Assembly (NCBI GenBank): GCA_030682795.1
Contig: JAUXNJ010000001.1
Location: 62,001 to 126,000 of the forward strand
Direction of reading: 5' to 3'
From: Sphingobacteriaceae bacterium
GTDB lineage: Bacteria > Bacteroidota > Bacteroidia > UBA7662
Length of the DNA: 64,000 nt
In this document: positions 1 to 64,000 of the stretch, one piece after another
Layout: each line of letters opens with the position of its first letter
Numbering within the stretch: the stretch's first letter is position 1
The notes under the pieces: model-generated
What the model saw: the letters and a program-made list of their open reading frames with translations, nothing else
What the model was told of the DNA's origin: nothing
Databases searched by the model: none
Translations under genes and position numbers: made by a program

Positions 1-6
1 TTCTGC

Positions 7-2232
7 ATGGAATATGGCTTGCATTCGGTGATTAAGTTGTATTCGGGTGGATTGGGCGTATTGGCTGGCGACTATCTTAAAGAAGCCTCAGACTGCAATT
101 CAGACCTCGTAGCTGTGGGTTTGTTGTACCGCTACGGCTACTTCAAGCAAACCCTTTCGCCCTATGGCGAGCAAGTGGCCAATTACAAGCCGCAGAAGTT
201 TAGCTATTTGCCCGTTTTGCCGGTGAAAGATGCCGATGGCAACTGGATCAAAATCAACATTCCACTCCCCGGTCGCACCTTGTATGCCAAGGTTTGGAAG
301 ATTGATGTGGGCAGGGTGCCTTTGTACTTGCTCGATACCGATTTGGAAGAAAACCAAGAAGGCGACCGCAGCATTTCGCACCAATTGTATGGTGGTGATT
401 GGGAAAACCGCCTCAAGCAGGAACTTTTGCTTGGCATTGGCGGCGTAAAAGCCCTCGACGCCCTGGGTGTGAAGCCCGAAATTTGCCATATGAACGAGGG
501 CCATGCTGCCTTCACGGGCTTGGAGCGCGTGAAAAAGCTCGTGCAAGAGAGTGGTTTATCGTTCCACCAAGCTGTGGAAGTGGTTAAATCTTCTTCCCTC
601 TTTACCACCCATACGCCGGTGCCGGCTGGCCACGATGCCTTCAACGAAGAGCTGCTCAAGACCTATCTCTACAATTATTCGGAGATTTTTCAGATCAGTT
701 GGGACAAATTTATGGCCCTGGGGCGCATCAACGAATATGCACACGAAGAGCTGTTTAGCATGAGTCATTTGGCGGCCCGCCTGAGTCAGGAGATCAATGG
801 CGTAAGTCGCATTCACGGACGGGTGTCGCGCGAGATGCTGCAGCCGCTTTGGCCGGGTTTTGAGGAGGACGAGCTGCATGTGGATTATGTGACCAATGGG
901 GTGCATTATTACACTTGGACCAGCATTGCCTTCCAAAAATTGTATGAAAAGCATTTTGGGAAGACTTTCCACCACGACCAAAGCAATCCGAAGCATTGGG
1001 AAAAAATACACAAAGTGCCTGCCGCAGATTTGTGGGAGACCCGTTTGCAGCTCAAGCGCCGTTTGATTGACTCGGTGAGCAAAAAAATGCAGCGCGATTT
1101 GCAGTTGCGTCAGGAGAGTCCGGGCAAAATCATCAACGTAGTTAACAGCCTCAACGAAAACGCCCTCATCATTGGCTTTGCACGGCGTTTTGCCACCTAT
1201 AAGCGGGCGCATTTGTTGTTTTCGAACCTCAACCGTTTGAGCAAAATCGTAAACAACGAGGCGCGGCCGGTGCAGTTTTTATTTGCGGGCAAGGCGCACC
1301 CGGCCGACCAGGGCGGACAAGCGCTCATCAAGCGCATCATCGAGGTATCGCAAATGCCAGAGTTTGCTGGCAAGATTTTCTTCCTTGAAAACTACGACAT
1401 GGCGCTGGCGCGCAGGTTGGTGCATGGCGTGGATGTATGGCTGAACACGCCTACGCGTCCGCTCGAAGCCTCCGGCACCTCCGGCATGAAAGCCACCATG
1501 AACGGGGTGCTTAACCTCAGTGTATTAGACGGCTGGTGGGCAGAGGGCTACATTCCCGAAGGCGGCTGGGCCTTGCCAGAAGAAGAAACTTACAGCAATA
1601 AGGACTTCCAGGACGAGCTCGATGCCGAAACCTTGTATAACATCATTGAGGGACAAGTAATTCCCGATTATTTTGTGCGCGACGAAGCGGGCATGCCGCA
1701 GGCTTGGATCAGTCGCATGAAGCACACCATTGCCGGCATTGCGCCGCACTTTACCATGAAGCGTATGCTGGATGAGTACTACAGCAAGTTTTACAACAAG
1801 CTCCAAACGCGCAGCAACCTCATCAGCGGCAAGGGCCATGAAAACGCCAAGAAGCTTGCCGATTGGAAAGCCAAGGTGTACTTCAACTGGGACAACATAC
1901 AAGTGCTGGCCATCGATACCTTCGATACCTTTAACAATGCCTTGCAGTTGGGACAAAATTTCCACGGCAAAATCACCTTAGAACTTAACAGTCTCAGCAA
2001 AGACGATGTTTCGTTGGAGGTAATTGTAGCAGAAAAAGTAGGTGAAGACGAAAAGCATGTGATTGTGCACCGCGAGGAAGTGAAGCCCGCGAAAGTTGCT
2101 GGCAGTCGCGTGATGTACGAACTCAACCTGCCAATGAATCGCAGCGGCGTATTTGATTACGGCTTTAGGATTACGCCGAGCAATAAACTGCTGCCGTACC
2201 GCCATGATTTTAACTTGGTGCGCTGGATTTAA
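7..2232 (+). CDS. alpha-glucan (glycogen/starch) phosphorylase, GT35 family; 5' end probably cut by the window edge
   Basis: 741-aa ORF from the window edge; MEYGLHSVIKLYSGGLGVLAGDYLKEASD and PTRPLEASGTSGMKATMNGVLNLSVLDGWWAEGY are typical of alpha-glucan phosphorylases. Confidence 0.93.
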   Translation: MEYGLHSVIKLYSGGLGVLAGDYLKEASDCNSDLVAVGLLYRYGYFKQTLSPYGEQVANYKPQKFSYLPVLPVKDADGNWIKINIPLPGRTLYAKVWKIDVGRVPLYLLDTDLEENQEGDRSISHQLYGGDWENRLKQELLLGIGGVKALDALGVKPEICHMNEGHAAFTGLERVKKLVQESGLSFHQAVEVVKSSSLFTTHTPVPAGHDAFNEELLKTYLYNYSEIFQISWDKFMALGRINEYAHEELFSMSHLAARLSQEINGVSRIHGRVSREMLQPLWPGFEEDELHVDYVTNGVHYYTWTSIAFQKLYEKHFGKTFHHDQSNPKHWEKIHKVPAADLWETRLQLKRRLIDSVSKKMQRDLQLRQESPGKIINVVNSLNENALIIGFARRFATYKRAHLLFSNLNRLSKIVNNEARPVQFLFAGKAHPADQGGQALIKRIIEVSQMPEFAGKIFFLENYDMALARRLVHGVDVWLNTPTRPLEASGTSGMKATMNGVLNLSVLDGWWAEGYIPEGGWALPEEETYSNKDFQDELDAETLYNIIEGQVIPDYFVRDEAGMPQAWISRMKHTIAGIAPHFTMKRMLDEYYSKFYNKLQTRSNLISGKGHENAKKLADWKAKVYFNWDNIQVLAIDTFDTFNNALQLGQNFHGKITLELNSLSKDDVSLEVIVAEKVGEDEKHVIVHREEVKPAKVAGSRVMYELNLPMNRSGVFDYGFRITPSNKLLPYRHDFNLVRWI

Positions 2233-2255
2233 GAAGCCGTTAATAAGGACAAAAG

Positions 2256-2279
2256 AGCTCGGGGAACCGGGCTTTTTTT
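2256..2279 (+). terminator. rho-independent terminator after the phosphorylase
   Basis: agctcgg-ggaa-ccgggct stem-loop (one mismatch/wobble) followed by ttttttt. Confidence 0.6.
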
Positions 2280-2477
2280 GTTAAAAAACACAGAGTTCAC
2301 GGAGGACACGGAGATTTTGGAGTGGCGATTTCGATTTTGGATCTTATGTAATTTTTTGAGTTTACCAGGGTGCTGCGACTGAATTCCGCGCAAGAACAAA
2401 CATCTTTACGGTGCTAAGGTTGTTTTGAGGCGCTTGTTTTGGGCGCGCATTGCTTCCTCCCATTAAAACCGAATGAT

Positions 2478-2825
2478 ATGTCGATAGTAACCGAATTTAA
2501 CGACTACCGCGCCAAGATGAACGAGCGCATTTTGGCTGGCAAAAACAAAACCATCCAAAAAATATACAATGCCGACACTACTGCTTACCAGGACGGCGCT
2601 TTGGATGCCAAAACCAAAGAGTTACTGGGCTTGGTGGCCAGCATGGTGCTGCGCTGCGACGACTGCATTCGCTACCATGTGCAGGAATGCCATGCCTTGG
2701 GGGTGACCGAAGCCGAGCTCATGGAAGTAATGGGCATCGCCAATTTGGTGGGCGGCACCATTGTGATTCCGCATACCCGCCGCGCGGTGGAGTTTTGGGA
2801 TGCGTTGGTAGCAGAAAATTACTAA
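2478..2825 (+). CDS. carboxymuconolactone decarboxylase / AhpD-like family protein
   Basis: MSIVTEFNDYRAKMNERIL...LVASMVLRCDDCIRYHVQECHALGVTEAELMEVMGIA: CxxC-x3-H of AhpD-like proteins; internal ATG at 2478 preferred. Confidence 0.85.
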   Translation: MSIVTEFNDYRAKMNERILAGKNKTIQKIYNADTTAYQDGALDAKTKELLGLVASMVLRCDDCIRYHVQECHALGVTEAELMEVMGIANLVGGTIVIPHTRRAVEFWDALVAENY

Positions 2826-2838
2826 TTGGAATGGCTCA

Positions 2839-4011
2839 CTATTGCCACCAGGCTTCGTAGGCTTGAGCGGGTTGCTGAAGCTGTAATATTTCCCCTATTT
2901 TGGGCGTAGCTAATAGCACTTCTGGATGTTGTTGCGCAGCAGTGTAGATGCGGCGCAGCGGCTCGTCCCAAGGGTGGTTGGCCAAGGCGAACTTGGCGGA
3001 ATGTACGGGTAGCAGGCGTTTGGCGCGGAGGTCTTGGGCGGCCTGTAGTACTTCTTCGGGTTGCATGTGGATGTATTTCCATTTGCGGTCGTACTGGCCG
3101 TTTTCGAGCAACACCAGATCGAACGGACCGTGCTGGGCGCCGATTTGTTTGAAGTGCTCGCCATAGCCACTGTCGCCCCCCACCAGCAATTTATAGCCAG
3201 GTGTTTCAACCACAAAGCCCAGCCAGAGGGTGCTGTTGCGTTTGAGGCTGCGGCCCGAGAAGTGGCGGGTGGGAATGGCCGAGAGCATGATATCGTTGTT
3301 AATTTTTAAGCTTTCGTGCCAGTCGAGTTCGTGCAGCTGCTCGGCTGAAACGCCCCAACGTTGCAGGTGTGCGCCTACGCCGAGGCCGCAAACCACGCGG
3401 TTGATTTTGGGCAGGAGGGCTCGGATGGTGGGGTAGTCGAGGTGGTCGTAGTGGTCGTGCGTTACGAGCAGCACATCGATGTTGGGGATGTCGGCTGCCT
3501 TGTAAATATCACTTCCCTCAAAAGCCGGAATGCCTTTGGCAAAGGGCGAAGCGCTGCCGCTGAGCACTGGATCAACCAAAAAACGCAGGCCATTGAGTTG
3601 GAAGTAGTAGGACGAATGTCCAAACCATACCAGCACCTCCTCCTCCCTTTTGAGGGCATGCAAATCGGTTTTTACATAGGGCAAAGTCTGGGTAGGATTT
3701 CGTTTAGGCTCGCGATCAAACAACCACTCACGCATCACCTTGGCCATGTTGTAGCCTTCGGTAAAAGCTGGCGTAGGCATGAGGTTTTGGAATTGGCCTT
3801 TGGAAAAATGAGGAGAAGATTGCACTTTTTGCTTGTGTTGGCCTTTTGGAAGTGCCCCAAATACCGGTAAATGTAAGACTTGTCTAACCACTATCAGTGC
3901 AAGTCCGCTTGCAACCACTATTGTCAAAATCATAAAAGCTATGCTATTTGCAGTAAGGCCATCAATGCGCAAAGAAAATGAAAAAATCAACCTTGCCTCA
4001 CATTTTAACAA
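2839..4011 (-). CDS. MBL-fold metal-dependent hydrolase (UlaG / NAPE-PLD-like)
   Basis: LVTHDHYDHLDYPTIRALLPKI, WFGHSSYYFQLNGLRFLVDPVLSGSASPF, LLVGGDSGYGEHFKQIG. Confidence 0.9.
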   Translation of the reverse strand: MLKCEARLIFSFSLRIDGLTANSIAFMILTIVVASGLALIVVRQVLHLPVFGALPKGQHKQKVQSSPHFSKGQFQNLMPTPAFTEGYNMAKVMREWLFDREPKRNPTQTLPYVKTDLHALKREEEVLVWFGHSSYYFQLNGLRFLVDPVLSGSASPFAKGIPAFEGSDIYKAADIPNIDVLLVTHDHYDHLDYPTIRALLPKINRVVCGLGVGAHLQRWGVSAEQLHELDWHESLKINNDIMLSAIPTRHFSGRSLKRNSTLWLGFVVETPGYKLLVGGDSGYGEHFKQIGAQHGPFDLVLLENGQYDRKWKYIHMQPEEVLQAAQDLRAKRLLPVHSAKFALANHPWDEPLRRIYTAAQQHPEVLLATPKIGEILQLQQPAQAYEAWWQ

Positions 4012-4221
4012 TTCATTACTTCTTCCAGATTTTCTAAATTCATTACGACCCCTGACAATTTGATGGGTTTTTGGATTGAGAGGCTTATGATTGCAAAAGC
4101 CGAAAAAAAGAATCAGGCCTATTTGAAGACACTTTAAGACCAGTTCCCCAAATAAAATAGTTTCAAAAGCCTTTTACAGCCTACGCTACCGGCTGTTAAA
4201 CGCCCAGTATACTCCATTTTC

Positions 4222-6000
4222 TCAACGCACCAACGAAATCAAGCCCTGAGAAATAAGTGTTCGATTTTCGGCACGACCCCTAAAATAATAGACATAGCCC
4301 CCACTTTCGCATAATTTTCCTTTATAACAACCATCCCAGCCGTCTCGCCAGCTACGCGACTCGAACACCAGCTCACCCCAACGGTTGTATACCACCCATT
4401 GTGCTTCTTCAAACTCACAGTCCGAGCTCAAACCAAACACATCGTTGATGCCATCGCCATTTGGGGTGAAAATGTTTGGAGCCAGTACCACGCAAGGCGG
4501 GACGATACAGGAATCCTCTAATTCCACTTCTTTTTGGTAACCACAATCCATACTATCCCGGATGTAAAGCACGTACCTACCGGCATTAAGCTGAGTAAAT
4601 ACCGTATCGGTGGTCAGGAAATTTGGAGCTAAACCGAAACGAAAAGGTGGCGTACCTGCCTCTACCCCTTTTACCTTGATACTGCCCAACGAATCGAGGC
4701 AAAAAACAGGGAATACCTCCAACGAAACTCCTTGAATAGGCGGCCCCACATTGTGCAAATAAACACTTTGAGAAAGGCTGCAACCAAGAGCATCTGAAAC
4801 CCTGAGGGCGTAATTACCGGAGGCCAAATTAGGATAAAACTGTTGCGCACTCGCTGGGGCACCATTGAGTGAATAGCTGAAGGGGGGACTGCCTCCTAAA
4901 ATACTATCGATTCGTAAACTACCAGTTGGTAAACCACATCGACTAGGCTGAAGACTGACGTAAATACTATCGACTCTATTTACAACCACCGTTCGAGAAG
5001 CCACCAAACAACCCGATGCGTAGGTAGCTCGCACTTGGTAGGTACCGCTTCCGGTCATTAAACTATTTAATTGGAGAACCGGAAACGTTTGTCCAGCCAA
5101 AGCTACACCCTCAAAATACCATTGCAAGGCATCTGGAGGATGGGTGGTAAGACTTCTCAGTTCCCAATCCGATGCACAGCCATTGCCAACTTCCTGCACA
5201 TTGAGCTGCACATAAGGTGCAGGTAAAATAATCTGAAGATCATCTATCCAAAAATAGGGGGATCCTTGTGGGGTACCTTGAAAATTGGCAGGAGGAATGC
5301 ATTGAGGGCCAAAAATGATACTGTAGATGGTATCGGATGGCGTGAAATTCAATGTAAACTGCTGCCAGCTAAATACCGAGGCATAACGCACGCCACCAAG
5401 GAGCACAAAGCCATGACTAAATGGGCAGTCATTTACCCCTGGCAGAGGAAAGGAGGGGCAGCTATTTCGACCGTATAAATTAATGCTTACAGAATCGTAA
5501 GCTGGTATGGGAGGATTAGCATTGGTACCTCCATAACGGCCACCAAGCATACTAAAAGTAACGGTGTAGGGAATGCCCGGCAGCAAAGGGTAAGCTAAAC
5601 AGCTGCCAATATTTTCCATGCCACCAGGCGAAACAGTAAATCCAGCTACACCTGTGCCCGTTGGAAAAGGGCTTGGTAAATTTGGGGGAGAGAAACCACC
5701 TGGTAGACTGTTAAAATAATCGGAAGTGCCATAGGTGGCTTGGTGCCAATTCAGGGCGCGGTTCATTTGTGAAATGGCCGTAGGTAGACTGCTATAAAGC
5801 TCAAAGCCATCATTTCTGATATGTGGCAGGTCGTTAAGCGTGCAAATACAAGCCGAATCATTTAAATCGATGAGTCCATTGGCATCGTCATCAACACCAT
5901 TATCACATATTTCTTGCCCAAAGGCTGCAGTTGCGCAGCTCAGCCACAGCAATAGCGTCCAGCGCCAAGGCGAGAGAAAAAATGCACAGAACACACGCAT
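4222..6000 (-). CDS. secreted protein with gliding-motility-type (T9SS type B) C-terminal sorting domain
   Basis: CTD: VLAPNIFTPNGDGINDVFGLSSDCEFEEAQWVVYNRWGELVFESRSWRDGWDGCYKGKLCESGGYVYYF. Confidence 0.88.
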   Translation of the reverse strand: MRVFCAFFLSPWRWTLLLWLSCATAAFGQEICDNGVDDDANGLIDLNDSACICTLNDLPHIRNDGFELYSSLPTAISQMNRALNWHQATYGTSDYFNSLPGGFSPPNLPSPFPTGTGVAGFTVSPGGMENIGSCLAYPLLPGIPYTVTFSMLGGRYGGTNANPPIPAYDSVSINLYGRNSCPSFPLPGVNDCPFSHGFVLLGGVRYASVFSWQQFTLNFTPSDTIYSIIFGPQCIPPANFQGTPQGSPYFWIDDLQIILPAPYVQLNVQEVGNGCASDWELRSLTTHPPDALQWYFEGVALAGQTFPVLQLNSLMTGSGTYQVRATYASGCLVASRTVVVNRVDSIYVSLQPSRCGLPTGSLRIDSILGGSPPFSYSLNGAPASAQQFYPNLASGNYALRVSDALGCSLSQSVYLHNVGPPIQGVSLEVFPVFCLDSLGSIKVKGVEAGTPPFRFGLAPNFLTTDTVFTQLNAGRYVLYIRDSMDCGYQKEVELEDSCIVPPCVVLAPNIFTPNGDGINDVFGLSSDCEFEEAQWVVYNRWGELVFESRSWRDGWDGCYKGKLCESGGYVYYFRGRAENRTLISQGLISLVR

Positions 6001-6150
6001 CAGAATTCTAAATTAAGCATAATTACAATAGACAAAGCGGTTACCACGGCAGTAAGGAGGAATTAATTCAATTTTAATCTATCAATTGCGCTGATTAACA
6101 CGAAATCTCACTTGCACAAATGCTTGACATCCATTACATTGGCATTACTT

Positions 6151-7716
6151 ATGGAATTCGACTACATCATCGTGGGCGGGGGATCCGCTGGTTGTGTTTT
6201 GGCCAACCGATTGAGCGCCAACAGTGCGCTGCAAGTGCTGCTTTTAGAGGCCGGATCTGCTGATAAACATCCGTTTATCAAGATTCCAGCTGCCTTTTAT
6301 AAGCTTTATAAAAGTAAAGTAGACTATGGTTTTTACACCGAGCCCCAAGAGGGTGCGGTACAGCGTCGCTTGTTTGTGCCCCGTGGCAAAACCCTTGGGG
6401 GGTCAGGTGCCATCAATGCTATGATCTATATCCGCGGGCATCGGGCCGACTTTGATGGTTGGGCAGCTGCAGGCAACACAGGCTGGAGCTATGAGGAGGT
6501 TTTACCCTATTTCAAGCGTTCTGAGCATAATGAAGCCTTTCCATCAAGCCATTTCCACAGCCAAGCTGGGGAATGGCACATCAGCAATTCCAAGCCCCAC
6601 CCCCTCACCCAATTGTATGTGCAGGCAGGAAAAGCAGCCGGTCATCCCGAAATAATCGACTTTAATGGCGCAGAAGATGAAGGGGTTGGCATCCACCAAG
6701 TAAATATTAAAAATGGCAAGCGACACAGTCCGGCGCACGCCTTCCTCCTTCCAGCCCGCGCTCGTACAAACCTCACCATCAAAACCGGCCTACATGTTGA
6801 AAAATTACAGCTCGATGGCACAAGAGTGAGCGGTGTATGGGTGCAACTTCACGGGCGACAACAAATACTTCGGGCCCGCAAGGAGGTGATACTTAGCGCT
6901 GGCAGCATCCATTCACCCCTGCTCCTACTGCGCTCAGGCATAGGCGACTCGAGCTACCTCAACAAACTAGGCATCCCTGTAAAGCACCATTTGTATGGTG
7001 TAGGACTCAATTTACAGGATCACCCAGTAGTGCCTCTGGTTTACCGCACCCAAAAAGGGGCCTCGCTCGATACTGCCGATAATTTGTGGAACTTAGCTAA
7101 ATGGGTATTTACAGGGAAGGGCCCTTTCTCAAGCAATTTAGCAGAAGGAGGTGGCTTTTTACGTACACAACCGGATTTAACCGCACCTGATGTACAACTA
7201 CATTTTGCACCTGCTTTTTTTGTAGATCATGGTTTCAGCAAACCAAAGGGTAATGGCATGTCTTTGGCCCCAATCTTATTACAGCCACAATCCAGGGGAA
7301 AAGTAACACTTCACCCTAATGATTGGCACAAGCCTTTAATTGATCCACAGGTTTTTCAGAATCCTGATGATGTAAAAATACTGCGTGAGGGCTTCAAAAT
7401 GGCCAACAACATCATGCAACAAGCAATTATGGATGCCTGGCGCCAATCTCCTTTTCTGCCAATGAATAGGCTCTCCTCTGACGCGGCAATCGATCAATAC
7501 ATGCGCGAAAACGTTGAATTACTGTACCATCCGGTGGGGACTTGTAAAATGGGGAAAGAGGAAGACGCAGTGGTAGATCACGAGCTACGCATTCACGGTC
7601 TACAGGGCATTCGCATTGCGGACGCATCTATCATGCCCAGCATTACCCGAGGCAATACCCAGGCACCCACCATTATGATTGCTGAAAAAGCTGCTGACTT
7701 ACTTCTGAAAAAATAA
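6151..7716 (+). CDS. GMC family FAD-dependent oxidoreductase (choline dehydrogenase-like)
   Basis: MEFDYIIVGGGSAGCVLANRLS Rossmann motif; GKTLGGSGAINAMIYIRGHRADFDGWAAAGNTGWSYEEVLPYFKRSE; C-terminal HPVGTCKMG...ASIMPSITRGNTQAPTIMIAEKAAD. Confidence 0.95.
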   Translation: MEFDYIIVGGGSAGCVLANRLSANSALQVLLLEAGSADKHPFIKIPAAFYKLYKSKVDYGFYTEPQEGAVQRRLFVPRGKTLGGSGAINAMIYIRGHRADFDGWAAAGNTGWSYEEVLPYFKRSEHNEAFPSSHFHSQAGEWHISNSKPHPLTQLYVQAGKAAGHPEIIDFNGAEDEGVGIHQVNIKNGKRHSPAHAFLLPARARTNLTIKTGLHVEKLQLDGTRVSGVWVQLHGRQQILRARKEVILSAGSIHSPLLLLRSGIGDSSYLNKLGIPVKHHLYGVGLNLQDHPVVPLVYRTQKGASLDTADNLWNLAKWVFTGKGPFSSNLAEGGGFLRTQPDLTAPDVQLHFAPAFFVDHGFSKPKGNGMSLAPILLQPQSRGKVTLHPNDWHKPLIDPQVFQNPDDVKILREGFKMANNIMQQAIMDAWRQSPFLPMNRLSSDAAIDQYMRENVELLYHPVGTCKMGKEEDAVVDHELRIHGLQGIRIADASIMPSITRGNTQAPTIMIAEKAADLLLKK

Positions 7717-7930
7717 AACGCTTTAGTTTAAAAGCTGATTGATGCCGAAGGCAGGTTGCTCTAACCAAGCAAATAAAAAGCCCCACGATGTACTGACTTC
7801 TCAGCCCTTTCGCCCGTTTATTTCGCTGCGTTTCATCCACCACCGCTCAGTGCCCTTTCATAAAGGATAGAAATTGAAAAGCATCGATTAAAGGTAGCAG
7901 TGGAATAGCCCGAGATTCATTTCCCGTATT

Positions 7931-7938
7931 TATCTTTG
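7931..7938 (+). promoter_or_regulatory. possible Bacteroidota -7 element TATCTTTG for the M1 peptidase gene
   Basis: Matches TAnnTTTG; unusually close (4 nt) to the predicted ATG at 7943. Confidence 0.35.
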
Positions 7939-7942
7939 ACCG

Positions 7943-9820
7943 ATGAAACAGCTCGTTTTAAGTAAAATAGCAGTGGGACTATGGCTTTCGGCACTCCTGT
8001 CTGCCTGCACCTCCAATCCTTTTACAGAAACCATGGAATCACCCTACATTGCCGACCCCCACAGCTATGCCAGACCTGACGAAAGCCGGGTGGATGCGCT
8101 ACACTTGGATTTACGGGTCGATTTTGAGCAACGTCAGCTCAGAGGAGCAGCGGTATGGACACTGGCACCTGAGCATGGCGACAGTTTGGTGCTAGACACC
8201 TACGATCTTAACATTGATAGTGTTTTGGTAGACCTGGTTCCTGTAGCTTTCACATTAAGCAGCAAAGACCCTATACTAGGACAAGCTTTAACCCTGCCGC
8301 TTACACCAACCGCTCGCGAAGTGCGAATTGTTTACAGTACCCAACCAGGAGCCCGTGCCTTACAGTGGCTAGAGCCAAGTCAAACTGCTGGTAAAAAGCA
8401 TCCCTTTTTGTTTACCCAAAGTCAGGCCATTTTGGCCCGCACTTGGTTGCCTTGTCAAGACAGTCCAGGCCTTCGTTACCGCTACACTGCCAACATTCAG
8501 GCGCCAGCTGGAATGATGGCTTTGATGAGTGCTACCAATCCAACAAAGCGCAGTTCCGATGGCCGTTACAGCTTTGAAATGGAGATTCCAGTTCCTGCCT
8601 ACTTAATGGCCTTGGCGGTGGGTGACATCGATTTTAAAGCTGTTGGACCACGGACAGGGGTATATGCAGAGCCATCCATGCTCGAGAAATCAGTTTATGA
8701 GTTCGGCGAAATGGAGGCCATGTTAGAAGCCGCTGAAGCTTTGTATGGACCATACGCCTGGGGCAAGTACGATGTACTCGTGCTCCCGCCGTCGTTCCCT
8801 TTTGGGGGGATGGAAAATCCGCGTTTAACCTTTGCCACGCCAACCATCCTTACAGGCGATCGTTCCTTGGTTTCGCTCATTGCCCATGAATTGGCACACA
8901 GCTGGAGCGGCAATTTGGTGACCAATGCTACATGGAATGACTTTTGGTTGAATGAAGGTTTCACCGTGTATTTTGAAAATCGCATCATGGAAGCCGTTTA
9001 TGGCTCCGAATATGCTGAAATGCTCGCAGGTATTGGCTATGCCGATATGGTAGAAGAAATTGCTGAGTTAGAAGCAAAAGGCGAGTTAGACAAAACGAGT
9101 TTGAAGGCAAATATGGCGGGAACCGACCCGGATGACGGTGTGGGGCCAATTGCTTATGACAAAGGTTATCATTTCCTTAGATTGATTGACGAAACCGTGG
9201 GAAGGAAAAGATTTGATGACTTTCTACGAAACTATTTTACCGAAAATGCTTTCAGTAGCATGCATACCGAACGTTTTGTGCAGATTTTGAAGGATTCTTT
9301 AGGTGCAGAGGCTTTGGCTGGCATTGACATTGATGACTGGATTTATGGCACAGGCTTGCCAGCCAATTGTCCTAAACCCGTTAGTCCACGCTTTACACGC
9401 GTAGATGCCGCTCGCGCTAAATTCATAGCAGGTGAAAGTGTAGATCAGCAACAATACGCCGCCTGGAGTACGCATGAATGGGTGTATTTTATTCGTGGCT
9501 TCAGTGCAGCAGAGACCCGTTTAATACCTGCGCTCGACGAACAATTCAGCTTCAGCACTAGCACAAATGCGGAAATATTAAGCGTTTGGTTCAGTTACGT
9601 AATGAAAAACCAGCCAGGTTATGCGAAAAAGAATGGGATTTTTTACAAAGCGCTTGAGCAGTTTTTGGTTGAAGTAGGTCGACGTAAATTTTTGATGCCC
9701 ACGTATAAAGCCATGAAGGAGAGTGGATCAATTGATTTGGCCAAGAGTATATACGCCAAAGCCCGCCCGAATTACCATGCGGTAGCCAGACAGAGTGTGG
9801 ATGCACTGCTGGGCGAATAA
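7943..9820 (+). CDS. M1 family metallopeptidase (leukotriene A4 hydrolase/aminopeptidase-like), predicted lipoprotein
   Basis: GGMENPRLTFATPTIL, HELAHSWSGNLVTNATWNDFWLNEGFTVYFE (HExxH-x18-E); lipobox LLSAC. Confidence 0.95.
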   Translation: MKQLVLSKIAVGLWLSALLSACTSNPFTETMESPYIADPHSYARPDESRVDALHLDLRVDFEQRQLRGAAVWTLAPEHGDSLVLDTYDLNIDSVLVDLVPVAFTLSSKDPILGQALTLPLTPTAREVRIVYSTQPGARALQWLEPSQTAGKKHPFLFTQSQAILARTWLPCQDSPGLRYRYTANIQAPAGMMALMSATNPTKRSSDGRYSFEMEIPVPAYLMALAVGDIDFKAVGPRTGVYAEPSMLEKSVYEFGEMEAMLEAAEALYGPYAWGKYDVLVLPPSFPFGGMENPRLTFATPTILTGDRSLVSLIAHELAHSWSGNLVTNATWNDFWLNEGFTVYFENRIMEAVYGSEYAEMLAGIGYADMVEEIAELEAKGELDKTSLKANMAGTDPDDGVGPIAYDKGYHFLRLIDETVGRKRFDDFLRNYFTENAFSSMHTERFVQILKDSLGAEALAGIDIDDWIYGTGLPANCPKPVSPRFTRVDAARAKFIAGESVDQQQYAAWSTHEWVYFIRGFSAAETRLIPALDEQFSFSTSTNAEILSVWFSYVMKNQPGYAKKNGIFYKALEQFLVEVGRRKFLMPTYKAMKESGSIDLAKSIYAKARPNYHAVARQSVDALLGE

Positions 9821-9849
9821 GCAAATTTCAATAAGTCTGTAAATACCGA

Positions 9850-9883
9850 GGCCGTCTGTTCACAAAAGAAAGACGGCCTTTTT
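9850..9883 (+). terminator. rho-independent terminator after the M1 peptidase
   Basis: ggccgtct ... agacggcc followed by ttttt. Confidence 0.7.
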
Positions 9884-10291
9884 AAATCATAATTGGTTTC
9901 TATCGCGGCTTGAGCAATCGGAGTACTTTGCGCTCATCAAGTTTTGGGGTGCTGAAGCGTTATTCGCAGTGATGAGCACTAACTAGCTAACTTTCACTTG
10001 CCACGGCAATTTGATGATTTGCAGCCGAGAGTTTTTGGCAGGCAATGCGAATACTACGCAGCCTCGGCTGTCGATAATCCGCAACTACACCTCTCTTGCT
10101 TTGGTTAAACTCCATATCATCGAAAAATCAGATACTTTAACACTCAAGTTGCAACGGCAGCATCAAAAGTCGCGATAGGGCATAAATCAGAATAGGCGCT
10201 AAGTGATTAATTCGCCAACCAGCCAAAAAGGTCATAAACTATGCTGTCAGTATGTATGATTAGAAATCATTAGAAAAGAGGTCGAAAAGCA

Positions 10292-10318
10292 AATAGGCGA
10301 GCCAATGGCTCGCCTATT
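10292..10318 (-). terminator. terminator-like hairpin after the 1281-aa T9SS protein
   Basis: aataggcgagcc-aat-ggctcgcctatt, perfect 12-bp stem just past the stop codon at 10341; weak T-tract. Confidence 0.5.
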
Positions 10319-10340
10319 CCAAAATTCCTTCAGAAAAATA

Positions 10341-13300
10341 TCACTTCCGTACCACCATCCGGCGCATACCAATGTAAGCACCTTGCTGAACACGTACGAA
10401 ATACATGCCATCAGCTACATTTTGTAAATTTAGCTCCAATTGCACCCGCCCGCTTGCATTGCCCTGCTGCTCAAAATGCACCCTCTGGCCAGTAACGCTG
10501 AGTACTTCCACTTCTAATGTGCCATGGGCAGGTAAATCGAGACTTACCCAAGCCTTGCCATTAGTGGGGTTCGGATAGAGGTTTAGATCTAAATTAAATG
10601 CTTCTCTAACACCCACATTCAACACATTGATAAGGTTAGAGCTGTCAGATGCACAACTGTTACCATCTATCACAATGGCTCTATAACTGCCATTTTGAGT
10701 AATAACTAAGGTTTGGGAAGTCGCACCCGAAATAGCAGCTCCATTCAAATACCACTGGTTTCCTATGGCTATCGATGAGAACAAAGTATCGGAAGTGGCG
10801 GAAATACTAATCACAGGAGTAGAAGGACGCGGATTCACTGTTACCGTTACTGTTGCCGATGTATCAAAACAGCTACTGGTATTGGTTACAATCACACGAT
10901 AATCGCCTGCTAAAGTCACTGAAAGCGTTGGACTGGTTTGGCCAGTTAATACTGCGCCATTGCGTAGCCATACGTAAGTTACACCAGTAACTGGAGACGC
11001 ATTTAATAGCACCGAAGTTCCCTCGCAAATTGTGGTAGCACCAGCAGCTGTTAATCCCGCCGTTGGTAAAGCATTCACAGTAACGGTAACCGCAGCTGAA
11101 GTATCAAAACAACTGCTTGCGTTGGTCACAATCACACGGTAGGCACCGGCTTGCGTAGCCGTTAAACTAGCTGCTGTTTGACCAGCAACTACTGCTCCAT
11201 TGCGCAACCATACATAAGTAACACCCGTGGTTGGTGCTGCATTTAATACCACCGAACCGCCTGCACAGAAAGTGGTAGCACCAGCAGCTGTTAGTCCTGC
11301 CGTTGGTAAAGCATTCACAGTAACGGTAACCGCAGCTGAAGTATCAGCGCATCCCGATATTGAATTAGTCCCTACCACACGATAAGCACCACTTTGTGAA
11401 GCCACCAAACTGTTTCCGCTTTGATTGGCAATCACCGCATTGTTCAACAACCATACGTAGGAAACACCAGAGGTGGGTGTAGCAGTCAAATTAACTGTGC
11501 CACCCAAACAAAAGGTTGTTGCTGAAGCAGCAGTCAATTGAGTACCCGGGCCAGCAGTCACTGCTATGGATCTGGAGACACTACTGCCACAACCGGTTTG
11601 GGGGTCTGTATAAGCGTAGGTTATTTGATGCGTACCAGCGCCAGCTAAGGCTGGATTAAACACGCCATTTACCACACCTGGACCACTATAAACACCCCCT
11701 AGCGGCAAACCTCCACTCAAAGTAAAGGGGTTACCGCTTGCGCAAATAGCAGCAAAAGGGTTTAGGGTGACCACTGGAATATCATTCACTACGATTACGC
11801 TGGTATCGCTGCTACTACAACCTGTCAAACTATCTACATAAGTATATGTCAATACAAATGACCCAATACCTGCCAATTGAGGCAAAAACTGATTGTTATT
11901 CACACCAGTACCACTGTATGTGCCTCCAGCAGGCGTTGCCATATTCAGAACCAAAGGATTGGCATTGATACAATAGCCACCTAAGCTTGGAAAATTAACC
12001 ACAGGTAAGGCACTCACTACGATGGTTGCGGTGGCGGATGCTGTACATGACGTCTGTGGATTGGTGTAAGTATATACAATGCTATGGGTGCCTACCCCGG
12101 CAGTGGCCGGATTGAATACACCATTTGAAACACCAATACCGCTGTAGGTACCACCAACAGGACTGCCGCCAGTTAGATTTATTAAACCTGACGTCACACA
12201 AACGCCAGCAATCGGAGCCAAGGTTACCACTGGCAATGGGTTCACCACCACACTGATGCTGTCCATATTACTACAACCACTGCCGTTTGTAAAGCTATAG
12301 TAGAGTACATGTGTGCCTACACCCGCAAGAGATGGACTAAAAACTCCAGCTTGTATGCCTGGACCACTGTAAGTACCCCCAGCAGGTGCACCAGTTGTTA
12401 GGTTTAAACTGCCTGCACCAACACAAAAATTGCCGATACTTCCAAAAGTAACCGCAGGTAAAGCATTCACAGTAACCACCACTGTGTCGCTTATGGTGTA
12501 ATTCACCCCATCTGTCACGGTGTAAACAACATTCCAAATACCCACACCAGCAATAATCGGATTAAAACTGCCTACGCTAGCAGAAGTAATACCATTACCA
12601 CTCCAAGTACCGCCAGCTGGACTACCTATTAAATTAAAAACAGCCGTTCCAGCACATACCGACCTATCCGCACCAGCATTTACCACAGGTAACTGGTTAA
12701 CTGTCACCACAACGGAATCTACTGAACTACATCCAAAAAGACTTGAAACGGTAACAAAATAGGTTGTGGTAACCGCAGGTGAAGCAACAGGATTGGCAAT
12801 ATTGGTAGCACTTAAGCCTGTAGCTGGTGACCAGCTATAACTCGCGCCACCACTAGCTTGCAACTGGGTGTTATTACCAACAAAAATACTCGCATCTTGA
12901 CCAGCATTCGCAATAGGCAAAGGGTTGATGGAGATGGCCGCAGAACCAGTCATATTGGCGACACAATTACTTGTATTGGTAGCCTCTACTGTATAGGTGC
13001 CTGCCGTCGTTTGTAAACCAAAGTTGAGCGCCTGACCAGTACCTACTACAGGAGCACCAATGGCCTGACCACTAAGTTTCAGTTGATAATTCACGCCATT
13101 GGTTGAACCAGCCAAGCCCACCGCAATACCAGTACCACCAGCACAATAAGCACCACCACCGGTTACATTAAAAACTGTTGGTAGGCTACTCACTTGCGCT
13201 ACAATATTTCCTGAGCCACTGATACAATCTGCCGAGCTGATTTCACAGCTTACAACATCGCCTTGATCTAAATCATTACGAACCAGAGTAGCATTATTAC

Positions 13301-14186
13301 CAGCAGCCACACCATTCACACGCCACTGATAAACGGGGTTATTAATGGTACTCGCTGGCGTAGCACTATAGGTTACGGATGTCCCTCGGCAAACCGCACC
13401 AGCCGGCGCAGCAGCAAGCGTAACAACAACCCCCGAAACCGGATTCACTTTTAAACGTTGAGCGGCACTAAGCGCATTGCCAGTGCCATTACCTACAATA
13501 CAATGGAAATAATTGCCCGAAGCCTGTTGACTCTGATTAGCTATGCTCAAACTGGCACTGGTTGCCCCGCTCACCCCTGCACCGTTGGTTAAGTTGGTGA
13601 ACGATGCACCTCCATCAGTGCTGCGTTGCCATTGAAAAGTAGTAGCACCCGCTGCAGTCACAGTGAATTGAGCCGTGCCTAACTCACAAATTTGCCGATC
13701 ACCATTTGTAGCAGTTACCAAATTGGGTACCGCATTTGTAAACAAAGCACCGTTAATCAATGTCTCACTTATCAATTGGTTATTGGCACCCGTAAACTCC
13801 GTGTACTCTCGATTCCACAACAACTGAGAAACACCACCTTGGGCATTATAAGTAAATATCAGTTTAACCAAAGTATCAGTAACGCTAAGATTCGAACCAA
13901 CAAAGGCCATCTCTACTTGATTGCCATTTAAATTGCTGGTGAAAATACCCCCCGAAACAGGCGTGCCGCTTGTATTAACGGATTGAAAAGTCAATACTGC
14001 AGGATTAAATCTTACTCCTATGTTGAAAGCATTGATGCCTGAGCCCTGACCTAAAATAGGTACTACCACAGTAGCACCAGGTGCAGCTTGGATTACCGGT
14101 ATGGTACCCGTAAACTGCGCGAAAATTTGACTAGAAAGCAGTGTCATTAACACTGTGAACAGACCATTGCGAAATATCTTTTTCAT
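10341..14186 (-). CDS. large secreted repeat protein: N-terminal cohesin-like module, Ig/PKD-like repeats, T9SS type A C-terminal domain
   Basis: Signal peptide MKKIFRNGLFTVLMTLLSSQIFAQ; cohesin-like PVIQAAPGATVVVPILGQGSGINAFNIGVRFNPAVLTFQSV; repeats GGTYSGxGVxNGVFNPxxAGVGTHxIxYTY and AGATTFCAGGSVVLNAAPTTGVTYVWLRNGAVV; CTD LYPNPTNGKAWVSLDL...GMYFVRVQQGAYIGMRRMVVRK. Confidence 0.9.
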   Translation of the reverse strand: MKKIFRNGLFTVLMTLLSSQIFAQFTGTIPVIQAAPGATVVVPILGQGSGINAFNIGVRFNPAVLTFQSVNTSGTPVSGGIFTSNLNGNQVEMAFVGSNLSVTDTLVKLIFTYNAQGGVSQLLWNREYTEFTGANNQLISETLINGALFTNAVPNLVTATNGDRQICELGTAQFTVTAAGATTFQWQRSTDGGASFTNLTNGAGVSGATSASLSIANQSQQASGNYFHCIVGNGTGNALSAAQRLKVNPVSGVVVTLAAAPAGAVCRGTSVTYSATPASTINNPVYQWRVNGVAAGNNATLVRNDLDQGDVVSCEISSADCISGSGNIVAQVSSLPTVFNVTGGGAYCAGGTGIAVGLAGSTNGVNYQLKLSGQAIGAPVVGTGQALNFGLQTTAGTYTVEATNTSNCVANMTGSAAISINPLPIANAGQDASIFVGNNTQLQASGGASYSWSPATGLSATNIANPVASPAVTTTYFVTVSSLFGCSSVDSVVVTVNQLPVVNAGADRSVCAGTAVFNLIGSPAGGTWSGNGITSASVGSFNPIIAGVGIWNVVYTVTDGVNYTISDTVVVTVNALPAVTFGSIGNFCVGAGSLNLTTGAPAGGTYSGPGIQAGVFSPSLAGVGTHVLYYSFTNGSGCSNMDSISVVVNPLPVVTLAPIAGVCVTSGLINLTGGSPVGGTYSGIGVSNGVFNPATAGVGTHSIVYTYTNPQTSCTASATATIVVSALPVVNFPSLGGYCINANPLVLNMATPAGGTYSGTGVNNNQFLPQLAGIGSFVLTYTYVDSLTGCSSSDTSVIVVNDIPVVTLNPFAAICASGNPFTLSGGLPLGGVYSGPGVVNGVFNPALAGAGTHQITYAYTDPQTGCGSSVSRSIAVTAGPGTQLTAASATTFCLGGTVNLTATPTSGVSYVWLLNNAVIANQSGNSLVASQSGAYRVVGTNSISGCADTSAAVTVTVNALPTAGLTAAGATTFCAGGSVVLNAAPTTGVTYVWLRNGAVVAGQTAASLTATQAGAYRVIVTNASSCFDTSAAVTVTVNALPTAGLTAAGATTICEGTSVLLNASPVTGVTYVWLRNGAVLTGQTSPTLSVTLAGDYRVIVTNTSSCFDTSATVTVTVNPRPSTPVISISATSDTLFSSIAIGNQWYLNGAAISGATSQTLVITQNGSYRAIVIDGNSCASDSSNLINVLNVGVREAFNLDLNLYPNPTNGKAWVSLDLPAHGTLEVEVLSVTGQRVHFEQQGNASGRVQLELNLQNVADGMYFVRVQQGAYIGMRRMVVRK
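10861..11580 (-). repeat. three in-register 240-bp (80-aa) tandem repeats encoding Ig-like modules
   Basis: 11041-11100 and 11281-11340 differ at two positions; the period is exactly 240 bp. Confidence 0.85.
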
Positions 14187-14214
14187 GATTGCGAATTTTT
14201 AGGGTTGGATCTGT

Positions 14215-17200
14215 TTATTTCTGGATAATCATACGCTGTTGAACCGACTGCACGCCGCCGTTGCGGTGTAATTCCAATCGGATGAAATACATACCAGCCG
14301 ACAAGCTGCTTGCTGTCCAATCAAACTGGTACTTGCCAGCTACTTGGTAAGCATTTACCGGCATGTCTAATTGCCGTCCAGCAACATCGGTAATTACCAA
14401 GCGTACATCGCCCGATTCAGGCAGCACATAATCAATCTTAGTAAAGCTATTAGCCGGATTTGGATAATTCTTCAAGCTAAGCTCGCTTCCAAATGAACTG
14501 GAAGTCCATACCGGAGTACGCAGGCCAATCATTCGGTAGGCTTCCGCTTGCCGGTTAGTTAACTCACTCTGCCCAACCAATTCAAATGGCAAGCCCCTTT
14601 CGCCGAAGCCGCGGGTGTGAATAATCAATTGAAGTAATTGATCGCCTGCCTCATACTGCGGGAGGGCCCCCGGTGCATACCAACCAATCTTAACCAGCTG
14701 CCCATTTTGCGTGAAGATGGGCTGCATGCTGCTGCCTAGCAATCGAACCGACTCCAATACATCACCTGGATGTAAAATCAACTCTAATTGTAAAGCTGCA
14801 AGTTCCAAACCCTCTTCGAGGTAAAGAGGCACTTCTACTTTTCCAAAAGCAGGCCGACCCGTAGCCAAAGTCTCTTGCGTAGTAAGCAACACTTTTGGCA
14901 ACACACGTAACCCTGGCTCATAACTACCATTCACATCACCCATACAAATGGCACGTACATTAAACGAGATGTTTTGACCTGCCATACGTAAAGTATCAAC
15001 TGAATATGCCCAATCGCCAGTAACGAAACTGCTGATATTATTCACTGCTCTTTGCAATGTTAATAAAGCATCCGTACCATTTATAGCACCATCATTGTTT
15101 ACATCGGCAGCCTTTACCTTCAAGCCAGTCAACAATGTTGAATCAGCAAAATAATTATTGATCAAAAAGGCATCAGCCGAACTAACCCCGCCCCAAGGCT
15201 TGTTGGTAGTGCCGCGCAAAATGTAAGGGGCATTAGCCAAGTTCTGAAAAAGATAGCTCGCCGCAGCATTTACATTGGTAGTAGCTAATTGTGCACCTAA
15301 GCTATCGGCTAATACCACGGTACCACTATTCAGTGGGCTAAAGAAAACATTATCGTACACCAGCTTGCCCTGTATATTCTTACCAAGCGAGGCGGAATCA
15401 ATGGTTATGATTACTGAATCAACAACACCACAACCATTCGCACCAGTTACGCTAAGATAATAAATAGTGGTAACAGCCGGTGAGGCCGTAGGACTAAGCA
15501 CATTGGTAGCACTCAAACCTGCTGCCGGACTCCAACTGATGGTATAAGGTTGTACTCCTCCCGTAGCTGTTGCATTCAATACCACGGAGGCACCCGGCGC
15601 AATCGCCATGTCGATGCCGGCATCAATGCTCGGCGTTGGATTCACAATAACAGCAACACTACCTGTCAACACACAGCCTTCGGCTGTTGTGGCGGTAACG
15701 GTATAAATGGTGGTTGTGAGGGGCCTCGCTACAGGGTTAGCAATATTAGTTGCACTCAAACCTGTAGCCGGGCTCCAATTATAGCTCACACCAGCACCTA
15801 CATAACCCGTTAAACTTGCTCCTAAAGAAACAGCACCACCTCTACAAATGGTTTGGTTATTACCGGCATTAATAACTGGAACATATACCATCACCGTATC
15901 TCGGTTAGTACAGCCGCTGGCATCAGTACCTGTTACGATGTAACGCGTGGTAGCCGCAGGGTTAGCCATTGGATTAGCAATATTAGTCGCACTTAATCCC
16001 GTTGCCGGAGACCACGTATAACTCACACCACCCGATGCATTTAATTGAACAGCATTGCCATTGCAAACTGTCAAATCCGCTCCTGCTTGAATCAGAGGTC
16101 GAGAATTCACCGTAACCACAACCGTATCGAGCGAAACACATCCGCTGTTGGTCAAACCAGCCACGATATAGGCAGTGGTTTGCAATGGACTAGCTACTGG
16201 ATTTGCAATATTATTGGCACTCAAACCTGTAGCTGGAGACCAAAAATACTGAGTAGCGCCACTGGCTTGTAATTGCACACTACCTCCGGCACACACCGAT
16301 ACGTCTGGTCCAGCAGTCATATTCGGGTCACTAAAGATATTTACGGTTACCGTATCTGTAATACTACAGCCAGACGTATTGAAAATTTGAACACTGTAAG
16401 AAGTACTCACGATGGGTGAAACCACGATGCTTGCACTGGTAGCGCCCGTACTCCACAAATAACTACTCCCACCTGTTGCTATTAACGTGGAGGAGGATCC
16501 CAAACAAATGGTTTGGTCAGCACCTGCACCGCCCGTTGGCAAAGCCAAAACAGTAAGTGAACGCGTAGCTACATTACTGCATCCCAGTGCATCGGTAAAG
16601 CTGTAAGTAATGATGTGTGTGCCTACACCTGCCTGAGCTGGGTTAAATTGGCCCTGTGAAACTCCAGTACCCGAAAATACACCTCCCGTTGGGAAAGCTT
16701 GTAAGAATACAGGAGCAGCACCAAGACACAGGTTACTTAGAGCAGGGAAGGTAATGCTTGGCAAGGCATTGGCGGTAATACCTCCATTGATCAAGGTCCG
16801 AGGGTATTGGTTGCCAGCCAAGTTGCTAATTTGACCACTGCCAGCACTAACTGTATCCCAAATAAGGGTGCTGCTACCATTGGCTGTGAAATTTAAATTC
16901 AGCAATGTACCTGTACCCAAGCTCACTGGATTAAATCCGAACCAACTCAAATTCACTCGGCCATTACTTGCACTTGTAGCCAAAGTAGCTTGCAAAGCTG
17001 CAGGCACTCCGCTCACTCCTGTAAAAATAAGATTCGATTGGTTGTAAAGGATCCGAAGCGAGAAAGTAGCTACTTGGTCGAAATTCTGGATTGAAATAGG
17101 CACTACCACACTTCCACCAGCACATATCGCTTGATTCGGTAAACTTACCACAATGGTTGCTACATTTGGATTCACCGTTAAAGTAACCGCCTGGGAGTTT

Positions 17201-20200
17201 ACTGAAGGAGGGCACTGGCCATTGACCACTACACGAAACTGCTTACCCGAAAAGCTCAATGGGGTATTCGCAATATTCAATGTTGCCGTGGTTACACCTG
17301 AATAAGGTGTTTGATTTGAAAGATTGACCCAATTACCATTCGCCAATTCTTGCCACTGAAACGTACTGGCATTGTTGGCAGCTACTGTGAAGCTACTCGA
17401 GCTTCCTTCGGTTATTGTAACCGGACTGGGTTGCTGTGTAATGGTTGCGGCAGTTCCTGCCACGTTTACTGAGCCATTGCTGTAGGTGGACAGCAATACG
17501 GTACCATTAAAATCAGCAAACTCATTGGCACCTTGCTGTGTCTGGTTCCATACTAACTGACTTTGGCCCAATACCCTCGCTGTAAATTGGAGCGTAATTA
17601 AGCTACCATTGCCGATGGTGGCTGGGTTAATATTAAACCATGAAGCCCTAATTTGGTTTCCTACACTATTGACAATAGCACCATTTTGGATGGCTGCATT
17701 GGCGGTAAATCCTGTATATTGTAATACAGCAGTATCATAACCCAAACTCAAAGAGAAGGCGGCTACATCAATAAAATTGGTAACCATTATTGGTACCGAA
17801 ATGGTCTGGCCTAAGCAACCCGAGAAGCTACCAACACTAGCACCAACCGTTAAGTTTGAGGCGGCTACGGTCAAAATAACTGAGTTGGAATTCAATCCGC
17901 CCTGACAATTGCCAGTGAGGCGCACTCGATAGGCTGCACCACTTAAAACTGGACTCGCAATCACTCGAAGCACGGCAGATTGTGCGCCCGAATACACAGC
18001 ATCATTGATCAAATTAGTCCATACACCATTGATCAGACGCTGCCATTGATAACCAGCCACATGACTAGCTTGCACACTAAAAACTGCTGTATCACCATTA
18101 GCGACTAATTGACTACTAGGCTGTTGGCTGAATGCAGGTGCAGGATTAGGCTGTATCTGTTGGTTGGTATAATTTGCGGCACGCAGCTGCCCGTTATCGT
18201 CGGCAAACTCGCAATTTCCTGGTGTTTGTAAATCCCAGATCAAAGTAGCGCTTGCCTGAACGATATAACGATAGGTTATTAAGGTCGTTTGCGATGGCAA
18301 ATTTAGTGGCTGAACATTAAACCAAGCAAAAGCTACTCTGTCAGCTGTATTGCTTACGCTTAAATTAGTTCCTAAACTTGGATGTACATTTTTAAAGCCT
18401 ACATACTGTAAAGCCTGCACCGGATTTTGCAAGACCAAGGAGATGGCACTGATCAATTGAAGATTATCCACTTTAACATGTATATCCAGGGTATCACCCA
18501 CGCAAGCTTGACCCGACTCCAAGTAAACCTGAATGGCAGGTAACTGACCAGGATTGACCAGCAAATCGACAGCATTCGAAAACACTGGATTAGGACAAGA
18601 ACCCAACAATTTCACGCGATACTGACGCCCATTGAATGCCAAAGGCACATTGTTCAATTGTAAAGTCGCTGTATTTACGCCACTATGAACTGAATCATTG
18701 ACCAAACTGAGCCATTGACCATTCGAAAAATATTGCCATTCATAGCTTTGCACATCTGAAGCTACCACCGTAAAACTGGCTGAATTACCCGCTACAATGC
18801 TTACACTACTTGGATGATTTTGAATGGTAATGCCTACTGAACTTACCAAGCCATTCACAAAATTGGCAGGTATTATGTCTCCATTAATATTGGCCAACTC
18901 ACAATTACCAACAGTTTGAAGATCCCATTGCAAAGGCGAATTACCTCGAACCACAAAACGCATGTCAAATAAATTGCCTGGAACAAGGTTGATAGCATTC
19001 ACCGAAAACCAAGATGCAAATACTTTGCTATTGTTGGCATTCACTATAAGAGCACTGCTAATTGCAGGTAAAGCATTGGCAAAACCCACAAACTCCAATT
19101 GCTGCATATTATAGTTCAATGCCAGAGAAAGTGCAGCAAGGCCGTTGATTTCAGAATTCAAAACGGGTATCGACAACGTATCGCCGATGCAACCCACAAG
19201 GTTAGCTGGCAATGAAATTGAAACCATTGGGCCACCTCCCGCAGGGGCACCTAAATAAATAGAATCTACGTAATAAAATTCTCCGGTACCTGGATTGCCA
19301 AAATCATAAAAAATCGAAAGAACTTTATAGGATGTAGCTAAATTCAAACCTGGACTCGCCGTTGAAAAGTCGAAAGTCAAAGTTTGCCACCCAGCTGTGG
19401 TGGTATTCCGTTGTACCTCTGCATAATTGCTCGGGTTGTTAAGCTCTTCAACCTTTAAAAGAATTGGCTTATTTGCTGCTGGCGCAAAAATCTTAGCAGA
19501 AATACTCGTTGCCCCAGGAGCAAAAGCAATAGCATTGGTCAATCCATTTGGCGGACTCACTGTAGTACCTGCCCAAGTCTGTGCCCCAACTGTTTTTTCA
19601 GTCTTCAAGGTCATATTTGAGGCATTGGTCGGATCGGCTACTAAAAAAGAAGCGTTTCCGCCAAAATCATTAAAGCTATAAGTTAAGCTTGGATCGTCCC
19701 ATGTAATGGGTAAACTAATGGGACTAATTGTACTGCCACCAGTTACCAATAGCGTGATGGGCGCTGAAATTGCGGGAGCAGGGCAGCTGCTGAACACAAG
19801 CACCCTGTAAGTACTATTATTAAGTGACAGAGGTGCGTTATTAATCGCTAAAACCGCAATAGTTGAGCCAGTATAAATGCTGTTATCCTGCAGATTATCC
19901 CATGATTGACCATTCCAAATCTGCCATTGATAGCCAGTAGCTGCCGAAGCACTTACCGAAAACATGGTCGATCCATTCAATGGTATTTGAGTATTACCCG
20001 AAGGCTGTGAATTAATCACCGCTCCCGAAGCATTTACAGCGCCATTGCTGTACCCCGCTGCAATTGGATCCCCGTTGATATCGGCAAATTCACAATTACC
20101 AGACGTTTGTAAATCCCAAACAAGCGACGATGACCCACCAACTACAAATTTAGCTTCGAATAAAACCCCCTGGTTCAAATTAATCGCACTAGTGGCAAAC

Positions 20201-20487
20201 CACGATGCCAATACCTTGCCACCAGTAGCATTCACCAATAAGCCTGCACTAATTTGTGGAGAAGCGTTGGCAAAGCCAACATACGTCAATGCCTGTTGAC
20301 TGTACCCAAGTGCCAACGAAATGGCTGCAATACCATTACCACCAGAGGCATTAATTGGCACTGTAACCGTATCGCCAGCACAGCCTGAAACTGTCCCGGC
20401 AGTAATCGCGATGTTTGATTGGGCATGCGCGACGGAGAAGGTGAGGAACATCCACACCAGTAGCCATAATTTATTCATCTTTTTCAT
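14215..20487 (-). CDS. scaffoldin-like secreted protein: five cohesin-like modules alternating with Ig-like modules, CBM-like module, PKD-like repeats, dockerin-like module, C-terminal cohesin-like module, T9SS type A domain
   Basis: Signal peptide MKKMNKLWLLVWMFLTFSVAHAQ; repeated GCxGDTxxxPI...ISLALxYxxQxLxYVGFAN...WDLQTxGNCEFADINGD; dockerin-like KAADVNNDGAINGTDALLTLQRAV; CTD NYPNPANSFTKIDYVLPESGDVRLVITDVAGRQL...GMYFIRLELHRNGGVQSVQQRMIIQK. Confidence 0.9.
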   Translation of the reverse strand: MKKMNKLWLLVWMFLTFSVAHAQSNIAITAGTVSGCAGDTVTVPINASGGNGIAAISLALGYSQQALTYVGFANASPQISAGLLVNATGGKVLASWFATSAINLNQGVLFEAKFVVGGSSSLVWDLQTSGNCEFADINGDPIAAGYSNGAVNASGAVINSQPSGNTQIPLNGSTMFSVSASAATGYQWQIWNGQSWDNLQDNSIYTGSTIAVLAINNAPLSLNNSTYRVLVFSSCPAPAISAPITLLVTGGSTISPISLPITWDDPSLTYSFNDFGGNASFLVADPTNASNMTLKTEKTVGAQTWAGTTVSPPNGLTNAIAFAPGATSISAKIFAPAANKPILLKVEELNNPSNYAEVQRNTTTAGWQTLTFDFSTASPGLNLATSYKVLSIFYDFGNPGTGEFYYVDSIYLGAPAGGGPMVSISLPANLVGCIGDTLSIPVLNSEINGLAALSLALNYNMQQLEFVGFANALPAISSALIVNANNSKVFASWFSVNAINLVPGNLFDMRFVVRGNSPLQWDLQTVGNCELANINGDIIPANFVNGLVSSVGITIQNHPSSVSIVAGNSASFTVVASDVQSYEWQYFSNGQWLSLVNDSVHSGVNTATLQLNNVPLAFNGRQYRVKLLGSCPNPVFSNAVDLLVNPGQLPAIQVYLESGQACVGDTLDIHVKVDNLQLISAISLVLQNPVQALQYVGFKNVHPSLGTNLSVSNTADRVAFAWFNVQPLNLPSQTTLITYRYIVQASATLIWDLQTPGNCEFADDNGQLRAANYTNQQIQPNPAPAFSQQPSSQLVANGDTAVFSVQASHVAGYQWQRLINGVWTNLINDAVYSGAQSAVLRVIASPVLSGAAYRVRLTGNCQGGLNSNSVILTVAASNLTVGASVGSFSGCLGQTISVPIMVTNFIDVAAFSLSLGYDTAVLQYTGFTANAAIQNGAIVNSVGNQIRASWFNINPATIGNGSLITLQFTARVLGQSQLVWNQTQQGANEFADFNGTVLLSTYSNGSVNVAGTAATITQQPSPVTITEGSSSSFTVAANNASTFQWQELANGNWVNLSNQTPYSGVTTATLNIANTPLSFSGKQFRVVVNGQCPPSVNSQAVTLTVNPNVATIVVSLPNQAICAGGSVVVPISIQNFDQVATFSLRILYNQSNLIFTGVSGVPAALQATLATSASNGRVNLSWFGFNPVSLGTGTLLNLNFTANGSSTLIWDTVSAGSGQISNLAGNQYPRTLINGGITANALPSITFPALSNLCLGAAPVFLQAFPTGGVFSGTGVSQGQFNPAQAGVGTHIITYSFTDALGCSNVATRSLTVLALPTGGAGADQTICLGSSSTLIATGGSSYLWSTGATSASIVVSPIVSTSYSVQIFNTSGCSITDTVTVNIFSDPNMTAGPDVSVCAGGSVQLQASGATQYFWSPATGLSANNIANPVASPLQTTAYIVAGLTNSGCVSLDTVVVTVNSRPLIQAGADLTVCNGNAVQLNASGGVSYTWSPATGLSATNIANPMANPAATTRYIVTGTDASGCTNRDTVMVYVPVINAGNNQTICRGGAVSLGASLTGYVGAGVSYNWSPATGLSATNIANPVARPLTTTIYTVTATTAEGCVLTGSVAVIVNPTPSIDAGIDMAIAPGASVVLNATATGGVQPYTISWSPAAGLSATNVLSPTASPAVTTIYYLSVTGANGCGVVDSVIITIDSASLGKNIQGKLVYDNVFFSPLNSGTVVLADSLGAQLATTNVNAAASYLFQNLANAPYILRGTTNKPWGGVSSADAFLINNYFADSTLLTGLKVKAADVNNDGAINGTDALLTLQRAVNNISSFVTGDWAYSVDTLRMAGQNISFNVRAICMGDVNGSYEPGLRVLPKVLLTTQETLATGRPAFGKVEVPLYLEEGLELAALQLELILHPGDVLESVRLLGSSMQPIFTQNGQLVKIGWYAPGALPQYEAGDQLLQLIIHTRGFGERGLPFELVGQSELTNRQAEAYRMIGLRTPVWTSSSFGSELSLKNYPNPANSFTKIDYVLPESGDVRLVITDVAGRQLDMPVNAYQVAGKYQFDWTASSLSAGMYFIRLELHRNGGVQSVQQRMIIQK
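15037..15199 (-). other. dockerin-like module inside the 2090-aa protein
   Basis: WGGVSSADAFLINNYFADSTLLTGLKVKAADVNNDGAINGTDALLTLQRAV: a degenerate and an intact Ca-loop (DVNNDGAINGTD), with a further GDVNGSYEPG downstream. Confidence 0.7.
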
Positions 20488-20503
20488 AGGTAAGTCTGGT
20501 TCA

Positions 20504-21532
20504 TTAGTTTGATTTCATAGCAATGGTACTTCCATTAGCGACTTTATTATGCCAATGAATGTATAATTGTTGATTAGGAATTAGCAAGTTTGGTTGAACG
20601 TGTATACGTTGATTGTGCGCTTGCAAATTTTCTTGCCAAAGCAGGCGACCAAGTACATCGCGAATGGTTAACTGAACAAAAGGATCCAGCTCAAAAGCCG
20701 GATGTTGGATCCAAAAGAAAGATTGCATCGGATTCGGATACAATCGCGTAGGCTGAAACGAGACAGAAGAAACTGCCAAATTGATGGAAAAGCCCAGTCG
20801 ACCTAACGCACTCCAGGTCGTATCCCCATTGTAGACGCCACCCATCCGCCACCATAATATGCTGTCTCCTTGTGCTGGGACCATAGCAGGTATCGGATAT
20901 AAATAAGTTGTATCGGGCATGACCGTTGATAATACCGTAGTTCCAAACATTGAATCCCGTGCAACCTGCAAGAGGGCTTGTTGCATGCACATATTACGCC
21001 GGTATAAAAACAAATAACTAGACTGATTTAAATTGGATAATCGCAACGGGTTTAAGGGCTGAGGAGGGCGAGCCCCCGAAATTTGTACGGTGCCACTTAT
21101 AAACTGAACCCCCAAAGGAGTGCCTTGGATATTGGTGATTTCACAATTCCCTGGCGTTTGTGTATCGAATTGCAAAGCGCTTGTGCCATAATTCGATGCG
21201 CTCCAACGAATTACCATCAAGGTATCATTGGCTATTTGCACCGGATTCAAAGAAAACCAAGCCACAATGAACTTCCCTGCATTGGTGGTAATCAAAGCAT
21301 TGGCGATGCCTGGATGCACATTTCTTACCCCAAGATAGTTCAGCCGCGTAGTATCGTAATTGACTTTGATAGAAATAGACGCAATGCCATTGAGTTGACT
21401 CGCCAAAATGGGCGTTTCCGCCACCCCTTCGCAAATGGAAGCCGATACCATCGTAACAGACGTCGCCCATGCCTTCTCACTTACGAGAACACTCAGATAA
21501 ATGAGCAGCGGCAGAAGCATTCTAATTTTCAA
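20504..21532 (-). CDS. single-cohesin secreted protein with degenerate T9SS-like C-terminus
   Basis: TSVTMVSASICEGVAETPILASQLNGIASISIKVNYDTTRLNYLGVRNVHPG...QFDTQTPGNCEITNIQGTPLG matches the cohesin modules of the neighbouring gene; C-terminal RLYPNPMQSFFWIQHPAF. Confidence 0.8.
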   Translation of the reverse strand: MKIRMLLPLLIYLSVLVSEKAWATSVTMVSASICEGVAETPILASQLNGIASISIKVNYDTTRLNYLGVRNVHPGIANALITTNAGKFIVAWFSLNPVQIANDTLMVIRWSASNYGTSALQFDTQTPGNCEITNIQGTPLGVQFISGTVQISGARPPQPLNPLRLSNLNQSSYLFLYRRNMCMQQALLQVARDSMFGTTVLSTVMPDTTYLYPIPAMVPAQGDSILWWRMGGVYNGDTTWSALGRLGFSINLAVSSVSFQPTRLYPNPMQSFFWIQHPAFELDPFVQLTIRDVLGRLLWQENLQAHNQRIHVQPNLLIPNQQLYIHWHNKVANGSTIAMKSN

Positions 21533-21544
21533 GGGTATGAATAA

Positions 21545-21572
21545 AAGGTCCGCATCCTGGGATGCGGACCTT
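21545..21572 (-). terminator. terminator-like hairpin between the subtilase gene and the single-cohesin gene
   Basis: aaggtccgcatcc-tg-ggatgcggacctt, 13-bp perfect stem, followed by TTTTAT on the minus strand. Confidence 0.6.
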
Positions 21573-21579
21573 GGTGAAT

Positions 21580-24500
21580 TTATTTGATTATCATCCGAAT
21601 AATAGCCTTCTCCTGTCGTGTAGCTCCCTGAACCTGCAATTCACAGAAGTATACGCCTGCACTCAAAGCTGCACCCTCAAACGAGTGCTCATGTTTGCCA
21701 GCACTTCTATCTCCTAATTCAAGTTCCGTAATGGCACGACCCGTTACATCTGTCACGATCATCTTCACACGTCCTGCTTCCGGCAACTCAAACGCAATGG
21801 TTGTTTCATGTCGGAAAGGATTTGGATAATTATTGAGCGATAATGCATTCGAAGTTGGAATATTCTGACTGCGCAGTCCAGGCATCAAAAGTTTGGTATT
21901 ATGGAGTGGTTGTGCAACCTCATCAGCAAATTCACTGCCTTCGCCAACCCAAATATCAAACTGATTAACACCATTTACCAACACATAGGCTTCTAATTCT
22001 AAAATCACTTGATCATTAGCAACGATCCATCCTCCCAAATCGAACCAACCAAACGAAATCACACCATTTGCAATGTTCACTTGTGTCTGATGCTCCAGCG
22101 CTGCATTCATGAGTTTGAGCGCCACAGGCTGCAATTGAGCAGCATTATAATGCAGTTTAAGCGACATCGCTCCTAAATGTGCCCCGTTTTCAATTCGAAT
22201 CGGCAATTTCACGAGTTTATTGGAAGTCGCAAGTAAATCCCCATCATTCACTAAAGCCACCTTAGGAGCCAAACGAACATTCCCCGGATTGTAGGACCCA
22301 TCCACATCGCCCACACAAATACCCTGCAAATTGATTGTTGTTAATTGTCCTTCCAAAACCTGTACACTTGCCTCATTAAATATCCAATCCCCAGCTGCAA
22401 AACCCGTTGGCGTACTCAAAGCGGCTTTCACGCCTAGATAACTTGATGCAGGCGGATTGAGCCAAGGATAAATGTAAATGTCTTCTCCAATACCATCTTT
22501 CTGCTCTAAACAAGGAACACCACTACCCCCACATGGTCCACTTTCACGGAACACCATGCCAATGTTATCAATGCTACTTCCAGCAGGCATTGGGCCATTA
22601 GGTGCCTGATTGAAGTAGGCCACCGGATTCATAGCCAAACTCCATTTACCATTCCCCAATGAGGTCATTTGACCCGGAGATGCTGGGTTCCCCCAATCAC
22701 CAACTACATATTGCCAACCAAAATTCGGGTCAATCGAGGCTCCTGAATGCATATGTATGCTGGTTGTTTGAGCCAGATTACCACCCAACAAGGCATCGAA
22801 ATACACCCGCAAATAATTTGGATTATTCAACAAGCCTGTAAAACGCTGTGCCACTTGCAACGCATCTGTACTATTAATAACATTATTGGCATTTACATCT
22901 GCTGCTTGCAATCGGAGACCTGTTAACGGTTGCAGACTTGTAAAATGACGTGCAATTCGCAAAGCATCTGTAGCATTAACACCACCCCATGGTTTGGTAG
23001 TAGAGGCCCGCAGGATATAATTACCTACTGGCGCATTGGTAAACAAATAATTACCATTTGCATCGGTTTGAACTGCGTCCCGTATGGTGTGATCTAAGGC
23101 ATTATAAGCAATCACATAGGTATTCGACATCGGCGTTTGTGCATTATTGGCATAACGTACTTGGCCACCTACAGTACCTGTTGGCTGATTGCCACCAAAA
23201 ACTTGGCTGTTCCATTTCCAAACACCACCTTGTCCATTATTGGCACTTAAGCCACCCGACCAGCCTACTGAGGGCCCAATAAACTTCACTGCGCCATGGT
23301 ACTCCCCATCAATGTTTGACCAGTTAACGTTATTCTCCAAATAAGCCGTTCCTAAAGGACCTGAAACCATCAAAATCAGATTGTTGGCATTCGGCACGTA
23401 GGCCATTGATAAAATATTCGCTAAACCTCCATAGGGTCGAGGAAGTTGCATCCAGCTGAATCCATCATCATTTGTCACATATAATTTAGACGTCGGCGCA
23501 TGATAAGCTGCACCTTGACCGCTGTCGGTAAAAGCAATGTAGTATTGACCGCCCCCTGCTGGTAAATTACGCGTTGTCCAACTTAAACCTTGGTTGTTAG
23601 TTACAAACAAACGACCACCCACTGTTGGCCAATACATGTTTCCATTAGGCGCAACACTCATCGTTGCAGTTGTCCCATATTCATCAAAAGCAAACGGCAT
23701 GGGTATGTTTGTAACCATTTGCCAAGTGTTGCCACCATTAGTGGTACGGTAAATTTCCCAAGCACCCGTTAACTGATTCGGGTCACCCACGACCACGCCT
23801 TCATTCTGATTCCAGAAATGTGAAAAATTCGGAAATCCACCGTTATTAAATACATTCAAGCGATTCCAGCTATTACCACCGTCAACCGTTTTATATAATC
23901 CTTGACTAGCAGAATCTCCAAATAAGGTGACAAATGCTATTTGCTCATCAAACGCCATGATATGAGAGGTGCCTAGTTGTGTCGTATTTGGAATACTGCC
24001 AGCATTCCAGTTGTTACCACCATCGGTAGTGCGATAGAAGTTTTGCAATAAACCAGTATTGGTTGATTTATCTCCTAAGGCCCAAGCCGTGCTATTACTA
24101 ACTGGTTCGATATTCCGGATTATTTGATTCGCAATTGGCTGGTTCAAATTCTGAAGCGACCAAGGACTCTGCGTAAAGCTTGATTGCGATACTGGCAAGT
24201 AACCAGAAAGATAAGCACAATTACCACCTGCGGTTTCAACATATAATCGGTAATCACCTGTAGTTGTTGCTGTGTAGCTGTTTCCATTAGCACCAGCAAT
24301 GGGCAAGTCGTTTAACAACCAAGAATAGGTGTATGCAGCTGAAGTGGCAGGCGCAAACGCCAGGCTAACACCCGACATTGAACCAATCAGCTCAGCCAAC
24401 TCCATACCTGATTCGTTGGATATAATCAGCACGGGAATGGTCACAGAATCACCTGTTAAAGGGTTGGTTATAAAGCTTGGAATAAATTGATTGATGCCAT

Positions 24501-27500
24501 TATTCACAACAATAACAGCTATAGCGCCAGCACGTTGGGCATTTAAAGCCTTATCACTAATTGGACAGGCTCCTCTGAATACCATCGCTACCTTACCTTG
24601 CAAGCTAGTTCCAGTAATCGGACCACAGGCCAATGAATCACCCACACTGCCATCCCTCGCAATCACCACATCACCAGTAAAATTAGCGGCAGTACCCTGC
24701 GGTACATTGATCCAACCACTACTTGCCAATACATTTCTGTAGGGAAGCTGACGTACAGGGCTTCCTTGAAGATTCAAAGTCAATAGCTGTTGAGGCACAG
24801 TGCTAAAATTAGTATTGACCGCCTGTCCTGCCTGATAATGCAAAGGTCCATTCACATTTACATTGGCCTGGTGAGGCATGGTCACTACCACATTAATACT
24901 ATTTGTGGTGTCAATACACCCATTTATAAAATGTACAACAGCTACATATTCTCCGTCTGAACGGGCATCCACATTAGTTCCATTCACTTGCGGAATGAAT
25001 CGGCCATTCACAAACCATTCAACAAAGTTAATTGGATCACCACTATTCACAGTTAAGGTTACAAACTGGTCTAAACATAAATTCGTATTGCCCTGAGCCA
25101 CCAATGTAGCTTGACAAGTAGCAGATTGCGGAACCATTACTGCAGCTATGGTAAACACCGTTTGGGATCCAAAACCGTTAGTAGACCAAACACCGTTGCT
25201 GCTAAATACGGCAGTAGTTGGCTCACCAGTATAGTTGTTCGTAGCTATGTAATTACTCAAGGGGTCTGTATTAGCAAATACTTCAAAAGCAAATCCTGTA
25301 TAAGTCACAGCGAATAAATAGCGTGCACCATTTGTAAGTGTAACCCCTGGCTGGTTTGTTACGTTGTCAAACATAAGCATACTGCGCTCCTGGCTAATAC
25401 CATTGTCGGGATATAAATAATCGCCTCTTCCTACTTGAGTCATCTCATTTACCTCCACAAAGCCGTTTGAATCTAGATCGTCCCAACGATAAACAGCACC
25501 TTCTATGAGCTGATTGGTCAATACTGTTGGCGCGGTAGCAGTATACGAGAACTTCAATTCACTTACTTTCATCCGCCCAGCTTGAGGGGCTTTAAACCAA
25601 TTACCAACTGTGTAAGGCCCAGCTACCGAAGGACGGTTACCATTACCAAAAATATTCAAGCCACCTGATCCATTTAAACTAGAAGCAGCATACAAATCCT
25701 GGGTGATCCGCAAATCCTGGAAATAAACATTGTCGGCGGGGCCCTCATCACTTCCTATGCTTGGTAGCACTTCATAACGAATACGGTGGTTACCAATACC
25801 CAAGACCGATAAATCAAACGGCGCAGTCACCGCAACATGCGATTGACCTAAACCAATGCTCGCGCCGCTTACATTTTGAAAATAAACCACATCCTGTGAG
25901 GAGCCATTGCGCCACACTTGCACATTTAGATTAAAGCTGGTAGATGATAAACCGATGTTCTGTACCTGCGCACCTAAGTCAACTACGTAATCGCCCGGCT
26001 GGCTAACTAAGTTTAATGGAAGCGCAAAAGCCAAAGGCTTGATTACATCGCCACTACCTATTACCAAATCTAAATTGTTGCCCCCAAACTTATTGCCTAT
26101 AAATGCTCTTACCAAGCCATTATCAATCATAGGTCTTAGATTGACACCATCAAAGGCAGAAATCATGACCACCGGAATGGTAACATTGGCCCCGTTCACA
26201 CCACCCGACATATTGATGAGACCTGGTTGATTGTTTACGATAATTACACCTACAGCACCAGCTCGTTGAGCCGAGAGTGCTTTTAAACCAAACTCACATG
26301 CGCCACGATACAATACTACAATCTTACCTTTCAATTCAGCCGTATTCATTAAAGTGCCATCACAGCCTAAAGAGTCGCTTTGCGCTGCCCTACCAACAAC
26401 TAATGGTCCTTGAACCGCAATGGTATCAATCTCATAATTCCAAAGACTGCTTGCTCCTGCACCCAAGCCGTAGCCATAACTACCAGCTGCGGTTGCTGGA
26501 TCGGTGATATCAAATGTAATGCGAGCAGGATGTGTCCCTAAAGCAGCGAACGTGCGGAAGAGAATTTGATTGCCGAAAGTAGTTTGACCAGCACTATCCG
26601 TAACAAAGGTCCGTGCATAATACTGTGTTGCAGGAAGTAAATTGCTGATAGCCGCATAAATGCTGTTTCCTGTGCTGGAATCAACAACCGACATGTTCGC
26701 CAAGGTTGGAGCTGGGTTCTGACCATAAACAACTCCTTTTGAAACAAAATTGGCACCTGAAGTGTGGCTGCCTACAACAACTGCACTGCTGAAACCACGA
26801 CTTCTAATCGCATCAGTGAAGATGGATTGGCTTCCAGCAACATTACAGTTTCCAAATAAATAGGCAGGCAAAACGGTTGCTGTGCTAGGCACTACCGTAT
26901 GCCGATTTGGCCCTATTGCACATGCTGCAGGAACCACTTCGCTATAATCCACATAAAAACCAGTGGTTGTATCTAAAAATCCCCAATCATTTCCATTCAC
27001 AAACTTATACTCAACGGCTGTACCTGCAGCAATTTGAGCAGTGTACGTATATACATTAGGCAAGGTAGGGTGCGCAGTCATTGGACTATTAGCGGGATTC
27101 CAACCCTGGAAATTACCAGCCATGTGAACCCCCGTTGACCGAATAACCTGACCCGTCATGTCAACTTGGAAGGTTACTGCTACCAATGGACCCAAACTAG
27201 TATTGCACTGACCATAAATAACTGCCGGTAAAACCACATCGCTTGTAGGCACCACCAAGCCACGGTTACCACTATTATTAAAATTACACGCGGATGGAAC
27301 TTGCTCCTCACTTCCCCATGCATTGCCATTGATAAACTTATACTCAACAGACGTACCTTCAGGAATACTTGCAGTATGTTCCCAAACATTGTTACCAGCG
27401 TTGATCATTGAGGTCGAACCCGGGTTCCAAACAGGATTTTGGAAACTTCCCGCAATGTGAACGCCTAAAGGAGATACATTAATACCGGTCATGTTTACGC

Positions 27501-29433
27501 GGAAAGTCACGTTGCGATTCACCGGCATGGTTGACAACCCACTCACCACCAAACTAAAGTGCTGTGCACTTGCTAAGCTCCCCTTATGAGATACCCGCAC
27601 CAGATAGTTACCCGGCGTCGGATTATTGAGCAAAATCTGCTCCACATTATCGCGGTTGTTGTCTCCTGATGTAGCTGCGGCAGCAGGATTTGCTGGGTTC
27701 AATACCCATGGTTGGAATTGGGTAGAATCACTCAATCGAATGATGCGTACATCCAAATTATTTATCAAATTACTTGTTGTGCCATTTAAGATGTACGGAG
27801 CTGTGGGTGCAGCAGGATCTGTCCACGACAAAGTCGCTTTCAAAGGTGCTGTACCATCGGTATAAAGGTTGTAGGTATACGTTGCACCGTTGGCTAAAGA
27901 GGCTTCGACAAAATCATGCTGGCCATTCTTTCTAGCTACCACATCCGAGGCCTTGGCTGTATTCATCAAACCCCATCCATAAACATAATCAGGACCAGGG
28001 TTCGTGCCGGCTTCATCGGCTGTATGAATGGCAATTGCCTTCAAGGTTGCTGCTCTCATTATGTTATCGCTATACAACTGCTTATGCCGCTGCTGCAACA
28101 AGGCCAATGAACCGGTCACCGTTGGTGAGGCCATGGACGTGCCATTCCAGCTGTCATAACTGGTATTGCTTGTTGCGGTTGCAGAATACACTTGCACACC
28201 CTTGGCAACTAAATCCGGCTTTATTCGGCCGTCGTCCGTTGGACCCCAACCATGAAAAGAGCTCGAAATTACCTGAGAAGCATTGGTGTAGCCACCGGAA
28301 ATCCCTTGAACCGCCCCTACAGTTAAAACATTTTTAGAAACACCTGCATGTGAAATGCAATCAAAGCCACTCGTACCACCTGCTTTCTCACGCGTAAGCG
28401 ATGAGTTAACCCAAACCGAACCATTCCAAACCCTGTGAGATGTACCCGCAGCCGGACCATAATTCCGATCATTTCCAGCGGCCTTGACAATTAAATAATT
28501 AGGAGCACTGGCAGCAATTAAATCCCAATCGCGTGATTCTATTGAATACCGTCCATAATTTTCATCAACAGACCCAGTAGTGCTTCCAAACCAATACCAA
28601 TTATCACCTGTATTTTCAATATTTCCAAAATACCAGCCAGTAATTATTCCGTAAGAATGATTAGAAAGCAACATACCTGCAGAAGCTGCATTAGCCATTT
28701 CTGCTTCGTCGTTACTCCAATCATAGGCATTCAAAACACCTTGATAAGCCATTCCTTTTGCAAGAGGATCTGTACCAGCTCCAATCATGGTAGCAGCCAC
28801 ATGGGTTGCATGGCTATTCAGTATATTCGCGCCATCAGCCATGGTAACTCTCCCGCCAAACTCTTGGTGGGACACCCTCACAGCTCCACCATCCCATTCC
28901 CCCATTGGGATACCTTGTCCTGATAATGACAAACCTGACAAGCCACCTGGCCAAACCTTGTGAGTTGAAATGGTTTGTGCACCCCCGACATTTGACGTCA
29001 CATAAAAAAGAGGTGCGGCATTACCATTAAAACTTTTATATTGTGCTATGGTATTTCCTGAAACTATTTGAGTCATCGGAATGACATCCGTTTTGCTTAG
29101 AAGGAGCTGTTGCGCCGCTCTATACTCGCTTTGAAATCTCGCAGCTAATTGGGCTAAGGCTACTCTATCGGTAGGGTCTCCTTTGTCGAAAGCAGCTAAC
29201 TGCGCAGTATTGCTAACTTTAAACATGCCTGTTTGATCTTCAAGCTGTTGAAGAATTGGCAATTCAAGCGCATTAGATTTATTGAAAACAGATTGAATTT
29301 CTGAACTTGCCTCAGTACGGGGCGCAGCAGGTGCTTGGGAGGACAACAACACACTGTTTTGAGCATAGGCAACAAAAGCTGTAGCTAGGCACGCGCAGGC
29401 AGTCATCAGCGCGACTGACAATAATCTTTTCAT
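21580..29433 (-). CDS. multidomain secreted subtilase (S8) with CBM-like repeats, two PA domains, Ig-like module, BNR/Ycf48-like propeller, dockerin-like and cohesin-like modules, T9SS type A domain
   Basis: Catalytic segments GEWDGGAVRVSHQEFGGR, NSHATHVAATMIGAG, NGTSMASPTVTGSLALLQ; PA domains (KGKIVVLYRGACEFGLKALSAQRAGAVGVIIVNN, QGKVAMVFRGACPISDKALNAQRAGAIAVIVVNN); YRTTDGGNNWNAGSIPN; CTD NYPNPFRHETTIAFELPEAGRVKMIVTDVTGRAITEL. Start at 29433 (MKRLLSVALM) preferred over 29460. Confidence 0.92.
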   Translation of the reverse strand: MKRLLSVALMTACACLATAFVAYAQNSVLLSSQAPAAPRTEASSEIQSVFNKSNALELPILQQLEDQTGMFKVSNTAQLAAFDKGDPTDRVALAQLAARFQSEYRAAQQLLLSKTDVIPMTQIVSGNTIAQYKSFNGNAAPLFYVTSNVGGAQTISTHKVWPGGLSGLSLSGQGIPMGEWDGGAVRVSHQEFGGRVTMADGANILNSHATHVAATMIGAGTDPLAKGMAYQGVLNAYDWSNDEAEMANAASAGMLLSNHSYGIITGWYFGNIENTGDNWYWFGSTTGSVDENYGRYSIESRDWDLIAASAPNYLIVKAAGNDRNYGPAAGTSHRVWNGSVWVNSSLTREKAGGTSGFDCISHAGVSKNVLTVGAVQGISGGYTNASQVISSSFHGWGPTDDGRIKPDLVAKGVQVYSATATSNTSYDSWNGTSMASPTVTGSLALLQQRHKQLYSDNIMRAATLKAIAIHTADEAGTNPGPDYVYGWGLMNTAKASDVVARKNGQHDFVEASLANGATYTYNLYTDGTAPLKATLSWTDPAAPTAPYILNGTTSNLINNLDVRIIRLSDSTQFQPWVLNPANPAAAATSGDNNRDNVEQILLNNPTPGNYLVRVSHKGSLASAQHFSLVVSGLSTMPVNRNVTFRVNMTGINVSPLGVHIAGSFQNPVWNPGSTSMINAGNNVWEHTASIPEGTSVEYKFINGNAWGSEEQVPSACNFNNSGNRGLVVPTSDVVLPAVIYGQCNTSLGPLVAVTFQVDMTGQVIRSTGVHMAGNFQGWNPANSPMTAHPTLPNVYTYTAQIAAGTAVEYKFVNGNDWGFLDTTTGFYVDYSEVVPAACAIGPNRHTVVPSTATVLPAYLFGNCNVAGSQSIFTDAIRSRGFSSAVVVGSHTSGANFVSKGVVYGQNPAPTLANMSVVDSSTGNSIYAAISNLLPATQYYARTFVTDSAGQTTFGNQILFRTFAALGTHPARITFDITDPATAAGSYGYGLGAGASSLWNYEIDTIAVQGPLVVGRAAQSDSLGCDGTLMNTAELKGKIVVLYRGACEFGLKALSAQRAGAVGVIIVNNQPGLINMSGGVNGANVTIPVVMISAFDGVNLRPMIDNGLVRAFIGNKFGGNNLDLVIGSGDVIKPLAFALPLNLVSQPGDYVVDLGAQVQNIGLSSTSFNLNVQVWRNGSSQDVVYFQNVSGASIGLGQSHVAVTAPFDLSVLGIGNHRIRYEVLPSIGSDEGPADNVYFQDLRITQDLYAASSLNGSGGLNIFGNGNRPSVAGPYTVGNWFKAPQAGRMKVSELKFSYTATAPTVLTNQLIEGAVYRWDDLDSNGFVEVNEMTQVGRGDYLYPDNGISQERSMLMFDNVTNQPGVTLTNGARYLFAVTYTGFAFEVFANTDPLSNYIATNNYTGEPTTAVFSSNGVWSTNGFGSQTVFTIAAVMVPQSATCQATLVAQGNTNLCLDQFVTLTVNSGDPINFVEWFVNGRFIPQVNGTNVDARSDGEYVAVVHFINGCIDTTNSINVVVTMPHQANVNVNGPLHYQAGQAVNTNFSTVPQQLLTLNLQGSPVRQLPYRNVLASSGWINVPQGTAANFTGDVVIARDGSVGDSLACGPITGTSLQGKVAMVFRGACPISDKALNAQRAGAIAVIVVNNGINQFIPSFITNPLTGDSVTIPVLIISNESGMELAELIGSMSGVSLAFAPATSAAYTYSWLLNDLPIAGANGNSYTATTTGDYRLYVETAGGNCAYLSGYLPVSQSSFTQSPWSLQNLNQPIANQIIRNIEPVSNSTAWALGDKSTNTGLLQNFYRTTDGGNNWNAGSIPNTTQLGTSHIMAFDEQIAFVTLFGDSASQGLYKTVDGGNSWNRLNVFNNGGFPNFSHFWNQNEGVVVGDPNQLTGAWEIYRTTNGGNTWQMVTNIPMPFAFDEYGTTATMSVAPNGNMYWPTVGGRLFVTNNQGLSWTTRNLPAGGGQYYIAFTDSGQGAAYHAPTSKLYVTNDDGFSWMQLPRPYGGLANILSMAYVPNANNLILMVSGPLGTAYLENNVNWSNIDGEYHGAVKFIGPSVGWSGGLSANNGQGGVWKWNSQVFGGNQPTGTVGGQVRYANNAQTPMSNTYVIAYNALDHTIRDAVQTDANGNYLFTNAPVGNYILRASTTKPWGGVNATDALRIARHFTSLQPLTGLRLQAADVNANNVINSTDALQVAQRFTGLLNNPNYLRVYFDALLGGNLAQTTSIHMHSGASIDPNFGWQYVVGDWGNPASPGQMTSLGNGKWSLAMNPVAYFNQAPNGPMPAGSSIDNIGMVFRESGPCGGSGVPCLEQKDGIGEDIYIYPWLNPPASSYLGVKAALSTPTGFAAGDWIFNEASVQVLEGQLTTINLQGICVGDVDGSYNPGNVRLAPKVALVNDGDLLATSNKLVKLPIRIENGAHLGAMSLKLHYNAAQLQPVALKLMNAALEHQTQVNIANGVISFGWFDLGGWIVANDQVILELEAYVLVNGVNQFDIWVGEGSEFADEVAQPLHNTKLLMPGLRSQNIPTSNALSLNNYPNPFRHETTIAFELPEAGRVKMIVTDVTGRAITELELGDRSAGKHEHSFEGAALSAGVYFCELQVQGATRQEKAIIRMIIK
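22831..22995 (-). other. dockerin-like module inside the subtilase
   Basis: WGGVNATDALRIARHFTSLQPLTGLRLQAADVNANNVINSTDALQVAQRFTGL, homologous to the module at 15037-15199. Confidence 0.7.
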
Positions 29434-29640
29434 AGGTTTCAAAGTTTGGTCCTTTCGCAAGAGCGACTCCTGCTAAGATGTGCTAATTACGAAAACTTTA
29501 CTTCCACCCACAATACCCAAAAGAGGGTAATTTTGAAATTTTTTGACAACTGATGGAAGCCTTTAAATATAGCCATTCTTTTAACTTTCCTCATAAGCCT
29601 TATTTGGCCTACCAAAACTACTAAGCAGTATGTAATGACC

Positions 29641-29800
29641 CCAAAGCTCCAATCCGCTGCGCGGTCTTGCTTTTTTCCACCGCTCGAAACTTCATCCGGA
29701 TTGACTCGCTGTGCTCGTCCATCCGACACAGCTCTATTAAAAAACACACCCAAAGCTCCAGTCCGCTGCGCGGTCCGTGCTTTTTTCATTTCTCGAAATT
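29641..29800. repeat. imperfect ~45-bp direct repeat, two copies 109 bp apart
   Basis: ccaaagctccaatccgctgcgcggtcttgcttttttccaccgctcgaaa (29641) vs ccaaagctccagtccgctgcgcggtccgtgcttttttcatttctcgaaa (29750). Confidence 0.8.
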
Positions 29801-29828
29801 TGCTCAAGCTTGCAGCTTAGCAAATTTC
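29795..29828. repeat. inverted repeat abutting the intron 3' end
   Basis: gaaatttgct-c-aagct-tgc-agctt-agcaaatttc: 10-bp perfect outer arms plus 5-bp inner arms. Confidence 0.8.
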
Positions 29829-29833
29829 TCTAA

Positions 29834-30469
29834 ATCGAGTAGGAAGGTAGGGATTAATTCCCTACCTGTCCTCTCACACCACCGTACGTACCGTTCGGTA
29901 TACGGCGGTTCCTTGCTTTACACCATTGAAGGCGTGTTTGACATTGCTTTCAGTTATCCCCTTTGGTTTTTATTTTGAATCGCTCTTATCTATTTTTCGG
30001 ATTCCGTCCTATTCTTGTGATAAGGAGCCTCGCTAACGAGCATCTGATACATGGCCATGTTGGTAACATTCAATTACTGTCAAGCTGCAAGGTTCGGGCC
30101 TTCCTAGATTAACTAGTAATCCAGTACTATGCCCGCTGCTGACTCCTCATGGCAAGCTTTACTCCGTGTTTCAAAATTCATCTCCACACGTCCATGAGGC
30201 CTCCCGTGGTAAGACAATCTACTTTCACGCCATCTCCCCGCCTCATTTACACTCCAATGTCCGTGTAATCTTTGGACTTCGACTTGTTTGGCAGCCTCAT
30301 CCCATTGGATATGCCTGATAAGGTTCGTGTTCCTCGGGGCAGCGTTTTGCCGCCGGCTTCCTTCAGATTCCACCTCACGATGGACACCCTTGCCTTAAGC
30401 TAGTGGTTGGCGATTACATACCCCCACAGTGGACTTGCACCACCTAGTTGATTGCCATGCACGGCACAC
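29834..30469 (-). mobile_element. ORF-less group II intron, probably group IIC-like, about 636 nt
   Basis: Minus strand starts GTGTGCCGTGCATGGCAATCAACTAGGTGGTGCAAGTCCACTGTGGGG (domain I start) and contains GGTGGAATCTGAAGGAAGCCGGCGGCAAA. 32-nt domain V ACCGCCGTATACCGAACGGTACGTACGGTGGT (29878-29909). Domain VI hairpin GGTAGGG-AATTAA-TCCCTACC. Ends CCTACTCGAT. No reverse transcriptase ORF. Confidence 0.85.
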
Positions 30470-30470
30470 A

Positions 30471-30503
30471 AAAAAAAGCTCCACTCTTTCGAGTGGAGCT
30501 TTG
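30471..30503 (-). terminator. rho-independent terminator of the tRNA-Val gene
   Basis: minus strand AAAGCTCCACTC-GAAA-GAGTGGAGCTTTTTTTT immediately downstream of the tRNA. Confidence 0.85.
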
Positions 30504-30507
30504 GGTG

Positions 30508-30582
30508 TGGGCGCACACGGATTCGAACCGCGGACCCTCTGCTTGTAAGGCAGATGCTCTGAACCAGCTGAGCTATGCGCCC
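30508..30582 (-). tRNA. tRNA-Val (anticodon TAC)
   Basis: GGGCGCATAGCTCAGCTGGTTCAGAGCATCTGCCTTACAAGCAGAGGGTCCGCGGTTCGAATCCGTGTGCGCCCA: cloverleaf with paired GGGCGCA/TGCGCCC acceptor and CTTACAA anticodon loop. Confidence 0.96.
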
Positions 30583-30592
30583 TAAGGGACTG

Positions 30593-30623
30593 CAAAGATA
30601 GAAGAGAGATTTAATAGAACAAC
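30593..30623 (-). promoter_or_regulatory. Bacteroidota-type promoter for tRNA-Val
   Basis: minus strand GTTG-N19-TATCTTTG, ending 10 nt upstream of the tRNA 5' end. Confidence 0.65.
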
Positions 30624-30735
30624 TACTGGCCAGAAAAAAAACAAAAAAATCTTCCAGCAAGGAATTCGAAAAGACTGGATGAGCTGCTTTCACAATTTAG
30701 CAGCGATATTTGGGTTATATTTCCACTTGCTTTAG

Positions 30736-33270
30736 ATGCCAAAACGCTTCCAAACCCTTCTGAAAATATTTGTAGCCTTGCTGCTGGCCTTTGCTCTGCT
30801 AATAGGCAGCTTGATACTGTATGTCTACATGCATCAAGAGGAAATTAAAGGCCGCATTGTTACCGTACTTAATGGTCACCTCAACAGTCCTGTAACGGTT
30901 GGCGGACCTATCTACGTCTCCATTTTCGAAAATTTCCCAAGTATCTCCCTAAGCTTCCCTAATATCAGCATCAAAGCAGTAAGCCAAACTGAGGTCCAAG
31001 ACTACCCCCTCCTTAGCGCTGAAAAACTATCCCTTTCCTTCAGTTTGCTCGACCTTTTCGCAGGCCGTTACACCCTTGAGCAGCTTACAATTACCGACGC
31101 GTCTATTGATCTGCGTTTTGATGCCGAGGGCAACCCCAACTACAACATCTGGAAAGCCGATAACAGCACCAGCAGTACTGAAGCCAATTTTGCCATTAAC
31201 AAATTGGTGCTTCGCCGCGTTAAACTCAATTATGTAAACGCCAGCGAAAACCAACTACTGTCGGCTAGCTTTACCGATGCCGATTTCCGGGGAGACTTTA
31301 GCCAGCGTAAATTCCGCCTCCTAGCCAAAGCTTCACTCGAAGGGGGCAGTTTGCAGCTCGAAGACAAACAATTCCTCAAAAACCAGCAATTAGAAGTGAA
31401 CCTGAGCATGGAAGTGGACCTAGATGCTGAAACCGTCACCTTCCCCAACAGCGCGCTGCGCCTCAACCGAGAGCGGCTACAGCTACAGGGCTTCCACCGC
31501 TGGGGCGAACCTTTTGAAACCGACCTCAATTTCTCAGCCGAGCGGTTTCGAGCTGCTCAACTGTTGGCTTTTTATCAGGATGACGATGGCTTTTTTAAAG
31601 AATTAGAAGTGGATGGCGACCTCAACCTCCAAGGCCGCTGGCACTATACCCCCAATGCACCGGAGTTAAGTCTAACCGCCTCCCTACGCGATGCCAAACT
31701 TGCCTACAAAGCCTACGATTTGCAATACCGCGGTAGCACCAACATCCGCGCCACTTACAGTCGACAAGCGCTGCTTGATTTACACTTCGACGAGTTGCAA
31801 CTGAGCCAAAAAGCTGGTGATTTACGCGGTAAACTGCATTATCGCCAGCGCGATAATCTGCTGGAAGGAGAAGTGCGCGGTCAAATTGAACTTGCTCACT
31901 ATCAAAAAGCACTGGCGGCTTTCGACCTCAGTCAGGTCAGCGGCACTGCACAACTCAATCACCGTTTTCAACTGTATCCAGGCACCAATAAGCCCCTGCT
32001 CATTGCAGGCACCTTGCAGCTTCAAAATGCAGCGGGCCAGTACCCCGGCTACCCCTTCAGCGCACTCACTGGCAGCTTTACTACCACTGCCGGCAGCAAA
32101 CCTGAATTGCAAATGCAGCTTGAACGGCTGCAACTCGACACGGTGGCCTTAAGCGGGAAGCTACGTATTGCCAATTACCCAGCCTTGTACGACCAAAAAG
32201 CCGGCAGTGTGCAAGTCAGCGGTCAACTCAAAGCCGATCGCTGGCGCTGGGTAACAGAAAGCAACAGCAATACATCGGCAAGCAGCAGCCCCCTGCCCAT
32301 CAGTGCATTCGACCTCCAGCTCGCAGTAGATCGTTTTTATTGGTACGACTACACCTTCCAGAGTCTCGACGTACAACTCACCGGCCATGCCGGCGATATG
32401 CGCATTCAACTCAACAACTGGCTACTCGCCCAAGGCAAGCTCAGCGGCAGGCTTCGTTGGCAAGAAGTGCCCAGCGGCTTCGTGCTCCAAGGTGCCTTAC
32501 AAGGCAAAAAGATGGATATCAGTAGCCTTTTCAGCACCTTCAATAACTTCGACCAATCGTTTTTGACGCATCAACATCTAAGCGGTCAGCTTGATGTAAA
32601 AAGCACCATACTGCTACGTTTCGATAAAAATTACAACCTCTTGCCCAAGCAGATGGAGGTATTGGCCGACCTTGACCTGCAACAAGGCGGCCTTACCAAC
32701 TTCGAGCCCCTCAACGGCCTTTCCAAATTTGTAGATGCCAAAGAGCTTCAAAATCTACGCTTCCAAAGGCTTACCAACCACGTCGAAATCATCAATGGCG
32801 TGATCGATATTCCACAAATGGACATCAACTCCAACGCCACGCGCATGAGCATCAGTGGCACACATACCCTCGATAATGCTTACACCTATTATATCCAATT
32901 GTCGCTCAGCGATCTTTGGAAAAAGCGTCAAAAACAAATCAGCTTCGATCCTAATTTGGCCGAAGACAAGCCCGATGGCGGGGTGAAATTGTTTTTGGTA
33001 CTCACGGGGCAGGGCGACAATTTCAGCATCCGCTACAACAAAATAGAAGTGCGCGACCAGCTCAGACAAGGGGCCACAGCAGTGCGCAAAGACCTCGGCA
33101 AGCTATTGAAGGAAGAATTTGACGGTACCGCCCGCCAAAAAACATACGAAAACAACCGGCTCGATGACATCGCCCCTATTCCTGTAGAGGCTGATACCTT
33201 ACAAAAAGAGCCCGAAAAAGAATTCGATCCCGTTTATTTGCGTAAACCTAAAAGTCGCCGAGGTGGCTAA
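30736..33270 (+). CDS. AsmA-like outer-membrane biogenesis protein
   Basis: 844 aa; N-terminal TM then HLNSPVTVGGPIYVSIFENFPSISLSFPNISIKAVS; long AsmA-like beta-rich body. Confidence 0.85.
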   Translation: MPKRFQTLLKIFVALLLAFALLIGSLILYVYMHQEEIKGRIVTVLNGHLNSPVTVGGPIYVSIFENFPSISLSFPNISIKAVSQTEVQDYPLLSAEKLSLSFSLLDLFAGRYTLEQLTITDASIDLRFDAEGNPNYNIWKADNSTSSTEANFAINKLVLRRVKLNYVNASENQLLSASFTDADFRGDFSQRKFRLLAKASLEGGSLQLEDKQFLKNQQLEVNLSMEVDLDAETVTFPNSALRLNRERLQLQGFHRWGEPFETDLNFSAERFRAAQLLAFYQDDDGFFKELEVDGDLNLQGRWHYTPNAPELSLTASLRDAKLAYKAYDLQYRGSTNIRATYSRQALLDLHFDELQLSQKAGDLRGKLHYRQRDNLLEGEVRGQIELAHYQKALAAFDLSQVSGTAQLNHRFQLYPGTNKPLLIAGTLQLQNAAGQYPGYPFSALTGSFTTTAGSKPELQMQLERLQLDTVALSGKLRIANYPALYDQKAGSVQVSGQLKADRWRWVTESNSNTSASSSPLPISAFDLQLAVDRFYWYDYTFQSLDVQLTGHAGDMRIQLNNWLLAQGKLSGRLRWQEVPSGFVLQGALQGKKMDISSLFSTFNNFDQSFLTHQHLSGQLDVKSTILLRFDKNYNLLPKQMEVLADLDLQQGGLTNFEPLNGLSKFVDAKELQNLRFQRLTNHVEIINGVIDIPQMDINSNATRMSISGTHTLDNAYTYYIQLSLSDLWKKRQKQISFDPNLAEDKPDGGVKLFLVLTGQGDNFSIRYNKIEVRDQLRQGATAVRKDLGKLLKEEFDGTARQKTYENNRLDDIAPIPVEADTLQKEPEKEFDPVYLRKPKSRRGG

Positions 33271-33278
33271 TCCCCTGC

Positions 33279-34439
33279 ATGCTATCCATCTACTACAAAA
33301 AAAACAACTGGAAAATTGTTCTTCTCCTCGTGGCGATTGTCATTGGAGCGGTATCCCTTTATTATACCAGTCAGATTGTGCACAACATCGAAAAGCAAGA
33401 GAAGAAAAAAATGCTACTTTGGGCTAGGGCTACGCGCGATCTGAGTTCAAACACCGACCTCGATCAAAATCAAGAGTTTTTACTTGATATACTGCGTGAG
33501 AACGACAACATCCCTGTCATCCTCACAGACGACAATCTGCAAATTCTATCTTATCTCAACATCGACCCACTACAGGCCGAAAAACCAGGTTACCTCGAGC
33601 GACAGTTGGTGATCATGCGCCAGCAGCACGAACCTATTTTAATAGAACCCATAGAAGGCATTCGACAATACATCTTCTTCAAAGACAGCGACCTGCTTTA
33701 CCAATTACGTTATTACCCCTACTTCCAGCTGGCGGTGATCAGTATTTTTTTGCTGGTCAGCTACCTCGCCTTTAGCGTGAGTCGCCGCTACGAACAAGAT
33801 TTTTTATGGGTGGGAATGGCCAAAGAAACAGCGCACCAGCTAGGCACCCCCATCAGCTCCTTGATGGCTTGGCAAGAATACCTGAAAAGCACCACAGCAG
33901 AAGAAGAACAGGAAATGGTGACCGAGGTAGGCAAGGACATCGAACGACTACAAACCATTACTGAGCGTTTTTCGAAAATCGGCTCTGTGCCGGTGTTAGA
34001 GCCGGTGGATATGCGTGAAGTGATTGAGCGCGGCATGGGCTATATGCGCAAACGCGCCTCCGAAAAAGTAGTTTTCCAAATCGAAACTGGCGATCAACCG
34101 GTGATGGTAGCTCTCAACGCCCCGCTTTTCGACTGGGTAATCGAAAACCTCACAAAAAACGCACTCGATGCCATGAGCGGTGCGGGCACCATCCGTCTCC
34201 AACTCTGTACGGCCCAAAAAATGGCAGTAATCGACTTCACAGACAGCGGCAAGGGCATCCCCGCCCATCAATTCCAAGCTATTTTTAAACCGGGCATCAC
34301 CACCCGCAAACGAGGTTGGGGTCTGGGCCTTACTTTAGTCAAGCGCATTATCGAAAAGTACCACGACGGGAAAATATTTGTGAAGTGGTCGGAGCAAGGC
34401 AAGGGCACCACCTTCCGTATTCTATTACCGCTTTCCTAA
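33279..34439 (+). CDS. two-component sensor histidine kinase
   Basis: H-box GMAKETAHQLGTPISSLMAWQEYL, N-box VIENLTKNALDAM, DFTDSGKGIP, KRGWGLGLTLVKRIIEKYHDGKI. Confidence 0.93.
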   Translation: MLSIYYKKNNWKIVLLLVAIVIGAVSLYYTSQIVHNIEKQEKKKMLLWARATRDLSSNTDLDQNQEFLLDILRENDNIPVILTDDNLQILSYLNIDPLQAEKPGYLERQLVIMRQQHEPILIEPIEGIRQYIFFKDSDLLYQLRYYPYFQLAVISIFLLVSYLAFSVSRRYEQDFLWVGMAKETAHQLGTPISSLMAWQEYLKSTTAEEEQEMVTEVGKDIERLQTITERFSKIGSVPVLEPVDMREVIERGMGYMRKRASEKVVFQIETGDQPVMVALNAPLFDWVIENLTKNALDAMSGAGTIRLQLCTAQKMAVIDFTDSGKGIPAHQFQAIFKPGITTRKRGWGLGLTLVKRIIEKYHDGKIFVKWSEQGKGTTFRILLPLS

Positions 34440-34462
34440 GAGCAAATGTTTATTTTTACGCC

Positions 34463-35224
34463 ATGAAGTTAGTGTACCCCTTCCTTTTACTCCTGCTTTT
34501 TGTCTTGTTTACCGCTTCGGCCCAAGCACAGCAAAACACCGCCAAGGATGGTTTAGGTATTGTGCTCATTAAAACTCATTTAGGCGGTTATGCCCCTATC
34601 GGCATCCTGGCCGAACGCTTTGGTCCTGGCGCTACCGTTGGACTAGACATCAGTTATAAAACCACCAAAGGTTGGATTTTTAGCCTAAGCGGCAGCCATA
34701 TGTTTGGCGGTCCGGTACGCGAACGCAACATCCTGAGCAATATTAGCACCGAGGGAGGCGATATCATTACTCAAACGGGGGTGTTTGAAGACTACCGACT
34801 CAAGCAATTTGGCTGGTTATTGTACGGCCGCATAGGCAAGATGTTTACTTTCATAGGCCCCAATCCAAATAGTGGACTTGTAGTAGAGCTAGGTACAGGC
34901 TTGATGCAACATAAAATTTGGATAGAAACCCCTGTTAACAACTCTCCGCAGCTTAGTACAGAATATAAGCGGGGCTACGATCGGTTGAGTAATGGCCTTA
35001 GCTTAAACCCTTTTATAGGCTACCAGCATCTTTCGAATAACAAGCTGATTAACTATTATGTAGGACTAGATGTGCATATTGGTATGACCGAAAACCGCCG
35101 CACCATTAACTACGACACCGGCTTGCGCGATGATCGGCAACGCACCGACCTCATGATAGGCATCAAAGCCGGCTGGATATTGCCGCTGTACAAACGGGCC
35201 GAAAAAGCCATGCTTTTTTATTGA
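34463..35224 (+). CDS. secreted/outer-membrane beta-barrel-like protein of unknown function
   Basis: MKLVYPFLLLLLFVLFTASAQAQQ signal peptide; aromatic/Gly-rich alternating strands; overlaps the next start (TGATG). Confidence 0.7.
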   Translation: MKLVYPFLLLLLFVLFTASAQAQQNTAKDGLGIVLIKTHLGGYAPIGILAERFGPGATVGLDISYKTTKGWIFSLSGSHMFGGPVRERNILSNISTEGGDIITQTGVFEDYRLKQFGWLLYGRIGKMFTFIGPNPNSGLVVELGTGLMQHKIWIETPVNNSPQLSTEYKRGYDRLSNGLSLNPFIGYQHLSNNKLINYYVGLDVHIGMTENRRTINYDTGLRDDRQRTDLMIGIKAGWILPLYKRAEKAMLFY

Positions 35225-36468
35225 TGCAGTTGCTGTACAACTTTGGCATTTGGTTGTACGGGATGGTAGTGCGCCTACTAGCCCTGTTCGGGCATGCCCA
35301 AGCCCAACGCTGGGTAGCAGGCCGTCAGAATATTTGGAAGGCGCTCGAAAAACTTCCGCAAAATCGAAAGCTGATCTGGTTTCATACCGCCTCAGCGGGA
35401 GAATTTGAGCAAGGCCGTCCCTTAATCGAAGCCTATCGAACAGCTTATCCCACACACCTCGTTTTGATTAGCTTTTTTTCCCCTTCTGGCTATGAGTTAC
35501 GGAAAAATTACAGTGGAGCCGATCTCATTTGCTATTTACCCGAGGATAAACCCGCCTTGGTAAAACGCTGGCTTGAAATTGTCCGGCCCAGTTTAGCTAT
35601 TTTTGTAAAATATGAATTCTGGTTTCACCATTATACGCAATTAAAAACCCATAACATTCCTCTTTTGCTAGTTTCTGCACCCTTTAGGCCTAATCAGGCC
35701 TTTTTCAACTGGCCAACCCAGGCTTTTTGGGGGAAGATGTTAGCGGCTGTAAAACATTTTTACGTGCAGGATACGGCATCAGCACAACTGCTTACTGGTT
35801 TGGGTTATCAAAACGTAAGCATTTGCGGAGACACCCGTTTGGATCGGGTGCTTGCCTTGCCAAAAACGAGGTTCAGCGATCCCATCCTAACCGCATTTAG
35901 CCAAGGTCAGTCTGTTTTAGTAGCTGGCAGCACCTGGGCAGCCGACGAAAAAATACTCTCCAGCCTGTTGCAAATGCCAGGCTTCGAGCAGTTGAAGTTA
36001 TTGATAGTTCCACACGAAATTAAGGCAGGAAGTCTGGCCCGAACCACTGCGCTTTTTAATGCCAACGTCGAAGTTTACAGCCAAACACATCCTGAAAAAG
36101 CTACCCACGCACGTGTGCTAGTGCTCGATACCATGGGTATGTTGAGCAAGGTATATCGTTACGGACAAGCGGCCTATGTAGGCGGTGGCTTCGGCAAAGG
36201 CATCCATAATTTGTTAGAACCCGCGGTATATGGTATTCCTGTTTTTTTTGGCCCCAAAAACCAAAAGTTTCTGGAAGCAGCGGCCTTACAAAAAGCGCAT
36301 ATAGGCTTTGAAATTAACTCTGTAAAGGCATTAACATCCGCCCTCCAGCCTTTTTTAACTTCTGAAACCGCCCACCAAGAGCTTCGGGCTGCTACCACAG
36401 CCTGGTTTGCCGCTCAGGCAGGTGCTACAAACACCATCTTGGCCGACATCCGTCAGATGGGACTTTGA
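35224..36468 (+). CDS. kdtA: 3-deoxy-D-manno-octulosonic acid transferase
   Basis: WFHTASAGEFEQGRPLIEAYR, FVKYEFWFHHY, STWAADEKIL, YVGGGFGKGIHNLLEPAVYGIPVFFGP. Confidence 0.93.
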   Translation: MQLLYNFGIWLYGMVVRLLALFGHAQAQRWVAGRQNIWKALEKLPQNRKLIWFHTASAGEFEQGRPLIEAYRTAYPTHLVLISFFSPSGYELRKNYSGADLICYLPEDKPALVKRWLEIVRPSLAIFVKYEFWFHHYTQLKTHNIPLLLVSAPFRPNQAFFNWPTQAFWGKMLAAVKHFYVQDTASAQLLTGLGYQNVSICGDTRLDRVLALPKTRFSDPILTAFSQGQSVLVAGSTWAADEKILSSLLQMPGFEQLKLLIVPHEIKAGSLARTTALFNANVEVYSQTHPEKATHARVLVLDTMGMLSKVYRYGQAAYVGGGFGKGIHNLLEPAVYGIPVFFGPKNQKFLEAAALQKAHIGFEINSVKALTSALQPFLTSETAHQELRAATTAWFAAQAGATNTILADIRQMGL

Positions 36469-36532
36469 CACCCTGTTTTTACCCATTACCAATTCTCCAG
36501 CCGAAGATCTCCCGGCGATTCACATAAATTCT

Positions 36533-36540
36533 TACCTTTG
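36533..36540 (+). promoter_or_regulatory. possible -7 element TACCTTTG upstream of trhO
   Basis: TAnnTTTG match 37 nt upstream of the ATG. Confidence 0.4.
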
Positions 36541-36576
36541 TGTCCGGTTTAAGTATGCACCTTATTACCCCCTTTC

Positions 36577-37644
36577 ATGACACAACTACACAATCGCGTA
36601 GACCGCCGTTTACTCAAACAGCGTCTGCAAGAGGAGGATTTCAAGCGAGTCACCCTCTCCTTTTACCGCTACGTTATTCTTGAAAATCCCCAAGAAGTGC
36701 GCGATCGCCTCTTTCTCCAGTGGCAACATCTCAATTGCTTAGGCCGTATTTATGTAGCCAGGGAAGGCATCAATGCGCAAATGAGCGTGCCAGAAGAGCA
36801 TTATCAGCGGTTTATCGATGAATTATACGCCTGGCCTGAGTTTAAAGCTGTTCCCTTCAAAATTGCCGTCGAAGATGATGGCAAATCCTTTTTCAAACTC
36901 GCTGTTAAACTCCGAGAGAAGATTGTAGCCGACGGCCTCCATGATGGCGATTACGACGTAACCAATGTAGGCCGCCACCTCAGCGCCGAAGAGTTTAATG
37001 AGGCCCTGGCATTGCCCGATACCATTGTGGTAGACATGCGCAACCATTACGAAAGTGAAGTGGGACATTTCGAAGGGGCTATTTGTCCCGATGTAGACAC
37101 CTTTCGCGAAGAATTGCCACTGGTAGCCGATATGCTACAGGATAAAAAAGACAAAAAATTACTGCTCTATTGTACAGGCGGTATCCGTTGTGAAAAGGCC
37201 AGTGCCTACTTTAAGCATTTAGGCTTTGAGGATGTAAACCAGTTGCACGGCGGCATCATTGAATATGCCCGGCAAGTGACCTATAAAGGCCTTCCCAGCA
37301 AATTTAAAGGCAAAAACTTTGTCTTCGACGAGCGTTTGGGCGAACGTATAAGCGATGAAGTCATTGCCCACTGCCACCAATGCGGCACGCCTGCCGATTC
37401 GCATACCAATTGTAACAACGAGGCATGTCACTTGCTCTTTATTCAGTGCGATGCCTGTGCACAAAAGTACAATGGTTGTTGCAGCGAAGCCTGTCAGCTT
37501 ATATACCAATTGCCTGAAGACAAGCAAAAAATCATTCGAAAAGGGCTTTCCAAGGAGCAAAACAATATTTTCCGCAAAGGCCGCTTCAATGAAAAAGCCG
37601 GTACGGTGCTTGAAAAATTAGGTGGTTTAGAAATGAAGCTTTAA
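36577..37644 (+). CDS. trhO: rhodanese-related tRNA uridine(34) hydroxylase TrhO (YceA family)
   Basis: rhodanese VVDMRNHYESEVGHFEGAICPDVDTFREEL, LLYCTGGIRCEKASAYFKHLGFEDVNQLHGGIIEYARQV, Cys-rich C-terminal segment. Confidence 0.93.
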   Translation: MTQLHNRVDRRLLKQRLQEEDFKRVTLSFYRYVILENPQEVRDRLFLQWQHLNCLGRIYVAREGINAQMSVPEEHYQRFIDELYAWPEFKAVPFKIAVEDDGKSFFKLAVKLREKIVADGLHDGDYDVTNVGRHLSAEEFNEALALPDTIVVDMRNHYESEVGHFEGAICPDVDTFREELPLVADMLQDKKDKKLLLYCTGGIRCEKASAYFKHLGFEDVNQLHGGIIEYARQVTYKGLPSKFKGKNFVFDERLGERISDEVIAHCHQCGTPADSHTNCNNEACHLLFIQCDACAQKYNGCCSEACQLIYQLPEDKQKIIRKGLSKEQNNIFRKGRFNEKAGTVLEKLGGLEMKL

Positions 37645-37666
37645 AGCATCGCTACCGAAATTATAC

Positions 37667-37674
37667 TAAATTTG
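37667..37674 (+). promoter_or_regulatory. possible -7 element TAAATTTG upstream of gcvH
   Basis: TAnnTTTG match 17 nt upstream of the ATG. Confidence 0.45.
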
Positions 37675-37690
37675 ACAAAAAAACATACTC

Positions 37691-38071
37691 ATGAACTTTC
37701 CCGCTAACTTAAAGTACACCAAAGAACACGAATGGGTTGCCATCGAAGGCAACATTGCCACTGTAGGCATCACTGATTTTGCGCAGAGCGAATTGGGCGA
37801 CATTGTGTTTGTTGAAATTGAAACCGTAGGCCAAACCGTGGGACGCGATGAGGTTTTTGGCACGGTAGAAGCTGTAAAAACTGTTTCTGACTTATTTATG
37901 CCCATCAGCGGCGAGATTTTAGAAAAAAACGCAGAGCTCGACAACGCACCCGAAGTACTCAACAGCGACCCTTATACTGCTGGTTGGATGATTAAAATCA
38001 AAGTTGCAGACGCCTCTGAAATCGACAGCTTGATGTCAGCTGATGATTACAAACAACATATTGGGCAATAA
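37691..38071 (+). CDS. gcvH: glycine cleavage system H protein
   Basis: [43 protein letters not shown]...[21 protein letters not shown]. Confidence 0.97.
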
Positions 38072-38480
38072 TTTAGGCGGCCAAATCCGACGCATCAATC
38101 GGGCTGGCATAGGCAATTTATTTAACTTTTGCCTACCGGCCTTGTTGTGGATGGCCCTTATTTTGTTGCTGATTGGTTTACCCGGTTACAGTTTCCCGAA
38201 GAATGAGCTTGTCAGTACAGATAAGTTCATTCATTTCGGGCTTTTTTTTGTACAAACGTTGCTTTGGATGCAAGCCTTTCGAAAGCAAAACGCAATTCCT
38301 ATGCTGCGTTTCGAAGCCGGTTTTTACAGTTTACTCATTGGCATATTATTTAGTGGTATCACTGAAATCATGCAAGGCTTTATTTTCATCCAGCGCTCGG
38401 CAGATTTAATGGATTACTTGGCCAATACTGCGGGCGTGCTCGGTGGCTGGTGGTTTTTCAAACTTTTTATTCAGAAATGA
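38043..38480 (+). CDS. VanZ-like family membrane protein
   Basis: [46 protein letters not shown]; start uncertain (overlaps gcvH). Confidence 0.8.
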
Positions 38481-38481
38481 G

Positions 38482-39204
38482 ATGCTGAATTACTTGCGGG
38501 AACTCAATGCCAAGCGACTCATTTTTTTTGAGATAGGACTAATCATTGCTTTAAGCATCATGCTCATCCTTTTTAACTGGAAGCACGTAGAACGCGAATT
38601 CAATGCGCCAATTGACTACGATCCCGACTGGGATCGGGTACAAACGCTGGAAACACCCACTCCCCAAACCCGGCAACGCACCTTTGCCCCGCCACCACCC
38701 GAAGTAACCATCTCTAAAGCCCCGCTTTCAGGGAACATCGAAACTGTATTGCTCGACATGTTGGAAGCAGAATTAGCAAGTACCGAAATCAATGAAAACG
38801 ATGTGGCCTTGCCAGCAAGTGCTTTTACTGGCGAATCGCCCGCGGTTGCAGTACCTGCCGAAGACCGCATAGGAGGCGAGTCAGAGATTTTTGTGGTAGT
38901 GGAAGAAATGCCAAGTTTCCCTGGCGGCGATCAAGCATTGTTGCGTTTTCTTTCCGATAATTTGCGTTATCCCTCCTTGGCTCTTGAAAGCAGGATACAA
39001 GGATTAGTAGTTGTGCAGTTCATTATTGATGAAAAAGGACAAATTTCGGCACCAACTATTTTACGAGGCATTGGCGGTGGCTGTGATGAAGAGGCCATCC
39101 GCGTAGTGAAGCTGATGCCAGCTTGGAAGCCTGGCAAACAACGTAATCGCGCTGTTAAGGTACGCTACAACTTACCTGTACGCTTCCAACTCAAAACCGA
39201 TTAA
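38482..39204 (+). CDS. energy transducer TonB
   Basis: single N-terminal TM; C-terminal RYPSLALESRIQGLVVVQFIIDEKGQISAPTILRGIGGGCDEEAIRVVKLMPAWKPGKQRNRAVKVRYNLPVRFQL. Confidence 0.93.
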   Translation: MLNYLRELNAKRLIFFEIGLIIALSIMLILFNWKHVEREFNAPIDYDPDWDRVQTLETPTPQTRQRTFAPPPPEVTISKAPLSGNIETVLLDMLEAELASTEINENDVALPASAFTGESPAVAVPAEDRIGGESEIFVVVEEMPSFPGGDQALLRFLSDNLRYPSLALESRIQGLVVVQFIIDEKGQISAPTILRGIGGGCDEEAIRVVKLMPAWKPGKQRNRAVKVRYNLPVRFQLKTD

Positions 39205-39351
39205 AGCAAACACATTCTTTAAAGGTCTAAGATTGCTTGGCACCAAAAAATATTGGGAATGAATTGTAATATTTGTGTAAGCTCCTTGGCTTTTCGGTGG
39301 GGAATGCATTAATTTGTACATAATTACGTTGTCGTAAAGAAACACGGTCAA

Positions 39352-40014
39352 ATGGAATATAAAAAGAATCCAAACGTAGATTTGAATAAACAGCGCGGTC
39401 TGTTTTTTCAGATTGGTATGATTGCCTCGTTGGGCATCATGCTAACCGCTTTTAATTGGGCAGATCGCGAAGGTGGACCTGCTAACTTGGGAGATTTGGT
39501 AATTGAAGAGCCCGTAGAAGTGGAAATCCCACAAACCGAACAAAAAGTTCAGCCACCGCCACCACCACCGCCACCACAATTGGAGGTAGTAGAAGACGAT
39601 GAATTAATCGAAGAAGACGATATTCAATCGACCGAGGTAAACCAGGATACCAAAATTGACATTCCGGTAATTGAGCCTGAAGAAGGGCCTTCTGAACCTG
39701 AAATTTTCACCATCGTAGAAGACATGCCATCGTTCCCTGGTGGAGACCAAGCCTTGCTCGAATACATGGCCAAAAACACGAAGTATCCGCCCCTCGCCCG
39801 TGAAAACGGTTTACAGGGCATTGTGGTAGTAACCTTTGTGGTAGACAAAAACGGCAATATCAACAATGTACAAGTGCTTCGTGGTATTGGCGGCGGTTGC
39901 GATGAAGAAGCCATTCGCGTAGTTAAATCAATGCCATCTTGGAAGCCAGGCAAACAGCGTGGCATGCCGGTGAGCGTACAATACAACTTACCTTTCCGCT
40001 TCAGCTTACGCTAA
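39352..40014 (+). CDS. energy transducer TonB (tandem paralog)
   Basis: Pro-rich QPPPPPPPPQLEVV; KYPPLARENGLQGIVVVTFVVDKNGNINNVQVLRGIGGGCDEEAIRVVKSMPSWKPGKQRG. Confidence 0.94.
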   Translation: MEYKKNPNVDLNKQRGLFFQIGMIASLGIMLTAFNWADREGGPANLGDLVIEEPVEVEIPQTEQKVQPPPPPPPPQLEVVEDDELIEEDDIQSTEVNQDTKIDIPVIEPEEGPSEPEIFTIVEDMPSFPGGDQALLEYMAKNTKYPPLARENGLQGIVVVTFVVDKNGNINNVQVLRGIGGGCDEEAIRVVKSMPSWKPGKQRGMPVSVQYNLPFRFSLR

Positions 40015-40030
40015 GCTCATACATGAAAAG

Positions 40031-40058
40031 AAACCGACTTTCGAGTCGGTTTTTTTTT
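40031..40058 (+). terminator. rho-independent terminator after tonB
   Basis: aaaccgact-ttcg-agtcggttt plus T-tract. Confidence 0.85.
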
Positions 40059-40140
40059 GCCCTTTGCTTTCAAAACCTTTGTACATGATAAAAAAAATCC
40101 CCTACCGATTGGTTGGGGACTATCCTATGATTTTGAGAGC

Positions 40141-41364
40141 TTAAATACCCATCAACATCCGGGCTGGATCCTCGAGGTACTCTTTTACGCGGTAAAGGAA
40201 GCTCACCGACTCACGGCCATCGATGATGCGGTGGTCGTAGCTGAGGGCAATGTACATCACCGGACGAATCACCACCTCGCCGTTCAAGGCAATGGGGCGC
40301 TCTACGATGTTGTGCATGCCTAAGATGGCACTCTGTGGGGCATTGATAATGGGGGTCGATAGCATCGAGCCAAACACACCACCATTGGTAATGGTGAAGG
40401 TGCCACCTGTCATTTCCTCGAGGGTAAGTTGGTTTTCGCGGGCGCGCTTAGCAAGGCGGCCTACTTCGGCTTCAATTTCATGCAGACCGAGCTTTTCAGC
40501 ATTGCGAATCACCGGCACTACCAAGCCACGCGGCGCCGAAACAGCAATCGATATGTCACAATAGTCGTTATACACCAGCTCTTCGCCGTCGATCATGCCA
40601 TTTACGGCTGGGAATTCTTGCAAGGCCAGGCACACCGCACGTGTGAAGAACGACATGAAGCCGAGACCTACGCCATACTTCTCTTTGAATTTGTCTTTGT
40701 ACCGGCTGCGCAATTCCATTACCGGCCCCATGTTCACCTCGTTAAAGGTGGTGAGCATGGCGGTTTCGTTTTTCACACTTACCAGGCGACGGGCAACGGT
40801 TTTACGGAGCTGACTCATGCGCTCCCGGCGTTGGTTGCGCTCCCCAGCTGGGGCAGCAGGAGCGGCAGCTGCAGTACTAGCTGCTGGGGCAGCGGCTTTA
40901 GGGGCAGCAGCTTCTGCCTTGAGGGCATCTTCTTTGGTTACGCGACCATCTTTACCAGTACCGGCTACAGCGCTGGCATCCATGCCCTTTTCTGCCAAAA
41001 TTTTGGCAGCGGCAGGTGATGGGTGACCGCTGGCATAGGTCTGTTGACCTGCAGGTGCAGCAGCCGAAGGTGCAGCCGCAGTAGCTGGAGCAGCTTCCGC
41101 AGCAGGAGCCGCGGCAGCAGGTGCTTTGGCATCGGTATCTAACGAGCAAACCACGTCGCCAATGGCTAAAGTGGCGCCTTCAGCAGCAATGATTTTTAGC
41201 ACACCAGCTTGCTCAGCATTGAGCTCCATGGTGGCCTTGTCGGTTTCGAGTTCGCACAGCACCTCGTCCATTTTAACGAAATCGCCGTCTTTTTTAAGCC
41301 ATTTGGCAATCACCACCTCGCTGATGGATTCGCCCAAGGCGGGAATTTTAACTTCTAAAGCCAT
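40141..41364 (-). CDS. sucB: 2-oxoglutarate dehydrogenase E2, dihydrolipoyllysine succinyltransferase
   Basis: lipoyl domain [20 protein letters not shown]; peripheral-subunit-binding [35 protein letters not shown]; catalytic [20 protein letters not shown]. Confidence 0.96.
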
Positions 41365-41376
41365 GATCTATTGCTA

Positions 41377-44094
41377 TTAAAGGGTAAATGCTTGATTGAT
41401 AATTTGTTGTTGCTCTTGCTCGTGGATTTTGGCATAACCAGTAGCTGGCGATGCGCTCGATTTGCGGGCGATGAGCTTGAGGTTGCGGTTTTGCTCATAA
41501 CGGAGCATATAAGTCCAGGCACCCATATTCTTCGGCTCTTCCTGTACCCAAAAGAATTCGGCTTTGGGGTATCGGGCGTACACCGCATCCAGCTGGGTTT
41601 CGGCCATGGGATATAGCTGCTCGACGCGTACAATGGCCACATCTTTGCGCTTTTCTTCTTGTTGACGGGCGAGCAGGTCGTAATATACCTTGCCATTGCA
41701 CAACAAAACGCGCTTCACCTTTTTAGGATCGGCTTGTTCGTCGTCGATGATTTCGCGGAAACCGCCGTTGTAAAGCTCTTCTACCGGCGACACACACAGT
41801 GGATGACGCAAGAGGGCCTTGGGCGACATCACTACTAGCGGCTTGCGGAAATCCCAGCTGAGCTGGCGGCGCAGGAGGTGGAAGAAGTTGGCAGGACTCG
41901 TACAATTGGCCACAATGATGTTCATTTCGGCGGCAAGTTGCAAAAAGCGCTCGGGACGGGCGTTGGAGTGCTCCGGGCCTTGACCTTCGTAACCATGCGG
42001 CAGTAACAGCACAATGCCGTTCATGCGGCGCCACTTTGATTCACCTGAGGTGATAAACTGGTCGATGATGGTTTGTGCACCGTTGGCAAAATCGCCAAAC
42101 TGCGCTTCCCACACACTCAAAACGTTGGGCGAAGCCATGCCGTAACCATATTCGAAGCCGAGCACAGCGTATTCCGACAAAAGTGAATTATAAATACTGA
42201 AGCGGCCTTGTTTGTCGCTGATGTTTTGCAAGCCAATGTGCAGCTCGTTGGTGTTTTCGTCGCGCATGCCGGCATGGCGGTGCGAGAAGGTACCACGAAT
42301 CACATCCTGACCGCTGATGCGTACCTTTTTACCTTCGCTGAGTAGCGTGCCGTAAGCAAGCAACTCGGCCAGCGACCAGTTGATTTGTCCAGATGCAAAC
42401 AAACTTGCCCGTTCATCCATCACCTTTTGCACCTTGCGCATCACCGTAAAGCCTTTTGGCACGTGGGTAATGGCTTCGAGCACTTGCTGCGCTATTTCAG
42501 GCTTCACGGCCGTAGCTGGCGAACTGTTGAAATCCTCGTAAGTAGAGCGGCGCATTTGCTCCCACTCCTTGTCGAGGGCGTGCGGCTTGTAAGCTACTTC
42601 CTTCTGTTTTACGAGGTTGAGGCGGTCTTGGAGGAGGTTTTTGAAATCCTCTTCCATTTGCGTGGCCAGCTCTGCGGTAATATCTCCCCGCTTTTCGAGC
42701 TCGGCAGAATATACTTTGCGTGGATCGGGGTGTTTATCAATGATGGAGTACAACGTAGGCTGCGTGAATTTGGGCTCATCGCTTTCGTTGTGGCCGTGGC
42801 GACGGTAGCAGAGCATGTCTACAAATACATCGCGCTTGAACTCCTGGCGGAAAGCCACTGCAAACTCCACTGCAAAGGTTACGGCTTCAGCATCATCGCC
42901 ATTTACGTGAAGCACGGGCGCGCCTATGGCATTGGCCACGGCGGTTGAATAATCAGAGGTACGGGCATCGTCGAAATCGGTAGTAAAACCAATTTGGTTG
43001 TTGATAGTAAAGTGCAACGTACCACCGGTATGGTAGCCTTTGAGCTGCGACATCTGCGCTACTTCGTAAACTACACCTTGTCCTGCCAACGCCGCATCTC
43101 CATGGATAAGGATGGGCAAAATTTTGCTGTAATCCTTGCTGTAAAGCATATCTGCTTTGGCGCGTACAAAACCCTCGAGAACGGGGTCTACCGCTTCGAG
43201 GTGTGAAGGATTGGGCACCAGGTCGAGGTTCACCTTTTTACCTGCCGTGGTATTCATTTGGCTGGAAAAGCCGAGGTGGTATTTTACGTCGCCATCGCCG
43301 AAACTGAGGTCGGGATTGGCGATGCCTTCAAATTCGTTGAAGATATACTCATAGGTTTTGCCGAGGATGTTGGCAAGTACATTGAGACGACCGCGGTGGG
43401 CCATGCCAATGGCAACCGACTCAACCCCGAGCTCTGCCCCTTTGTTAATGGCAGCGTCGAGGGCAGGAATGGTGTTTTCACCGCCTTCGAGCGAAAAGCG
43501 CTTTTGACCTACGTATTTTTTATGAAGGAAGCTCTCAAAAACAACGGCCTCGTTGAGTTTGCTGAGAATGCGTTTCTTTTTGTCGATGCTGTAATCGTAG
43601 TGATAAGCGTGCTTCTCGAAATACTGCTTACACCATTCGCGGATTTCGGTTTGGCGGATGTGCATGTATTCGAAGGCGAGCGAGCGGCAATAAATCGACT
43701 CGAGCTTTTCGATGATTTGCTTGAGGGTAGCGTTGGGTGACCCAATGAGGGTGCCGGCAGCGAAGCTGGTGCCTAAATCGGCATCAGTAAGGCCGTGGTA
43801 CTTGAGCGCTACGCCGGGGTCGCGGTCTTTGCGCGGACGAATGGGATTGGTTTTCGACAGCAGGTGCCCGCGCGAACGGTACGCATGAATGAGGTGAACC
43901 ACATTCAGCTCTTTGATCATATGCTCGTTGCTCACAGGACCCGCATTGCCTTCGGCATGCTGGGCGGCAAACTCAAAGCCTTCAAAGAACTTCATCCAAC
44001 CTTGATCCACGGAGGCAGGGTCAGACTTATACTGCTGATAATAATCGTCGATCACGGCTGGATCGGCATTGGAGAGGTACGAAAACTTATCCAT
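41377..44094 (-). CDS. sucA: 2-oxoglutarate dehydrogenase E1 component
   Basis: MDKFSYLSNADPAVIDDYYQQYKSDPASVDQGWMKFFEGFEF; GMAHRGRLNVLANILGK; GDAALAGQGVVYEVAQMSQLKGYHTGGTLHFTINNQIGFTT; MLCYRRHGHNESDEPKFTQP. Confidence 0.97.
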   Translation of the reverse strand: MDKFSYLSNADPAVIDDYYQQYKSDPASVDQGWMKFFEGFEFAAQHAEGNAGPVSNEHMIKELNVVHLIHAYRSRGHLLSKTNPIRPRKDRDPGVALKYHGLTDADLGTSFAAGTLIGSPNATLKQIIEKLESIYCRSLAFEYMHIRQTEIREWCKQYFEKHAYHYDYSIDKKKRILSKLNEAVVFESFLHKKYVGQKRFSLEGGENTIPALDAAINKGAELGVESVAIGMAHRGRLNVLANILGKTYEYIFNEFEGIANPDLSFGDGDVKYHLGFSSQMNTTAGKKVNLDLVPNPSHLEAVDPVLEGFVRAKADMLYSKDYSKILPILIHGDAALAGQGVVYEVAQMSQLKGYHTGGTLHFTINNQIGFTTDFDDARTSDYSTAVANAIGAPVLHVNGDDAEAVTFAVEFAVAFRQEFKRDVFVDMLCYRRHGHNESDEPKFTQPTLYSIIDKHPDPRKVYSAELEKRGDITAELATQMEEDFKNLLQDRLNLVKQKEVAYKPHALDKEWEQMRRSTYEDFNSSPATAVKPEIAQQVLEAITHVPKGFTVMRKVQKVMDERASLFASGQINWSLAELLAYGTLLSEGKKVRISGQDVIRGTFSHRHAGMRDENTNELHIGLQNISDKQGRFSIYNSLLSEYAVLGFEYGYGMASPNVLSVWEAQFGDFANGAQTIIDQFITSGESKWRRMNGIVLLLPHGYEGQGPEHSNARPERFLQLAAEMNIIVANCTSPANFFHLLRRQLSWDFRKPLVVMSPKALLRHPLCVSPVEELYNGGFREIIDDEQADPKKVKRVLLCNGKVYYDLLARQQEEKRKDVAIVRVEQLYPMAETQLDAVYARYPKAEFFWVQEEPKNMGAWTYMLRYEQNRNLKLIARKSSASPATGYAKIHEQEQQQIINQAFTL

Positions 44095-44288
44095 TTCGAT
44101 TTTTAGATGTAAACAGGCTGCAAAGCTACGAAGCCTTTTGATGCAATTTAGCTTAATAAATGCAACAGAGGCAGTTTTTAGGAAAATTTGGGTGATTTTT
44201 TGTTGCAGTTGCAACAATTATTTGTCCCCAAGCGCCAAGAAGCACCTCCATCAAAACAAAAACCTTAATGCGGAGCGTCTCAGCTGGT

Positions 44289-45434
44289 TCACATGAGCTT
44301 CTGCAACCAGCGGCGTAAGGTAGGCGACTGATTTCCAAGCCAACCAACAGCATACAAGACACGATAACGATGTGCAAAGACATTTACCATCCAAGCTTTG
44401 GCGCGCATCTCTTTCCACCAGCGTTTGTTTACAGCTTTTTGATAAGGCGCCAATGCCGCTTCGCTCCAATTGTCTTGCTTCAGTGCTTTTATGGCTTGCT
44501 CTGCTGCCATTTTACCACTTTGAATGGCCAGCATGATGCCTTCACCGTTACTTGGGTCTATTAAAGAAGCTGCATCACCAACGAGCATATAGCCATCTCC
44601 ATGAATTTTAAACTCTTTGGAATAAAATGGCAAGCCAAATCCCTGTAATGATCCTTCTAACTGAGCTTCACCCAATTTAGACTGCAACACTGGGTTCTGT
44701 TCGATGAAATCATAAAACCGCGCCTTCAAATCTACCTTGTGTTTCGTAATGTGCCTCGAATGCATCCCTATACCCACATTTGCACTGTCGTCACCCACCG
44801 GAAACAGCCAAAAATAGCCCGGCACCACGTCTTTATGCACATAAACTTCATTGGCCGAGGCTCTGATATTTTTAACGCCTTTAAAATAGGCACGTACTGA
44901 GCCCCCATAATGTTCACGATCTACACTATAGCCTGCTAGCTGACGGGCTACCACTGAGTGTGCACCATCTGCGCCAATAATCAAATGACCATTGAACATT
45001 TGCCCATTCTGACAACTAAGTTCAAAATCTCTTCCTACCCTTTTAATTTGTTTTATCGCATGCCCAGGGTAAAAATCTATGTTTTTCGTGGCCACTACTT
45101 CTTCCACTAACAAATTATCGAAATCCACCCGACGGATTGTGTAAGACTTATTTTTCCAAAAAAACTCCATCGGTTTGGTGTTACCTATGAAAAGCAATGT
45201 GCTTTTATTTTCTGCCTTCTGTGGGAAATTTATTAAACGGATATAGGCATTAGGCGATATCTCTCGCAACACCCTAATCCCATGACCAGCAATAAAATCC
45301 CCACAAACCTTGTCCCTCGGAAAAATCGCCTTGTCTATAAGCGCCACCCGAAGCCCGCTATGAGCTAAACTCAGTGCCGCTGCGCTACCCCCGGGGCCTG
45401 CACCAACAATAATCACATCATACACTGAAAGCAT
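44289..45434 (-). CDS. FAD-dependent oxidoreductase, geranylgeranyl reductase family
   Basis: MLSVYDVIIVGAGPGGSAAALSLAHSGLRVALIDKAIFPRDKVCGDFIAG; MLVGDAASLIDPSNGEGIMLAIQSGKMAAE. Confidence 0.92.
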   Translation of the reverse strand: MLSVYDVIIVGAGPGGSAAALSLAHSGLRVALIDKAIFPRDKVCGDFIAGHGIRVLREISPNAYIRLINFPQKAENKSTLLFIGNTKPMEFFWKNKSYTIRRVDFDNLLVEEVVATKNIDFYPGHAIKQIKRVGRDFELSCQNGQMFNGHLIIGADGAHSVVARQLAGYSVDREHYGGSVRAYFKGVKNIRASANEVYVHKDVVPGYFWLFPVGDDSANVGIGMHSRHITKHKVDLKARFYDFIEQNPVLQSKLGEAQLEGSLQGFGLPFYSKEFKIHGDGYMLVGDAASLIDPSNGEGIMLAIQSGKMAAEQAIKALKQDNWSEAALAPYQKAVNKRWWKEMRAKAWMVNVFAHRYRVLYAVGWLGNQSPTLRRWLQKLM

Positions 45435-45522
45435 GACACAAGAAACGTAAAAAGGACAAAAAAACAAGTGATAAATACAGCTTTCAAAGCAAAAAACCTA
45501 TTTGATTTTGTAATTTGGCTGC

Positions 45523-46419
45523 ATGTCGAAAGTACTCATCACCGGAGGAAGTGGCTTGGTTGGGCGGCGCCTCACAGAACGATTGCAGCAAAAGGGTTAT
45601 GAAGTAGTACATGTGGGTCGAACTGCACGCGGCGAGCCAGTACCAACCTACGCTTGGGACATTGCCGAAAGCAAGCTCGATCCTACAGTATTTGATGGGG
45701 TAGACCATGTGGTACATTTGGCAGGTGCCGGTGTAGCCGACAAGGCTTGGAGCGTAAGTCGCAAGCAAGAAATCATGAACAGTCGGGTAAAAGGCACCCA
45801 GCTGTTGCTCGACGCCATGGATTGGCCAGCTAAAAAGCCCAAAACCCTCATTTCGGCCTCGGCCATTGGCTATTATGGAGATGCCGGCATGGAACTTTGC
45901 ACCGAAGAAAGTGCGCCAGGTAACGATTTCCTAGCCGATGTATGCAAGGAATGGGAAGCAGCTGCCTTGCCAGCTGAAGCCTTTACCCGACTTTGTACCA
46001 TTCGAATTGGCATTGTTCTGAGTGAAAAAGGGGGTGCCTTGCCCAAAATGATGCTGCCCTTTAAGCTCTTCTCGGGCAGCGTACTCGGCTCAGGCAAGCA
46101 AATGATGAGCTGGATTCACCTCGACGACCTCTGCGATATGATCATTTTCTTAATCGAAAATGAAAACTGCACAGGACCCTACAATGCCGTTGCCCCGCTA
46201 CCCGTGGCCCAATACAGCTTTATGAAAGCCCTTGGCCGCACTATGAAACGCCCCTTATGGATGTGGGTGCCCGGTTTCGTGCTCAAATTAGTACTCGGAG
46301 AAATGGCGGCTACCGTGCTTGCCTCTCAGTTTGTTTCGAATGAAAAAATACAGCAGGCTGGCTTTCGTTTTGAATACGAAAACGTGTACAAAGCCCTGAA
46401 ACAGCTTTTGCAGAAGTAA
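45523..46419 (+). CDS. TIGR01777-type NAD-dependent epimerase/oxidoreductase
   Basis: MSKVLITGGSGLVGRRLTERLQQKGYEVVHVGR; VDHVVHLAGAGVADKAWS; SASAIGYYGDAG; DUF1731-like C-terminus. Confidence 0.93.
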   Translation: MSKVLITGGSGLVGRRLTERLQQKGYEVVHVGRTARGEPVPTYAWDIAESKLDPTVFDGVDHVVHLAGAGVADKAWSVSRKQEIMNSRVKGTQLLLDAMDWPAKKPKTLISASAIGYYGDAGMELCTEESAPGNDFLADVCKEWEAAALPAEAFTRLCTIRIGIVLSEKGGALPKMMLPFKLFSGSVLGSGKQMMSWIHLDDLCDMIIFLIENENCTGPYNAVAPLPVAQYSFMKALGRTMKRPLWMWVPGFVLKLVLGEMAATVLASQFVSNEKIQQAGFRFEYENVYKALKQLLQK

Positions 46420-47694
46420 TTATTGTTGCTGCAGCCACTGCAACCAAGGGAGCTGTGTTTCAAGATTGCTCAACTTCACATATTTGCCATTGGGTGCAAT
46501 GAGCCAGGTGGTGGGATATGCTTTCAATTGCATCGCTGCATTTTCATGCTTCTCAATTTCCTCCACTGGAAAAGTGTAGGCATTTTGCTGCATAAAATGC
46601 TTTAAGTCTGTTGATTTGTAACTCAAGGTTACAATTTGTAAGTCAGAATTCAGTTGTTGGGCTTGTTGGGCATACAGTCTTTGTATAGCAGGCAGCTGCC
46701 GGCGGCAAGGACCACACCAAGTGCCCCACACATCTATTAAGGTCCATTTGCCCTGCCTCACCAAATCAGGATAGTGCCTCATCAACACTTGATCATAAGG
46801 CCAAGGCGCCCAAGTTTGGGTGAGGGTATTTATCCATGATTGAGCAACAGCTTCCTCCTTCAAAGCCCGCTCCAAAGCCGCCATGTTCCCTTTATTTGGA
46901 TCGGCAAATGCCGCTAAAATGCACCACTCATTTTCAACTTTTTCAGAAGTAGGTTCCGAACCTTGTACGAGCAACGTTTCTAAACATACAAAGGCAGGAT
47001 GTTCCTCCTGAAAGCGTTGCATGAAGCGTAAGTCGTGTTTTTGAAGGGAGACAGGCAGCACAGGAGACAACTCACTTTGCCCCTGCAATCCCAGTTGATG
47101 CACATAAAGCAGCTCCAAATACCCATAAATACTCGATAAATCTGGAGAGATCACTGGCGCCAATGACCGCAGCCGCTTTTGCAAGGCGAGCAAATCGGCG
47201 GTGGCTTGAGCTCCACTGACTTGCGTTTGGGTGTGCAGCTCAAAGCAAAACAAGCTGAGATATACTTGCGGCCACAGCGCGTACGGGGGACGAGTCTGTA
47301 GGATTTCATCGAAAGTTACCCTAGCTTCCTCCAGTGATAAAATGCCTTTTTTAAATTTGAAGTAAGCACTCAACGGAGCTACATAGGCTTTGAAAGCCGG
47401 TGTTAACTCTTCGAGCATAAAAAAAGCCTGGGCTTTGGCATCGTCATTTAAAGAGCGCGTAACCAATACTCCATAAAAGTTTTCATTGAGGGCCTTTTCA
47501 TTTTCGAATAGGTTGGCAAACTGTGAGGCTGCTTGCTCAAAGTAGTTTTGGTCATAGGCTAGCTTAGCTACTGAGGAGATGTGCACAGCATCAATATGCC
47601 TATTTTGAGCGCACACAGATGTCCGTGGCCCCAACAATGCAAACAGCCCACACACCAAAAAGGAAATTCTGAAAAGGCGCATGAAACAGTTCAT
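46420..47694 (-). CDS. TlpA-like thioredoxin-fold protein
   Basis: LIDVWGTWCGPCRRQLPAIQRLYAQQAQQL (WCGPC). Confidence 0.88.
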   Translation of the reverse strand: MNCFMRLFRISFLVCGLFALLGPRTSVCAQNRHIDAVHISSVAKLAYDQNYFEQAASQFANLFENEKALNENFYGVLVTRSLNDDAKAQAFFMLEELTPAFKAYVAPLSAYFKFKKGILSLEEARVTFDEILQTRPPYALWPQVYLSLFCFELHTQTQVSGAQATADLLALQKRLRSLAPVISPDLSSIYGYLELLYVHQLGLQGQSELSPVLPVSLQKHDLRFMQRFQEEHPAFVCLETLLVQGSEPTSEKVENEWCILAAFADPNKGNMAALERALKEEAVAQSWINTLTQTWAPWPYDQVLMRHYPDLVRQGKWTLIDVWGTWCGPCRRQLPAIQRLYAQQAQQLNSDLQIVTLSYKSTDLKHFMQQNAYTFPVEEIEKHENAAMQLKAYPTTWLIAPNGKYVKLSNLETQLPWLQWLQQQ

Positions 47695-47715
47695 GCACCA
47701 AGTTAAGCATTTCTG

Positions 47716-48279
47716 CTAAAAACGGCCAGCACCGGCAAAATAGCGCTTGTAATAGGCTTCGTTGAGATCGCTGATCATCACGCCACCATGAACCGTAGCG
47801 TGCACAAACTTATCATTCGACAAATACATCCCTACATGCGAAATGCGGCCTTTGCGGATATTAAAAAATACCAAATCCCCTTCTTGCAGCTCTTCTTTGG
47901 GAATACGTTGCACCTTGGTATAAATAGTAGCACTGCCTCCAGGTATTTGAACATCATATACCTCGCCCAGCAAAACGTTCACAAAACCTGAACAGTCAAT
48001 ACCTTTGGCAGTTCTTCCACCATAACGGTAAGGAGTGGCACGCCAGTTTTCAAAAATGAGTAACAATTCAGGTCTATTAATTTCGCCTGGATGCAAGCCA
48101 TATTGATGGGCTTTGGGAAGGAGGAAATCGTCGCTGCAAAGACTATCGTAATCTATTAGCAGCGATTCCATGCCCTTTCCTAAACTATCGAGTGGCTTTA
48201 CTACAGTACTATCAGGGTTCGAAGCTTGCGCCATCGAAACCAATAAAAACGACCATATAGTAAGCAACAAGATTTTCAT
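47716..48279 (-). CDS. C40 (NlpC/P60) cell-wall peptidase
   Basis: WRATPYRYGGRTAKGIDCSGFVNVLLGEVY ... RKGRISHVGMYLSNDKFVHAT. Confidence 0.94.
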   Translation of the reverse strand: MKILLLTIWSFLLVSMAQASNPDSTVVKPLDSLGKGMESLLIDYDSLCSDDFLLPKAHQYGLHPGEINRPELLLIFENWRATPYRYGGRTAKGIDCSGFVNVLLGEVYDVQIPGGSATIYTKVQRIPKEELQEGDLVFFNIRKGRISHVGMYLSNDKFVHATVHGGVMISDLNEAYYKRYFAGAGRF

Positions 48280-48321
48280 GGGAGGCCAAAGATACAAAGT
48301 AAGCTCCTCATTACAAGCTTA

Positions 48322-49950
48322 CTATTTCACCACTTTTCCACCAACATAGGTGGCCAGCACCTTGGTTTTCAGCAGTTGTGAAGCTCCAATCTCCATTAAA
48401 TTGCGGTCTAGCACCACCAAATCAGCCTGTTTGCCAGCTTCCAAGCTCCCTTTTTCATTTTCCTCGAAGCCGGCCCGCGCTGCCCAAATGGTCATGCCAC
48501 GCAACGCTTGCTCACGGCTCAAGGCATTTTCGGCTTGGAAGCCCCCTTCAGGGTATCCAATACTATCTACCCTAAATACCGCCGCATAAAAAGTTTTCAA
48601 CGGAGAGATGTCTTCTACGGGGAAGTCGGTGCCCAGTGGCAACCATCCTTGCAACTGCAACAAATTTTGATAGGCATAGGCATGGGCAATGCGTTGAGGG
48701 CCTAAGCGCTCGCCCGCCCAGTACATATCACTTGTAGCATGGGTAGGCTGCACCGAGGGCACGATGCCCGCTTGCTTGTAAATCGACAAATCAGTGGGCG
48801 TTACTACCTGGGCATGTTCAATGCGCCAGCGGTGGTTGGCTTGCTGCCCCACGAATGCGGCATAAATCTCGGGCACTTGCTTGTTGGCTGCATCGCCAAT
48901 GCAGTGGGTATTCATTTGGTAGCCGGCAGCAGCCAAAAGTGGAGCGTAATAAGCCAAGGTATCGGGCTCGGTAACCCACAAACCAAAATGATTGTGCTCG
49001 TCGTGGTAACTTTCTTTTAAGCGGGCGCCACGTGACCCCAATGCCCCGTCGGCATAAAACTTAAAGGAGCGCACATGCAGCTTGGGGCCTCGATAAGGCG
49101 GTTTGGCCAGGTAATAAGCCAGCTCTTCGGGAAAAGCGCTGATCATGCCATAAACGCCCATGCTTAATTCGCCAGCCGCTTCCATTTGCTCAAGTACCTC
49201 GAGCTGAAGGCGGTTCAAACCAGCGTCGTGTACCGATGTGAGGCCCACTGCATGGCAAGCAGCCTGGGCATCAAGGATGGCTTCACGCCAAGCAACGGCA
49301 TCAGGCGCAGGCAATACCGCCTCTAATCGGTTCGCTGCATTGTCGATGAGCAAACCACTGAGGCTGCCATCGGGCCGTTTAATTAATTGACCACCGGCGA
49401 TTTGCGTATCAGGTCCCATTTCGGCAGCAGCTAAAGCTACCGCATTGGCAACAGCTGCATGACCATCCACCCGGCTTAAATACACTGGGCGGTTGGGGAA
49501 AAGACTATCGAGTTGTACCCGATCGGGATAAGCGGCAACGGGCCAATCGTTCTGGTCCCAGCCCCTGCCAATGAGCCAACCATCGGGATTTTCGGCTGCA
49601 AAAGCCTGCAAGCGTTCCAAAACCTCCTCCCACGAGCGGGTGCCTTTTAAGTCCACCTGCTGCAAATTGAGACCATAATACACAAAATGACAATGGGCAT
49701 CGATGAAGCCAGGGTACACAAAGGCCCCTTGCAAATCGCGCGATTCGGTAAATTGATAGGCTTTTTCGAGTGTAGTGCGATCGCCTGTAGCCAGCACTTT
49801 GCCTTCGTGAATGGCAATGGCTTCAGCCGTAGAAAAAGCACTGTCGACCGTAAAAACGGTGGCATTGTACAGCAGCAAATCGGCTTGTGGGCGACTGCTA
49901 CAAGCGGCCACGGCCATGCATAAAACGACCAAAAATATACGCATCTGCAT
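48322..49950 (-). CDS. amidohydrolase family protein (YtcJ-like), predicted lipoprotein
   Basis: GAFVYPGFIDAHCHFVYYGLNLQQVDLKG; LIGRGWDQNDWP; MNTHCIGDAANKQ; lipobox VAACSS. Confidence 0.93.
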   Translation of the reverse strand: MQMRIFLVVLCMAVAACSSRPQADLLLYNATVFTVDSAFSTAEAIAIHEGKVLATGDRTTLEKAYQFTESRDLQGAFVYPGFIDAHCHFVYYGLNLQQVDLKGTRSWEEVLERLQAFAAENPDGWLIGRGWDQNDWPVAAYPDRVQLDSLFPNRPVYLSRVDGHAAVANAVALAAAEMGPDTQIAGGQLIKRPDGSLSGLLIDNAANRLEAVLPAPDAVAWREAILDAQAACHAVGLTSVHDAGLNRLQLEVLEQMEAAGELSMGVYGMISAFPEELAYYLAKPPYRGPKLHVRSFKFYADGALGSRGARLKESYHDEHNHFGLWVTEPDTLAYYAPLLAAAGYQMNTHCIGDAANKQVPEIYAAFVGQQANHRWRIEHAQVVTPTDLSIYKQAGIVPSVQPTHATSDMYWAGERLGPQRIAHAYAYQNLLQLQGWLPLGTDFPVEDISPLKTFYAAVFRVDSIGYPEGGFQAENALSREQALRGMTIWAARAGFEENEKGSLEAGKQADLVVLDRNLMEIGASQLLKTKVLATYVGGKVVK

Positions 49951-52325
49951 TATTTAAAGGTGATAATTTCGAAACTATTAGGCGCCAAGGTGGTGATTAG
50001 CAATTTGCCATCTTGCATGGCTACCGGATTGCCAAAGTGCCCCATTACTTCCTGCTGGCGCAGGTGCTTCGGCAGCGGCAAGTTGAGGGTAGCCGCTTCT
50101 TTGCTTTTATTGAAACACACAATCACCGCTTCGCCAAAAAACGAGCGCATATAGGCCATTTGCTGTTCGCCCTGCATTAAAAACTCGGTTTCGCCATAGT
50201 TGAGGGCCATACTGTTGCGGCGCATTTGCAAAATGGTCTCGAGGCGATAGCGGGTGCTGGCTTCGTTATCAGTCCAATTATCGAACTTCATCGGCCGGCG
50301 GTTGTCGGGGTCACCAGCGCCTACCATGCCAATATCGTCGCCAGCGTACACCACCGGCACCCCGGGGATGGTGCTGATGAACACCAGCAACTGTTGCAGT
50401 TTGAGATAGCCTACAGGGTCTTTGATTTGCACATCGCGGTTCCAGCCGGCGGCAATGGGGTCTTCGTCGAAAGCCAAGGCGCCCGATGCAAAGCTGATGA
50501 AGCGCGGTAAATCGTGGTTGCCACTGATGTTGCCCATGAGGTTGTGGTAGCCGTAATAACGGAAACTCTCGTCGAGCGATTGGCTGAGGCGGGTAAACGA
50601 CTGCCCATCTTCGGCAAACACCGAGCGCGCGTCGAAATAGAGGTTGAAGTCGAACTGCCCGTCTAACATGCCACTGCCAATGTAGCTGCCAATGAGTTGG
50701 CGGGAGCCAAAAGTTTCTCCAATTTGATACAACGAACGCGATTTACCCGCCAATACCCGCTGCTTGATTTTTTGGGTGAGTCGGCGCCAAAACACCTCGG
50801 GAATGTGCTTGGTAGCATCGTGCCTAAAGCCGTCAAAGCCATAGTTCTCCATCCAAAACAGCGCGCTGTCGGTCATGGCTTCTATCACTTCCGGATTTTC
50901 GAGATCCAACGTAGGCATAAACGAATCGAACCAAGTAGTTAACCGGTGCTCGTCCCAAATACGGATGTTTTTGCGGCCATCGGGCAAATCGAGCTGGGTT
51001 TTCCAGTCGGGCCGCTGCTGCATCAACGGGTGTTCTTCGTGCACATGATTGGCCACATAATCGAGCAACACACTGATGCCGTTGGCATGCGCCACCTCTA
51101 ACAGCTCTTTCAATTCGTCGGAAGTGCCCATGCGGTGGTCTACCAAGCTCGAAGATGTTGGCCAATAGCCGTGGTAACCCGAGTACATGCGGTTAGGCTT
51201 GGGCCACTCGCGGTAGGCTCCGGCGGGATTTTGAGTGATGGGCGAAATCCACAAACTGTTCACGCCTAGATCCTTAAAAAAGCCGCTTTTGATTTTTTCG
51301 GTGATGCCCTTGAGGTCGCCACCCCAATAATTGGCCTTGGGATGCACTTCGGGATGGTTAACCTGCTGGTCGTTGCCCGGATTGCCATTGTGAAAACGGT
51401 CTACCATAATAAAATACATCACCTGAGCATGGGCATCTTGCCGCGTTAAAGCGGTAGCATCTTGCAAAACCTCGCCTTTTTGGAGGGGGATTAGCAAATC
51501 GTTGGACTCGCCAGCTTCATTAAAGGCATATACCCGAATGAACGAGCGCTCCATGCCTTTGGCAGCCTCGGGAATTTGAATCTGGTATGTCCCTGCTTCT
51601 CCAGCTGTAATCAGGTGCGGTGGCAAAAGCGCATTTTGCCAAAAAACGAGTATTTCGCCTGCAGCACGACTCTTTTCTACCTCTAAAGCTCCCTCCAACA
51701 AAGCGGTAGTGCGCAACAAAGGCAAGTCAGCAGGTGCAGGCGGCGAAACTTCTAAAACCGAATTGTAGCCACCTATACCGTTGTCTTTCTTTTTGAGATT
51801 GGCAGGATCTAACATCCATTGCCCATCTACCACCAATTGGTAGGCGTAAATGCCAGGATCAAGCTGTAAGCTGCACTTCCATACGCCCTCTTTCAGGGTC
51901 AAAGGGGTATTGTCGGGATTCCAATTGTTCACATCACCCACCAAAGCTACTTTTTGAACGGCAGCATCCCCGGGGATATACCTAAATTCAACGGTTTGCA
52001 GGCGCGAGCGGCGTAGCAACAAAGCGTACTGCTCTTCGAGATGGGTAATATGCAAGACCGAAAGCACAGTCGGCTGCTCAGAATACGTCAAAACAAGCTG
52101 TTTGCCATCAGCTGAACGGATAGCTGTCATGCCCTCTGGAGCCTTGATCTCTCCAATGCCCGCAACATCCAGAAAATAATCTTCCAAAAAAACGGTCGTA
52201 CTGTCTGGCTGCAATTGCACCACACTCGCCAAGCCCAAAATGGCATCGCCCGTATTTAATTTTTCTTTGAAAGGCTTACAGGCCGCTAAAAACAGCAGGC
52301 TCACAACTAAAAGTCTCGCTTTCAT
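49950..52325 (-). CDS. GH13 alpha-amylase family lipoprotein with glycogen-binding (CBM48/AMPK-like) N-terminal module
   Basis: lipobox FLAACKP; KVALVGDVNNWNPDNTPLTLKEGVWKCSLQLDPGIYAYQLVVDGQW; GH13 motifs VLLDYVANHV, DGFRHDATKHI, GNHD. Confidence 0.95.
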   Translation of the reverse strand: MKARLLVVSLLFLAACKPFKEKLNTGDAILGLASVVQLQPDSTTVFLEDYFLDVAGIGEIKAPEGMTAIRSADGKQLVLTYSEQPTVLSVLHITHLEEQYALLLRRSRLQTVEFRYIPGDAAVQKVALVGDVNNWNPDNTPLTLKEGVWKCSLQLDPGIYAYQLVVDGQWMLDPANLKKKDNGIGGYNSVLEVSPPAPADLPLLRTTALLEGALEVEKSRAAGEILVFWQNALLPPHLITAGEAGTYQIQIPEAAKGMERSFIRVYAFNEAGESNDLLIPLQKGEVLQDATALTRQDAHAQVMYFIMVDRFHNGNPGNDQQVNHPEVHPKANYWGGDLKGITEKIKSGFFKDLGVNSLWISPITQNPAGAYREWPKPNRMYSGYHGYWPTSSSLVDHRMGTSDELKELLEVAHANGISVLLDYVANHVHEEHPLMQQRPDWKTQLDLPDGRKNIRIWDEHRLTTWFDSFMPTLDLENPEVIEAMTDSALFWMENYGFDGFRHDATKHIPEVFWRRLTQKIKQRVLAGKSRSLYQIGETFGSRQLIGSYIGSGMLDGQFDFNLYFDARSVFAEDGQSFTRLSQSLDESFRYYGYHNLMGNISGNHDLPRFISFASGALAFDEDPIAAGWNRDVQIKDPVGYLKLQQLLVFISTIPGVPVVYAGDDIGMVGAGDPDNRRPMKFDNWTDNEASTRYRLETILQMRRNSMALNYGETEFLMQGEQQMAYMRSFFGEAVIVCFNKSKEAATLNLPLPKHLRQQEVMGHFGNPVAMQDGKLLITTLAPNSFEIITFK

Positions 52326-52400
52326 CTCAACAGATTTAGAAGGCAAACTACAAAAAAGCGCTGGATTCACCTGCACATTCGGCTGGCTATTGCCTTGTGA

Positions 52401-53066
52401 CTAGGAGAAACTTTCTGTTTTCAACAGGGGACAAAGCTTGTAGCGCGGGTCTTGAGTATCGGCATAAAGGGCTTCGAGCAGGCCTCGCACCTCAACCAAA
52501 CCAATTTCGGCGGCCCATTCAAAAGGACCTTTGGGGTAATTGGTGCCCAGTTTCATGCCCAAATCAATGTCGGTCTTGCTCGCCGTGCCTTCTTGCAAAG
52601 TATAATAGGCCTCGTTGATGATCATACAAATAACGCGGGGCGTCACCATCCCCACCCGATCGGCTACTAAGAGCTGCTTTACTCCCAAAGCCTCACATTT
52701 TTCCTGCAGCAATTCCTTCGCATTTTCGGTGGCAATGCTCATTTCCCAAGGCTCTGCGGCCAAACATCCCGGCCAGGCGTTCAGTCCCGACACATTAAAC
52801 AGCGGCAAGCGCACGCCCAAATCGGCAGCCACCGCCTGCAACTGTACCCTATTGGCATGCAGCATAAAAAAGGAGTTGGGCTGGGTGGCGTACAAACCCA
52901 AGCGATCGGGATGGGCGTCAAACTCCGCGTCAATCACGAGCTCCATACCTTGCAAATCGGCGGCGGTAACTGCCTTGCCGTGAGGATGGCGTTGGAGGGT
53001 ATGCGCAGCCAATTTTTCGGTGAGGCCAGCCAGGCGATTTTCGGGACCAATAAGGAGTATCTGCAT
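52401..53066 (-). CDS. 3-hydroxyacyl-CoA dehydrogenase C-terminal-domain-like protein with degenerate N-terminus
   Basis: ADRVGMVTPRVICMIINEAYYTLQEGTASKTDIDLGMKLGTNYPKGPFEWAAEIG is 3HCDH-like; no N-terminal GxGxxG. Confidence 0.85.
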   Translation of the reverse strand: MQILLIGPENRLAGLTEKLAAHTLQRHPHGKAVTAADLQGMELVIDAEFDAHPDRLGLYATQPNSFFMLHANRVQLQAVAADLGVRLPLFNVSGLNAWPGCLAAEPWEMSIATENAKELLQEKCEALGVKQLLVADRVGMVTPRVICMIINEAYYTLQEGTASKTDIDLGMKLGTNYPKGPFEWAAEIGLVEVRGLLEALYADTQDPRYKLCPLLKTESFS

Positions 53067-53104
53067 GGGTATCGTATATTCGCTGTAAAGATAACCTTAG
53101 CAGC

Positions 53105-53479
53105 ATGCAAATCATAACCTCTTCAAAAGCTCCGGCACCGATTGGCCCGTACAACCAAGCCGTGATTCACAATGGCCTTTTGTATATGTCGGGACAAATC
53201 GCCATCGACCCTGCCACGGGCAATATGGTGCTCGACAACATCCAAACCGAAACACACCAAGTGATGCGCAATTTGCAAGCGGTGTTGGAAGCGGCTGGCA
53301 CCAACTTCAACAAGGCCATCAAAACCACCATCTTTTTAAGCGATATGTCGCTTTTCACCGAAGTAAACGAGGTGTACGGCGGCTTTTTCGACGGACATTA
53401 CCCAGCGCGCGAAACCGTAGCAGTAAAGGGCTTGCCTAAAGGGGTAAATGTGGAGATTTCGATGCTGGTGGCGATTTAA
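53105..53479 (+). CDS. RidA family reactive intermediate/imine deaminase
   Basis: SSKAPAPIGPYNQAVIHNGLLYMSGQIAIDPATGNMV...NLQAVLEAAGTNFNKAIKTTIFLSDM...YPARETVAVKGLPKGVNVEI. Confidence 0.97.
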   Translation: MQIITSSKAPAPIGPYNQAVIHNGLLYMSGQIAIDPATGNMVLDNIQTETHQVMRNLQAVLEAAGTNFNKAIKTTIFLSDMSLFTEVNEVYGGFFDGHYPARETVAVKGLPKGVNVEISMLVAI

Positions 53480-54255
53480 TCTACTGGCTCGCCTTCGATA
53501 TCTACCAAAATTTTGCGGCCATTTAACACCGCTTCGGCCACTCCTTTTTTGAATTCGCCCAATTGATCGAATTTGGGCTCTATTTGGAGGCGGCCCGATT
53601 GGTGAAAAAGGCCCCATTTACCTTTGCGTTGCACGCGCACCAAGCCGTCGTCAAAAACGCCAATGTGCTCGTATTCAAAGGGAATCACCTGCGCTCCATT
53701 TTCATCCAGAACCCCAAATTTTCCCTTGCGTTTGGCGCGGTAATAGCCTAAACCCAGGTCTTCTAGCCCTTCCAGTTTCGGAGCAATGGTCCATTTGAGT
53801 TCATCATTCAGCAAACCCCAGCGGCCTTTGTGCTGGGCAATGGCCCTCCCGTTTTCAAAGTTTTGCAGCTGCTGCAGCTTGATTTTGCTTTTCCAGCGCC
53901 CGCTTTCATCGATGTAGCCAAGGGTGGTACCCTCAATGGCCAAGGCCCGGCCCTGCTCAAACCGATCAATAAAATCAAATTTTACAGGAATCACCTCGAG
54001 CCCAGCTCGGTTCAAATAGCCCGTTTTTTCTGCCCGATAAGCCCTTGCCCAGCGGCCTTCAAAGGGCTCAATTTCGTCGTATATGGCAGGAATTACCACC
54101 TTGCCGCTGGCATCTTTAGCCCCTTTGAGGTTGTTCTGGTAGAAGAAACTAAGCTCTTGGGCCGATGCAACTGCACTGCTTAATAAAAACCATAGGAGGA
54201 TATAAAAGCGCATAAAAAAAGGCCAGGCGTGTGCCCGATTTCCAAATTTACACAT
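53476..54255 (-). CDS. WG-repeat protein
   Basis: repeats such as GRWGLLNDELKWTIAPKLEGLEDLG, GKFGVLDENGAQVIPFEYEHIGVFDDG, GKWGLFHQSGRLQIEPKFDQLGEF. Confidence 0.9.
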   Translation of the reverse strand: MCKFGNRAHAWPFFMRFYILLWFLLSSAVASAQELSFFYQNNLKGAKDASGKVVIPAIYDEIEPFEGRWARAYRAEKTGYLNRAGLEVIPVKFDFIDRFEQGRALAIEGTTLGYIDESGRWKSKIKLQQLQNFENGRAIAQHKGRWGLLNDELKWTIAPKLEGLEDLGLGYYRAKRKGKFGVLDENGAQVIPFEYEHIGVFDDGLVRVQRKGKWGLFHQSGRLQIEPKFDQLGEFKKGVAEAVLNGRKILVDIEGEPVD

Positions 54256-54286
54256 CTTCTAGCATTCAGCCTTTAAGAATACAATA

Positions 54287-54790
54287 CTAGTGCAGCAATA
54301 CCTGCACTCCATTTTCGTCGAACTCAATTTGCACATTGTCTTGCAGGGTAGTGGCCAAACTCAGGCCCATAAAATCGGCATGCACAGGATAGGTTTTGTG
54401 CGCACGATCTACCAAGACCGCAATCTGAAGACGCTTGTACAGCTCCCCCATAAATGGCTTCAAGGCATACAAAAGGGTGCGGCCAGTATGCGCTACATCA
54501 TCCACCACCACAACTACACCTTCCTTCCAGTCGGCAGGATTTACACCCGTGGTAATTTCATCAAATACCGGATTGTCCTTATTCAGGCGAATGAAGGTCA
54601 CCGCAACCTCGATGCCCGATATCTCCCGTAAATCGGCTGCCAACAGCTCGGCCAATTGCAAGCCGCGGTTTTTTACGCCTGCAAGTAAAATGCGCTTTTC
54701 GTCGAAATTGGCTTCCCAAATTTGAAAGGCCAGGCGGCGAATTTTCTGCTTTACTTGTTCCGGATGGAGGATAATGGTAGGCTGCGACAT
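54287..54790 (-). CDS. PyrR-like phosphoribosyltransferase
   Basis: PRPP motif VVVVDDVAHTGRTLLYAL; ILLAGVKNRGLQLAELLA. Confidence 0.9.
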   Translation of the reverse strand: MSQPTIILHPEQVKQKIRRLAFQIWEANFDEKRILLAGVKNRGLQLAELLAADLREISGIEVAVTFIRLNKDNPVFDEITTGVNPADWKEGVVVVVDDVAHTGRTLLYALKPFMGELYKRLQIAVLVDRAHKTYPVHADFMGLSLATTLQDNVQIEFDENGVQVLLH

Positions 54791-54800
54791 GGTGATTGGC

Positions 54801-56474
54801 TTAAGCGCGTCCGCTAAGATCGCGATATTTATTTTTACGGATGGCACTGTCGCCCTTGCGCTTCTTCAAATTTTCTTCGTATTCGCTGTAGTTGCCATCG
54901 AAGAAGTAAAATTCGCCATTGCCTTCAAAAGCCAGCATGTGGGTACACACACGGTCGAGGAACCAGCGGTCGTGCGAAATAATCACCGCGCAACCAGCAA
55001 AGTTTTCGATGGCTTCTTCCAAAGCACGTAAAGTATTTACGTCGATGTCGTTGGTAGGTTCGTCGAGCAACAAAACGTTGGCACCTTGCTTGAGGGTCAT
55101 GGCCAAATGCACCCGGTTGCGCTCACCGCCCGAAAGCTCCTTGAGCTTTTTGCTTTGATCCTGCCCGGTAAAATTGAATTTGCCGATGTAAGCGCGCGAA
55201 TTAACCTGGCGGCCGGCGAGCATCATCATTTCGGTGCCACCAGAAATCACTTCAAATACACTCTTTTCGGGGTCTAAACCGTCATGCGACTGATCTACAT
55301 AAGCGATTTGCACCGTTTCACCGACTTTAAAATCACCAGCATCAGGCTGCTCAAGGCCCATCACCATTTTAAAGAGGGTGGTTTTACCTACGCCATTCGG
55401 ACCAATAATACCTACCACACCCGCTGGTGGCAGTGAAAAATTCAGGTCTTTGATCAGCTCCCGATCGCCAAAACCTTTGTTTACGCCGGTGGCTTCAATC
55501 ACCACATTGCCGAGTCGCGGTCCTGCCGGAATAAACAATTCCAACTTCATTTCCTGCTCCTTGGCGTCTTCGTTCAAGAGGTTATTGTAAGCGCTGATAC
55601 GGGCTTTAGATTTCGCGTGACGAGCTTTCGGCGCCATCCGCACCCATTCCAATTCGCGTTGGAGGGTCTTTTGACGCTTGCTTTCGCTCTTCTCTTCCTG
55701 CGCCAAACGCTTGCTCTTTTGCTCCAACCAGCTCGAATAATTGCCTTCAAACGGAATGCCTTCACCCCGGTCGAGCTCCAAAATCCAGCCAGCCACGTTG
55801 TCAAGGAAGTAGCGGTCGTGTGTTACAGCGATTACAGTGCCTTTGTAACGCTGCAAATGCTGCTCCAACCAGTCGATGCTCTCAGCATCCAAGTGGTTGG
55901 TAGGTTCGTCGAGCAACAACACATCGGGCTCTTGCAACAACAAGCGGCAAAGGGCCACGCGGCGGCGCTCACCACCCGATAAAACGCCAATTTTAGAATC
56001 GGCAGGCGGACACATCAGCGCCTCCATGGCCATCTCTAAGCGGTGGTCGATGGTCCAGGCATTGGCTGCATCCAGCTTTTCCTGCACCTCAGCCTGACGC
56101 GCCAGCAACTTATCAAAATCGGCATCGGCATCGCCAAAAGCCTCATTAATTTGGTCAAATTCTTTCAGCAAATCCATCACCTCCTGCACCCCTTCTTGCA
56201 CAATCTCTTTTACCGTTTTGTTCGGATCGAGTTGCGGCTCCTGCGACAAATACCCTACGGTATAGCCTGGCGAAAACACCACTTCGCCGTTGTAGGACTT
56301 ATCGAGACCAGCAATGATTTTGAGCAAAGTAGACTTACCCGCACCGTTTAAACCCAAAACGCCAATTTTGGCACCGTAGAAAAACGACAAATAGATGTCC
56401 TTGAGGATGGTTTTACCCGATGGGATGGTCTTGCTAAGACCTGCCATCGAAAAGATGATCTTGTGATCTGACAT
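54801..56474 (-). CDS. ettA: ABC-F energy-dependent translational throttle protein EttA
   Basis: two ABC cassettes: GLNGAGKSTLLKI, LSGGERRRVALCRLLLQEPDVLLLDEPTNHLDAESIDWLE, GPNGVGKTTLFKM, LSGGERNRVHLAMTLKQGANVLLLDEPTNDIDVNTL. Confidence 0.96.
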   Translation of the reverse strand: MSDHKIIFSMAGLSKTIPSGKTILKDIYLSFFYGAKIGVLGLNGAGKSTLLKIIAGLDKSYNGEVVFSPGYTVGYLSQEPQLDPNKTVKEIVQEGVQEVMDLLKEFDQINEAFGDADADFDKLLARQAEVQEKLDAANAWTIDHRLEMAMEALMCPPADSKIGVLSGGERRRVALCRLLLQEPDVLLLDEPTNHLDAESIDWLEQHLQRYKGTVIAVTHDRYFLDNVAGWILELDRGEGIPFEGNYSSWLEQKSKRLAQEEKSESKRQKTLQRELEWVRMAPKARHAKSKARISAYNNLLNEDAKEQEMKLELFIPAGPRLGNVVIEATGVNKGFGDRELIKDLNFSLPPAGVVGIIGPNGVGKTTLFKMVMGLEQPDAGDFKVGETVQIAYVDQSHDGLDPEKSVFEVISGGTEMMMLAGRQVNSRAYIGKFNFTGQDQSKKLKELSGGERNRVHLAMTLKQGANVLLLDEPTNDIDVNTLRALEEAIENFAGCAVIISHDRWFLDRVCTHMLAFEGNGEFYFFDGNYSEYEENLKKRKGDSAIRKNKYRDLSGRA

Positions 56475-56491
56475 GGTTAAAAATTACGGGG

Positions 56492-56523
56492 CAAAGATAG
56501 GCTTTCTCTTGCTTTCTATACAA
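56492..56523 (-). promoter_or_regulatory. Bacteroidota-type promoter for ettA
   Basis: minus strand TTG-N21-TATCTTTG, -7 element 17 nt upstream of the ATG. Confidence 0.5.
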
Positions 56524-56729
56524 GCGGGCTCTTGTAACAAATATTAAGCTTTCTTTTGAATAAAGCTGTTGATCTCTTTTTTCAAATCCTTAAAATTTTA
56601 GCATCTGTAATTCAATTACATAAATATGATGAAATAGGGGAATAGAATCATAAATCAGCCTTTTAACCTCAAAGTGCATGGCCAAACGAATACTTTTCAC
56701 AAAATTGCAGGACTAAACCATGCTAAAAC

Positions 56730-59309
56730 ATGAGGCCATCCTTTTACAAACAGGTGTCTTTTTGGACCATTATATTGTTTTTTAATACTCTTCAAGTCGT
56801 TTTCGGTCAGGCACAAACCCAATCCATTTCTACAACCATGCAACCTGGTCCTGCAGCCAATGGACCAGAAGTACGCATAACGCTTACCTACAAATTCATC
56901 AATGTATTCGGAGAAGTTGTAATTCCAATGAGTGCCAGCACCCAAGCAACCTCAGAAGCTTATTGGTACAAAGGCAAGCGATACACTGCGGACCAAATAG
57001 GCAAAGAAGTATTTGCAAAAATGCGTTTCAACTGTCCCGACATCACCGCCGATATTTTCAAAGGTGCTGCTCGTGTCAGTACTTTTAGTAAAAATTGTGT
57101 TATTGAGGGCATGGCATCCGCCCTTGGAGAGACATACAACCCCGGTTGGAAAACAAGCGATCTGGGTGGAGAAGCCGTATTGGCACAATATAGCATACGC
57201 AATTTTAGGGTGAAGGAAAAAAACATGGCTGATAACTGGTATGCGTTCGAGTCGGTGATTAATCAATACGAACGCGAGCAAACCGAAAAAGCTAATCTTG
57301 AAAAATACAATCAGCTCATTACCCGTGCCGACCAAGCCTTTCAGCAGCAACAATGGGATCAGGCAAGCGAATTGTACAAAGAAGCGCAGCCATTGAACCG
57401 TAGTAGTGACTACCCGAAGCAACAACTTTCAAAAATAGCGGAGCAACAAAAAGCCAAACAACGTGCAGATGAATATCAGGCCAAATTAGCAGCTGGAAAC
57501 GATGCTTTGGCACAAAAAGACTACGCAGCTGCCAAACGAAATTATCAAGAAGCTACACGCCTCAGCGACAACCCTAGCGAAGCACAAGCGGGCTTGAAGC
57601 GTGTAGAAGATGCCGAAAATGCTCAAAAATCAGAAGCCAGTAAGTCGGCAGAGGCCAGCAAACAGGAAGCTTCAGACAAAGCAAGCACTGAAAATGAAAA
57701 CACCAAAAACGCATCTAGCAGCGAGCGTGGCGCTGAAACAAGCAGGGAGGATCCGCAAATAGCTGCTCAAAAAGCCGAAGCCGAAAGGAAGCGCCAAGAA
57801 TTTGAGCGGCAGCAGCGTGTAAAAGAGTACCAAACACGCATGGACCAAGAACGCACCGAAAACATGGCTGTAGCCGCTGGGGCCGGGGCGAGTATGTTGC
57901 TGATGCATTACTACGTTGCAGAACGAATCTTCAGCGACGTAGGTGTTTACCATCCAGAGAATACTTTTTATGCCAACGCATTAAAGCTGCGCGGTCAGCT
58001 TGGCTATCAAATAAGTTCTGCCCCCATTTTTAAAAATGTTTCACAGGAAGAATATGATGGTAACAGCTATAAATATGTGACCAGCACACAGAACTACCAA
58101 ACAGGTACGCTCGATTTTGTTGCACAAGGCGAGCTATGGCCCGTTTATGGCGATAAATTTGGGCTTGGTTTAAATGCAGGCGGTTATGCAGGCCATGGCT
58201 TTTTATTCCAAAACTTCTCGTGGGGATACAATTATGGCTTACGCACCTTTCTAGGAAGCAGCACCTTGCAATTGCAATTGGACTATCAGGGTGGCTTACG
58301 CAATTTTTCCTATTTCAATTGGATTGAACCCACGCAATTTGCAGATGGAAAAAGTCGCTACAATTTCATCCGATACGGTGTTGGCCCGCGCTTTGTATGG
58401 GAAAAAGATCAGCGGAAAAATTCCCATAGTTTTAGTCTTCAGGCCATTTTTGAAAACCCCGACTTCCGTCAATTGGCCCAAAGTAACAATCCCATCATTT
58501 GGCGTTGGTTTTCCGGAATTCGTGCCGAATTCGACATGCTTCATGGCGTCAATGGCTTTATGGAGGTCATTCCTTCATACCAAAGAAGTGGTGTTGTAGA
58601 ATATGCCTACGACGATGATGCCACTTTTGGAGAACTATATTTCCGTATTGGTGTGGTTCGAAATTTTGATCTGTTTGGCGGTTCAGCCTACGACCTCTCT
58701 TACGACCAGGCCAAAAAAGCGCTATCCGTTACCAATCGTACTACTTTATTACTTCCATCTGTCGGATTTACTTGGTTTGAGGCCGATAGCGCCGGGTCGG
58801 CCTTTAATCACTTCCTCAAACCTGTTGTGAATGTGTTTGGGGTGGAGAAGGAATGGGACCTGCTCCCTTGGTTGAGCATGGGCAGCGGTGTAAGCGCAGC
58901 CGCCTTCCAAGGTGCCGAATACAAACTCAAAGGCATTGGCAACATCCGTTATCGCTATCAGGAATTTGGCCTAGACATCCCCCTGCACGCACGCATCTAC
59001 ACCAAACAAGGTGCCATTAGCAATAGTTGGCTACTCGCAGGCATCAAGGCTTACGTGCCCCTGTACAGGCAATGGCAGGAGCAGCAGCTACCTGATGGTA
59101 TTGGCTTTAACGACCGGCCATTGACCACTGCCCAGTTCGGCACTTTCCGCTTGTCGAATGTATTGGGTGCGGGCATCGATTTTCCGACGGGTGATGCTAA
59201 ATTACTGCGGATAGGTTTGGTTTATGAACGTACACGGTCAGTGATAGAGGCTAGTTTGTTGCCCTATCATTTACAAGGACTTCAATTTATGATTGGCTTA
59301 ATTTATTAA
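56730..59309 (+). CDS. hypothetical envelope protein: periplasmic N-terminus, TPR-like/coiled-coil middle, predicted C-terminal beta-barrel
   Basis: signal-like N-terminus; AFQQQQWDQASELYKEAQPL and ALAQKDYAAAKRNYQEATRL TPR-like units; Glu/Lys/Ser-rich linker; aromatic-rich alternating C-terminal half ending in LQFMIGLIY. Confidence 0.75.
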   Translation: MRPSFYKQVSFWTIILFFNTLQVVFGQAQTQSISTTMQPGPAANGPEVRITLTYKFINVFGEVVIPMSASTQATSEAYWYKGKRYTADQIGKEVFAKMRFNCPDITADIFKGAARVSTFSKNCVIEGMASALGETYNPGWKTSDLGGEAVLAQYSIRNFRVKEKNMADNWYAFESVINQYEREQTEKANLEKYNQLITRADQAFQQQQWDQASELYKEAQPLNRSSDYPKQQLSKIAEQQKAKQRADEYQAKLAAGNDALAQKDYAAAKRNYQEATRLSDNPSEAQAGLKRVEDAENAQKSEASKSAEASKQEASDKASTENENTKNASSSERGAETSREDPQIAAQKAEAERKRQEFERQQRVKEYQTRMDQERTENMAVAAGAGASMLLMHYYVAERIFSDVGVYHPENTFYANALKLRGQLGYQISSAPIFKNVSQEEYDGNSYKYVTSTQNYQTGTLDFVAQGELWPVYGDKFGLGLNAGGYAGHGFLFQNFSWGYNYGLRTFLGSSTLQLQLDYQGGLRNFSYFNWIEPTQFADGKSRYNFIRYGVGPRFVWEKDQRKNSHSFSLQAIFENPDFRQLAQSNNPIIWRWFSGIRAEFDMLHGVNGFMEVIPSYQRSGVVEYAYDDDATFGELYFRIGVVRNFDLFGGSAYDLSYDQAKKALSVTNRTTLLLPSVGFTWFEADSAGSAFNHFLKPVVNVFGVEKEWDLLPWLSMGSGVSAAAFQGAEYKLKGIGNIRYRYQEFGLDIPLHARIYTKQGAISNSWLLAGIKAYVPLYRQWQEQQLPDGIGFNDRPLTTAQFGTFRLSNVLGAGIDFPTGDAKLLRIGLVYERTRSVIEASLLPYHLQGLQFMIGLIY

Positions 59310-59310
59310 G

Positions 59311-60072
59311 ATGAAGAAACAACTTTTAACCGCAATGGTGGTGGCGTTGAGCTTTATTTCAAGCCAGGCCCAAGACAAATGGATTGAATTCCTCGATTTT
59401 CAGCTGCGTGCCGAGGCAGGCTTACATGGTTTATACTTGCCCAGTCGACAAAACACTGTTTACTTTTCAAGAAGCAGTTTTGGAGATACAAGTCTTTTCA
59501 ATCCCGGCATCCACCTCAAACTCGCAGCGGCTCCCATTGTACATAAAAACTTTGGTGTAAGTGCCTTTTGGGAACGCATGCAGGGCTATGCCATTACCTC
59601 CGACCATGTAGTGAAAAGCAGTGGCTTTGAAGCTTACTTGGGAACCCCTAATCTTCAATTTGTTTATGGGCAACAGCAAATAAGCAGACAAGCTTATATG
59701 AATCGATCTGAATACATTTCAGCAACTACTGTCAATCAGTGGATTGGAGGCAGTGTGTATGCAGGCATAACACGGAAGCAATACGGCATTCGCGTGCTAA
59801 CCAATAAAAGGCAGCGCATCGACTTGACCTATTTTTCGGAATATTGGCCCCAACGCGACTTAACGTATGCAGGTTATGGGTTTGCTTTTTTAGGCCAAAA
59901 CAGCTGGCAGTTTGCAGCAGAAGTGATCCCAATGCATCCTGTTATTGGCTTTAATTTCATTGGTAATATACCAGCCGATATCAAAACCGAAAGCCTCATG
60001 GCACAGCTTAAAATCACCAAGCATTTAGTTTACAACGGCAACTACCGCAAGGTTTGGAAGTACGGGCCATAG
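59311..60072 (+). CDS. hypothetical secreted/outer-membrane protein, co-directional with the upstream gene
   Basis: MKKQLLTAMVVALSFISSQAQ signal peptide; starts 2 nt after the upstream stop codon. Confidence 0.7.
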   Translation: MKKQLLTAMVVALSFISSQAQDKWIEFLDFQLRAEAGLHGLYLPSRQNTVYFSRSSFGDTSLFNPGIHLKLAAAPIVHKNFGVSAFWERMQGYAITSDHVVKSSGFEAYLGTPNLQFVYGQQQISRQAYMNRSEYISATTVNQWIGGSVYAGITRKQYGIRVLTNKRQRIDLTYFSEYWPQRDLTYAGYGFAFLGQNSWQFAAEVIPMHPVIGFNFIGNIPADIKTESLMAQLKITKHLVYNGNYRKVWKYGP

Positions 60073-60202
60073 CTAAATATCAATAGTGATAAATTAAGAG
60101 TAAACTGCTTTTTTGCAAAACGCAGAAAGGCACCTAGGTCCCAAAACCATTTAATAGGCTGCGAAAAACACACTTTTGCCTAGTTGATAGAACGTTAAAA
60201 AC

Positions 60203-61270
60203 ATGTCTCTTCAAGCTCACAGCACCTACACCCTCCGACCCGACGTTGCCGATGTGCTGCGGGCAACGATTTACGGCCTTCCTGGCAAATTACGTTACCG
60301 CCAGTTAGATGCTGCCGAAAAATGCGCCCGCATACCCAGCACCCGCTGGTTGTTGCTCGAAAAAAGCGGCAGACTGTTGGGAAACGCCGCTTTATTGGAG
60401 CGCAGCAGCGAAATGGCAGGCCAGACTACAAGCACTGCTTATGTGCGTTATTTGAGCATTCCTACCGGGCGGCAATCAACACACAGTAGGGCCACTGAGC
60501 CCAAACGCCACAACCACATTCGTGATTTGCTGGCCCAAGAATTAGCTACTTCGCCTCATGCCAGCAAGGTGCAACCCAGGGTGCTTTTTGCCTATGTAGA
60601 AGCCGATAACCTGCCATCGCAGCAATTGTGCGCCTCCTTTGGTTTAAAAAACTACCGCCAATTGCGCACCCACATCAGCTCACGCTTTTTCACCCAGTCG
60701 CATCCGCGTTTTCGTCCTTTACGGGAAACCGAGAAGCCCTTCCTCCTTGAACAATTGCAGACTCAATATCAGCATTACCATTTCTTTTATCCTGATGAGT
60801 TGTTTAGCCATGGCAACTATTATGTAATCACCAATGAAAACGACGAACCACTGCTCGGCTGTCTTGTTTTTAGATGCGATTGGGAAATAGTTGAGATGCC
60901 AGGTGTAGGGGGATGGCTCATCAAGCACCTCTTCCCCAAGCTACCTTTGTTACGGCGACTTTTCCCGAAAGACAAACTCAGCTTTGCAGCCATCGAAGGC
61001 CTCTGGTGCCCGCCTGCCCAACAGCATTTACTCGATGCGCTTTTTGAGAGCTGCTCCCAGCAACTTGGTCTGCATGTTTGCATGTTTTGGGATGATTTTG
61101 ACTCAGAAATAGGCAAAAAAGTCGAAAAAAACGTAAAAAAAGGTCTGGTTGGCAACTTAAATGAAACAGTGAAAGCCGACATCCTTATGAAGACTTGGCA
61201 CAGTTCAGAAGCCCTAGAGGAAGCTTTACATAGCCAGCCGGTGTATGTTTCGGCACATGATTTAACGTAA
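60203..61270 (+). CDS. GNAT-like N-acetyltransferase family protein
   Basis: VLFAYVEADNLPSQQLCASFGLKNYRQLRTHI, GNAT motif A/B-like. Confidence 0.7.
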   Translation: MSLQAHSTYTLRPDVADVLRATIYGLPGKLRYRQLDAAEKCARIPSTRWLLLEKSGRLLGNAALLERSSEMAGQTTSTAYVRYLSIPTGRQSTHSRATEPKRHNHIRDLLAQELATSPHASKVQPRVLFAYVEADNLPSQQLCASFGLKNYRQLRTHISSRFFTQSHPRFRPLRETEKPFLLEQLQTQYQHYHFFYPDELFSHGNYYVITNENDEPLLGCLVFRCDWEIVEMPGVGGWLIKHLFPKLPLLRRLFPKDKLSFAAIEGLWCPPAQQHLLDALFESCSQQLGLHVCMFWDDFDSEIGKKVEKNVKKGLVGNLNETVKADILMKTWHSSEALEEALHSQPVYVSAHDLT

Positions 61271-61290
61271 TAGCTACACCCTAACGGGTA

Positions 61291-61977
61291 TCAGCGTGCT
61301 TGTCCCGCCTCAAAGGCCCGTACCAAAGCATCGGCATGACGCACCGACTTTAGTAGCCAGTCTTCGTACAAATTCTCTGCATCTGCCGGCTCCAGCTGCC
61401 AATGGGGCTGCTCCCGTTCGAGTCGCTGCCGTAATTGCGCCAGTAAAATGCCCGCACTTACACTAATATTGAAACTTTCAGTGAAGCCCACCATCGGAAT
61501 ATGGATGCGCGCATCGGCCATATCCAGTGTTTGCGGCGCAACCCCTGTGCTTTCCGTCCCAAAAATCAGGGCCACAGGCTTGGTCAAATCCAAATTCTCA
61601 GCTGTACAACTGCCGGGCTGTGGATCAGTAGCCACCAATTGGTAGCCGCGCTCCTTTAAGGAACGGTAACAAGCTGTTGCGCCACCATTTTCGGTGCCAT
61701 ACGCATGTAATTCCGTCCACTTAGCGGCTCCTCTAGCTATTTTCAAGCTGTACTTCCAGTCGTACATCTCCTGAATCACATGCATTTCCTGCAAACCAAA
61801 ACACTCAACCGAACGCATCACAGCATTGCCATTTTCGGGATGGTATAAATTCTCAAGCACTACGGTCAAATGCCTGGTTCGTGCCGCTAAAACTTTTTTC
61901 AATTTATCCAACCGTGCAGCGTTGATGTGCTGCTCCAAAAACGCAACGCGTTCTTTACGCCCTTCTTCCATGTTCAA
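61291..61977 (-). CDS. TrmH-family (SPOUT) RNA methyltransferase
   Basis: VVLENLYHPENGNAVMRSVECFGLQEMHVI; PVALIFGTESTGVAPQTLDMADARIHIPMVGFTESFNISVSAGILL. Confidence 0.95.
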   Translation of the reverse strand: MNMEEGRKERVAFLEQHINAARLDKLKKVLAARTRHLTVVLENLYHPENGNAVMRSVECFGLQEMHVIQEMYDWKYSLKIARGAAKWTELHAYGTENGGATACYRSLKERGYQLVATDPQPGSCTAENLDLTKPVALIFGTESTGVAPQTLDMADARIHIPMVGFTESFNISVSAGILLAQLRQRLEREQPHWQLEPADAENLYEDWLLKSVRHADALVRAFEAGQAR

Positions 61978-62831
61978 GCGGGTTTGCGCAAGAGCAACAT
62001 ATCCTGAAAACCTTCACACTGCGCTTTTTCTCTTCCAGGCCAATAGCCCGGAAAATTGCGCTCTATTTGCAAGCCGGCTCCTGCCACTTTTTCCTGCAAC
62101 CAAGCCTCCTCAAAGGCAATGTTGGCCTCTTTTACCGAGGCGTCAAGCAAGGCGTAATGCCCATGCTGGTGTACAAACTGCAGTCCTTTATAGCGCATCA
62201 TGCCGCTTTTGCTGTCCTCTGTTAAGATAAAAAAAGTTGCCAAACACCTGCCACCAGGCTTCAATACCCGGGCAATTTGTTGGAGATAGTTGGCCGTATC
62301 GTCGGGCATCATATGGGTGAATACAGAAAACAAAAACACCACATCAAAACGGGCGTCGGTGTACGGGAACACAAAGCCTTTCGCTTCCTTCTCGGTGCTC
62401 AGGTTATATAAATCGTTCTTTAAGTCGATGTGCGTGAAGCGAAAGTTCGGGTGCGCGCTGCTAATCTTCCGCCGACACCAGTCCACACCCTCCCGCACAA
62501 TGTCGATGCCCTCATAACTTCCTTCCTGGTTCAAATAATTTGTAAGCGGTACCGCTGCACGACCAATGCCCGAGCCCACATCAAGCACCTGTTCGTGTGG
62601 CTGCAATCCCGCCAACTTCACCAACTGGCCCAGCATGATTTGTCCCTGCACCTTAAAATCGCCCGACCCGACAAAAATCATCCCCCGCGGAGGGGTGAGC
62701 GTGTCGCGTTTACCCGTAACTCCCTCTACCAAATCAACAGGCAAGTAAAATAGGCGGCGGGCGAGCAAGCGCATGCGTGGACTCAAGGCATAATACAGTT
62801 GTCTGGCTGTCATGATACGGCTTTGCGGCAA
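61974..62831 (-). CDS. class I SAM-dependent methyltransferase
   Basis: EQVLDVGSGIGRAAVPLTNYL; DVVFLFSVFTHMMPDDTANYLQQIARVLKPGGRCLATFFI. Confidence 0.92.
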   Translation of the reverse strand: MPQSRIMTARQLYYALSPRMRLLARRLFYLPVDLVEGVTGKRDTLTPPRGMIFVGSGDFKVQGQIMLGQLVKLAGLQPHEQVLDVGSGIGRAAVPLTNYLNQEGSYEGIDIVREGVDWCRRKISSAHPNFRFTHIDLKNDLYNLSTEKEAKGFVFPYTDARFDVVFLFSVFTHMMPDDTANYLQQIARVLKPGGRCLATFFILTEDSKSGMMRYKGLQFVHQHGHYALLDASVKEANIAFEEAWLQEKVAGAGLQIERNFPGYWPGREKAQCEGFQDMLLLRKPA

Positions 62832-62912
62832 ATATAGGTATAAGGCGGGACCACCAACAGCTTTATAACTGAATTTGCGTTCATTTATCGGGAAAAGCAG
62901 TTATTTTGTGCC

Positions 62913-63470
62913 ATGCGCCAAAAAGACCCTCGAAAAACCGCTGCCATTTTCAAGGCCTTGTTGCAGGTTTTGCAAGAAGAGGGCGCTGCGGGCTTGCAGA
63001 TGGCTAAAATTGCCAAAACATCCGGTTTGGCAACAGGCACCCTCTATCTCTATTTTGAAAGCAAAGAACAATTGCTACGTGCCGCGCTTCCTTATTTCGG
63101 CAGCATGATTTATGACGCCTGGCAACCCAAAATCAATAATGAAGCAGCATATGAGTCACAAGTAAGAGGACTCTGGCTGCAGTACCTGCACTTTTTAGAG
63201 CAGCACCCCAGCTTCTTTATCTTGGCCGAACTCCTGTCGCCAAACGAGCGTATTGAACTCGAAGGAGCCTTTTTGCAGCCACTAAAAGAGCTCTTAACCG
63301 ATGGATTGAAGCGAAACCAACTCAAAGAAGTGTCACTTTACACCTTAACCACCACGGTCTATGGCATTCTAATCGGCTTTTTCCGCCTGCAAACCGACGA
63401 CCCCAACAGTCGCCCCACCTTTCAAGCCCACCACTTATGGGCCATTAGCTGGGATGCCATCCGGAAGTAA
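62913..63470 (+). CDS. TetR/AcrR family transcriptional regulator
   Basis: TAAIFKALLQVLQEEGAAGLQMAKIAKTSGLATGTLYLYFESKEQLLRAAL. Confidence 0.92.
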   Translation: MRQKDPRKTAAIFKALLQVLQEEGAAGLQMAKIAKTSGLATGTLYLYFESKEQLLRAALPYFGSMIYDAWQPKINNEAAYESQVRGLWLQYLHFLEQHPSFFILAELLSPNERIELEGAFLQPLKELLTDGLKRNQLKEVSLYTLTTTVYGILIGFFRLQTDDPNSRPTFQAHHLWAISWDAIRK

Positions 63471-63524
63471 CAAATACATCTTACTATTTTGCATAAAGCG
63501 CTAGTAGCCTGTTAACAAATTCTT

Positions 63525-63532
63525 TATATTTG
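63525..63532 (+). promoter_or_regulatory. possible -7 element TATATTTG for the PRPP synthetase gene
   Basis: TAnnTTTG match 31 nt upstream of the ATG. Confidence 0.5.
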
Positions 63533-63563
63533 CACCTCGTTTTCAAGCGCAAGCCAACCCAGC

Positions 63564-64000
63564 ATGTCCGATAACAGTCCAATTTCAGCTTACAAACACC
63601 ACGACACCAAGATGTTTAGCGGAGATGCCACCAAGTTTCTCGGCGAAAAAATTGCGGAATCTTATGGTAAGCCTTTAGGCGACATGACCGTTTTGCGTTT
63701 TAGCGATGGCGAATTCCAGCCTTGCATCAACGAATCGGTGCGTGGATGCGACGTTTTCCTCATCCAAAGCACCTTTGCTCCTGGCGATAATTTACTCGAG
63801 TTAATGCTTTTGATTGATGCTTGTAAAAGAGCTTCTGCCCACTACATCACAGCGGTAATTCCGTATTTTGGACTGGCGCGGCAGGACCGTAAAGACAAGC
63901 CGCGTGTGCCGATAGGCGCCCGCATGGTAGCCGACATGCTGACGAATGCCGGGGCAACCCGCATCATGACCATGGACTTGCATGCTCCTCAAATTCAAGG
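63564..64000 (+). CDS. prs: ribose-phosphate pyrophosphokinase, 3' end cut by the window edge
   Basis: manual translation MSDNSPISAYKHHDTKMFSGDATKFLGEKIAESYGKPLGDMTVLRFSDGEFQPCINESVRGCDVFLIQST...ITAVIPYFGLARQDRKDKPRVPIGARMVADMLTNAGATRIMTMDLHAPQIQ; missing from the supplied ORF track. Confidence 0.96.
   Translation, partial: MSDNSPISAYKHHDTKMFSGDATKFLGEKIAESYGKPLGDMTVLRFSDGEFQPCINESVRGCDVFLIQSTFAPGDNLLELMLLIDACKRASAHYITAVIPYFGLARQDRKDKPRVPIGARMVADMLTNAGATRIMTMDLHAPQIQ

Follow-up and report, generated by a model that had tools for sequence, protein, structure and literature searches.

Rotated dockerins and a candidate T9SS-exported cohesin-dockerin assembly in a Bacteroidota genome

The question raised by this locus is whether four neighbouring genes, the products of which combine cohesin-like and dockerin-like modules with T9SS sorting domains, specify the parts of one docking assembly at the cell surface, or a set of surface proteins that happen to be built from similar modules. 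The genes lie within a 64,000-nucleotide stretch of contig JAUXNJ010000001.1 (hereafter the window; all coordinates below are window positions on the minus strand), belonging to a host genome of 3.14 Mb in 47 contigs.

Gene order and modular composition of the locus

In agreement with the preliminary description, the ORF check recovered four consecutive minus-strand open reading frames (order D-C-B-A in the reading direction), encoding protein A (1281 aa; 10341..14186), protein B (2090 aa; 14215..20487), protein C (342 aa; 20504..21532) and protein D (2626 aa, or 2617 aa from the ATG at 29433; 21580..29460). The intergenic gaps (D-C, C-B and B-A: ~46, 15 and 28 bp) are so short that A-D are likely to form a single transcription unit. 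The approximately nine cohesin-like modules announced earlier could all be placed (one in A, five plus a C-terminal one in B, one in C and one in D), the two dockerin-like modules were borne out by matches above the Pfam dockerin cut-off in B and D, and the clear T9SS type A ends ascribed to three of the proteins were found in A, B and D, which pass both the Pfam and the NCBIfam cut-offs. The same gene order, the search for which in other genomes had been proposed at the outset, was recovered in another species of the same genus (G002), where the genes are spread over two contigs, one ending with D, C and the first part of B and another beginning with the remainder of B and with A (i.e. the break falls inside B), at 46-56% identity to the window. 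In G002, the orthologue of D (L093:1368-10486) comes as two ORFs of 2264 and 781 aa, the latter holding the dockerin, and this division may reflect a frameshift or an assembly error.

The locus cohesins and dockerins are, by homology, true members of their families. Protein B matches the Pfam cohesin family (PF00963) with 95.9 bits (cut-off 24.1; E 3e-27; 3 stretches), and a profile built from eight mutually alignable locus cohesins (the ninth, B cohesin 6, was left out) retrieved cohesins only when run against all PDB sequences (best E 6e-6). The AlphaFold model of B cohesin 1 (20032..20421; pLDDT 96.5) adopts the cohesin jelly-roll fold, and the 50 PDB matches listed for it by Foldseek are cohesins without exception (E 1.5e-9, TM up to 0.85), the best one (TM 0.85) being a Clostridium acetobutylicum cohesin complexed with its dockerin. 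The structural check suggested in the preliminary description was thus passed by this module, and the generic Ig/FN3 stalks named there as the finding that would undo the cohesin reading are ruled out for the N-terminal cohesins by these all-cohesin PDB and Foldseek matches. The Pfam Dockerin_1 cut-off (PF00404; 22.9 bits) is exceeded by B (30.5 bits), D (31.9 bits) and a further protein encoded on contig 21, outside the window (the C21 protein; 34.3 bits), and the two dockerin blocks of the locus matched dockerins only among the PDB sequences.

Protein B, described earlier as scaffoldin-like, lives up to this designation: it has five N-terminal cohesins alternating with Ig modules, and no catalytic domain was found in it by Pfam, as expected of the non-catalytic multi-cohesin scaffoldin of a cellulosome. 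Cohesin 1 is followed by cohesins 2 (18835..19230; own-genome profile match E 2.8e-52), 3 (18142..18540), 4 (17458..17859) and 5 (16768..17166), the last three located by the own-genome cohesin profile and, for cohesin 4, by the whole-genome search as well. Between cohesins 1 and 2 lies a CBM-like module (19228..19743) suspected to be a jelly-roll, with weak PDB matches (8qx6 at E 9e-4; the CBM of laminarinase 16A at 0.35). The remainder of B consists of PKD/Ig_7 repeats, a transthyretin-like module, a dockerin (14908..15225; profile positions 8-51), a degenerate cohesin 6 (14512..14898), recognised by its fold, and a T9SS type A CTD (14218..14466; TIGR04183 34.9 bits, Pfam 31.3 bits). The block formed by the transthyretin-like module, the dockerin and cohesin 6 was modelled with high confidence (AlphaFold pLDDT 90.8, pTM 0.87), and in this model cohesin 6, in spite of its degenerate sequence, is predicted to resemble 2xdh and other cohesins (Foldseek).

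Protein D comprises a peptidase S8 domain (residues 214-497, 27970..28821; Pfam 93.9 bits), two CBM20-like modules, two PA domains, sortilin/BNR-like repeats and a transthyretin-like module, followed by a dockerin with an inserted domain, a cohesin-like module (21874..22275; just past the Pfam cut-off in the whole-genome search and matched by the sibling profile) and a T9SS type A CTD (21583..21828; TIGR04183 37.6 bits, Pfam 33 bits). Its catalytic triad (Asp190, His217 and Ser442, the first of these just N-terminal to the Pfam match) is intact and set in canonical motifs. The enzymatic-subunit role put forward for this subtilase is plausible. Protein A, a candidate anchoring protein, carries a signal peptide, an N-terminal A-type cohesin (13728..14117; placed by module search and by its clade in the cohesin tree), Ig_7/PKD-like repeats and a T9SS type A CTD (10350..10580; Por_Secre_tail 44.9 bits, TIGR04183 34.8 bits). 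Protein C consists of a cohesin (21071..21466; its closest relative among the cohesins of the tree is B cohesin 3), a short linker domain and a T9SS type A domain that falls below the Pfam/NCBIfam cut-offs. The cohesins of A and C are not recognised by Pfam alone, and their identity rests on the sibling cohesin profile.

Elsewhere in the window, group II intron pieces (29834-30384, about 550 bp) lie between D and a tRNA-Val (TAC) gene (30507-30582; the sole tRNA in the 64-kb window); they comprise D1-D4 (30214-30384; Rfam 143.8 bits), a second D1-D4 model (30097-30183; Rfam) and an Intron_gpII end (29834-29910; Rfam), with no maturase ORF seen among them. A 592-aa protein (4222-6000) has an end that resembles, by eye, a type B (gliding-associated, CHU_C-like) sorting domain.

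Dockerins with a divided calcium loop

The Pfam matches of these dockerins start at profile position 8 of 57, the first half of calcium loop 1 being absent there, and the module ends, ~30 residues past helix 3, in a GDVNGSY motif (14920..14940 in B). In place of the two contiguous F-hand loops (DxNxDG..N..D) of PF00404 they have one contiguous, canonical loop 2 and a loop 1 that is divided between an N-terminal GGVNATD and a C-terminal GDVNGS; when joined, DVNGS and GGVNATD give D-V-N-G-S-G-G-V-N-A-T-D, which in essence reproduces the consensus of the undivided loop 2. Five residues are invariant in the 55 aligned dockerins (D18, D41, D52, G96 and D97 in alignment numbering), of which D18 is position 12 of loop 1, D41 and D52 are positions 1 and 12 of loop 2, and D97 is position 1 of loop 1. 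In protein D, an inserted domain of ~145 aa separates the N-terminal part of the dockerin (up to helix 3; 22822..23001, profile positions 8-56) from the closing half-loop GDVDGSY (22291..22311; dockerin profile E 8e-10). Moreover, dockerin proteins of relatives that have no CTD stop exactly after the closing motif, from which we conclude that the motif closes the module. On the basis of these sequence patterns, we infer that the C-terminal GDVNGS would meet the N-terminal GGVNATD and so complete calcium loop 1; in the model of the B block the motif sits at the edge of the confident region (pLDDT 96 and 83 for residue blocks 141-150 and 151-160).

Across the broad set of dockerins, the C-terminal motif accompanies the lack of the N-terminal half-loop and is missing from modules with a canonical loop 1. 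The six apparent exceptions of a first motif scan were all explained: three are GDVNGT variants, one is a canonical loop in a shifted register, and two are D and its orthologue, whose motif, coming after the inserted domain, lay beyond the scan range. Other odd rows turned out to be tandem dockerin arrays, contig edges and one mis-hit. In many other Bacteroidota the canonical dockerin prevails, and it occurs also in one genome (G005) of the same family. We further observed split-loop dockerins, with closing motifs GDVNGDW/GDVTHNW and beside cohesins, in a locus of Cloacimonadota (L030, JACNFI010000011), so that the rotated form is not confined to Bacteroidota. No report of a permuted or rotated dockerin was found in the open-access literature, and this order of the module appears to be so far undescribed.

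Dockerin and cohesin classes, relatives and alternative readings

A tree of 78 dockerins separates those of scaffoldins, as a single clade (support 0.998), from the enzyme dockerins. This clade contains window B, its G002 orthologue, both giant proteins of a related genome (G009) and the dockerins of loci L117, L100, L128 and L109; other multi-cohesin proteins (L061, L058, L056 and L043) bear enzyme-type dockerins. The A-type cohesins likewise form one clade (support 0.921), all members of which come from genes directly downstream of such a scaffoldin and which spans three genera (A in the window, A in G002 and, in G009 and G008 respectively, a 3254-aa frame and a 1503-aa A-like protein); next to the scaffoldin of the same class in G004 (L100), the neighbour is not A-type. 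We argue that these class-specific neighbours in three genera speak for a specific pairing of the B dockerin with the A cohesin, comparable to that of scaffoldin and anchor in clostridia, and their sequence relationships suggest that the A-type neighbours of scaffoldins may constitute an anchor tier.

The family to which the host belongs is rich in both modules. Cohesins occur in 15 of its 16 other genomes (the most, 62, in a genome of 2.0 Mb) and dockerins in the same 15 (up to 24), and the sister-genus genomes, 1.2-2.2 Mb in size, have 4-62 cohesins and 7-24 dockerins each; a profile search retrieved neither module from a genome of the same genus (G001) or from three genomes of the same order, and their absence from the former indicates that the system is dispensable. 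Cohesin and dockerin counts are correlated (rho 0.83, 20 genomes). Among 396 Bacteroidota genomes, dockerins are present in 110 and cohesins in 43, and 38 of these 43 have dockerins where 12 would be expected (p 1e-18, a value that ignores shared ancestry and includes proteins holding both modules). Furthermore, 13 of 28 Bacteroidota loci chosen only for a dockerin have a separate cohesin ORF at most 1.5 kb away; such pairs of separate dockerin and cohesin genes (<=1.5 kb apart, dockerins mostly canonical and unrotated) were observed in other Bacteroidota families (L129, L130, L136, L139, L140, L141, L144, L147, L148, L151, L153, L154 and L155).

The extremes of this repertoire are two open frames of G009 (5737 and 5272 aa, on contigs 10 and 15, L111 and L112), both running off their contig ends, which hold 18-20 cohesins in closely similar series and one scaffoldin-class dockerin each. 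In G004, dockerins are borne by an S8 peptidase, two M43 metallopeptidases, an alpha-amylase, a CotH protein, an esterase, a beta-lactamase-fold hydrolase and a CBM48 protein. Several dockerin enzymes of relatives (S8, alpha-amylase, M43) are devoid of a CTD and end in the dockerin, and most complete multi-cohesin proteins of relatives do carry a sorting domain, which is the division of labour predicted by a scaffold-client system. A Fib_succ_major-like domain was also noted at or close to the end of some dockerin proteins in which no CTD was detected (L101, L103, L118 and L123; Pfam match in L101 and L103). Taken together, the comparative sequence data (co-occurrence, adjacency, distinct classes and CTD-less dockerin enzymes) provide good, though indirect, support for cohesin-dockerin pairing.

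The host genome itself offers a leaner picture. It has three dockerin proteins (B, D and the C21 protein) against ~ten cohesins, which a profile search of the genome confined to A-D and the C21 protein, and a more sensitive 55-sequence profile found no further dockerin in it. The C21 protein, cut by the contig edge, has PA, GEVED and starch-binding-like modules, a dockerin and its own cohesin. Pfam detected no cellulase domain in the three dockerin proteins, and the dockerins of this genome are not borne by the cellulose- or hemicellulose-degrading enzymes that typify a cellulosome. A PorU sortase is encoded (1345 bits; present also in five relatives) alongside 106 T9SS sorting-domain matches genome-wide, and this sortase together with their CTDs qualifies A, B and D as T9SS type A cargo, C falling below the cut-off. 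All three dockerin proteins bear their own T9SS sorting domain, so that docking is not needed for their surface attachment, and in all three a cohesin-like module adjoins the dockerin, which makes a pairing in cis or a spacer role possible.

This last feature nourishes the strongest rival reading, which we consider unlikely: the transthyretin-like module, the dockerin and the degenerate cohesin would form a rigid spacer that holds the protein away from its T9SS anchor, and the N-terminal cohesins would be partnerless adhesion or spacer modules. Besides the adjacent cohesin-like module in every dockerin protein of the host, this reading draws on the folding of the three modules as one confident block and on the profile-based finding that 17 of the 21 dockerin proteins with a CTD have a cohesin-like module between the dockerin and that CTD, as against 0 of the 11 that are devoid of a CTD, by which the dockerin-adjacent cohesin is probably part of the anchor end. 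However, the CTD-less enzymes of relatives end right after the dockerin, without a cohesin-like module, so that binding in trans would still be compatible with such a stalk. Nor does a spacer call for distinct scaffoldin and enzyme dockerin classes, and the gain and loss of both modules together across genomes, as well as the adjacency of cohesin and dockerin genes, speak against it.

That the locus encodes T9SS-anchored adhesins for particles or cells, with cohesins serving as carbohydrate- or protein-binding beta-sandwiches and dockerins as relics, we regard as quite improbable. The long, Ig/PKD-rich architecture and the CBM-like modules would suit such a function, and the Ig/PKD repeats of B match the Aureispira grappling-hook protein in the PDB (E 2e-41, generic repeats and that region only); the calcium-loop aspartates, on the other hand, are invariant in 55 dockerins, which is not what relics would display, and in relatives the dockerins are joined to catalytic domains. 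Module shuffling is common among T9SS cargo, and this, along with the three dockerins of the host genome, might be taken to mean that unrelated surface proteins share mobile beta-sandwich modules and form no system at all. We deem this very remote, since the four-gene order is kept across species at 46-56% identity and the class-specific neighbours recur in three genera.

The reading that we favour, and hold to be probable, is that of a T9SS-exported, two-tier cohesin-dockerin assembly at the cell surface, which would degrade protein and bind starch-like glycans. As to binding, partners, location and substrate in this locus, the evidence points to the following arrangement. B would act as the primary scaffoldin, its five N-terminal cohesins holding the enzyme-class dockerins of D and of the C21 protein, and its own dockerin, of a separate class, would most likely dock on the A-type cohesin encoded by the next gene. 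A, B and D would be exported and anchored through their own sorting domains, and the likely task of the assembly would be proteolysis and the binding of starch-like glycans at the cell surface, rather than an action on cellulose. A wider proposal, on which we are evenly divided, is that Bacteroidota and relatives possess a separate, circularly rotated dockerin class, cut inside calcium loop 1, which one largely uncultured Bacteroidota family has expanded into two-tier, T9SS-exported, proteolytic/amylolytic cellulosome-like systems (with up to ~20 cohesins per protein), and that CTD-bearing cohesin proteins may serve there as carriers that bring CTD-less dockerin enzymes to the surface.

Relation to known cohesin-dockerin systems

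Small Bacteroidota genomes that hold dozens of each module together with a T9SS would add one more Gram-negative phylum to those with cellulosome-like assembly, here with export by a different route and with enzymes that for the most part do not act on cellulose. Cohesin and dockerin are one of the tightest known protein pairs, of which the rotated dockerin would represent a structural variant useful for designed scaffolds, and the system lets one ask whether proteins devoid of a sorting domain cross the T9SS by docking on carriers. Cohesin and dockerin sequences have been reported from rumen Bacteroidetes bins (PMC6071333), and the cellulose degraders of Bacteroidota are said to be without cellulosomal dockerins, cohesins and scaffoldins (PMC5831590, PMC6247017).

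The claim that such a system would be unprecedented was too strong, since a T9SS-linked, cellulosome-like cohesin/dockerin complex with peptidases has already been proposed for Ca. Stygibacter (Cloacimonadota; Williams et al. 2021, PMC8542988). According to the excerpted account of that work, the likeness extends to tandem cohesins on a scaffoldin-like protein, to the conserved CTD by which this protein would attach to the surface, and to dockerins on S8 and C25 peptidases, a GH57 amylase and a GH18 protein, reminiscent of the locus and its relatives, with protein, starch and chitin as proposed substrates. It differs in belonging to another phylum and in its scaffoldin (3,755 aa, with CBM2/CBM3), and the same excerpted account makes no mention of dockerin classes, of a second tier or of dockerins with a split loop (PMC8542988). 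The split-loop form is present, however, in another genome of that phylum (L030, above).

Among Planctomycetes, the planctosome of the freshwater Nemodlikiaceae is, in the portion of its description considered here, a further Gram-negative counterpart, with cohesin- and dockerin-bearing peptidases in a proposed complex; it differs by a Lamin-tail anchor and few modules, and no T9SS is described for it in that portion (PMC6461901). In the clostridial cellulosome (CipA type I/II), as in B, a multi-cohesin scaffoldin carries a dockerin of another class than that of the enzymes, and an anchoring protein neighbours the scaffoldin, as here. Furthermore, the enzyme-class dockerins of the present system have Ser/Ala-Thr at the cohesin-contact positions 11-12 in both F-hands, as in clostridia (positions: PMC4728124). 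The clostridial system, in contrast, has cellulases and SLH where this one has a peptidase, starch-binding modules and a T9SS CTD, and it shares neither the rotated dockerins nor the components with an anchor of their own. As a whole, the system has the appearance of a Gram-negative counterpart of the cellulosome that is oriented towards proteases and starch.

Follow-up and report, generated by a model that had tools for sequence, protein, structure and literature searches.

The Oceanobacillus iheyensis intron, whose host belongs to the Firmicutes, has the class IIC architecture and a domain V (D5) with a CGC triad, and it is to this ribozyme that the intron described here was initially likened. 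The TeI3 introns of Thermosynechococcus elongatus, members of a group II class other than IIC, offer a parallel in lifestyle. They are ORF-less introns, 17 copies derived from one ORF deletion, that retain remnants of the ORF in domain IV (D4) and are mobilised in trans by the IEP of a related intron, as tested experimentally (PMC2882425). IIC ribozymes studied elsewhere splice protein-free in vitro, mainly by hydrolysis, and at 5 mM Mg2+ a IIC ribozyme was inactive without IEP and spliced mostly as a lariat with it (PMC7161350). The trans-served ORF-less lifestyle is already known but rare, and the intron behind a tRNA-Val gene that we describe here from a Sphingobacteriaceae bacterium fits the pattern as a fresh example.

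The intron occupies positions 29834-30469 on the minus strand of the window (the whole stretch of 64,000 nucleotides that was analysed). We confirm it as a genuine group II ribozyme intron; it belongs to class IIC and no longer carries a reverse transcriptase (RT) gene. From sequence comparison we further consider it likely to be an intact, non-autonomous intron whose splicing and mobility, if any, would be served in trans by a class-C maturase encoded on contig C35 of the same genome. It resembles the TeI3 introns in the deletion of the D4 ORF with remnants left behind and in the presence of a related IEP, and differs from them in copy number and in their experimental characterisation.

Identity and domain layout of the intron

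The 636-nt element is complete, running from GTGTGCC at 30469 to CCTACTCGAT at 29834, and both ends are identical to those of the RT-encoding copy on C35; they agree with the group II consensus of GUGYG at the 5' end and AY at the 3' end (GTGTG..GAT). Rfam searches returned three group II matches, all above the curated gathering thresholds: RF02001 (group-II-D1D4-3) to D1 at 30384-30214 (143.8 bits, E 7.7e-30), RF01998 (group-II-D1D4-1) to D2/D3 at 30183-30097 (42.5 bits) and RF00029 (Intron_gpII) to D5/D6 at 29910-29834 (45.6 bits). The minimum-energy fold of the isolated 636 nt has a six-domain layout at -206.9 kcal/mol (z = -3.2), and none of 20 shuffled sequences was equally stable. Together, the Rfam matches and the fold place domains D1 to D6, with a conserved D5, as expected of a group II intron. 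Domain I spans 30206-30469 (its 3' limit being approximate), as drawn from RF02001 and the consensus structure; the domain II hairpin, seen in both the consensus and minimum-energy folds, lies at 30145-30199; and domain III (30096-30134), with an 8-bp distal stem (GGGC..GCCC), is supported by RF01998 and by covariation with the RT copy. Domain IV (29910-30092, about 180 nt), from which the RT ORF is deleted, is closed by CCUUGC/GCAAGG and is followed by the 32-nt domain V with its CGC triad (29878-29909) and by domain VI with the 3' splice end (29834-29877), all on the minus strand. No RT ORF is present in the intron, the longest minus-strand ORF lying fully within it being 86 aa. The initial annotation had thus correctly drawn the limits, domain V and VI hairpins, short domain IV and lack of a maturase, and its proposal, which was to stand or fall with covariance-model matches and the presence of D1 and D5, is borne out, as is its assignment to group IIC, for which the terminator insertion, the EBS elements and the class-C relative speak.

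The exon-binding sites were both placed through covariation with the exons across relatives. A comparison of flanks and loops in 21 RT-encoding introns identified EBS1 as a tetramer in a loop that can pair, in nearly every relative, with the four bases ending the 5' exon. For EBS3, a single column of the alignment was complementary to the base opening the 3' exon in all 14 introns compared. In the window intron EBS3 is kept (A, intron nt 223, at 30247) and is complementary to IBS3 (T, at 29833), while EBS1 (CAAA, intron nt 180-183, at 30287-30290) pairs with IBS1 (TTTT, at 30470-30473) in three of four positions, leaving a C.U mismatch at -1. The intron therefore has the single short EBS1 and one-nucleotide EBS3-IBS3 pairing of class IIC, with one mismatch in its own EBS1 pairing. 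Its description as a minimal ribozyme candidate goes too far: 636 nt with a D4 of about 180 nt is a typical size for ORF-less introns, and one splicing element, EBS1-IBS1, is mismatched at -1.

Insertion behind the tRNA-Val terminator

Upstream of the intron on the minus strand lies a tRNA-Val (UAC) gene (30507-30582; ARAGORN; Rfam RF00005, 71.5 bits), followed by its intrinsic terminator (30475-30502), a 12-bp stem-loop and T-tract that served as the insertion target. The T-tract directly abuts the 5' end of the intron, as had been noticed initially and as is characteristic of class IIC insertion. In a congeneric genome (G006, locus L120) the corresponding tRNA-Val locus is 89% identical and lacks the intron: its empty site reads GAGTGGAGCTTTTTTCATTTAGAGAAATTTGCC, where the window reads GAGTGGAGCTTTTTTTT-intron-TTAGAGAAATTTGCT. 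The simplest reading of these sequences is that the intron was gained in the window's lineage, entering behind the terminator, and loss from G006 instead is possible; no further copies of the intron were found in the 17 family genomes searched. Given its position beyond a terminator, the intron is probably seldom transcribed and does the tRNA gene no harm.

The tRNA-Val tail (CACACCCAAAGCTCCA..GCTTTTTT) is repeated in inverted form shortly downstream (window 29640-29835 and 30491-30509), with two inverted tails in the window and three in G006, and the intron lies within this palindrome; a further genome (G005) has a similar inverted repeat built from its own tail sequence. Positions 21580-29460 of the window encode a protein of 2626 aa that matches subtilisin-like proteases and probably carries a sorting domain at its C-terminus.

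The RT-encoding relative on contig C35

The intact RT-bearing relative with the same ends, whose search the initial annotation had suggested, does exist. The genome (3.14 Mb, 47 contigs) contains exactly one RT-encoding relative, a 1901-nt intron at G000:C35:171876-173776. Besides its identical ends, it shares 94% identity with the window intron over nt 1-346 and 80 of 81 positions over D5-D6 (the last 81 nt), and it too sits after a terminator, here downstream of ATP synthase genes (as identified from the sequence). It differs in carrying a 464-aa RT/maturase in D4, in the distal part of D3 and the base of D4, and in its EBS1 (ATAA rather than CAAA). The protein has intact RVT_1 and GIIM domains and a YADD motif, matches TIGR04416 at 420 bits and finds its best solved relatives among the group II maturases (7uim, and 6ar1, the GsI-IIC RT); RVT_1 and GIIM were the only domains found, with no endonuclease domain, and the IEP is of class C. 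No second group II maturase was found in the 3.1-Mb genome. The one other RVT_1 match, on contig C16 (L008:2710-3867), is a retron/defence-type RT whose best PADLOC models are RT-Protease_XI (290 bits) and RT-TIR_XII (265 bits), and whose gene adjoins one for a DnaB-like helicase.

The differences between the two introns over nt 1-346 are unevenly distributed: intron nt 1-96 (window 30374-30469) are identical, all 20 differences falling within nt 97-346, for which our own arithmetic gives a chance of about 0.0015 if differences were evenly spread, and a gene-conversion tract over nt 1-96 is possible. We rejected a special homogenisation of D5-D6 between the two copies, since these domains are nearly identical in remoter RT introns (L017, L010) as well.

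Preservation of the core and origin of domain IV

The ribozyme core was assessed against a D1-D3 consensus structure derived from 21 RT-encoding introns, the window copy excluded. The window copy retains all 103 consensus pairs, whereas the C35 RT copy retains 100 of 103 and accounts for all the broken pairs; five pairs are changed on both sides between the two copies and still pair (compensatory changes). In simulations with 20 random substitutions a mean of 94.6 pairs was retained, and all 103 survived in 0 of 5000 trials. The D3 and D4 base of the window copy are re-paired rather than broken, and its branch in the D1-D3 tree is shorter than that of the RT copy (0.019 vs 0.046). Pair counts for remoter ORF-less introns were lower, but their alignment was forced (keeplength) and they were left out. 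These data show that the core has been kept under structure-preserving evolution, although the preserved structure could stem partly from recent insertion.

Domain IV retains traces of an ORF. On the minus strand, a leader (AGTAATTGAATGTTACC) is followed by CACAAGAATAGGACGGAATCCGAA and then GGATAACTGAAAGCAA, all three of which have counterparts, similarly spaced, in the RT leader and N-terminus of relatives that encode an RT; stops break the frame. The first relic (KNRTESE, 29996-30016), itself stop-interrupted, has a 24-nt match to many RT-encoding introns, and the second (GGATAACTGAAAGCAA.., 29942-29959) is colinear with it. The intron thus derives from an RT-encoding ancestor by deletion of about 1.3 kb of D4, and its D4 is an RT-encoding D4 lacking most of the RT ORF.

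Other ORF-less IIC introns and a shared domain IV

Surveying D1 and D5 in 296 genomes of the class, and searching plasmids as well, we identified several other ORF-less IIC introns: one of 851 nt (G115), one of 631 nt (L146:822-1452, G476:C1) in a genome that also has RT copies, one of 640 nt on Bacillus smithii pDSM4216, and two of 649-650 nt on Persicobacter psychrovividus pPP7 and pPP2. The G476 intron is 100% identical to several local RT-encoding copies over its last 89 nt (D5-D6) and just 76% over D1-D3. Many other D5 matches in G476 were rejected as ORF-less introns, most being RT copies broken at contig ends, which leaves the one on C1 as the only ORF-less copy there, and copies in G777 and G841 that match the Persicobacter intron were likewise rejected because both encode RTs. 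A lone D5-D6 at L143:2458-2541 (G063), with no D1 or RT upstream, is apparently a 5'-truncated intron copy.

The Persicobacter pair, 99.8% identical behind different terminators, indicates that an ORF-less IIC intron has moved recently. Like the window intron, these introns lack an RT, follow terminators, have an RT-encoding copy in the same genome (on pPP5) and an EBS1 of CAAA, and share a D4 segment; unlike it, they are present in two copies, have perfect EBS1-IBS1 pairing (exon TTTG) and are only about 68% identical in D1-D3, where they group with Persicobacter RT introns. As sole query against 7.3 Gb of plasmid sequence, the window D4 matched only the Persicobacter ORF-less introns (67 nt, 79%, E 0.003 for the plasmid collection); the D4 leader concerned reads CAGATGCYCG..CTCCTTA..AAATAGRTAAGAG. 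With the common RT relic omitted, the D4 flanks score 25 against Persicobacter, whereas the highest score among 24 RT-encoding stretches is 11.5; shuffled flanks score 10.3 +/- 2.3, with 0 of 5000 reaching 25. The window D4 was not found in 335 class genomes, and a scan of viral contigs for the D4 motif gave nothing with one pattern and, with the other, six chance matches lacking intron sequence. In the D1-D3 tree, however, the window and Persicobacter cores each join the RT copy of their own genome, with 100% support in both cases. This suggests that the core has had a different history from D4.

Alternative explanations

The intron might be dead, having arrived as a full IIC intron, lost its ORF in situ and become inert and decaying. 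The RT relics in D4, the mismatch at IBS1 -1 and the existence of one copy only would all fit such a history. Against it stand the 103 consensus pairs, all kept and more than in the RT-encoding relative, the shorter branch, the re-pairing of D3 and the D4 base, and a D4 that ORF-less copies of another genus share; we consider decay unlikely. A still less likely reading is that it self-splices by hydrolysis without any protein. The stable 636-nt fold and the protein-free splicing of other IIC ribozymes in vitro agree with this, whereas the inactivity without IEP at 5 mM Mg2+, the mainly lariat splicing with it (PMC7161350) and a suitable IEP encoded in the same genome speak against it.

The shared D4 raises the further prospect of a maturase-less IIC lineage in which D4 travels among Bacteroidota while D1-D2 and D5-D6 are swapped with those of the local RT-encoding driver. 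The exclusive plasmid match to Persicobacter, the flank score far above those of RT-encoding stretches and shuffles, and the clustering of the cores with local RT copies favor this idea, which we nevertheless hold as doubtful: the common stretch is short, restricted to two genera and absent among the 335 class genomes, and an RT-encoding subfamily outside our sampling could bear the same D4. We prefer an intact non-autonomous intron, with the C35 class-C maturase as the putative source of any splicing and mobility. The C.U mismatch may weaken splicing of the window copy, and the genome, with its single ORF-less copy, shows no direct evidence that the intron moved recently.

Significance

By pairing a single ORF-less intron with a single driver in a genome of 3.1 Mb, this bacterium provides a clean natural system for IIC splicing and mobility in trans. 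If the lineage defined by the shared D4 is real, it would represent a family of non-autonomous introns that re-tune their cores to local drivers, in effect a modular ribozyme that parasitises another parasite.
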